This document shows positions 1-60,060 of a stretch of 60,060 nucleotides of DNA, piece after piece. Position 1 is the first letter of the stretch. Every line of letters starts with the position of its first letter. Under the pieces are notes generated by a model. That model was not told the DNA's origin, did no database searches, and worked only from the letters and a program-made list of their open reading frames with translations. This DNA is from Rubrivivax sp. (GTDB lineage Bacteria; Pseudomonadota; Gammaproteobacteria; Burkholderiales; Burkholderiaceae_C). Where the stretch lies: the NCBI GenBank assembly GCA_016789865.1, contig JAEUPC010000109.1, positions 1 to 60,060 of the forward strand. The letters run 5' to 3'. A program made the position numbers and the translations under genes.

Positions 1-327
<327 letters not shown>

Positions 328-412
328 GGCGTGTGTCTCCGGGCTCTGCAGCGAAGTGGGCGGTGGCCTGGCGCCGCGCGGATGCGATGCCCTCCCTTGC
401 CCCGTCGGCTTG

Positions 413-437
413 ATTATGCATAATTATGAATTCATAA
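413..437. promoter_or_regulatory. Two abutting perfect palindromes in the scpA-gntR divergent promoter region; candidate GntR operator
   Basis: ATTATGCATAAT (413-424) and TTATGAATTCATAA (424-437) are both perfect inverted repeats sharing base 424, and both contain TTATG/CATAA half-sites. They form the only clearly AT-rich patch in the 141-base gap between the divergent acyl-CoA mutase gene and the GntR gene. That position is usual for an autoregulatory GntR/FCD operator. The palindromes are seen in the sequence; regulator binding is inference. Confidence 0.6.
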
Positions 438-468
438 CCCACAGGAACCTGACAACTCCCGCCGCACC

Positions 469-1293
469 ATGGCCCGCCGCCGCCCCGCCGCAGCCGCTGC
501 AGCCACCGCCGCGGCCGCCGCCATCGCCAGCGCTTCCCGGGCGCCCGCCGCCGCCGGTGGGGTGGCCTCGGCCGCCTTCGATGCCGCGAGCGCCGTGCAC
601 GGTGAGACGCGCCTGCGCCTGGCGCCGCGCGCCCTGTACCAGGAGGTGGCCGAGCGCCTGCGCGAGGCGATCTTCGCGCGCCAGCTCGAGCCGGGCAGCT
701 GGATCGACGAGCAGAAGCTGGCCGCCGACTACGGCATCAGCCGCACGCCGCTGCGCGAGGCGCTGAAGGTGCTGGCCGTCGAGGGACTGGTGACGATGAA
801 GGTGCGGCGAGGCGCCTACGTCACCGAGATGTCGCAAGGCGACGTGCGGCAGGTCTACCACCTGCTCGGCCTGCTGGAGGCCGATGCCGCCGCCACTGTG
901 GCGCGCCAGGCCGGCGCCGAGCAGCGCGCCGAACTCGAGGCCCTGCACGCGCTGCTGGAGAGCCAGGCGAGGAGCCGCGATGCCTTCTTCGCCACCAACG
1001 AGCGCTTCCACATGACGCTCTTGCGCATCGCCGGCAACCGCTGGGCCGAGCAGATCGTGACCGACCTGCGCAAGGTGATGAAGCTGAACCGCCATCACTC
1101 GCTTTTCAAGCAGGGGCGGCTGGCCGATTCGCTGGCCGAGCACCGGTTGCTGATGCGGGCGATTGCCGCCGGCGATGCCCCCGCAGCCGGGCACCTGATG
1201 CGCGCGCACTTCGACAATGGCCTGGAGGCCGCCACACAGGTGCCGCCCGTGCCGCCGCCACGCGCCGCCGCCGCGGCGCGGCGTGGGCTGTGA
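469..1293 (+). CDS. GntR-family transcriptional regulator, FadR/FCD subfamily
   Basis: The protein is 274 aa. After an unusual Ala-rich N-terminal stretch of about 45 residues comes a winged helix (roughly 52-112). It includes ALYQEVAERLREAIF, then the recognition-helix region YGISRTPLREALKVL and the wing VRRGAYVTEM. The C-terminal half is an all-helical FCD ligand domain with the metal/acid-binding pattern FATNERFHMTLLRIAGN and, later, a conserved EHRLLMRAIAAGD block and an AHFDN motif. FCD regulators sense small carboxylic acids or acyl metabolites and usually repress an adjacent operon. It is divergent from the methylmalonyl-CoA mutase gene with palindromes between them, so control of the mutase operon is the likeliest role. 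Influence on the PKS cluster directly downstream on the same strand is possible but unproven. The start at 469 follows the gap; no strong ribosome binding site was seen, so a shorter N-terminus is possible. Confidence 0.85.
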   Translation: MARRRPAAAAAATAAAAAIASASRAPAAAGGVASAAFDAASAVHGETRLRLAPRALYQEVAERLREAIFARQLEPGSWIDEQKLAADYGISRTPLREALKVLAVEGLVTMKVRRGAYVTEMSQGDVRQVYHLLGLLEADAAATVARQAGAEQRAELEALHALLESQARSRDAFFATNERFHMTLLRIAGNRWAEQIVTDLRKVMKLNRHHSLFKQGRLADSLAEHRLLMRAIAAGDAPAAGHLMRAHFDNGLEAATQVPPVPPPRAAAAARRGL

Positions 1294-1428
1294 GGTTGCG
1301 CCGGCCGGCTGCTTGGCGGGCTCCAGCGGCCAATCCTTGCAGCGGCAACCTGCCCGCCCACCGTCTGCCCAGTGTCCACCCACCCTCTGCCCACCCTCCG
1401 CCCGCCGCCCGCTGGTCGCTCGCACCCC

Positions 1429-2226
1429 ATGCCGCACCCACCGCATGAACCGGATCTGCCCGTGCCACCCGGCGCGGGCGCCGGCTGGATTGCGTTGCGT
1501 GCCGGCGAACTGCCCGCCGCCCCCGGGCCCGGCGAAGTGCAGGTGTTCCTGGCCTCGCTGGACAACCCGCCCTGGCCCGGCGAAACCCTGCGCGCCGCCC
1601 TGGAACCTGCCGAGCTGGCCCGGGCCGAGCGGTTCCACTTCGAGCGGCACCGGCGCCACTTCATCCACGCGCGCGGGCTGCTGCGGCATCTGCTGGCCCG
1701 CGCCCTTGGCAGCGACCCGCATGCACTGAGGTTCGCCTTCGGTCCGCAAGGCAAGCCCGGCCTCGAGGCACCCGAGCAGACGGGCCCGCGCACGCTGGAC
1801 TTCAACCTCTCGCACTCCGGCGGCCTGGGAGTGGTTGCTCTCAGCGACGGCGCGTCGGTCGGCGTGGACATCGAAGCCCCGCGCGCCGTGCCCGAACTGC
1901 TGGCCATCGCGCGACAGAACTTCGCTGCCGGCGAGCTCGCCACTCTCCAGGCCCTGCCGGCCGGGCAGCAACCCGACGCCTTCCTCGCCTGCTGGACGCG
2001 CAAGGAGGCCTTCGTGAAGGCGCTGGGCGGCGGCCTGTCCGTCGCGCTCGACTCGTTCGAGGTGTCGCTCGACCCCCGGCAGCCCGCGCAGCTGCTCTCC
2101 AGCGCCGACCCACGCCACCCGCGCGAAGAATTCACGCTTGGCGCTAACCGCACGCCTGAAGGGGCGTGGACGGCCGTGGTCGTGCGCCGTGCACGGGCGA
2201 GCCTGCGGACTTTCTCACTGCTCTGA
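1429..2226 (+). CDS. Sfp-type 4'-phosphopantetheinyl transferase
   Basis: The enzyme transfers the phosphopantetheine arm of CoA to the active-site serine of acyl and peptidyl carrier domains, converting apo- to holo-synthase. The 265-residue product is in the Sfp-family range. It shows the P1-like FNLSHSGG block, the Mg-binding GVDIEAP motif (Asp147, Glu149) and the WTRKEAFVK motif (Trp189, Lys192, Glu193). Upstream, FERHRRHFIHARGLLRHLL matches the family N-terminal helix. The ATG at 1429 is preferred; an in-frame GTG at 1372 would add 19 Pro-rich residues, and neither has a clear ribosome binding site. The gene leads the PKS/NRPS cluster on the same strand and is the obvious activator of its eight carrier domains. 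Confidence 0.9.
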   Translation: MPHPPHEPDLPVPPGAGAGWIALRAGELPAAPGPGEVQVFLASLDNPPWPGETLRAALEPAELARAERFHFERHRRHFIHARGLLRHLLARALGSDPHALRFAFGPQGKPGLEAPEQTGPRTLDFNLSHSGGLGVVALSDGASVGVDIEAPRAVPELLAIARQNFAAGELATLQALPAGQQPDAFLACWTRKEAFVKALGGGLSVALDSFEVSLDPRQPAQLLSSADPRHPREEFTLGANRTPEGAWTAVVVRRARASLRTFSLL

Positions 2227-2388
2227 GCCGTCCCCCGAGTTCGAGGCGCCGTTCGGCGTTGCCTCAGCCGATAGGATCGCCCGCCGCCTCCCGACCGACG
2301 GCTCGAATCGCGGGAGTGACATGCCCCGCCCCGCGCGCCGCGGTTGCATGACACCGCTGCGTGAGCCGAAGGGGGCCACGCCACGATC

Positions 2389-3171
2389 ATGACCACCTCG
2401 CCCTGGCTGACCAGCTTCCTGCCCCGCCCCAACGCGCGTGTGCGCCTGTTCTGCTTCTCCTACGCAGGCGGGGGTGGTGCGGTCTATCGCCCCTTCGCGC
2501 TGGCCCTGCCCGACACGGTCGAGGCGCTGGCCGTGCTGCTGCCGGGCCGCGAGCGCCGGCTGCGCGAGCCCGCGCTCGCCTCCATCAGCGCCATCGTCGA
2601 GGGCCTCGTGCCAGCGCTGCGCGACTTGCTCGACCGCCCCTTCGCCTTCTTCGGCCACAGCATGGGGGCGCTGGTGGCCTTCGAGCTGGCGCGGGCCCTT
2701 CCGGCCTACGGCCTGCCCTCGCCGGGGCACCTGATGATCTCGGCGCGGCGCGCCCCGCACCTGCGCGAGCCCGATCCGCCGCTTTCGCACCTGCCCGACG
2801 ACGCGTTCATCGCCGCCATCGACCAGCGCTACGGCGGCATCCCGGCGGAGATCCTGCAACACCGCGACGTGCTGGAGCTGCTGCTGCCCGCGCTGCGCGC
2901 CGACATGGCCGCGATCGAGAACCACCGGCACGAGCCGGGGCCCACGCTGCCCTGCCCCATCGCGATGTTCGGTGGCCACGACGACACACGGGCCGGCCCC
3001 GACCTGCTGGCACCGTGGCAGGAGCAGACGCAGGCCCGCACGCTGATGCGGCAGTTCGCGGGCGGTCATTTCTACTTCAACGACGCCGGCGTGCGCGGCC
3101 AGCTCATCGCCGAGATGACGCGGCTGCTGCAGCCGCTGCTCGCGCCGCCCTGCCCGGTGGGCGCCCCCTGA
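2389..3171 (+). CDS. Type II thioesterase (GrsT/RifR-like alpha/beta hydrolase)
   Basis: The 260-residue protein begins with the family block RLFCFSYAGGGGAVYRPFA and has the nucleophile elbow GHSMG (Ser91), an acidic residue in FGGHDD (Asp198) and the catalytic His in GGHFYF (His227). Type II thioesterases remove aberrant or decarboxylated acyl groups from carrier domains, keeping PKS/NRPS lines running. The gene ends 35 bases before the first PKS gene and is probably co-transcribed with it. Because no C-terminal thioesterase domain exists anywhere in the assembly line, this stand-alone enzyme is also a candidate for product release, although that is not the usual role of the family. The 162 bases upstream (2227-2388) contain no gene and may hold the cluster promoter, but no convincing -35/-10 pair was found. 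Confidence 0.9.
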   Translation: MTTSPWLTSFLPRPNARVRLFCFSYAGGGGAVYRPFALALPDTVEALAVLLPGRERRLREPALASISAIVEGLVPALRDLLDRPFAFFGHSMGALVAFELARALPAYGLPSPGHLMISARRAPHLREPDPPLSHLPDDAFIAAIDQRYGGIPAEILQHRDVLELLLPALRADMAAIENHRHEPGPTLPCPIAMFGGHDDTRAGPDLLAPWQEQTQARTLMRQFAGGHFYFNDAGVRGQLIAEMTRLLQPLLAPPCPVGAP

Positions 3172-3206
3172 CCCCCGGCACGCCAGCCACATTGACGACG
3201 CACGCC

Positions 3207-6200
3207 ATGGCCACCCGCCAGCCCGACAGCGACCCGGCGCGCGCCGTGGCCATCGTCGGCATCGGCTGCCGGTTTCCCGGAGGCGTCGTCGATCCGCAGG
3301 GCTTGTGGCAGTTGTTGAGCCAGGGGCGCGACGCCGTCGGCGAGATCCCGCCCGAGCGCATCGACCTCGCCCGCTACTTCGACCCGCGCCCGGCGACGCC
3401 GGGGCACATGTCCACGCGCTGGGGCGGCTACCTCGAGCGGCTGGAAGAGTTCGACGCCGGCTTCTTCGGCATCGCGCCGCTGGAAGCCGAACGCATGGAC
3501 CCGGCGCAGCGCCTGGTGCTGGAAACCGCCTGGGAAGGCCTGGAAGACGCGCAGGTCGACACCGCCACACTCGACGGCAGCCGCACCGGCGTGTTCATCG
3601 GCCAGTGGCTGAGCGACTTCGAAGGGCGCCTGTTCTCCGACCCCGACACGGTGGACTTCTACATGACCACCGGCAGCGGGCGCTACGCCACCTCGGGCCG
3701 GCTGTCGTACCTGCTCGGGCTGCGCGGGCCCAGCTTCACGGTGGACACCGCCTGCTCGTCGTCGCTGGTGGCCGTGCACCAGGCCGTGCGCAGCCTGCGC
3801 GAAGGTGAATGCACGCTGGCGCTGGCCGGCGGCGTGAACGTCATCCTGCAGCCGCACATCCACATTGCCTACTCGCAAAGCCGCATGATGGCCACGGACG
3901 GCCGCTGCAAGTTTGGCGACGCGCGCGGCGACGGCTACGTGCGCAGCGAAGGCGCGGCCATGCTCGTGCTGAAGCCGCTGGCCGCCGCGCGCGCCGACGG
4001 CGACCGCATCTACGCCGTCATCCGCGGCAGCGCGGTGAACAACGACGGCCGCAGCAGCGGCTCGATGGGCACGCCCAGCCGCACCGGCCAGGCCGAACTG
4101 CTGCGCACGGCCTACACCGACGCCCGCATCGACCCGGCCGAGGTCGGCTGCATCGAGGCCCACGGCACCGGCACGCGCGCCGGCGACCCGGTGGAACTCG
4201 GCGCGCTGGCCGACGTGCTCGGCCCCGGCCGCGCCGAGGGCCGGCGCGCCTGGGTCGGCTCGGTGAAGACGAACCTCGGCCACACCGAGGGCGCCGCCGG
4301 CGTGGCCGGCCTGGTCAAGCTGGCGCTCGCCATCCACCACCGCGTGGTGCCGGCCAGCCTGCACTGCCGCGACCTCAACCCGGCCATCGCCTGGGACGCC
4401 GCGCCATTTGCGCTGGCGCGCCAGGCGCAGCGCTGGGAAGCGGCGCACCGCATAGGCGGCGTCAGCGCCTTCGGCATTGCAGGCACCAACGCCCACATCG
4501 TGTTGAGCGACGCCGGCCCGCCCGCCACGGCGCCGGCGGCAGACAGCCCCGCCTCGCTGCCCGAGCCGCCACACCACCGCGGGCTGCAACCGGCACCCCA
4601 CCTGCTCGTGCTGTCGGCACAGGGTCCCGAGGCGCTGCGCGAGCTGGCCGCGCGCCATGCCGAGCGCCTGGCCACGCTGGCCGCTCTGCCCGCCGGCGAT
4701 GCGGAACCGGCGCTGCGCAACCACCTGCATGCCGCGGCCACGCGGCGCACGGCCCTGCGCGAGCGCGCTGTCTTCGTCGTCGACAGCGGCGCGCAGGCCG
4801 CGGCGCAACTGGCGCAGCGCCTGGCCGCCTTTGCGCAGGGCGAGGCCGCCACCGCCCAGGGCCGCAGCAGCGGCGCCGCGCGCCCCAAGGTGGCCTTCAT
4901 CGTGCCCGGCCAAGGGGCGCAGTGGGCCGGCATGGCGCGCGAGTTGCTGCAGCGCGCGCCCGCCTTTCGCCAAGCGCTGCAGGAGTGCGACCGCGCTGCC
5001 CAGCCGTGGCTCGGCGAATCGCTCGTGCGTCAGCTCGAACTCGACGAGGGCGCCAGCGGCTGGCGCCTCGACCAGATCGACGTCATCCAGCCCGCGCTCG
5101 TCGCGCTGGCGATCGCCTACGCGCGCTGGCTGCAGTCGATGGGCGTGCAGCCCGATGCGGTGGTCGGCCACAGCATGGGTGAAGTGGGCGCGGCGTGCAT
5201 CGCCGGCGCGCTGAGCATCGAGCAGGCGATGCGCATCGTCTGCCGCCGCAGCGCGCTGATGCGCCGCACCAGCGGCCAAGGCGCGATGGCGCTGGTGGAA
5301 CTCTCCACCGACGACGCGCAGGCGCGCATCGCCGGCCTCGAAGACCGGCTGGCGGTGGCGGTGAGCAACAGCCCGCGCTCCAGCGTGATCTCCGGCGACC
5401 CGCAGGCAGTGCAGTCGGTGATGCAGGCGCTGGAGCGCGACCAGATCTTCTGCAGGCTCGTGAAGGTGGACGTCGCCTCGCACAGCCCGCAGATGCAGCC
5501 GCTGGCCGACGAACTGCAGGCCGAACTGGCCGACCTCGTGCCCAGTGCGCCAGCCATTCCGATGGTGTCGACCGTGCGCGCCCGCGCGGTGGCCGGCGCC
5601 GAGCTCGACGCCACCTACTGGGCCGCCAACCTGCGCCAGCGCGTGCGCTTCACCGAAGCCGTGCGCGCGCTGCTGGAAGACGGCATCGGTTGCTTCGTCG
5701 AACTGGGCCCGCACCCGGTGCTGCTGCCGGCGGTGCAGCAGACTGCGCAGGCGCTGGCACCCGACGCCGAAGTCGCATGCGTGGCCTGCGGTCGGCGCAA
5801 CGAGGCCGAGGCCGTGAACCTGGTCGCCGCGGTGGGCAGCCTGTGGACGCATGGCCTGAAACCCGACTGGACCGCGCTGTACGGTGGCGCGCACGCCTTC
5901 ACCGAACTGCCCAGGACGCCGTGGCAACGCGAGCGCCTGTGGGTTCGCGCCGCCGAACTGCAGGCGGCCGGCCCGGCCCGCCAGCGGCCGGGAGCGACCC
6001 GATCCGCCCCATCGACCCCGCGCCACGCAATCCTGCCGGCGCCGTTGGAGCTCGGCGGCGACCCGCCGGCCCATGTCTGGGACGTTCAGATGCGCCCGGC
6101 CTGGCACCCGCATCTGGCTGAGCACCGGCTGCATGGCAGCGCCGTGCTGGCCGCCTCGGTCTTCGTCGAACTCGCGGCAGCGGCGGCTCGGTCGCTCCAG

Positions 6201-9076
6201 CCTCGGGCCGACGGCACCGTGTCGGCATTGAGCGCTGAGCCGGTCCGCCTGTCGTCGCTGGCGTTCTCGCAGGCGCTGTACCTGAACGCCGACGGCGCCA
6301 CCGCGGTGCAATTGCGCGCCGAACCCACAACAGCCGGGCACCGGCTGGTCGCCTACAGCGAGGGGCCGGCCGGCTGGGTTCAGCACTTCGGCGCCACCTT
6401 GGGCGCGGCAACGGAAGACCGCCGCCCAGCGTCTCGCGCAACCGCCCCTCTGGCGCCGCCAGCCCTGCCACAGACAGGCGCACAGCTGTACTCGCTCCTG
6501 CAGAGCCAGGGCGTGCAGTTCGGCGGCGTGCTGCAAGCACTGGGCGAGATTCGCGTACGGGGCGATGCAGTCGAGGCCGAGCTGCACGCGCCCGCGGGCG
6601 GCGATGCCGGCGGGCCATGGTGCGTGGCACCCTGGGCGCTGGACGCGTGCTTCCAGCTCGCAGCGGGCCTGCTCGCCGGGCAGGCCCTCTGGATGCCCGT
6701 CGGCGCCGATCACGTCGAACTGCGGCCGCACTCGAAAGCGACGCAGACGCCGAGCCGCGTCCGCCTGCGCCCGCGTGCCAGCGAAGGCGCGCAGGAAGTG
6801 ATGGACCTCGAGCTGCTGGCCGACGCGGAGCCCGTGCTGTCAATGCGCGGGCTGCGCCTGGCGCGCCTGGATGCCGCGGCATCGGCGCGGCCGCAGCCGC
6901 TGCTGTGGCAGCTGCACTGGCCGATTCAGGCAGCGCCGGCGGCGGCAGTGGGGTCCGCCGCGCGCGCCTGCGTCGTCGTGGCCGACGGCGGACCGCTGAC
7001 CAGCGCACTGACCTCGCAGCTCGCCGGCAGCTCGGCTGTGCTGACCTCAGACGCCAACGCGATGCAGTGGCAGGCCGCACTCCATGCCGCCGCGGCCAGC
7101 GCCGGCGCCGCAGGCATCGACATCGTTCTGCTCGCCACGACGCTCGCACAGCCGGCGGTGGCCGCGACGCGCCCGCCGGGCACCGAGACGCTGCCGCCGA
7201 TGGCAGTCGGCACCGCGCCCGACGCCGCTGCGCTGATGCCCTTCCTCCAGGCGCTGCAGCGGGCGGCGGCGTTCGATGCGGTGCCGCGTCGCTGCTGGCT
7301 CGTGACGCGCGGCGCGCAAGTGGTCGCCGGCGCAGACGGCGCACGACTGGCACCGGGGCAGTCCGCACTGGCCGGCTTGCTGCGCACCGCGGCATCCGAG
7401 TGGCCAACGTTGTGGGGTGGCAGCATCGACCTCGACCCCGAAACAGATCTGGCCACCCAGGCTGCGGCGGTGGTGCAGACGCTGGCCGGCGGCGCACCGG
7501 CCGACGCTGCCTGGCGCGCCGGGCAGCGCCACGTCGCACGCCTGCGCAGCGCCCCGGCGAGCACGTCCGCCGCCGCCGCATGGCAACTGCCCAGCGACCG
7601 CTCGGTGCTGGTCACAGGCGGGCTCGGCGGCGTGGGCTTCGCGCTGGCGCAGTGGCTGGTGGAACGCGGCGCGCGTCACCTGCTGGTCCTGGGGCGCACG
7701 CCGCTGCCGCCGCGCGCGGTCTGGTCACGAACAGCCCCCGGCACGGCCACCGCCAAAGCGCAGGGGCAGGTCCGTCAGCTGGAAGCGATGGGCGCCAGCG
7801 TGCATCACCGCGCGCTCGACGTCGCCGATGGTGCCGCGCTGGCCCGGTGTCTGGCCGATTTCGCCTCCGAGCAGCGGCCGCCAATCGGCAGCGTCTTCCA
7901 CGCCGCCGGCGTCACCGACGACCGGCTGCTTCAGGACCTCGACGCGGCTTCGATCGACACCGTGATGCTCGGCAAGGTGCAAGGCGCCTGGCACCTGGAC
8001 CGCCTGTTGCCCGAACTGGATCACTTCGTGCTCTTCTCCTCCGTGGCGGCCCTGCTGCCGCAGCCCGGGCAGGCCAGCTATGCGGCTGCCAACGCCGCGT
8101 TGGACGCGCTCGCACATCGGCGCCGCGCCGCAGGCCAGGCCGCGCTGAGCGTGAACTGGGGGGTGTGGCAGGGCCTTGGCTTCGCCGCCACCGCCGGGGG
8201 CGAGCAGGCGCTGGCTGCGCTCGCAAGGTCTGGCCTCGGGGCGTTCTCCGCGTCGCAAGGGCTGCAGGTGTTGCAGCGCCTGCTCGCCGAGCGCGCCCCG
8301 GCCAGCGGCCGCAGCGGTGGGAGCGGTGGCAGCGAAGGAACGCCGCCGCCAGGTGATTCGTGGGCCGTGCCGATCACGACGCAGGCCGCCGTGCTGCCGC
8401 TGGAGCGCCAGCGTCTGGCCGATGCCGCTGCGCAGGACATCTTGCCTGCTCACGCCGCAGCGCTGCTGCACGAACTGGCGCAGCCTCCCGCCGCCAAGGA
8501 AGGGCCGACCTCCAACGACGATGCAACAGGCCAGGCAGCAGGCAGCCGTGAAGGTGGTGCCGGACTCCTGGCTCAACTTCGCCGCGCCTCTTCGGAACAG
8601 CGCCCGGCGCTGCTGCGACAGCGACTGGCGCAGCTGGCCAGCCGGGTGCTGGGCCTGCCGGCCGCGCGGCTGGATGCGCGCACGCCGCTGGGCAGCTATG
8701 GGCTGAACTCATTGATGGCGCTGGAGCTGCGCAACGGCATCGAACGCGACCTGCAACTGCCGCTGTCGGCTACGGTGCTGTGGAACTACCCGACGCTGAC
8801 CACCCTGGCCGATCACCTGCTCGCCCGCGCGATGCCGGCTCAGCCGATGGCGGAGGTGGGCGGACCCAGTGCCGAGTCCATCGGTGCGCCAGGGCCCGCG
8901 CCAGTGGCCACGCCCCCTGCGAAAGCCGTCGCATCGACAGCCTCGCGGGCCACTACGCCAGCAGCGCAGGCATCGCAGGAGGCCGCGGACAAGGTGGCCG
9001 AGGTGGCCGCCATGTCGGACGCCGAGGCGCTGGCCGCACTCACCCAGCGCAAGCGCGCCAGCCGCGGAGGCCCGCG

Positions 9077-9080
<4 letters not shown>
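3207..9080 (+). CDS. Type I PKS module 1: KS-AT-DH-KR-ACP
   Basis: 1957 aa from the ATG at 3207, only 12 residues ahead of the KS; there is no loading domain. KS about 13-440 has [13 protein letters not shown] (Cys183), EAHGTGT and KTNLGH, so it is a condensing KS, not a KSQ. AT about 558-855 has GQGAQ, GHSMGE (Ser656) and VASH (756-759), a methylmalonyl-type signature. DH about 905-1180 keeps His973 and Asp1146 but reads HRLHGSAVLA, with Ala for the motif Pro, and GVQFGG in place of the YGP box. The KR starts near 1467 with TGGLGGVG and has Ser1612 and Tyr1625. The ACP has GLNSL (Ser1835), with Asn where Asp is usual. The C-terminal tail has MSDAEALAAL, which resembles a docking helix. Expected output is an alpha-methyl beta-hydroxy or enoyl unit. 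It overlaps the next gene by 4 bases (GTGA). Confidence 0.93.
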
Positions 9081-15813
<6,733 letters not shown>

Positions 15814-15817
<4 letters not shown>

Positions 15818-18800
15818 ACATGACCCCAACCTTTCCCGCCGCGGAGGAACTGAGCCCGGTCAAGCGCGCGCTGCTCGAGATCCGCGAGCTGCGCGCGCGC
15901 GTGGCCGAGCTCGAAAGCGCGGCCGCGGCGCCCATCGCCATCGTCGGCACCGGGATGCGCCTGCCCGCGGGCATCCGCAGCCTGGAAGCGCTGTGGTCTT
16001 TGCTGCAGGGTGGCGGCGACGCCATCGGCCCCACCCCGGCCGAGCGCTGGGACCTCGACGCGCTGTTCGATGCCGACCCTGACACGCCCGGCAAGATGTT
16101 CACGCGCGAGGGCGGCTTCATCGATGCGCCCTACGACTTCGACGCCGAGTTCTTTGGCATCGCGCCGCTGGAGGCCGAGACCATGGACCCGCAGCAGCGC
16201 CTGCTGCTGGAGTGCGCCTGGCACGCCTTCGAAGACGCCGGCATCGCCCCCGGCTCGCTGCACGGCTCGCCCACCGGCGTCTTTCTCGGCATCAGCAACA
16301 GCGACTACGGTCGCATGCTGTTCAGCCATCCGCAGCGCATCGACCCCTATTTCTGCGTCGGCACCGCGTTCAGCGTGGCCGCCGGCCGCATCGCATACGT
16401 GCTGGGTCTGCAGGGGCCGGCGATGTGTGTGGACACGGCCTGCTCATCGTCGCTGGTGGCCCTGCACCTGGCTGCGCAGAGCTTGCGCCGGGGCGAGTGC
16501 AGCCTGGCGCTGGCCGGCGGCATCAACCTCATGCTGTCGCCGGAGATCAACATCAACTTCTCCAAGGCGCGCATGATGGCGCCCGACGGTCGCTGCAAGG
16601 CCTTCGATGCCGCAGCCGACGGCTATGTGCGCGGCGAAGGCTGCGGTGTCGTGGTGCTCAAACGCCTGGCCGACTGCACCACCGCCGACCGCGTGCTGGC
16701 GGTGCTGCGGGGCAGCGCGCTCAACCAGGACGGCCGCAGCAGCGGACTCACCGCCCCCAACGGGCCAGCCCAGGAAGCGGTGCTGCGCGCCGCCTTGCAG
16801 CAGGCCGGCCTGCAGTCGACCCAGGTGGGCTATGTGGAGGCCCACGGCACTGGCACGTCGCTCGGTGACCCGATCGAGCTGCAGGCGCTCGGCGCCGTCA
16901 TGGGCGGTGCCGATCGCGCCGGTGCGCCGCTGGCCGTCGGTTCGATCAAGACCAACCTCGGCCACCTGGAGGCCGCCGCCGGCATCGCCGGGGTGTTCAA
17001 GGCCATTGCAATGCTGCGACATGGCCAGATCCCCCCGCACCTGCACCTGCGCCAACCGACACCGCATTTCGACTGGGCGGCCAGCCGCATGCAGGTGCCC
17101 ACCAACTTGACGCCGTGGCCGGCAAGCGGCGAGCCGCGGCGCGCCGGCGTCAGCTCGTTCGGCTTCTCGGGCACCAATGCCCATGTCGTCCTCGAGGAGG
17201 CCCCGGCTCCTGCGGCCGCCTCGCCAGCCGGCATGCCCTCGGCCACCACGAACCGCCCCTGGGAGGTGCTGACGCTCAGCGCGCGCGACCCGCGCGCCCT
17301 GGCCGAGCTGGCCGCGGTCGCGGCCGATGCGGTGCAGGCCGCACCGGCGCGCTGGGTGGAGTTCGCGCACACCGCCAACTGCGCACGCACACCCCTGGCG
17401 CACCGCGCCAGCGTGCGCGCGCGTGACGCGGCTTCACTGGCCGACGGCCTGCGCGCGCTGGCACGCGGCGAATCCGCCGACCGCGCCATGCGAGGCCAGC
17501 GCAAGGGCGCACCACGCGTCGCGTTCCTCTACACCGGCGGCGGCGCACAGACGGTGGGCATGGCACGTGCGCTGTACGACGCCGCCCCGATCTTCCGGCG
17601 CACGTTCGACGCCGCGGCCGCGTTCCTCGAGCCTCTGCTCGGCATCGGCCTGCGCGAGGTGATCGACGCACCCGGCGGTGACCGCTCGCCGCTGCACGAG
17701 ACGCGCCACGGCCAGCCCGCGCAGGTGGCAGTGGCTCTCGCGCTGACCGACCTTTGGGCCTCGTGGGGCGTGAGGCCGGCGGCCGTGCTCGGGCACAGCC
17801 TCGGCGAATACGCTGCCGCCTACGCGGCCGGGCTGCTTTCGCTGCCGGACGCGCTGCGCATGGTGGTGGCGCGCACGCGGGCCGTTGACGCGCTGGCCGC
17901 CGCTGGCCGCATGGCCACGATCTTCGCCGCCCCCGCCGCAGTGCAGGCGCAGATCGTTTCCAGCGCGAGCACGGCCGTCATCGCCGCCTTCAACGGCCCG
18001 GAGCAGGTGGTCGTCAGCGGCACGCCCGAGGAGGTGGAAGCGCTGGCCACACACTTCGAGCGCAGCGGCACTCGCGTGTCGCGCCTGCGCGTGGCATACG
18101 CCTCGCACTCGCCGATGATGGAGCCGGCACTGGCCCCCTTCGAGGCGTCGATCGCCGACATCGCCTATGGCGAGCTGCACACGACGTTCGTCTCCAATCG
18201 CACCGGTGCGCCGGTCACGATGGCACAGGTGGCGCGGGCGGCGTACTGGCGCGACCACCTGCGCCAGCCGGTGCGCTTCTCCGAGTCGATGCGCGCGCTG
18301 GCGGCACTGGGCATCACGCATTACGTCGAGATCGGCCCGCACCCGGTGCTGGTAGGCATCGGCGCGCTGTGTGTCGAAGGCGACGACGTCGCCTGGCTGC
18401 CCTCGTTGCGCCGCGACGATGACGACTGGGACGTCATGCTCGAGTCGCTGCAGCAGCTGCACGCGGCCGGGCTCGACCCCGACTGGCAAGGTTTCGACGC
18501 CGGCGCCGGCACGCGCAAGGCGGACTTCCCGCTGTACCCGTTCCAGCGTCGCCGCTACCGCCCCGAGTGGCTGGACGAAACACCGGCGGCGTTGGCAGCC
18601 CGCGGCACGGCCGCCTCGCCGGCCACCACCGCCCCCTGGTCGGTGGCCTGTGCCTCGCTGGCCGACCAGTCTCGCCGCGGCCCGATCGGCATCAGCCTGG
18701 ACGGCTACGGGGAGAAGTGGGCGAGCTTGCGGCGCCTGACGCATGGCGTGGCTGCCGCGGCGCTGCGCGAGGCGGGGCTCTTTGCCGACGCGGGCGCCAG

Positions 18801-20294
18801 CGCCGACCTCGACGATGTGCGTTCGCGCCTGGGTGCCGGGGTTCCCTACGGCCACCTGCTGCGGCGCTGGCTGGAGGGCCTGTGCGAAGACGGTCTGCTG
18901 CGCCAGGCGGACGGGCGCTTCGTGGCCGATGCACCGCTGCCCGCTCCCGACCTCGCCGCGTTGTGGGCCGATGCCGAACAGAGGCTGCCCGACAACCGGC
19001 CGCTGCTGGACTACCTGCGCCACTGCGCGGCACTGGCGCGGCCCGTGCTGGCCGGCCGCACGAGCCCGCTGGAGACCCTTTTCCCCGGCGGCGACTTCGC
19101 GCTGTCGGACGGCCTGTACCGCCGCTCGGCAACCATGCGCTACGTCAACGAGCTGGCGGCGGCCGCCGTGCGCGCCTTCGCCGCCGCGCACCCGGCGCCG
19201 CAGCTGCGCGTGCTGGAGGTCGGTGCCGGCACGGGCGGCACCACGCAGGCCTTGCTGCCGGTGCTTGACCCGCAGCGCACCCACTACCGGTTCACCGACG
19301 TCTCGTCGTTTTTCTTCGACCGCGCGCGCGAGCAGTTCGCGGCCTACCCGTTCATCGACTGCGAGCATTTCGACGTCGACCGCGAGCTCGCCGACCAGGG
19401 GCTGCAGCCCGGCAGCGCAGACCTGGTGGTGGCCGCCAACGCCGTGCACGCCAGCCGCGACCTGCGCGCCACGCTGCGGCGGCTGCGCGAGCTGCTGGCC
19501 CCCGGCGGCATGCTGCTGCTGGTGGAGTCGACGCAGCACCTGGCGTGGTTCGACATCAGCACCGGCCTCATCGAGGGCTGGCAGCACTTCGCCGACGACT
19601 TGCGCACCGACAACCCCCTGCTGCCGCCCGAGCGCTGGGTGGGCGCCCTGCGCGACGCGGGCTTCGATGCGGCCGCGGCTTACCCCGAAGCCGGCACCCC
19701 CGCGGCCGAACTGGCCCAACACGTGGTGGTGGCCCACGTGGCTGGGGACGTTACCTCGCACGCGGCGGCGACCGGCCGGCCCCTTGCCGGGGCGGCCCGC
19801 ACCGGGGCAGGAGCGTCTTCCGCGTCGCCGGAACCCGCCCCGACCGCTTCCGCGCCGGCTCCTTCGGTGCTGCAGCAGCTTGCCGAAGCCCTGCCCGACG
19901 AACGCCTGCCGCTGCTGCGCGACTTCGTTCGTGAACGCGTGATGCGCGTGCTCAAGCTGCCGCCGGACGCGCCGCCTGGCCTGCGCGATCGCCTCATGGA
20001 CATCGGCTTCGACTCACTGATGGCCGTGCAGCTTCGCAACCAGCTGGGCAAGGCCCTCGAGCTGAAGCAGCCGCTGCCGGCCACGCTGATGTTCGACCAG
20101 CCGACGATCGAAGAGCTGGCGCGCTACTTGTTGCAGCGCCTGGCGCCGCCGGCGGCCACTGCGAACGGCACCGCCATGGCACCGGCCGCCACCGAGGCCG
20201 CCAGCCTCGTGGCGCCGCGTTCCGGCAGCGCCACCGACGTGAGCGCGATGAGTGACGACGAAGTCGCGGCGCTGCTCGAACAGCGGCTGGGCAC

Positions 20295-20298
<4 letters not shown>
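15814..20298 (+). CDS. Type I PKS module 3: KS-AT-MT-ACP (no reductive domains)
   Basis: 1494 aa. The N-terminal [19 protein letters not shown] is a docking helix. KS Cys210. The AT has TGGGAQ (Gly576 in place of the GQG Gln), GHSLGE (Ser662) and YASHSPMM (Tyr762-His765), a methylmalonyl-type motif, although other AT residues are ambiguous. After the AT there is no DH, ER or KR. Instead a methyltransferase domain (about 930-1330) carries [11 protein letters not shown] near 1134, [16 protein letters not shown] and ANAVHAS (His1212). The ACP has GFDSL (Ser1401), and the tail [14 protein letters not shown] is docking-like. The MT belongs to the PKS-embedded SAM MT family. Whether it methylates the alpha carbon or the enol oxygen cannot be read with certainty. 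C-methylation after a methylmalonyl unit would give a gem-dimethyl beta-ketone; O-methylation would give a beta-methoxy-enoyl. Confidence 0.9.
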
Positions 20299-28748
<8,450 letters not shown>

Positions 28749-28765
28749 CGGCAGCGGTGCCGGCA

Positions 28766-28786
28766 CGCCCCCGACCGCAGGGGGCG
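28766..28786 (+). terminator. GC hairpin in the only long gap inside the PKS operon
   Basis: CGCCCCC and GGGGGCG form a perfect 7-bp stem around a 7-base loop (GACCGCA), 17 bases after the stop of module 4 and 29 bases before the GTG of module 5. There is no T-run, so it is not a classic intrinsic terminator. It could attenuate, protect an mRNA end or mark a processing site. All other junctions between the synthase genes overlap, which makes the hairpin stand out. Confidence 0.4.
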
Positions 28787-28815
28787 CGCACCGCCACGTA
28801 CATCAGGGCCAGGAC

Positions 28816-31800
28816 GTGAGCAGCGACTTCTTCGACCGCATCAGCAAGCTTTCGCCCAAGCGCCTGGCGCTGCTGGCGCTGGAACTGCACGAAAAGCTCG
28901 AAGCGGCCGGCTACTCGCAGCGAGCCCATGCGCCGGTGGCCATCATCGGCCTGGGCTGCCGCTTCCCTGGCGGCGCCGACAGCCCCGAGGCCTACTGGCG
29001 GCTGCTGGACGAGGGCCGCGACGCAATCCGCGAGGTGCCCGCCGAGCGCTGGGACATCGACGCCTGGTTCGACCCCGACCCCGATGCACCGGCGCGCATG
29101 TCGGTGCGCCACGGCGGCTTCCTCGACCGCGTCGACGGCTTCGATGCGCCGTTCTTCGGCGTCTCGCCGCGCGAAGCGCTGACGATGGACCCGCAGCAGC
29201 GCCTGGCGCTCGAAGTCTCGTGGGAAGCGCTCGAACACGCCGGCATCGCGCCCACCAGCCTGGCCGGCAGCGCCAGCGGTGTGTTCCTGGGCGTTTGCAA
29301 CAGCGACCATTTCCAGCGTGTCATCGATCGCGGCGACGCGGCCATCGACGCCTATCTCGCCTCGGGCAACGCGCACAGCGTGGTGTCCGGGCGCATCGCC
29401 TACTTCCTCGGGCTGCGCGGTCCGGCGTTGTCGATCGATACGGCCTGTTCATCCTCGCTGGTGGCGCTGCACTCGGCGCTGCACAGCCTGCGCAGCGGCG
29501 AGGTACGACTGGCGCTGGCCGGCGGTGTGAACGTCATGTGTTCGCCGCAGACGACCATTGCACTGACCAAGGCGCACATGCTGGCGCCCGACGGCCGCTG
29601 CAAGACTTTCGACGCCGCCGCCGACGGCTTCTCGCGAGGCGAAGGCTGCGGCGTGCTGGTTCTCAAGCGCCTGGCCGACGCGCAGGCCGACGGCGACCGC
29701 GTGCTGGCCGTGATCCGCGGCAGCGCCTGCAATCAGGACGGCAAGAGCGGCGGGCTGACCGTGCCCAGCGGCCCGGCGCAGGAGGCGGTGATCCGCGCCG
29801 CGCTGGCCGATGCCGGCCTGGACCCGCACGACATCGACTACGTCGAGGCGCACGGCACCGGCACGACGCTGGGCGACCCGATCGAGGTGCGCGCGCTCGG
29901 CGCGGCACTGGCCGCCGGGCGAGCGGCCGAGCGGCCGCTGCACATCGGTTCGGTGAAGACCAACTTCGGCCACCTCGAATCGGCCGCCGGCGTGGCCGGC
30001 GTGATGAAGGTGGTGCTGGCGCTGCAGCACGCGCGCATCCCGCCGCACCTGCACCTGCAGCAACCCAGCCCGCACATCGACTGGACGCAGCACCCGCTGC
30101 ACATCGCCGCCGAGGGCCACCCCTGGCCGCGCGGCCCGGTGCCGCGGCGCGCCGGCGTCAGCTCGTTCGGCTTCTCGGGCACCAACGCGCATGTGGTGAT
30201 CGAAGAGGCGCCCGCTGAGCAAGAGGCCGCGGCGTCCGCGCCCAACGCTGCGGCGCAGCCCGCGCCGCCGCCGGGCACCCTGCGCGTGCTGCCGCTTTCG
30301 GCGCGCACGCCGGCTGCGCTGGCCGCGCTGGCGCGCGCCTATGTGGCGCGGCTGCAGGCGACGGAAACACTCGACGAGCCCGCGGCGCTGGCGGCCTGGG
30401 CCGACATCGCACACAGCGCCGGTGTCGGCCGCACGCACTTCACCGAGCGCCTGGCGGTGGTGGCCGCCGATGCCGCCACCGCCCGCACCGCGCTGCAGGC
30501 CTGGCTGGCCAAGTGCCCCAGCGGCGAGCCCGGGGCGGCGCCTGCCGACGGCCTGGGACACGAAGCCTTGCACCAGGGCCAGGCCGAGCCCGGGCAGGCC
30601 ACCGAGTTCGCCTTCCTGTACACCGGCCAGGGCTCACAGTACCCAGGCATGGCCGCGCGCCTGTACGCGCTGGCGCCGGCCTTTCGCGAGGTCATCGACC
30701 AATGCGACGAATGGCTCGGCGCCGACGCCCAGGGTCGGCGCTTGAAGACGGTGATGCCGGCCCCGGCGGCCGAAGGCGCCGCGGCCCCGATCCACGACAC
30801 CGCGTGGACGCAGCCGGCGCTGTTCGCGCTGGAGCTCGGCCTCACGGCGCTGTGGCGCCGCTGGGGCGTGGCACCGGCGGCGGCCATCGGGCACTCGGTG
30901 GGCGAATATGCCGCTGCGGCTGCCGCTGGTGTGTTCGACCTGCGCGAAGGCCTGGCGCTCATCGCCGAACGCGGCCGCCTGATGCAGCAGCTTCCCGCCG
31001 GCGGCGCGATGGCGTCGCTGTACATGCCGGTGGAGGATGCCGAGGCGGCGCTGCGCGACGCGGCCAAATCGGCGCTGCGCAACGCGGCCCAGGCCGCGCC
31101 ACACGATGCAGTCAGCATCGCCGCGTACAACGCACCGGACAACGTGGCGGTGGCCGGCAGCAGCGCCGCCATCGATGCGCTGCTGGCGCGCCTGGCCGCG
31201 CGCGACGTGCAAGGGCAGAAGGTGCACGTGGCGCTGGCCGCCCATTCGCCGCAGGTCGAGCCGGCGCTCGCCGGGCTGCAGGCGGCCGCGGCGGCCACCC
31301 CGATGCGCGCCCCGGTCATCCCGATGGCCTGGAACGTCACCGGCGGGGCGCTGCCCGGGGGCGCCAACACCCCCGACGCCACCTACTGGCGCCGCCACCT
31401 TCGCGAGCCGGTCCGATTCGGCGACGGTCTGCGCCACCTGCACGCACAGGGCTTCAGGCACTTCATCGAGGTCGGCCCGCATCCGACCTTGAGCGCACTG
31501 GCCGAGCGCAACCTGCCCGAGGGTGAAGTGCGCTGCATCGGCTCGCTGCGCCGCGGCAAGGACGATTGGGCCGAGCTGATGCACGCGCTGGCCGAAGCCT
31601 ATGTGCATGGCGCCGCGGTGCAGTGGGCCGAGGTGAACGCGCCGCTGGCGGCGCGCCGCACCGACCTGCCGACCTATCCGTTCGAGCGACAGACGTTCTG
31701 GATCGAGGCTGACCCGCAGCGTGCGGCGCGGTCCACCGCGGCCACGGGAGTCGCTGCGGCGGCGTCCGCGCCGTTGGCAGATGCCCCATCGGCTTCAACT

Positions 31801-34800
31801 GCATCCGTCGCGGCCCCAGCACGGCCCAGCGCCACCGCGGCCCTGCACCCACGCCGCCTGCCCACCGCCGTGCCGACCTTCGAGTGGCACCTCGGACCCG
31901 AGGCGCCGCCGTACCTCGCGCAACATCGCGTGCACGGCGTGCCCTTGGTGGCCGGGCCTGTGATGGTGGAGATGCTGGCGCGCGCGGCCCAGGCCGCGTG
32001 GGGCCGGCTGCCGCAGTCGGTGCTGCAGTTCGAGGTGCATGCGCCGCTGGTGCTGGGCAGTGCCGGCCGCCTCGTGCAGTTGCACTTCGGCCCGGCCGAC
32101 GACAGCGGAACGCGCTTCGAACTGCACAGCCGCGCCATGCCCCCCGACGCGCCGCCAGTGGCGGCGCCGCCCGGCGACGACCGGATCGACAAATGGACCC
32201 GCCACGCGAGCGGAATCGTGCGGCTGGAAGCCGCGGCGGCGACCCCCTGGCCCGTGCTGCCGGTTGCGCAGCGCGCCAAGGACCTGGGCGCGCCGGCCCC
32301 CTGCGGCGGCTACTACGAGCGCCTGCGCCGGCTGGGCATCGACCTCGGCCCGGTGTTTGCAAGCCTGCTCGAAGCGCACCGCCGCTCCAACGAAGTGCTG
32401 GCGCGGCTGCAGCTGGCCGACGCCGCGGCGGGCGACCCGGTGGGCCTGGCCCACCCCGGTTTGCTGGATGGCGCGCTGCAGGCGGTGGGCCTGGCGCTGC
32501 CTGCACCCGCAGGTGAGCACGAGGCCCACGTCTACCTCTTCGGTGGCTGGCAGGAACTGCAACTGTCCAGCACACCGCTGCCTCCGACGCTGTGGTGCCA
32601 TGCACGCCTGCGGGCGGGCGGGGCCGGCGACGTACACGCCCATGTGAACGGCCAGGCCAGCGGACACGCGCGCGGCCAGGCGAACGGCCACACAGGCAAG
32701 CACGTCAACGGCGCGGCAACCCCAGGCGAAGCTGTCGCACCGCAGACCTGGCTCGCCGACGTCACCTTGCATGACGAGCAAGGCACCTGCCTGGGCCGCA
32801 TCGAAGGGGTGCAGCTGCGCCGCGCCGCGCGCGAGACGCTGCAGCGCATCGTCGCGCCGGTGCGCAGCGAAGATGACGCGGCGGCGGCCGCTCAACTCGC
32901 CTATCACGTCGAGTGGGAACCGACACCGCTGCCTGCGGCGACCCAGCTCGTGCCCCCGGCGGCCAGTGCCTCCGCGCTGGCCGAACGATTCGAGGCACTG
33001 GCCCGCGAGCATGGCCTGGGCATCTACGATGCGCTGCTGCCCGAGCTGGACCGCCTGGCGGCTGCGCATGTCGTCCAGGCGTTCGGCGAGCTGGGCTTCG
33101 ACGACACGCCCGGGCGTCGTTTCATCGTCGAGGCCGAGGCCACCGCGCTGAGCATCGTGCCGGCACACCGGCGCCTGTTCGCGCGGCTGCTGCGCATGCT
33201 GGCCGAGGACGGCGTGCTCGCCGCGTGCCACGCTGCCGATGTCGGCGCCGCGAATGCAGGCAACGGCACACGCTTCGAGTGCCGCCAGCGCCTTTCGCCC
33301 ATCGAGCCCGCGGCGCTGCAGGCCCGCTACGAGTCGCTGCTGGCGCGCTTCGCGCCGGTAGACGGCGAGCTGCTGACGTTGCGTCGCTGCGGCAGCGCGC
33401 TGGCCCGCGTGCTGCGCGGCGAGCAGGACGCGCTGCAGCTGCTGTTCCCGGGCGGCTCGTTCACCGAGGCGCGCAAGCTTTATGTCGAGTCGCCCTATGC
33501 GCGCACCTACAACGGCGCGCTGGCCGAGGCGCTGCGCGCTGCGCTGGCCCAACTGCCCGCCGATGCGAAGCTGCGGGTGCTGGAGATCGGCGCCGGCACC
33601 GGCGGCACCACCACCTACGTGCTGCCGCTGTTGCCGGCGGCGCGCACCGACTACCTGTTCACCGACCTCTCGCCGCTGTTCCTGGAGCGCGCGGCCGAGC
33701 AGTTCGCGGCCTGGCCGTTCGTGCGCCGGCAGTTGCTGGACATCGAACGCGACCCGATGGCGCAAGGCCTGGCGCCGGCGCAGTTCGACATCGTGATTGC
33801 CGCCAACGTGCTGCACGCCTGCGCCGACCTCGGCCGCGCGGTGGCGCACGCGCGCTCGCTGCTGGCGCCCGGCGGCCAGTTGCTGCTGCTGGAAGGCATG
33901 GCGCCCGAGCGCTGGGTGGACCTGAGCTTCGGCCTCACCGACGGCTGGTGGCGCTTCACCGACACCACGTTGCGCACCGACTATCCGCTGGTGGATCGTT
34001 CGCAGTGGCAGGCCTTGCTCGCGCAGCAGGGCTATGCCGATGTCGCCGTGGTGCCGGCCACCGGCGCTTCGGCTGGCAGCCGGCTGGCCGATGCCCCGCC
34101 CGCGGCGCGCTCACCCGCCAGCCATGGCGCGCGCGAGCAGCAGGCGCTGATCGTCGCACGCGCCGCCGTGCAGCCGCGCCACTGGCATCTGGTCGGCGGC
34201 GAGTCGCCGGCGGTGCAGGCGCTGCGCCAGGCCTTTGCGCGGCAGCTTGCGGCTCGTGGAGATCGCGTGAGCCTGTCGCCCGCTGAGATGCCCGACGAGG
34301 CCACCTGCGGCGTTGCCGTCGAGGCGGTCTACTTCGGCGCGCTCGATCTGGCCGAGGTGGATGCTCCTTCGGCCGGGGCGGCCTCGGGCGCCGAGGCTGC
34401 CGGGGAAGCCGCCGAACGGTGCGAGCAGGCGGCCTTCTTGCAGCCGCTCGAACTGCTCGCGCGGGCGGCGCTGGCTTCGGCACCGTCGGCTGCATCACCC
34501 GGCCGCGTATGGCTGGTGACCCGCGGGGTGCATACCGTGGGCAACGAGGCTGCCGCCGCCAGCGGCCGCTGGATGGCGCCGCTGTGGGGGCTGGGCCGCG
34601 TGTTTGCGCTCGAACACCCGCAGGCCTGGGGTGGGCTCGTCGATCTGCCCGCCTCCACAACGCCGGACACCGGCGCCAGCCCCGAGGCGGAAGCCGCCTT
34701 GCTGCTGCGCACCTTCGAGGCCGGCGACGACGAGGACCAGCTCGCGTGGCGCGGTGGGGTGCGTCATGCAGCCCGGCTGCGCGCCGGCATGGCGACCGTG

Positions 34801-36270
34801 GCAGCCACCGCCTCGCTCACCCAAGGTGCCGGGCCGGCCGCAGACGCAGGCATGCCGCAACTGGCCGGCCAAGGCAGCGTGCTCGTCACGGGCGCCTTCG
34901 GCGGGCTGGGCCAGGTGCTGTCGCAATGGCTGGCCGACCAAGGGGTGCGGCACCTGGTGCTGGTGGGCCGCCGGCCCGACCCGCAGGCGCCCTTCATCGT
35001 GGCTCTGCGGGCGCGCGGTGTCCAGGTGCTGGCCGCGGCCGGCGACGTGGCGGACTTCGCCTGGGTGCAGGGCCTGCCGCAGCAAGTGGCCCAGGCCGGC
35101 CTGCCGCCGCTGGCCGGGGTCTTCCACCTCGCCGCGCAACTGCACGCGTCGCCGGTGGCGACGCTGCAGGCCGCCGATGCGCGCCGCATGCTGCGGCCCA
35201 AGCTGCGCGGCACCTTGGCGCTGCAGGCGCTGGCCCAGGCCGGGCAGGTGCCCTGGGTCGTCCTGTACTCCACCAGCACGGCACTGCTCGGCGCGGCGGG
35301 GCTGGCGCACTACGCGGCGGCCAACGCCTTTCTCGACGCCACGGCCAGCGCCGCGGCGGTGGCGGGCGCTGCCGCGCCGCGCATCCTTTCGGTCAACTGG
35401 GGCACCTGGGAAGCGATGCGTCTGGCTTCGGCCGATGCGCAGCGCGGCTACGTCGATGCCGGCTTGCTGCCGATGCCCAACGGCGTGGCGCTGGCCGCGC
35501 TGCGTGCGCTGATGGCACGCGGTGCCGGCCAGGCGATGATCGCCGCCGTCGACTGGCCGCAGCTCAAGGCCGTGCACGAGACGCGCCGCACGCGGCCGCT
35601 GCTGCGGCACGTTGGCCACGTGCCGGCCGACCCTGCAGCCCGCGCCGAGGCTGCGGGGACCGCTGGATCCACGCAGAAGGCCCATGGCGCGGCCACCCCC
35701 GCCTCGACGCCGCGCGGCAGCAACGCCGCCGGCGCATCGTGGGCGCAGCGCCTGGCCGGCTCGCCGCTGGCGGCCCGGCGCGATCGCCTCGTCGACCTGA
35801 TCCAGCGCGAGGTCACCTCCGTGCTCGGCCTGCCCGCCGGCAGCACGGTGGCGCTGAACACGGGCCTCTTTGACCTCGGCATGGATTCGCTGATGGCCGT
35901 GGAACTGCGCCGCCGCCTCGAGCGCGGCGCAGGCAAGCCGCTGCCTTCGACGCTGACCTTCAACTACCCGAATGTCGGCGCGTTGGCCGGCTTCCTCGAA
36001 AACCAGCTGGCCGACGCCTTGGCGCAACTGGCGGCTTCGGCGAGGCCGGCGACGGGGCCGGCCGCCAACGCGGGCCGGCCAGGCGCCGCCAATGCCGCCA
36101 ATGCCGCGAAGGCCGCCGCCCCATCGACCGCGACGGACTCTGCCTGGTCCGCCGCCGCGCGCACCAGCACCGCAGGGAGCGGGGCGGACGTTGCCGACGC
36201 CGCCCTCGACACGCTCAGCGAAGACGAGCTCGAGGCGCGGCTGTTGGCCGCGCTGGAGAAGGCGCGGTGA
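28816..36270 (+). CDS. Type I PKS module 5: KS-AT-DH-MT-KR-ACP
   Basis: 2484 aa from the GTG at 28816, chosen because the translation then begins with SSDFFDRISKLSPKRLALLA, a well-known PKS N-terminal docking region; AGGG at 28805 is a weak ribosome binding site. KS Cys211. The AT has GHSVGE (Ser694), but the specificity loop reads LAAHSPQV (807-814), neither clearly malonyl nor methylmalonyl. DH keeps His1037 and Asp1218, but HRVHGVPLVA has Ala for the motif Pro. The C-methyltransferase has [11 protein letters not shown] near 1588, NVLHAC (His1667) and LTDGWWRFTD. The KR begins near 2021 with TGAFGGLG; Tyr2166 is present and Thr2153 replaces the catalytic Ser (YSTSTALLG). ACP GMDSL (Ser2358); tail LSEDELEARLLAAL. 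The expected unit is alpha-methyl, beta-hydroxy or alpha,beta-unsaturated. It overlaps the transporter gene by GTGA. Confidence 0.92.
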   Translation: MSSDFFDRISKLSPKRLALLALELHEKLEAAGYSQRAHAPVAIIGLGCRFPGGADSPEAYWRLLDEGRDAIREVPAERWDIDAWFDPDPDAPARMSVRHGGFLDRVDGFDAPFFGVSPREALTMDPQQRLALEVSWEALEHAGIAPTSLAGSASGVFLGVCNSDHFQRVIDRGDAAIDAYLASGNAHSVVSGRIAYFLGLRGPALSIDTACSSSLVALHSALHSLRSGEVRLALAGGVNVMCSPQTTIALTKAHMLAPDGRCKTFDAAADGFSRGEGCGVLVLKRLADAQADGDRVLAVIRGSACNQDGKSGGLTVPSGPAQEAVIRAALADAGLDPHDIDYVEAHGTGTTLGDPIEVRALGAALAAGRAAERPLHIGSVKTNFGHLESAAGVAGVMKVVLALQHARIPPHLHLQQPSPHIDWTQHPLHIAAEGHPWPRGPVPRRAGVSSFGFSGTNAHVVIEEAPAEQEAAASAPNAAAQPAPPPGTLRVLPLSARTPAALAALARAYVARLQATETLDEPAALAAWADIAHSAGVGRTHFTERLAVVAADAATARTALQAWLAKCPSGEPGAAPADGLGHEALHQGQAEPGQATEFAFLYTGQGSQYPGMAARLYALAPAFREVIDQCDEWLGADAQGRRLKTVMPAPAAEGAAAPIHDTAWTQPALFALELGLTALWRRWGVAPAAAIGHSVGEYAAAAAAGVFDLREGLALIAERGRLMQQLPAGGAMASLYMPVEDAEAALRDAAKSALRNAAQAAPHDAVSIAAYNAPDNVAVAGSSAAIDALLARLAARDVQGQKVHVALAAHSPQVEPALAGLQAAAAATPMRAPVIPMAWNVTGGALPGGANTPDATYWRRHLREPVRFGDGLRHLHAQGFRHFIEVGPHPTLSALAERNLPEGEVRCIGSLRRGKDDWAELMHALAEAYVHGAAVQWAEVNAPLAARRTDLPTYPFERQTFWIEADPQRAARSTAATGVAAAASAPLADAPSASTASVAAPARPSATAALHPRRLPTAVPTFEWHLGPEAPPYLAQHRVHGVPLVAGPVMVEMLARAAQAAWGRLPQSVLQFEVHAPLVLGSAGRLVQLHFGPADDSGTRFELHSRAMPPDAPPVAAPPGDDRIDKWTRHASGIVRLEAAAATPWPVLPVAQRAKDLGAPAPCGGYYERLRRLGIDLGPVFASLLEAHRRSNEVLARLQLADAAAGDPVGLAHPGLLDGALQAVGLALPAPAGEHEAHVYLFGGWQELQLSSTPLPPTLWCHARLRAGGAGDVHAHVNGQASGHARGQANGHTGKHVNGAATPGEAVAPQTWLADVTLHDEQGTCLGRIEGVQLRRAARETLQRIVAPVRSEDDAAAAAQLAYHVEWEPTPLPAATQLVPPAASASALAERFEALAREHGLGIYDALLPELDRLAAAHVVQAFGELGFDDTPGRRFIVEAEATALSIVPAHRRLFARLLRMLAEDGVLAACHAADVGAANAGNGTRFECRQRLSPIEPAALQARYESLLARFAPVDGELLTLRRCGSALARVLRGEQDALQLLFPGGSFTEARKLYVESPYARTYNGALAEALRAALAQLPADAKLRVLEIGAGTGGTTTYVLPLLPAARTDYLFTDLSPLFLERAAEQFAAWPFVRRQLLDIERDPMAQGLAPAQFDIVIAANVLHACADLGRAVAHARSLLAPGGQLLLLEGMAPERWVDLSFGLTDGWWRFTDTTLRTDYPLVDRSQWQALLAQQGYADVAVVPATGASAGSRLADAPPAARSPASHGAREQQALIVARAAVQPRHWHLVGGESPAVQALRQAFARQLAARGDRVSLSPAEMPDEATCGVAVEAVYFGALDLAEVDAPSAGAASGAEAAGEAAERCEQAAFLQPLELLARAALASAPSAASPGRVWLVTRGVHTVGNEAAAASGRWMAPLWGLGRVFALEHPQAWGGLVDLPASTTPDTGASPEAEAALLLRTFEAGDDEDQLAWRGGVRHAARLRAGMATVAATASLTQGAGPAADAGMPQLAGQGSVLVTGAFGGLGQVLSQWLADQGVRHLVLVGRRPDPQAPFIVALRARGVQVLAAAGDVADFAWVQGLPQQVAQAGLPPLAGVFHLAAQLHASPVATLQAADARRMLRPKLRGTLALQALAQAGQVPWVVLYSTSTALLGAAGLAHYAAANAFLDATASAAAVAGAAAPRILSVNWGTWEAMRLASADAQRGYVDAGLLPMPNGVALAALRALMARGAGQAMIAAVDWPQLKAVHETRRTRPLLRHVGHVPADPAARAEAAGTAGSTQKAHGAATPASTPRGSNAAGASWAQRLAGSPLAARRDRLVDLIQREVTSVLGLPAGSTVALNTGLFDLGMDSLMAVELRRRLERGAGKPLPSTLTFNYPNVGALAGFLENQLADALAQLAASARPATGPAANAGRPGAANAANAAKAAAPSTATDSAWSAAARTSTAGSGADVADAALDTLSEDELEARLLAALEKAR
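32641..32712 (+). repeat. His/Gly/Asn-rich repetitive linker in PKS module 5
   Basis: Twenty-four codons inside the C-terminal part of the DH region encode HVNGQASGHARGQ and a second near-copy ending GKHVNG. The stretch is low in complexity, lacks hydrophobic residues and has no counterpart in the other DH domains of this window, so it looks like an inserted flexible loop. Confidence 0.55.
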
Positions 36271-37147
36271 ACGACCCGCGGCGCGCGATGTGGATGATGG
36301 TGCTGTTCACCGTGCTGTGGACGGCGGTGGAAGCCACGGCCGCGACGCTGCTCGCGCGCTACTCCGCCTACCAGGTGGTGTGGACGCGCTATGCGGTGCA
36401 TGTCGCGCTGCTCGCCGCGCTGTTCGCGTGGCGCGAGCCGTCCGCCCTGTGGCGCACGGGGCGAACAGGCACGCAGATCGGCCGTTCGCTGCTGATGCTG
36501 GTGATGCCAGCGTCCTGGGCCATCGCCACGCAGTGGGGCGTGCCGGCGGGCACGACGATGGCGGTGTTCTGGCTGGCGCCGATGATGGTGCTGGCCTGGG
36601 CGGCGCTCGTGCTGGGTGAACGCGCGCCGCTGTGGACGTGGGGTCTGTGCGCGCTGGCGTCGCTGGGCGGCGTGGTGCTTTTCAGGCCGAGCTCGCCCGG
36701 TGGCGGGCCGGCCGACTGGGCGCTGCTCGCGGCACCACTGGCGATGGCTGCTTCGTTCTCGCTGTACCTCGTCGTCACGCGCACGCTGCGCACGGAACGA
36801 CTGCGCACCAACCTCTTCCACACCGCGTTCTGGGTGCTGGTGGCGCTGACGCCCGTCATGCCAAGCGTGTGGATCACCCCCACGCCCACCGACCTGGCTC
36901 GCATGCTGCTCGTGGGTGCGCTGGGACTGCTGGCGCTTTGGTCTGCCGACCGACTGGCCGCCGCCGCAGCGGTGTCGGTGAGCGCGCCGCTGTGCTACCT
37001 GCAGCTCACCACCACCATCGTGCTGATGGTGGGGCTGGGCGAGGCGCGCCTGGACAGGCAGCACCTGCTCGCGCTGGCTCTGGTCAGCCTGCCCGTCTTC
37101 CTCCTCCTTGCCCGCAAGTCGTGGCCACGCCACGTGACGGAGCCCGC

Positions 37148-37151
<4 letters not shown>
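36267..37151 (+). CDS. EamA/DMT-family membrane transporter embedded in the PKS operon
   Basis: 294 aa with about ten hydrophobic segments, starting with MMVLFTVLWTAVEATAATLL and ending with LLALALVSLPVFLLLARK. The duplicated half-repeat pattern, the SLLMLVMPASWAIATQW region and the ERAPLWTWGLCALASLGGV block match the EamA drug/metabolite transporter superfamily. The protein sits in the inner membrane; members export amino acids, nucleotides or drugs, and the substrate cannot be read. The GTG start overlaps the module 5 stop and its own stop overlaps the module 6 ATG, so it is translationally coupled to the assembly line. That position supports a dedicated role such as product export, self-protection or precursor movement. 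It is not an ABC or RND exporter, which would be commoner for large polyketides. Confidence 0.85.
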
Positions 37152-43680
<6,529 letters not shown>

Positions 43681-43684
<4 letters not shown>

Positions 43685-46600
43685 CGCGAGCGGCCGCGCT
43701 GGACGACCTGCTGCGGCAACTGGCGGCGCTGGACATTCGATTGGCGCTGGACGGCGACCGGCTGAATGTCAACGCACCCAAGGGCACGCTGACCGCCGAG
43801 CTGCGAGCCGAGCTCGCCGCCCACAAGGAGGCGTTGAAGGAGTCCTTGAAGGACGGGCGGGCTGGGGCGGCTGGAGCGGCGCTGCCCTCGTCGGCCCCTG
43901 CCACCGCCGCGTTGCCTGAACTGCGGGCAGTGCCGCGCCAGCCGCGCATGCCGCTGTCGCATACGCAGCAGCGCCTGTGGTTCCTGCGTCAGATGGACCC
44001 GGGCAGCAGCAACTACAACGTGGTGAGCCTGTTCCGCATCCGCGGTCCGCTCGACACCGCGGCGCTGGCCGCAGCCATGGACGACCTGGTGCGGCGCCAC
44101 GAAACGTTGCGCACGCATTTCGAAGCGGCCGAAGGCAGCCCCTACTGCGTGGTGCACCCACCCGAGCAGGTGCGCGCGCCGATTCAGCAGCTCGACCTGG
44201 AAGCGGCGCCCGCCGCCGAGCGCCAAGAGCGTGCGATGCACGCCCTGATGGAGGACGTGGCCGCGCCTTTCGACCTGGCGCGTTGCCCGCTGCTGCGGCT
44301 GAAGCTTGTGCGCCTGCAGGCCGAGGAGCATCTGCTGGGGATCGTCGTCGACCACATCGTCGCCGACGGCATGTCGGTGGGCGTGTTCTTCGCCGAGTTG
44401 CAGGCGCTGTATCGCCAACACCAGGGTGGTGGCGCCGCGGCGCTGCCGCCGCTGCCGGTGCAGTACCTGGACGTAGTGCAGTGGCAGCACGAGGTGCAGG
44501 CCGCCGGTGCGATGAGCAGGCACCTGGACTACTGGAAGCAGCAGTTGCAGGGCCTGCCGCCCGTGCTGGCCCTGCCCATCGACCGGCCTCGCCCGCGCGT
44601 GCAGACGCACCGCGGCGGGCGCCGCATGGAGATCTTCCCGCCCGCGCTGCAGGGGGCGTTGAAGGGCCTCGCGCGGCGCGAGGGCGTGACGCTGTACATG
44701 GTGCTGCTGGCCGCCTACCAGGTGCTGCTGCACCGGCTGAGCGGCGAAGTGGACTTCGCGGTGGGAACCGCGGTCGGCGCGCGCGACCGGCCCGAGCTGC
44801 AGCGCGTCATCGGCTTCTTCGCCAACAACATCGTGCTGCGCGCGGACATTGCCGGCGACCCCACGGTGAGCGAACTGCTGCACCGCGTACGCGACGTCGC
44901 CACCAAGGCCTACGCGCACCAGGACATGCCGTTCGACCTGCTGGTCGAGGCGCTGGCGCCGCGGCGCGAACTGGACCACTCGCCGCTGTTCCAGGTGCTG
45001 TTCGTGCTGCACAACCTGATGGTCGACCGCTTCGAGCTGGGCGCGGCCGTGTGCAGCGCCGTCGAGCCGCGGCATCGCACCTCGCGCTTCGACCTTGCGG
45101 TGGACATCTTCGACCTCGGCGAGGGGCTGCGCACCTACTTCGAATACAACGCCGACCTGTTCGACGAGCCCACGATCGAGCGGTTGATGGGCCACTACCG
45201 CAGCCTGCTGGAGGGCATGCTGGCCGACCCCGGGCAGCGCGTGAGCACGCTGCCCCTGGTCGGCGCCACGTCGGGCACCGGCGCGGCCGCGCTGGCGCTG
45301 CAATGCGGGCCGGCCCTCGAAACGCCTGAAGTCGCCACGGCGCACGGCCTGTTCGAGACGCAGCTCAGGCGCAGCCCGCACGCCGAGGCGGTGGTCTTCG
45401 GCACGCAGTGCCTGAGCTACGAGGCGCTGGACCAGCGCGCCAACCGCCTGGCTCACGAACTCATCGCCCGCGGCGTCACGCCTGACGCGCTGGTGGGCGT
45501 CTACATGGAGCGCGGCATCGAACTGGCCGTGGCGTTGCTGGCCGTGCTGAAGGCCGGCGCCGCCTACGTGCCGCTGGACCCGGCGTTCCCGAAGGAGCGC
45601 ATCGAGTTCATGCTCGGCGATGCGGCAGTGGCGGCGCTCGTGACGCACGCCGCTCTCGGCGATGCGCTGGCGCGCGGAGATTCGCTGGCGCGAGGCGCGC
45701 TGGCCCATGTGCCGCAGCTGGCGCTGGACCGCGATGCCGCGGCCATCGCCGCCCGGCCCGCCACACCGCCGGCATGCGCCGTGTCCGGCAGCGACCTCGC
45801 CTACGTCATCTACACCAGCGGCTCCACCGGGCGCCCCAAGGGCGTGATGATCGAGCACGCCGCGGTGGTGAACTTCCTGCGCTCGATGCACCACGAGCCG
45901 GGCATCGCGGCGGGCGACCGCTGGGTGTCGGTGACGACGCTGTCGTTCGACATCTTCGGCCTCGAACTGTGGGGCCCGCTCAGCGCCGGCGGCACGGTGG
46001 TGCTGGCCAGCCGCGCCACTGCGCTGGACGGGCGGGCGCTGTCCGACTTGCTGCAGGAGCAGCGCGCCACGGTGCTGCAGGCCACGCCGGCGACGTGGCG
46101 GTTGCTCATCGAGGCCGGCTGGTCGGGGCTGCCGGGCCTGAAGATGCTGTGCGGCGGCGAAGCGCTGCCGCGCGACCTGGCCGGCCGCCTGCTGCAGCTG
46201 GGGGGCGAACTGTGGAACATGTACGGGCCGACCGAGACGACGATCTGGTCGACGCTGACGCGCATCACCGACGCTGCCGAGCCCATCACCATCGGCCGCC
46301 CGATCGCCGGGACCTCGGTGGCCATCCTCGAAGCGTCGGGGCAGCTGGCCGTGCCGGGGGTGGCCGGCGAGCTGTGCATCGGCGGCGCCGGCGTCGCGCG
46401 TGGTTATCACCAGCGGCCCGAACTCACCGCGGAGAAGTTCGCCACCCTCTCGCTGGCCGGCGGCGCCCCCGAGCGCTGGTACCGCACCGGCGACCTCGCG
46501 CGCCTGCGCAGCGACGGCCGCCTCGAATTCATCGGGCGGCGCGACAACCAGATCAAGCTGCGCGGCTATCGCATCGAGCTGGGCGAGATCGAAGCGGCGC

Positions 46601-47241
46601 TGGCCGCCGCGCCGGGCGTGCAGCAGGCCGTGGTGGTGGTGCGCGAAGACGTGCCGGGCGACCAGCGTCTGGTGGCCTATGTCGTGGCCCGCGACGGCTT
46701 CGCGGCCGACGCCGTGCGCACGGCACTGCGTGCCCGACTGCCGGAGTACATGGTGCCCAACCATGTCGTGGCGCTGGGCGCCCTGCCGCTCACGCCCAAC
46801 GGCAAGATCGACCGCAAGGCCCTGCCTGCGCCTGCACCGGAGGCGCCCGCCGATGCCGGCCCGCCTGTGGTGATGGGGCCGGCCGAGCAGCGCGTGGCCG
46901 ACGCCTGGCGTGAGTTGCTCGGGCTGCCGCGCGTGGGCCTGCAGGACAACTTCTTCGACCTCGGCGGCCACTCGCTGCTGCTGGTGAGGCTGCAGGCGCG
47001 GCTGCAGCGCGAGTTCGAGCGCGAGCTGCCGCTGGTCGAGCTGTTCCAATACCCCACCGTGCAAGCGCAGGCCCGCCGGCTCGCGGGCACCAGGGAACTG
47101 GAGGGCTCGAATCGTGCATTTGGCCCGGATGGACAGCACGGCGAGAGCGGCCAGCCCCCCTCGGCGCTGCAGCGCGCCCGGGCGCGCGCTGAAGAATTGC
47201 AGCGCAGATCGCGCCCCCATGAGCCCACGTCCGCCCGCTGA
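43681..47241 (+). CDS. NRPS module 7: TubC-like docking, C-A(Gly)-PCP
   Basis: 1186 aa from a GTG overlapping the module 6 stop. Residues 1-55 (LDDLLRQLAALDIRLALDGD, then LNVNAPKGTLTAELRAEL) match the TubC N-terminal docking domain. The C domain (about 85-520) starts SHTQQRLWFLRQMDP. Its HHxxxDG motif reads DHIVADG, so the catalytic second His (His225) is kept and the first is Asp. The A domain (about 545-1050) has YTSGSTGRPKG, YGPTET, YRTGDLAR and NGKIDRK (Lys1042). Reading the ten pocket positions against GrsA gives D-I-L-Q-L-G-M-I-W-K, one conservative change from the classic glycine code DILQLGLIWK. The PCP is LGGHSL (Ser1098). There is no epimerase, in keeping with achiral glycine. It joins glycine by amide bond to the polyketide acyl chain delivered by module 6. 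Confidence 0.93.
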
Positions 47242-50200
47242 CATTGACGGTTCGCCGATGCCGCCCGACGCCATCGCCATCGTCGGCATGGCCGGGCGCT
47301 TTCCCGGCGCCGCTTCGCTCGAGGACTTCTGGCGCCTGGTGGCCGAAGGCGTAGAGGTCCTCGAGGAGGTCAGCGAGGCCGACCTCGATGCCGCCGGCAT
47401 CGCGCAGGCGCTGCGCCGGCACCCGCAGTTCGTGCGGCGCGGCACCTTCCTGCAGGGCGCCGAAGACTTCGACGCAGGCTTCTTCGGCTACGCCCCGCGC
47501 GAAGCGCAGGTGCTCGACCCGCAGCAGCGCGTGTTCCTCGAATGCGCCTGGGAGGCGCTGGAGCATGCCGGGTACGCCGCCGGGTCGCAGGGCATCCCTG
47601 AGTCGGTGGCGGTGTACGCCGGCGCCGGCATGCACTCGTACCTCGTCGCGCAGGTGCTGCGCAACCCGGCGCTGGCCGAGGCCGTCGGCGGCTACCAGCT
47701 GATGCTGGGCAGCGACAAGGACTTCCTGGCCACCCGCGTGAGCTACAAGCTCGGGCTGAAGGGCCCGAGCATGTCGGTGCAGACCGCCTGCTCCACCTCG
47801 CTGGTGGCCGTGCACGTGGCCTGCCGCGCGCTGCAACGCGGCGAATGCGACATGGCGCTGGCCGGCGGCGTGTCGATCCTCTTCCCGCAGCGCGGCGGCT
47901 ACCTCTACCAGGAGGGCATGATCTTCTCGCCCGACGGCCGCTGCCGGCCGTTCGATGCCGCGGCCCAGGGCACACGGGCCGGTGCCGGCGCCGGGGTGGT
48001 GGTGCTCAAGCGGCTGGACCAGGCGCTGGCCGACGGCGACACCGTGCACGCGGTGATCCGCGGCATCGCGGTCAACAACGACGGCGCGGCCAAGGCCGGC
48101 TACACCGCGCCCAGCATCGATGGGCAGGTCGAGGTCATCGCCACCGCGCAGGCGCTGGCCGGCGTCGGTCCCGAGACCATCACCTACCTGGAAGCCCACG
48201 GCACCGCCACGCCGCTGGGCGACCCGATCGAGGTGGCCGCGCTGAAGCAGGCCTTCGATGGCGGCGGCACGCCCGCCGGGCACTGCGCCCTCGGGGCCCT
48301 GAAGGCCAACATCGGCCACCTCGACGCCGCCGCGGGCGTGGCCGGGCTCATCAAGACGACGCTGGCGCTGGCACATCGCGAATGGCCGCCGCTTGTCAAC
48401 TTCGAGCGGCCCAGCGCTGCGCTGGGCCTCACGGGCAGCCCGTTCACGGTGCCGGTGCATCTTGTGCCGTGGCAAACGCCGGCCGGCGTGCCGCGACGGG
48501 CCGGCGTCAGCTCGTTCGGCATTGGCGGCACCAACGCGCACGCGGTGCTCGAAGAGGCGCCGATCGTTCCGGCCGAAGCCGAACCCGCGCCCGGCCCTCA
48601 CCTGCTCGTCTGGTCGGCCAAGACCGCCACCGCGTTGCAGGCCGCGGGCCAGCGGCTGGCCGAGCACCTGGTGGCCCAGCCACACCTGTCGCTGGCCGAT
48701 GCGGCATTCACGCTGCAGGTGGGCCGGCAGGCCTTCGGCCATCGCAGCATGGTGGTCGTGCGCGATCGTGCGCACGCGCTGCAGGCACTCGCCGAGCCCG
48801 CGCATGGCGGCGTGGTCAGCGGCCAGCACGAAGGCGCGGCGCGCCCGGTGGCCTTCCTGCTCAGCGGGCAAGGCAGCCAGCACACGGGCATGGGCCACGA
48901 GCTGTACGAACGCGAGCCGCTCTACCGCGCGGCCGTCGACGAGTGCGCCGAGGTGCTGCAGCCGCTGCTGGACGCGGACATTCGCGAGATCATGTTTTCG
49001 CCGGCCCAGGCCACCCGGCTGACCGAGACGCGCTTTGCGCAACCGGCGCTGTTCGTCACCGAAGTCGCCCTGGCCCGGCTCTGGCTGGCCCACGGCATTG
49101 CGCCGGCGGCCATGCTGGGGCACAGCCTCGGGGAGCTCGTGGCGGCGCAGCTGGCCGGGGTGCTGTCGCTGGCCGACGCGCTGGCGCTGGTGGCGGCGCG
49201 CGGCCGGCTGATGCAGGCCCAGCCCACTGGGCGCATGGCGGCGGTGCTGCTCGACGCCGCCGAGCTGGCCACCTGGCTCGGCGACGGCGTCGAGCTGGCA
49301 GCGGCCAACGCGCCCGGCTTGAGCACGGTGGCCGGCCCGGCGGCGGCGGTGGATGCGCTGGTCGCCCGCATGGAGCGCGCCGGCATCCAGACCCGGCCGC
49401 TGCAGACCTCGCACGCCTTTCACAGCGCGATGATGGAGCCGGCCATGGCGCCGCTGCGCCAAGTCGTTCGTGGCCTGCGCCTGTCGCCGCCGAAGGTGCC
49501 GTTCCTTTCCAACGTCACCGGCACCTGGATCACCGACGCCCAGGCAGTGTCGCCCGATTACTGGGCCGAGCACTTGCGGCGGCCGGTGCAGTTCGAAGCC
49601 GGGCTGCGCGCGCTGTCGCAGCGCCTGCCGCAGGCCGTGCTGCTGGAGGTCGGCCCGGGCCAGGCGTTGATCGCCATGGCCCGCGGCTGCCTGGGCGATC
49701 GGCCCGCCCATGCCGCGCCGCTGCTGGCCACCTCGCTGCCCAAGGCAAGCGACGCGCGCACGGCCGGCCAGGCGTGGCTCGAAACGCTGGGGCGGCTGTG
49801 GCTGGCCGGCTGTGCCATTGATTGGCCGGTGCCCCAGCGCGGCGAAGGCAACCCACGGCCACCACGCCGCGTGCCGCTGCCGACCTACCCGTTCGAGCGC
49901 CAGCGGTACACCGTCGTGGCAGCGCCAGGGGCCGCCCTGCCGGCGGCACCGGGCGCCGCGGCCGGCGGCTTGGCCTCCGCCGCCCGCGCGGGGGCACGCG
50001 CCCACGTGACCCGGTCATCGCACATCGACGATTGGTTCTACGCCCCCACCTGGGCGCGCGACGACAGCGTCGCGCTGGCCGGGCCGGCCACCGCGGTGGC
50101 CGCGGCTGAAGCGCCGCGCTGGCTGGTGCTCGGGCAGTGCGACGAGCTCACCGACGCCGTCGTCGGCGCCCTGGCAGCACGCGGCTTGAGCACGCTGCGG

Positions 50201-52042
50201 GCCGATGCCGCATCGGCCTTCGAAGCCGTGGGGCCGGGCCGCTGGCGGGTTCGCGCCGATTCGGCCCCAGACCTCGAGCGGCTCATGGACGCAGCCACTG
50301 CGCCCGCGCCGCTGGCCGGCATCGTGCACCTGTGGGGGCTGGCCGCCGGGCCGCGGGACACCGCCGCTACATCCGCGGCCACATCCGCGGCCACATCCGC
50401 GAGCGCGCCCGTTTGGCCGCTGCCGCCCCACGAGCCGCACTACGACGGCCTGGTGGCACTCGCCTGCGTGCTGCCCGACCTCGGCGAGGATCAGCGGCTG
50501 CGCTGCCTGCACGTCACGCTCGGCGCCGAGTCGGTGCTGGGCGAGCCGGTCGCCAATCCGCACCATGCCGTCGCGCTCGGAGCGGTGCTGACGCTGCCCA
50601 GCGAGATGCGCGGGCTGGCGATGCGCTCGATCGACCTTGCGGGCGCCGGCGCGGCGCGACCGCTTGACATCCCCACGGCTGCGCAGGCAATCGCCGAAGA
50701 GGCCCTGCTCGACGACATCGAACCCCGCGTGGCCTACCGGTCGGGCCTGCGGTGGGTGCGCCGGCACGAGCGACTGGCTTTGCCTGCCACTGCCACGGGC
50801 AGCCAGGGCGCACACAGGTTGCCGCTGCGCGAGCGCGGCTGTTATCTCATCACCGGCGGGCTGGGCGGCATGGGCTTGGCCATCGCCCGCTGGTTAGCCG
50901 AGCGCTGCCGCGCACGGCTGGTGCTGGTTTCGCGCCGGCCGCTGCCGGCCCGCGACGAGTGGGCCACGTTGTTGGCCAACGCGGGCACCGATCCGCAGCT
51001 GCGCAACGCCCTCATCGCCATCCGGCAGGCCGAAGCCGCCGGCGGCGAAGTGCTCGTCGTGGGCGCCGACGCTGCCGACCTCGCCGCCATGAGCGCGGCG
51101 CTGGCCGCCGCCAAAGCTCGCTTCGGCCCGCTGCATGGCGTGTTCCATGCCGCCGGCGTGGCCGGGCGCGGCGTGGTCGCCCGCCGCGCCACCGCGGCCG
51201 ACGCGCGCGCGGTGCTGGCCCCCAAGCTCGGCGGGCTGCGCGTGCTGCAAGACCTGCTGGGCGACACCGAACTCGATCTGATGGTGCTGATGAGCAGCGT
51301 CAACACCATCCTGCCCGCCGCCGGCGCCTGCGACTACGCGGCGGCCAACGCCGCGCTCGAGGCCTTCGCCGACAGCGCCGCGCGCCCCGCGGGCTGGCAC
51401 CAGGTGGTGGCGATCCGCTGGGGCGCCTGGCGCGACGTGGGCATGGCCGCCCACCTGCGCGTACCCGAAGAGCGGCGCGCGGGCTGGGCCGCACATCTGG
51501 CCGGTGCCATCGGCGCCGATGCGGGCGTGGAAGCGCTGGGCCGCGTGCTGGCCTCGCGCCGGCGCCACGTGGTGGTGGAAACCTACGATGTCGTCCAGGC
51601 CCTGGAGCACCTGCGCCGCCCGGCCCACGCTGCGCCGGAGCCAGGCCCCAGCTCCGGAGCCAACTCCACGGACAGCTCCGCGGCCGGCCAAGCGGCAGCC
51701 GGCGCGCCCGCCGTATCGGGCCCCGCGACCGAACGCCCGGCGCTTTCGACTTCCTTCGAGGCCCCGCAAGACGAGCGGGAGCGGCGCCTCGCGACCATCT
51801 GGGAGAACGTGCTGGGCATCCGCGGCATCGGCGTCAACGACGACTTCTTCGAGCTCGGCGGCCATTCGCTGATGTTCACGCGCGTGCTGGCGCTGGTCGA
51901 CGAGAGCTTCGGCACAAGGCTGCCGCTGCGCGAAGTGTTCGATGCATCGACCATCCGCCTGCTGGCCGGGCGCCTGCCCGACACGCCGTCGCCCGGTGGC
52001 GCCGCCGGTGACGGGCAGGCACGCGAGGTGCTCGAGATCTGA
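47219..52042 (+). CDS. Type I PKS module 8: KS-AT-KR-carrier, terminal, no thioesterase
   Basis: 1607 aa from the ATG at 47219, which overlaps the NRPS end by 23 bases; an ATG at 47258 is an alternative. The KS has VQTACSTSLVAVH (Cys191) in place of DTACSSSL, the pattern of KS domains that accept peptidyl chains in NRPS-PKS hybrids. The AT has GHSLGELVAA (Ser636) and HAFHSAMM (732 onward), malonyl-type. A structural half-KR leads to the KR (TGGLGGMG near 1207; MSS with Ser1360; Tyr1373), which lacks an LDD motif, so it looks A-type-like. The carrier domain has FFELGGHSL (Ser1550) and is PCP-like in sequence. The protein ends about 58 residues later with no TE, reductase or C domain. The predicted step is malonyl extension of glycyl thioester and ketoreduction, giving a 4-amino-3-hydroxybutyryl unit. 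Confidence 0.92.
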   Translation: MSPRPPADIDGSPMPPDAIAIVGMAGRFPGAASLEDFWRLVAEGVEVLEEVSEADLDAAGIAQALRRHPQFVRRGTFLQGAEDFDAGFFGYAPREAQVLDPQQRVFLECAWEALEHAGYAAGSQGIPESVAVYAGAGMHSYLVAQVLRNPALAEAVGGYQLMLGSDKDFLATRVSYKLGLKGPSMSVQTACSTSLVAVHVACRALQRGECDMALAGGVSILFPQRGGYLYQEGMIFSPDGRCRPFDAAAQGTRAGAGAGVVVLKRLDQALADGDTVHAVIRGIAVNNDGAAKAGYTAPSIDGQVEVIATAQALAGVGPETITYLEAHGTATPLGDPIEVAALKQAFDGGGTPAGHCALGALKANIGHLDAAAGVAGLIKTTLALAHREWPPLVNFERPSAALGLTGSPFTVPVHLVPWQTPAGVPRRAGVSSFGIGGTNAHAVLEEAPIVPAEAEPAPGPHLLVWSAKTATALQAAGQRLAEHLVAQPHLSLADAAFTLQVGRQAFGHRSMVVVRDRAHALQALAEPAHGGVVSGQHEGAARPVAFLLSGQGSQHTGMGHELYEREPLYRAAVDECAEVLQPLLDADIREIMFSPAQATRLTETRFAQPALFVTEVALARLWLAHGIAPAAMLGHSLGELVAAQLAGVLSLADALALVAARGRLMQAQPTGRMAAVLLDAAELATWLGDGVELAAANAPGLSTVAGPAAAVDALVARMERAGIQTRPLQTSHAFHSAMMEPAMAPLRQVVRGLRLSPPKVPFLSNVTGTWITDAQAVSPDYWAEHLRRPVQFEAGLRALSQRLPQAVLLEVGPGQALIAMARGCLGDRPAHAAPLLATSLPKASDARTAGQAWLETLGRLWLAGCAIDWPVPQRGEGNPRPPRRVPLPTYPFERQRYTVVAAPGAALPAAPGAAAGGLASAARAGARAHVTRSSHIDDWFYAPTWARDDSVALAGPATAVAAAEAPRWLVLGQCDELTDAVVGALAARGLSTLRADAASAFEAVGPGRWRVRADSAPDLERLMDAATAPAPLAGIVHLWGLAAGPRDTAATSAATSAATSASAPVWPLPPHEPHYDGLVALACVLPDLGEDQRLRCLHVTLGAESVLGEPVANPHHAVALGAVLTLPSEMRGLAMRSIDLAGAGAARPLDIPTAAQAIAEEALLDDIEPRVAYRSGLRWVRRHERLALPATATGSQGAHRLPLRERGCYLITGGLGGMGLAIARWLAERCRARLVLVSRRPLPARDEWATLLANAGTDPQLRNALIAIRQAEAAGGEVLVVGADAADLAAMSAALAAAKARFGPLHGVFHAAGVAGRGVVARRATAADARAVLAPKLGGLRVLQDLLGDTELDLMVLMSSVNTILPAAGACDYAAANAALEAFADSAARPAGWHQVVAIRWGAWRDVGMAAHLRVPEERRAGWAAHLAGAIGADAGVEALGRVLASRRRHVVVETYDVVQALEHLRRPAHAAPEPGPSSGANSTDSSAAGQAAAGAPAVSGPATERPALSTSFEAPQDERERRLATIWENVLGIRGIGVNDDFFELGGHSLMFTRVLALVDESFGTRLPLREVFDASTIRLLAGRLPDTPSPGGAAGDGQAREVLEI
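50369..50401 (+). repeat. 12-base tandem repeat (2.75 copies) in PKS module 8 linker
   Basis: ACATCCGCGGCC is repeated in frame and codes for a TSAA linker series between the half-KR strands. Copy-number change would keep the frame. Confidence 0.75.
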
Positions 52043-52092
52043 CGAAGCCGTGAACGAGCCTCGCCGGCGTTCGCTTCGTGTAGGCTGCGCCG

Positions 52093-52443
52093 ATGATTCC
52101 CTCGTTGACCTTGAGCCAGGCCTGGGCGGTGCTTTCGGCGGCCATCGTGCTGGAAGTGGCCGGCACCACCTGCATGCGCCTTTCCGAAGGCTTCTCGCGC
52201 CTCACACCTTCGGTGCTGATCTTCGTCTTCTACGCCGGCTCGTTTGCGCTCAACACCATCGTCATCCGGGTGCTCGGCTTGTCGGTGGTGTATGCGGTGT
52301 GGTCGGGCGTGGGCACGGTGCTCACTGCGCTGATCGGCTTTCTTTACTTCAAGGAGCCGGCCACGGCGATGAAGCTGGTGTGCATCGGGCTCATCGTCAT
52401 CGGCGTGATGGGGCTGCACTCGGCCTCGCGGCTGCCGGCCTGA
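52093..52443 (+). CDS. Small multidrug resistance (SMR/EmrE-type) transporter
   Basis: 116 aa with four hydrophobic segments. Glu21 lies in AIVLEVAGTTCMRLSEGF, the position of the essential membrane Glu of EmrE, and VVYAVWSGVGTVLTALIGF matches the conserved third-helix region with its Trp. SMR proteins work as dimers in the inner membrane, exchanging protons for lipophilic cations or guanidinium-like compounds. The gene starts 50 bases after the last PKS gene on the same strand and may read through from it. A role in resistance to the cluster product is possible, but SMR genes are also ordinary chromosomal genes, so cluster membership is uncertain. Confidence 0.88.
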   Translation: MIPSLTLSQAWAVLSAAIVLEVAGTTCMRLSEGFSRLTPSVLIFVFYAGSFALNTIVIRVLGLSVVYAVWSGVGTVLTALIGFLYFKEPATAMKLVCIGLIVIGVMGLHSASRLPA

Positions 52444-52453
52444 GCCCGTACGG

Positions 52454-52507
52454 CCGGTGCGGCCGGTGCGGCCCGGGTGGCCGGTGCGGCCCGGGTGGCG
52501 CCCGGGC
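52454..52507 (+). repeat. 18-base tandem repeat (2.5 copies) running into a GC hairpin
   Basis: CCGGTGCGGCCCGGGTGG occurs at 52463-52480 and 52481-52498, preceded by a half copy at 52454. The last copy runs into an inverted repeat, GCCCGGG-TGGCG-CCCGGGC (52489-52507), a 7-bp stem. It lies 11 bases after the SMR stop and could end that transcript, although no T-run follows. Confidence 0.6.
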
Positions 52508-52582
52508 ACACAGCCCCCGAGGCGATTGCCGCTGGGGCGCGCCGGTGTAAGGTCGCACCCCCTGCGCCGAACGACCCCGCGG

Positions 52583-53206
52583 ATGAGCCCCAACGAGATC
52601 TCCCTCGCGCGCTACCGCCGGCGCGCCGCTGGCTACGACGCCTCGGCCGAGTTCACGATGCCGCTGCGGCTGCGCACGATCGCGCTGCTGGCGTTGGCGC
52701 CCGGCGACGTGGTCATCGACGTCGGCGCGGGCACCGGCTTGAGCTTCGCGCCGCTGTTGGCCGCCGTGGGCGAGCGCGGGCGCGTGCTGGCCTTCGAGCA
52801 CAGCCCCGAGATGTTCGAGCAGGCCACCGAGCGCATCGCCCGAGCGGGCTGGGGCGAGCGGGTGCACCTGCAGCGCGCGCGCGCCGAAGAGGTGGTGCTG
52901 CCGCAGCCGGCCGACGCGGTGCTGTTCAACTATGTGCACGACATCAGCCGCATTCCGGCGGCGGTGGACAACGTGATGCGCCAGGTCAAGCCCGGCGGCC
53001 GCGTGGCGATGGCCGGCATGAAGTTCTTTCCCTGGTGGACCGGGCCGCTGAACCTGCTGGCCTGGGCCAAGAACCGGCCCTACAACGCGCTGGCGGCCGA
53101 CCTGTGGCGGCCGTGGGACCATGTGCAGCCGTGGTGCGAAGGCTTCGAGCGCCGCAGCACCCAATTCGGCATGGGCTACATTGCGCACGGAAGAAGGCGC
53201 CGTTGA
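52583..53206 (+). CDS. Class I SAM-dependent methyltransferase (substrate unknown)
   Basis: 207 aa from the ATG at 52583. It opens with SLARYRRRAAGYDASAEF, followed by the SAM-binding motif VIDVGAGTGLSF (about 46-57), the acidic FEHSPEM after strand beta2 and VKPGGRVAMAG after beta4, as in Methyltransf_11/25 proteins. It carries no substrate-recognition signature that I know. It is too short and too different to be EgtD, the histidine methyltransferase normally paired with EgtB, although egtB follows 130 bases downstream. It could act on a polyketide hydroxyl or on an unrelated small molecule. The start was chosen because upstream sequence is low-complexity repeat DNA. Confidence 0.8.
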   Translation: MSPNEISLARYRRRAAGYDASAEFTMPLRLRTIALLALAPGDVVIDVGAGTGLSFAPLLAAVGERGRVLAFEHSPEMFEQATERIARAGWGERVHLQRARAEEVVLPQPADAVLFNYVHDISRIPAAVDNVMRQVKPGGRVAMAGMKFFPWWTGPLNLLAWAKNRPYNALAADLWRPWDHVQPWCEGFERRSTQFGMGYIAHGRRRR

Positions 53207-53322
53207 CCACGGGCGCAAGACGCAGCGGGTGGCCACCCCGCCGCCCGGTGGAAAACGAGGCCGTGCGACGAAGCGAAATCTCCGGCCCGCTGGCGCGACT
53301 CAGCGGGACGAGAGGCACGACA

Positions 53323-53328
53323 GAGGAG
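53323..53328 (+). promoter_or_regulatory. Ribosome binding site of egtB
   Basis: GAGGAG lies 8 bases before the ATG at 53337 and is among the clearest Shine-Dalgarno matches in the window. It decides the start against longer in-frame upstream options. Confidence 0.65.
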
Positions 53329-53336
53329 CCTGCGCC

Positions 53337-54722
53337 ATGGTTGTTTCCCAAGCCCAACGCCCGCCCGGCCGCGGCGCCGCTTCACCTTCCGCCGCCCCGG
53401 CAGACGCGCTGCTGCGGCGCTACCGGGCAGTGCGCGCCGGCACGATGGCGCTGGCCGCGCCGCTTTCGGAGGCCGACTGCCAGGTGCAGTCGATGCCCGA
53501 CGCCAGCCCCACCAAGTGGCATCTGGCGCATGTGACCTGGTTCTTCGAGACCTTCGTGCTCGAGCGCTTCGAGCCGGAGTTCCGGCCGCACCACGCGGCC
53601 TTCCGCGTGCTCTTCAACAGCTACTACCACGGTGTGGGCGACCAGCACCCGCGGCCGCAGCGCGGGCTGGTGACGCGGCCCGGCCTGGCCGAGGTGAAGG
53701 CCTACCGCGCGGCGGTGGACGAGCGCATGGAAGCGCTCTTGGCCGGTCCGCTGGCCGACGAGGCGCATCGGCAGATCGCCGAGCTGGTGGAACTCGGGCT
53801 GCAGCACGAGCAGCAGCACCAGGAGCTGATCCTCACCGACATCAAGCACCTGCTGGGTTGCAACCCGCTGGCCCCGGTGTACCGATCGGCCTGGCCGCTG
53901 GCCGCGGTGGCGCCGCTGCCGCACGGCTGGGTGGGCTTCGATGGCGGCTTGGTGCAGATTGGCCACGGTGCCGAAAAGAACGAGGACGGCACCGGCAGTG
54001 AGCGCTTCGCCTTCGACAACGAAACGCCGCGCCACGCCGTGCACTTGCGCCCTTATGCGCTGGGCAACCGGCTGGTCACCCACGGTGAATGGCTGCAGTT
54101 CGTGGCAGCCGGCGGCTACGCCGAACCACGCTGGTGGCTCTCGGCCGGCTGGGACTGGGTGCGCACGAACCGCATCGAAGCGCCGATGTACTGGCGCCGG
54201 CGCGAAGGCAGCGCCGGCCATCATGGCTGGACCGCCTTCACGCTGCATGGCGAGGCACCGCTGGACCCGCACACGCCCATCGTCCACATCAGCCTGTACG
54301 AAGCCGACGCCTACGCGCGCTGGCGCGGCGCCGAAAGCGGCGTGCCGCTGCGCCTGCCCACCGAGGCCGAGTGGGAACACGCCGCGCAGTGCCATGAGGC
54401 GGCGGCGATGCGCCAGGCCAACTTCGTCGAAAGCGGCGCGCTGCACCCGATGCCGGTGCCGGCGCCGCAGCCTGGCGTGCCGATGCAGCTGTTCGGCGAC
54501 GTGTGGGAGTGGACAACCTCGTCGTACCAGGGCTACCCGGGCTTCCGCCCCTGGGCCGGCGCGGTGGGTGAATACAACGGCAAGTTCATGATCAACCAGT
54601 ACGTGCTGCGCGGCGGCTCGTGCGCCACGCCGCGCGAACACATCCGCACCAGCTACCGCAACTTCTTCCCTGCCGATATCCGCTGGCAGTTCAGCGGCAT
54701 GCGGCTGGCGCGCGACCTGTGA
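53337..54722 (+). CDS. egtB: EgtB-type iron-dependent sulfoxide synthase (ergothioneine biosynthesis)
   Basis: 461 aa. The N-terminal DinB-like domain has WHLAHVTWFFETF (His62, His65) and QHEQQHQELILTDIKH (His157, His161), which supply the three-His iron site. The C-terminal FGE-sulfatase domain includes HGWVGFDGG, VTHGEWLQF, RLPTEAEWEHAA, LFGDVWEWTTSSY and GGSC near the end. EgtB couples trimethylhistidine (hercynine) to a thiol donor with O2, forming the C-S bond in the cytoplasm. Length and domains match EgtB and not OvoA, which has an extra C-terminal methyltransferase. No egtD, egtA or egtC lies next to it in this window. The preceding small methyltransferase does not look like EgtD, so either egtD is elsewhere or the substrate differs. 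Confidence 0.88.
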   Translation: MVVSQAQRPPGRGAASPSAAPADALLRRYRAVRAGTMALAAPLSEADCQVQSMPDASPTKWHLAHVTWFFETFVLERFEPEFRPHHAAFRVLFNSYYHGVGDQHPRPQRGLVTRPGLAEVKAYRAAVDERMEALLAGPLADEAHRQIAELVELGLQHEQQHQELILTDIKHLLGCNPLAPVYRSAWPLAAVAPLPHGWVGFDGGLVQIGHGAEKNEDGTGSERFAFDNETPRHAVHLRPYALGNRLVTHGEWLQFVAAGGYAEPRWWLSAGWDWVRTNRIEAPMYWRRREGSAGHHGWTAFTLHGEAPLDPHTPIVHISLYEADAYARWRGAESGVPLRLPTEAEWEHAAQCHEAAAMRQANFVESGALHPMPVPAPQPGVPMQLFGDVWEWTTSSYQGYPGFRPWAGAVGEYNGKFMINQYVLRGGSCATPREHIRTSYRNFFPADIRWQFSGMRLARDL

Positions 54723-54742
54723 AGTGCCGGGGCGCGCGGCCC

Positions 54743-54750
54743 GGAGAAGG
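54743..54750 (+). promoter_or_regulatory. Ribosome binding site of the YHS-domain protein gene
   Basis: GGAGAAGG ends 10 bases before the ATG at 54761 and supports that start. Confidence 0.5.
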
Positions 54751-54760
54751 ACGAGAACGA

Positions 54761-55561
54761 ATGACGCCAGGCGACGATCGATTGCGACCTCTGCCCCGGT
54801 CCGAATGCCGATCCCGCGCCGCCGCTGACGCGCCGCGCGAGGCTCACTCACACCAGCAAGCAGGGCGGCACAAAGGCCGGCGCCGGTTTCTCGAGGCCGG
54901 CGCCGCGGGGCTGGCCACGGCGGCCGGCCTGGCTGCGCCGCTGCTGCTGAGCGGCTGCGGCGCGCCGCCGGTGGCCCCCAATGCGCCGGTGCAGCCAGAC
55001 AGCCCCAACGACGGCCCGTTTCGCACCACCACACAGGGCACTCACCAGCGCGTGATGCTGGAGGGCCACGACGCGGTGGCGTACTTCGCGCGCCGCGCCG
55101 CGATCGCCGGCCAGCCGGGCATCACCTCCAACCATCGCGGCGTGACGTGGCTGTTCGAAAGCGAGCAGAACAGGGCCGAGTTCGAGCGCAGCCCGGGCAA
55201 GTACATGCCGCAGTTCGGCGGCTTCTGCAGCAACGGCATCAACTACGCCATCCCGTGGGGCGGCGGCGGCGCCGAGAACAGCTGGCGCATCTACCGCGGC
55301 AAGCTGTATGTCTTCGGCGGCCAGAAGGCGCGCGACCACTTCGAGATGGACATCGAGACCAACCTCAAACGCGCTCACCACTACTGGAACGTCGAGGTGG
55401 CCGGCAGCAACGCGCTGCTCACCCGCTCGCTGCGGCTGGTGCTGCGCGTGCCGCACTACAAGAGCGACGCGGCCTTGCAGGCCGAGTGGGAAGCACTGCG
55501 CGCTGCCGGCAAGCTGCCGGTGATGCCGGGCCAGCCGCAGGTGGTGCCCAGCGGGCTGTAG
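54761..55561 (+). CDS. YHS-domain protein with Tat-like signal and lipobox
   Basis: 266 aa. A long polar N-region leads to RRRFLEAGAAGLATAAGL, a twin-arginine-type signal, and then LLLSGCG, a lipobox with Cys66. The mature part has VMLEGHDAVAYFARRAA, GVTWLFESEQNRAEFERSP and KYMPQFGGFCSNGI, which is the YHS fold found in metal-handling or uncharacterised periplasmic proteins. The remainder has YRGKLYVFGGQKARDHFEMD. Function is unknown; an exported, possibly folded metal-binding lipoprotein is likely. It starts 38 bases after egtB on the same strand and may be co-transcribed with it. The unusually long region before the twin arginines leaves the start somewhat open, but the ribosome binding site supports it. 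Confidence 0.75.
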   Translation: MTPGDDRLRPLPRSECRSRAAADAPREAHSHQQAGRHKGRRRFLEAGAAGLATAAGLAAPLLLSGCGAPPVAPNAPVQPDSPNDGPFRTTTQGTHQRVMLEGHDAVAYFARRAAIAGQPGITSNHRGVTWLFESEQNRAEFERSPGKYMPQFGGFCSNGINYAIPWGGGGAENSWRIYRGKLYVFGGQKARDHFEMDIETNLKRAHHYWNVEVAGSNALLTRSLRLVLRVPHYKSDAALQAEWEALRAAGKLPVMPGQPQVVPSGL

Positions 55562-55596
55562 CCGGGCCGCGCCGCGCGCATGCCGCACGCAGAGCT

Positions 55597-55609
55597 CGCC
55601 CCTCGGGCG
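55597..55609. other. Short GC stem-loop in the convergent gap between the YHS and patatin genes
   Basis: CGCCC-CTC-GGGCG gives a 5-bp stem in the 107-base gap between two convergent stop codons. The location fits a bidirectional end of transcription, but the stem is short and has no T-run. Confidence 0.2.
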
Positions 55610-55668
55610 GCGAACCACTCGTCCATCCGAGGGCGCGGCTGTGCCTGCGCACAAGCCCTGCTCGAGCC

Positions 55669-56556
55669 TCAGCGCGCGGCGTGCAGCGCGCGCAGCTCGG
55701 CGGCGCGCGCCATCGTGTCGCCGTAGCCGGCCGCGATGGCGCGCTCGCGGAACTCGCGCGACAAGCTCACCCAGTAGCCGAAGTCGGGCTTGAGCACCAG
55801 GTCGGCGTGGCGCGCGTCGGCGGCCACCAGCGCCTGCTTCTTCAGGTCGCCCTCGCGGTAGCGGGCCGCGGCCGCCGGGGCGCGCTCGACGTGCGCGCTG
55901 GCGTCGACGGCCAGCACGCGCACCGCCCCCAGCCGCCGCGCGATGCGCACCGGCAGCGGCGCCACCGCGTCGGCATCGACGTAGGTTTCACCGCGGATGC
56001 GCACCGGCGCGAAACGGCCTTCGATGGCTGCCGAGGCCTGCACCGCCAGGCCGATGTCGCCAGCGGTGAAGGCCACCGCGACACCATCGTGCTGGCGCGC
56101 CGCCACGCTGGCGAAGGCGATCGGCAGGCGCTCGATGCGCGACTGCTGCGCCTGCTCACGCACGAGCTCGGCCACCGGCGCACCGCTGAAGCGCTCGGCA
56201 CTGCCCAGCGCCAGGCGGGCCACCGACAGCGGGTTGAGCGTCAGCGCGAGAACTTCGATATCCGCGGCGGCGCGGCCCGCCGCGCGCAACCCGCCCACCA
56301 CCGCGCCAACCGACGCGCCGACGATGAGGTCGGGGGCCAGGCCGAGTTCGTCGAGTGCGCGCAGCACCCCCACGTGCACGAAGCCGCGTGGCCCGCCCGA
56401 GCTGAGCACCCAGGCCGTGCCCACGGTGCGGGCCAGCGGCAAGGCCCGCGGAGCGTCTTCGCCGCTGTGGTCGGCGTCGGGTGAGAAGGTGCAGCCGGGC
56501 AGGGCCGCGGCCAGCCCCAAGCCCGCACCTGCCGCGACGAAGCCGCGTCGCGACAT
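55669..56556 (-). CDS. Patatin-like phospholipase family lipoprotein
   Basis: 295 aa from the ATG at 56556, chosen because it puts MSRRGFVAAGAGLGLAAALP in place as a twin-arginine-type signal followed by a Cys (Cys22) lipobox. A TTG at 56601 would add 15 residues. The catalytic core shows the oxyanion loop SSGGPRGFVHVG, the nucleophile elbow GASVGA (Ser82) and the dyad Asp in YVDADAV (Asp194 or Asp196; the usual form is DGG/DGA). The RssA-like patatin family hydrolyses lipid acyl esters. The product is expected to be anchored in the envelope. It is convergent with the YHS gene and lies upstream of nothing related to the PKS cluster, so it is probably chromosomal housekeeping. Confidence 0.83.
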   Translation of the reverse strand: MSRRGFVAAGAGLGLAAALPGCTFSPDADHSGEDAPRALPLARTVGTAWVLSSGGPRGFVHVGVLRALDELGLAPDLIVGASVGAVVGGLRAAGRAAADIEVLALTLNPLSVARLALGSAERFSGAPVAELVREQAQQSRIERLPIAFASVAARQHDGVAVAFTAGDIGLAVQASAAIEGRFAPVRIRGETYVDADAVAPLPVRIARRLGAVRVLAVDASAHVERAPAAAARYREGDLKKQALVAADARHADLVLKPDFGYWVSLSREFRERAIAAGYGDTMARAAELRALHAAR

Positions 56557-56662
56557 CGGTGTGCCGGCGCCGCGGTGCTGGAAGAACTCGTGATCCACCA
56601 AGTCACCCAGGGCGCGCCGGCCGGAACATCACGCGGGCCGGCGGCGCCGGCACCTGGGCCGC

Positions 56663-57973
<1,311 letters not shown>

Positions 57974-57992
57974 GACCTCGAGCCTTTCTTGA

Positions 57993-58292
57993 TCAATGGG
58001 CGGGCGCCGTCGGCAGCGGGCGGCGGCGCAGCAGCGCCAGCACCTCACGCACCTCGGGCGTGTCGATGTCTTCCGAGAGGCCCTGCAGTTCCTTGCGCGC
58101 GAGCAGCAGGTCCAACAGGTCGTTGTCAGCCAGGCTCATCAGGGTCTCGAGCCCCGTTGCCATGCTGACGGTGATCGTCTCCTCGTGAACGCGAAAGAAG
58201 CGCTCGATGAACAGGTCGTTTTCCAGCAGCCCGCGGCGGCAGCGCCACTTCAGGCGACTGAGCGAACGTTCGTCGAGACGCTCGGTGTTCAT
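57993..58292 (-). CDS. sdhE: Succinate dehydrogenase flavinylation factor SdhE
   Basis: 99 aa. [18 protein letters not shown] contains the conserved RGxxE motif of the DUF339/SdhE family. The protein promotes covalent attachment of FAD to SdhA. Its place between sdhB and gltA is the usual betaproteobacterial order, 12 bases from sdhB. Confidence 0.95.
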
Positions 58293-58304
58293 GCCGGCGG
58301 CGCT

Positions 58305-59009
58305 TCAGACGGTCCGGCGGACCATCAGCTCCTTGATCTTGCCGATGGCCTTGGTGGGGTTCAGCCCTTTCGGGCACACGTCCACGCAGTTCATGATCGT
58401 GTGGCAGCGGAAGAGCCGATAGGGGTCTTCGAGGTTGTCCAGCCGCTCGCCGGTGGCCTGGTCGCGGCTGTCGGCGATGAAGCGGTAGGCCTGCAAGAGG
58501 CCCGCCGGGCCGACGAACTTGTCCGGGTTCCACCAGAAGCTGGGGCAGCTGGTGCTGCAGCTGGCGCACAGGATGCACTCGTACAGCCCGTCGAGCTCGT
58601 CGCGCTCCTCGGGCGACTGCAGCCGTTCCTTCTCGGGCGGCGGCGTGTCGTTGACGAGGTAGGGCTTGATGCTGTGGTACTGCTTGAAGAACAGCGTCAT
58701 GTCCACGATCAGGTCGCGGATCACCGGCAGCCCCGGCAACGGCTTGAGCACGATGGTGCCCGGCAGCGTGCGCAGGTTGGCCAGGCAGGCCAGGCCGTTC
58801 TTGCCGTTGATGTTCATGGCGTCGGATCCGCACACGCCTTCGCGGCAGCTGCGGCGGAAGCTCAGCGTGGGGTCCTGCGCCTTGAGTTTCATCAGCGCGT
58901 CCAGCAGCATGCGCTCGCTGCCGTCCAGCTCGACGGTGTAGGTCTGCATCCGCGGCTTCTCGTCCTGGTCGGGGTCGAAGCGGTAGATCTGGAAGGTACG
59001 ACTGGTCAT
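58305..59009 (-). CDS. sdhB: Succinate dehydrogenase iron-sulfur subunit
   Basis: 234 aa. The 2Fe-2S ligands are in SCREGVCGSDAM and the following GLACLANLR. The 4Fe-4S and 3Fe-4S clusters are held by ECILCASCSTSCPSFWW and CHTIMNCVDVCPKGLNP. The subunit passes electrons from SdhA FAD to ubiquinone at the inner membrane (complex II). The gene lies 22 bases after sdhA and 12 before sdhE in one operon. Confidence 0.97.
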   Translation of the reverse strand: MTSRTFQIYRFDPDQDEKPRMQTYTVELDGSERMLLDALMKLKAQDPTLSFRRSCREGVCGSDAMNINGKNGLACLANLRTLPGTIVLKPLPGLPVIRDLIVDMTLFFKQYHSIKPYLVNDTPPPEKERLQSPEERDELDGLYECILCASCSTSCPSFWWNPDKFVGPAGLLQAYRFIADSRDQATGERLDNLEDPYRLFRCHTIMNCVDVCPKGLNPTKAIGKIKELMVRRTV

Positions 59010-59031
59010 GGGCGAACGGTGCTGATTTGGA

Positions 59032-60060
59032 TCAGAAGGTCCGCACCTTGGGCGGAATCGACTCGACGGACAGCGGCTCGAGGTTGACCGGCTTGTACGC
59101 GAGCCGGTTGCCCTGGCTGAACCACAGCGTGTGCTTCATCCACTCGCGGTCGTTGCGGCCGAGCGGACATTCGGCGTCGTCGGCGCCGCGTTCGTAATCC
59201 TTGACGGTGTGTGCGCCGCGGCACTCGCGGCGGGCGGCGGCGCTGGTCATGGTGGCCTGCGCGCACTCGATCAGGTTCTCCACCTCCAGCGCCTCGATGC
59301 GCGCGGTGTTGAAGACCTGGCTCTTGTCCTTCAGCGCGATGTTGGCCACGCGCTCGCGGATGGCGTTGATCCTGGCCACGCCTTCGTCCATGCTGGCCTG
59401 CGTGCGGAACACGCCGGCATGCTGCTGCATGGTGCTGCGGATGTCGTTGGCCACGTCCTGCGCGTACTCGCCGCCGGTGGTGGCATCCAGGCGCGCCAGG
59501 CGCGCCAGCGACGCGTCGGCGGCGTCGGCCGGCAGCGGCTTGTGGGCCTTGGCGGCACCCGCGAGCGAGGCCACGACATGGTCGCCGGCGCTCTTGCCGA
59601 ACACCAGCAGGTCCAGCAGCGAGTTGGTGCCCAGGCGATTGGCGCCATGCACGCTCACGCACGAGCACTCGCCGACGGCGTAGAAGCCGTTGATGACGCT
59701 GTTGGGCTGGCCGCCCCCGCCGGCCGGCCTGGGCGCCACCACCTGGCCGCGGATGTTGGTGGGGATGCCGCCCATCTGGTAGTGGATGGTGGGCACCACC
59801 GGGATCGGCTCCTTCGTGATGTCGACGTTGGCGAAGTTGTGGCCGATCTCGAACACGCTGGGCAGCCGCTTCAGGATGGTGTCGGCGCCCAGGTGGGTCA
59901 TGTCGAGCTGGATGTAGTCCTTGTTCGGACCGCATCCGCGCCCTTCCTTGATCTCCTGGTCCATGCAGCGGCTGACGAAGTCGCGCGGCGCCAGGTCCTT
60001 CAGCGTGGGCGCATAGCGCTCCATGAAGCGCTCGCCGTTGCTGTTGCGCAGGATGGCGCC
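59032..60060 (-). CDS. sdhA: Succinate dehydrogenase flavoprotein subunit, C-terminal part (partial at window edge)
   Basis: The frame is open from the stop at 59032 to the last base of the window, 342 codons before the stop. It starts within GAILRNSNGERFMERYAPTL and contains PRDFVSR, PVVPTIHYQMGGIPTN (substrate-binding His and Gly residues), the FAD-binding NRLGTNSLLDLLVFG and the C-terminal RDDREWMKH-type helix (here GRNDREWMKHT). The N-terminal FAD-linking part lies beyond the window. The subunit oxidises succinate to fumarate in complex II. Confidence 0.96.
   Translation of the reverse strand, partial: GAILRNSNGERFMERYAPTLKDLAPRDFVSRCMDQEIKEGRGCGPNKDYIQLDMTHLGADTILKRLPSVFEIGHNFANVDITKEPIPVVPTIHYQMGGIPTNIRGQVVAPRPAGGGGQPNSVINGFYAVGECSCVSVHGANRLGTNSLLDLLVFGKSAGDHVVASLAGAAKAHKPLPADAADASLARLARLDATTGGEYAQDVANDIRSTMQQHAGVFRTQASMDEGVARINAIRERVANIALKDKSQVFNTARIEALEVENLIECAQATMTSAAARRECRGAHTVKDYERGADDAECPLGRNDREWMKHTLWFSQGNRLAYKPVNLEPLSVESIPPKVRTF

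What the first reader, a model, noticed from the sequence alone, without database searches (positions are those of the whole stretch)
1429..52042. Eight-module PKS-NRPS line, one module per gene, product not recognised
Seven PKS modules and one NRPS module sit on eight separate, almost all overlapping genes, with their own phosphopantetheinyl transferase, type II thioesterase and transporter. The module series DH-KR / DH-ER-KR / MT only / DH-MT-ER-KR / DH-MT-KR / DH-ER-KR / C-A(Gly)-PCP / KR matches no characterised pathway I can recall. The predicted product is a methyl-branched, largely reduced acyl chain amidated to a glycine-plus-malonate unit. The domain reading is direct; colinear use and novelty are inference.
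Basis: partly seen in the sequence, partly recalled or inferred. Interest (0 to 1): 0.82.

Follow-up and report, generated by a model that had tools for sequence, protein, structure and literature searches.

The report
Uncharacterised polyketide-peptide assembly line family
This stretch holds a complete set of eight enzyme "workstations" that probably build a branched fatty-acid-like chain capped with a small unusual amino acid; close relatives with the same order of steps exist in other bacteria, but I found no known product for any of them.

Summary
The line is not unique: nine further near-complete lines share its core, and two (Hydrogenophaga borbori, Hydrogenophaga PRO41) have exactly its M1-M8 series. 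My paper searches found no product.

Refinements: (1) module 7 carries a glycine code and module 8 is KS-AT-KR-ACP, so the end should be 4-amido-3-hydroxybutyrate (acyl-GABOB). (2) AT1 is methylmalonyl-type in the 9 lines read, so not every branch comes from methyltransferases. (3) KR2 lacks the catalytic Ser and KR4 the Tyr in 9 of 9 lines, so "largely reduced" is uncertain. (4) An empty site in a same-genus genome places the cluster between a GntR and an SMR gene. (5) The line ends without a thioesterase; three relatives add a Val-coded module plus thioesterase, five a Gly-coded module without one. How the product is released is open.

The parts
1429..2226 (+). 4'-phosphopantetheinyl transferase (left end of the cluster)
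   Evidence: Pfam ACPS 63 bits, AASDHPPT_N 43 bits; found beside the TEII in 7 of 9 other near-complete lines, on the opposite strand in 5 of these
2389..3171 (+). type II (RifR-like) thioesterase; editing and possibly product release
   Evidence: RifR 3fla E 1e-51; directly before module 1 in 9 of 9 other near-complete lines (split in two by a frameshift in G482)
3207..9080 (+). module 1: KS-AT-DH-KR-ACP, no N-terminal docking domain; AT of methylmalonyl type (IDVIQP/GHSMG/VASH)
9077..15817 (+). module 2: KS-AT-DH-ER-KR-ACP; KR has Ala at the catalytic Ser
15814..20298 (+). module 3: KS-AT-MT-ACP (alpha-methyl beta-keto)
20295..28748 (+). module 4: KS-AT-DH-MT-ER-KR-ACP; KR Tyr replaced by His
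28816..36270 (+). module 5: KS-AT-DH-MT-KR-ACP; KR has Thr at the catalytic Ser
36267..37151 (+). EamA-type (DMT superfamily) transporter inside the operon
   Evidence: Pfam EamA 31.0 bits, cut-off 28.2; 1-2 copies in 9 of 9 other near-complete lines: before the last DH-ER-KR module in 7, after it in 2
37148..43684 (+). module 6: KS-AT-DH-ER-KR-ACP
43681..47241 (+). module 7: TubC_N docking, C, A (glycine), PCP
47219..52042 (+). module 8: KS-AT-KR-ACP, last module; ends two residues after the ACP profile hit, no TE

Best explanation
A complete cis-AT hybrid PKS-NRPS line, used colinearly from m1 to m8. m1 has no docking domain and no loading module, so it takes a diffusible acyl starter of unknown identity and adds methylmalonate. 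m2 extends with malonate. m3 adds an alpha-methylated unit and leaves a ketone. m4 and m5 add C-methylated units (CH2-CH(CH3), then CH=C(CH3)). m6 adds a saturated unit. m7 amidates the chain to glycine. m8 adds malonate and its intact KR makes 4-amido-3-hydroxybutanoyl-ACP (acyl-GABOB). With an acetate starter, one methyl at M3 and every reductive domain working, the free acid is R-CH=C(CH3)-CH2CH2-CO-CH(CH3)-CH2-CH(CH3)-CH=C(CH3)-CH2CH2-CO-NH-CH2-CH(OH)-CH2-COOH with R = CH3: C22H37NO5, [M+H]+ 396.274. No cis thioesterase exists, so release is by the cluster's TEII or by cyclisation; EamA probably exports the product. Shown: domains, order, conservation, insertion limits. Inferred: substrates, oxidation states, release, export. 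Biological role unknown; a secreted small bioactive lipid-peptide is my default guess.
For: Domains. Active sites: the 7 KS keep Cys and both His, the 7 ATs keep GHSxG, KR8 keeps K-S-Y-N, the 8 carrier domains keep the Ser (NSL in ACP1, DSL or HSL in the rest). Glycine code DILQLG[ML][IV]W at the first NRPS position in 14 of 15 genomes read; linear gramicidin synthase A 1230-1723 (Gly module by recall) is the best solved match, 3e-196. Methylmalonyl-type AT1 in 9 of 9 lines read, with erythromycin-synthase ATs among its best solved matches and CurL well below. Core DH-ER-KR / MT / DH-MT-ER-KR / DH-MT-KR / DH-ER-KR / C-A present in 9 of 9 other near-complete lines; exact M1-M8 series in 2 of 9, M2-M8 in 5 of 9. 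KS mostly clusters by module position. Empty site in G050 bounds the cluster.
Against: No expression or chemistry. KR2 has Ala for Ser in 9 of 9 lines and KR4 has His for Tyr in 9 of 9; if either is dead, that module leaves a ketone and its DH/ER are idle. AT3 of the window carries YASH, a methylmalonyl-like motif (recalled), while the other 8 lines have HAAH, HAFH or QSFH; its nearest solved AT is CurL, so one or two methyls at M3 are possible. AT5 has an odd LAAH motif. No loading module, so the starter is a guess. KS of front modules in the nine-module lines and of M5/M6 in two Hydrogenophaga lines break the position rule. A TEII is not proof of release: CalG, first predicted to release calcimycin, was found to recycle overactivated acyls (PMC10006239, passage).
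Confidence: 0.72

Rival explanations
1. Release by intramolecular attack: the amide nitrogen of the glycine attacks the module-8 thioester, giving an N-acyl-4-hydroxy-2-pyrrolidinone (C22H35NO4 with an acetate starter) without any thioesterase.
For: The m8 genes of the window, G017 and G043 end within two residues of the ACP profile hit, with no TE, and the next gene (SMR) is a chromosomal flank. A five-membered ring is possible; N-acyl pyrrolinones from an amino acid plus malonate are known in other pathways (recalled).
Against: Five Hydrogenophaga lines that go on to a further Gly-coded module also lack a TE, so lack of a TE does not by itself point to a lactam. A TEII is present in the window and in 9 of 9 other near-complete lines and could hydrolyse.
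Confidence: 0.2
2. The chain is oxidised more than the domain list suggests: KR2 and/or KR4 are inactive, giving a polyketone that may cyclise before or after amidation.
For: Ala for Ser in KR2 and His for Tyr in KR4 in 9 of 9 lines, a conserved and therefore perhaps meaningful change.
Against: DH and ER of the same modules are kept in the same 9 lines, which would be odd if the KR were dead; Lys, Asn and one of Ser/Tyr remain. The nearest solved KR (MAS) has Tyr, so activity of the His form stays untested.
Confidence: 0.25
3. A degenerate or truncated line: the window's lineage lost a terminal C-A(-TE) module and makes no finished product.
For: Relatives carry an extra C-A-PCP after the KS-AT-KR module, in three cases followed by a TE; one of these, G078, is of the same genus.
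Against: Four same-genus lines (window, G017, G022, G043) have m8 followed by the same native gene, reading frames of the window are intact, and M8 keeps its active sites, so the short form is stable.
Confidence: 0.07

Closest known systems
Uncharacterised lines in Hydrogenophaga borbori LA-38 (NZ_QVLS01000002.1) and Hydrogenophaga sp. ACE_PRO41 (NZ_JAHBZK010000019.1)
   Same: Identical series M1-M8, TEII first, EamA inside, Gly code at M7, KR-only M8
   Different: One further Gly-coded C-A-PCP module; two EamA genes, placed after M6; PPTase on the other strand; M5 and M6 replaced (M5 KS groups with the M4 clade). No product found in my paper searches that named Hydrogenophaga (listings)
Same-genus MAG contig JACRPO010000021.1 (G017)
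   Same: Same chromosomal site, same last modules (KS of m6 81%, ER of m6 86%, KS of m8 74%), ends without TE
   Different: Nine modules; the first modules differ (DH-ER-KR / KR / DH-ER-KR)
Rhodocyclaceae MAG-172 contig JAEUNL010000064.1 (G084)
   Same: Core modules, Gly module and KR-only module
   Different: Nine modules up to KS-AT-KR, then a Val-coded (recalled) C-A-PCP with a cis thioesterase
Microsclerodermin / pedein pathways of myxobacteria (recalled, not compared)
   Same: Glycine module followed by a malonyl module with KR gives a GABOB unit
   Different: Those are cyclic peptides with many NRPS modules
Stigmatellin and aurafuron PKS of myxobacteria (recalled, not compared)
   Same: One module per gene
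   Different: No glycine module; other release domains

Membership tests
Type I modular cis-AT PKS-NRPS hybrid | Each PKS module has KS, AT, ACP on one chain; NRPS module has C, A, PCP | tested here: met
Type I modular cis-AT PKS-NRPS hybrid | Catalytic residues of KS, AT, C, carrier domains present | tested here: met
   the C motif reads DHIVADG with the second His kept; ACP1 has NSL in place of DSL
Type I modular cis-AT PKS-NRPS hybrid | Reductive domains competent | tested here: inconclusive
   KR1, KR6, KR8 keep K-S-Y-N; KR5 has Thr for Ser; KR2 has Ala for Ser; KR4 has His for Tyr
Type I modular cis-AT PKS-NRPS hybrid | Colinear use of modules | not testable with these tools
   Indirect support only: conserved order and mostly position-specific KS clades
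Type I modular cis-AT PKS-NRPS hybrid | Loading module or starter unit system | tested here: not met
   m1 begins 13-18 residues before the VAIVG motif of its KS, by start codon; no loading ACP or ligase was found in the cluster. Lines that start this way are known (recalled), so this bears on the starter, not on membership
Type I modular cis-AT PKS-NRPS hybrid | Terminal release domain (TE or R) | tested here: not met
   m8 stops two residues after the ACP profile hit; [quoted passage not shown]
GABOB-forming NRPS-PKS pair (as in microsclerodermin, recalled) | Gly-specific A domain followed by a malonyl KS-AT-KR-ACP module | tested here: met
   code DILQLGMIW, AT8 HAFH and KR8 K-S-Y-N; by sequence only
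Microsclerodermin family | Several NRPS modules and a cyclising TE | tested here: not met
   only one NRPS module and no TE in the window; no reference cluster was fetched
New family defined here | TEII, then DH-ER-KR / MT / DH-MT-ER-KR / DH-MT-KR / DH-ER-KR / C-A, with an EamA gene next to the last DH-ER-KR module | tested here: met
   window and 9 of 9 other near-complete lines, G482 read across frameshifts

The most novel reading that the evidence does not exclude
An undescribed family of acyl-GABOB natural products spread over Hydrogenophaga, Rubrivivax-like and Rhodocyclaceae bacteria (with acyl-Gly cousins in Piscinibacter), in which the branched ketone-bearing chain is kept under selection (module series held even where module sequences were swapped) while the tail after GABOB is exchanged between lineages (nothing, Gly, Val-TE). 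In the window's form a TE-less end would release an N-acyl-4-hydroxypyrrolidinone, or an acid through the TEII.
Probability: 0.35. Interest if true: 0.62.

Novelty: new member of a known kind. Interest (0 to 1): 0.5.

Why it matters
It turns one unexplained cluster into a small comparative series of related assembly lines with defined ends, including records titled as named strains (H. borbori LA-38, H. intermedia S1, P. aquaticus KACC 15278) in which product and knockouts can be sought. The series is a natural experiment in how PKS lines change: modules were replaced inside the line without changing the order of chemical steps, the front gained or lost a module, and the tail was swapped. It also poses two testable enzymology questions: how a TE-less line ending in a GABOB module releases its product, and whether KRs with Ser-to-Ala and Tyr-to-His changes, seen in 9 of 9 lines, still reduce.

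Tried and rejected
Considered and rejected: GntR (469-1293) as the cluster's own regulator and SMR (52093-52443) as its exporter. The same-genus genome G050 has MCM-GntR-SMR-MTase-EgtB-like-patatin-gltA with no cluster between GntR and SMR (a PEP-CTERM-like gene lies there, my reading of the motif), so both are flanks. GntR is found in 68 of 81 genus genomes at E <= 1e-60, SMR in 10 of 81 at E <= 1e-25. The KS-AT part of module 8 matches 8 of 81 at E <= 1e-200; 5 of these, the window's own included, are at 68% identity or more, the other 3 at 52% or less.

Considered and rejected: M3 AT as clearly methylmalonyl. YASH is seen only in the window's copy among the 9 lines; the nearest solved AT is CurL.

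Led nowhere: paper searches for a product, a described cluster or a precedent. Searches were seen as listings with abstract starts only; one search found no paper. In PMC12993520 passages report an unspecified T1PKS / NRPS-like / NRPS region in Hydrogenophaga SL48, not comparable from the text. Plasmid collection: 297 records matched the docking-C query at E <= 1e-60, all under 60% identity. Family-wide sample: of 399 genomes, 53 had a match at E <= 1e-60, and apart from the window's own none listed exceeds 43% identity. NCBIfam: no model reached its cut-off for PPTase, TEII, EamA or, in the 25 rows shown, m3; for m8, in the 25 shown, only a generic KR-prefix domain did.

Rows left out of counts: the motif table used the window, G017, G081, G082, G084, G478, G479, G480, G481 and two G083 contigs; G482 (frameshifts), G043, G078, G483 and G484 were not given to it, and the '9 of 9' figures there do not count G083, whose contigs hold neither KR2 nor KR4 and end before the AT1 VASH position. 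The tree left out G482, G483, G484 and the G083 contig C48. G482 is kept in the counts.
Full report
What is there. The window is the whole of contig C79, 60,060 bases, of a 4.59-Mb, 76.9%-complete genome. The genes run on one strand; 7 of the 8 junctions from m1 to m8 (EamA counted) overlap and m4/m5 has a 67-bp gap. Reading frames are intact.

Limits. In a same-genus genome, G050, the order is methylmalonyl-CoA mutase, GntR, SMR, methyltransferase, EgtB-like, one further gene, patatin, citrate synthase, with about 1.1 kb and no cluster between GntR and SMR; that stretch holds a PEP-CTERM-like gene (my reading of the motif). The window, G017, G022 and G043 share the right-hand junction m8-SMR, and the window and G017 share the left-hand one. 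The KS-AT part of module 8 is found at 68% identity or more in 5 of 81 genus genomes, the window's included, with a drop to 52% below them. One of these (G043, contig JALHOU010000062.1, matched by its length of 22,335) is labelled Rubrivivax sp. in its public title.

Relatives. A scan of one genome per species (84,980 species) with the docking-plus-C profile gave 68 stretches, 22 relatives and 21 loci. By identity (45% or more) and architecture I take 14 of the 21 as relatives of this line; the other 7 (Vibrio, Streptomyces, Amycolatopsis, 35-40%) look like other NRPSs. Three of the 14 (L026, L028, L038) are the G017, G078 and G043 contigs by their lengths. I fetched nine further near-complete lines: G017, G081 (H. 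borbori), G082 (H. intermedia), G084 (Rhodocyclaceae MAG), G478, G479, G480 (Hydrogenophaga sp.), G481 (a Pseudomonadota MAG), G482 (P. aquaticus). They were annotated with profiles built from the window, G017, G081, G082, G084 and two G083 contigs; the TEII and PPTase profiles rest on the window alone. All nine have TEII before M1 and the core DH-ER-KR / MT / DH-MT-ER-KR / DH-MT-KR / DH-ER-KR / C-A with one or two EamA genes. H. borbori and Hydrogenophaga PRO41 have exactly the window's M1-M8. H. intermedia, CS4 and bin2 differ in M1-M8 only in that no DH is found in M1. G017 and the Rhodocyclaceae MAG have one more module near the front. G481 and P. aquaticus have NRPS modules in place of M8; the P. 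aquaticus assembly is broken by frameshifts and its architecture is read across them. All five Hydrogenophaga lines and G084 go on to one more C-A-PCP.

Trees. KS and KR trees of 69 and 60 domains group mostly by module position; the KSs of M1 and of the KR-only module form clades with support 1.00. Exceptions in the KS tree: M5 of H. borbori and PRO41 joins the M4 clade and their M6 stands apart; M7 of G084 stands apart; M3 (DH-ER-KR) of G017 and G084 falls near the M6 clade. In the KR tree KR4 and KR5 of H. borbori and PRO41 are sisters, KR3 of G017 and G084 falls with the M2 KRs, and KR1 of G017 and G084 leaves the other M1s. In H. borbori and PRO41 sequence was replaced but the set of domains was kept, which suggests selection on the product. 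Trees were rooted at the midpoint with no outgroup.

Chemistry. The A domain of M7 has the code DILQLGMIW (nine positions read; the tenth, Lys, assumed), which I recall as glycine; 14 of 15 genomes read have DILQLG at this place, the exception being G483 (DFWNIGMVH), whose next module is cut off. The nearest solved A domain is residues 1230-1723 of linear gramicidin synthase A, its glycine module by recall. M8 has AT motif HAFH and an intact KR. Together they predict a 4-amido-3-hydroxybutyrate end. AT1 reads I[DE][VFL][IV]QP / GHSMG / VASH in 9 of 9 lines, which fits the methylmalonyl signature as I recall it; its best solved matches are a type I modular PKS (6iyr) and erythromycin-synthase ATs, with mycocerosic acid synthase next and CurL well below. 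The cluster sits beside a methylmalonyl-CoA mutase gene, which is at least consistent with supply. AT2, AT4, AT6 and AT8 are malonyl-like by motif (YAFH or HAFH); AT5 has LAAH; AT3 of the window has YASH but resembles CurL most. m1 starts 13-18 residues before its VAIVG motif and lacks a docking segment, as expected of a first module; m3, m4 and m5 carry an LSP-type N-terminus and m7 a TubC_N domain. The starter is unknown.

Results against the simple reading. KR2 has Ala where the catalytic Ser should be in 9 of 9 lines (also Gly before it in the window), and KR4 has His in place of Tyr in 9 of 9; in the nine-module lines these are M3 and M5. KR5 of H. borbori and PRO41 also has His, KR5 of the window and G017 has Thr for Ser, and so has the last KR of G084. 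The DH and ER partners of modules 2 and 4 are kept, so I lean to working KRs, but the oxidation level at two positions is uncertain. Pfam sees only the N-terminal part of DH1.

Release. m8 ends two residues after the ACP profile hit; so do the m8 genes of G017 and G043. Lines whose extra module is Val-coded (DALWLG[GA]TF, recalled) carry a Thioesterase domain after it: G084 (94.7 bits), G078 (95.0 bits, cut by the contig end), G083 (33.6 bits, cut by the locus end). That the two G078 contigs form one line is inferred, as both break in the A domain of M7. Five Hydrogenophaga lines have an extra Gly-coded module (DILQFGLIW, recalled) and no TE. TEIIs release products in some polyether pathways (PMC4147253, passages), but CalG was found to recycle overactivated acyls (PMC10006239, passage). 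I put TEII hydrolysis first and lactam formation second.

Novelty. Nothing in my paper searches describes a product for these lines (listings only, library limited to open-licence PMC papers). The kind of system is well known; the family appears undescribed. I could not compare with MIBiG, so 'no characterised relative' is not proven.

Noticed in passing
window 1-327 (-): Start of a methylmalonyl-CoA mutase gene, cut by the contig end, next to the GntR/FCD regulator; the same pair is beside the empty site in G050.
   Followed up: yes
window 52583-55561: Methyltransferase, DinB_2/FGE protein (EgtB-like) and a further gene downstream of SMR, found as a block with patatin and citrate synthase in same-genus genomes with (G017, G022, G043) and without (G050) the cluster.
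   Followed up: partly
KR domains of M2 and M4 in the 9 lines: Ser-to-Ala in KR2 and Tyr-to-His in KR4, conserved at fixed module positions although the rest of the catalytic set is kept.
   Followed up: partly
G481 (L085-L087) and G482 (L088-L090): The KS-AT-KR module is replaced by an NRPS module with code DPRHFG[FY]QA, which I cannot assign, followed by a Gly-coded module.
   Followed up: no
L053-L054, L055-L058 (H. borbori, H. intermedia): A second NRPS-PKS cluster on the opposite strand lies a few kb downstream, with a KS 48% identical to module 8 and two genes that look like alpha/beta hydrolases (by eye).
   Followed up: no
L042, L088-L090: The Piscinibacter aquaticus assembly VOPW01000001.1 shows many frameshifts in this cluster, perhaps sequencing errors.
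   Followed up: no
L036: A contig with this line is filed under Rheinheimera tuosuensis (a gammaproteobacterium, recalled); possible mis-binning or transfer.
   Followed up: no
L092 3636-4304 (-): PEP-CTERM-like gene sitting in the empty integration site of G050.
   Followed up: no
G000:C175 and G000:C21: The window's genome has further NRPS/PKS loci (module-8-like KS-AT at 51% on C175; A-domain matches at 35-41% on C21 and C175).
   Followed up: no
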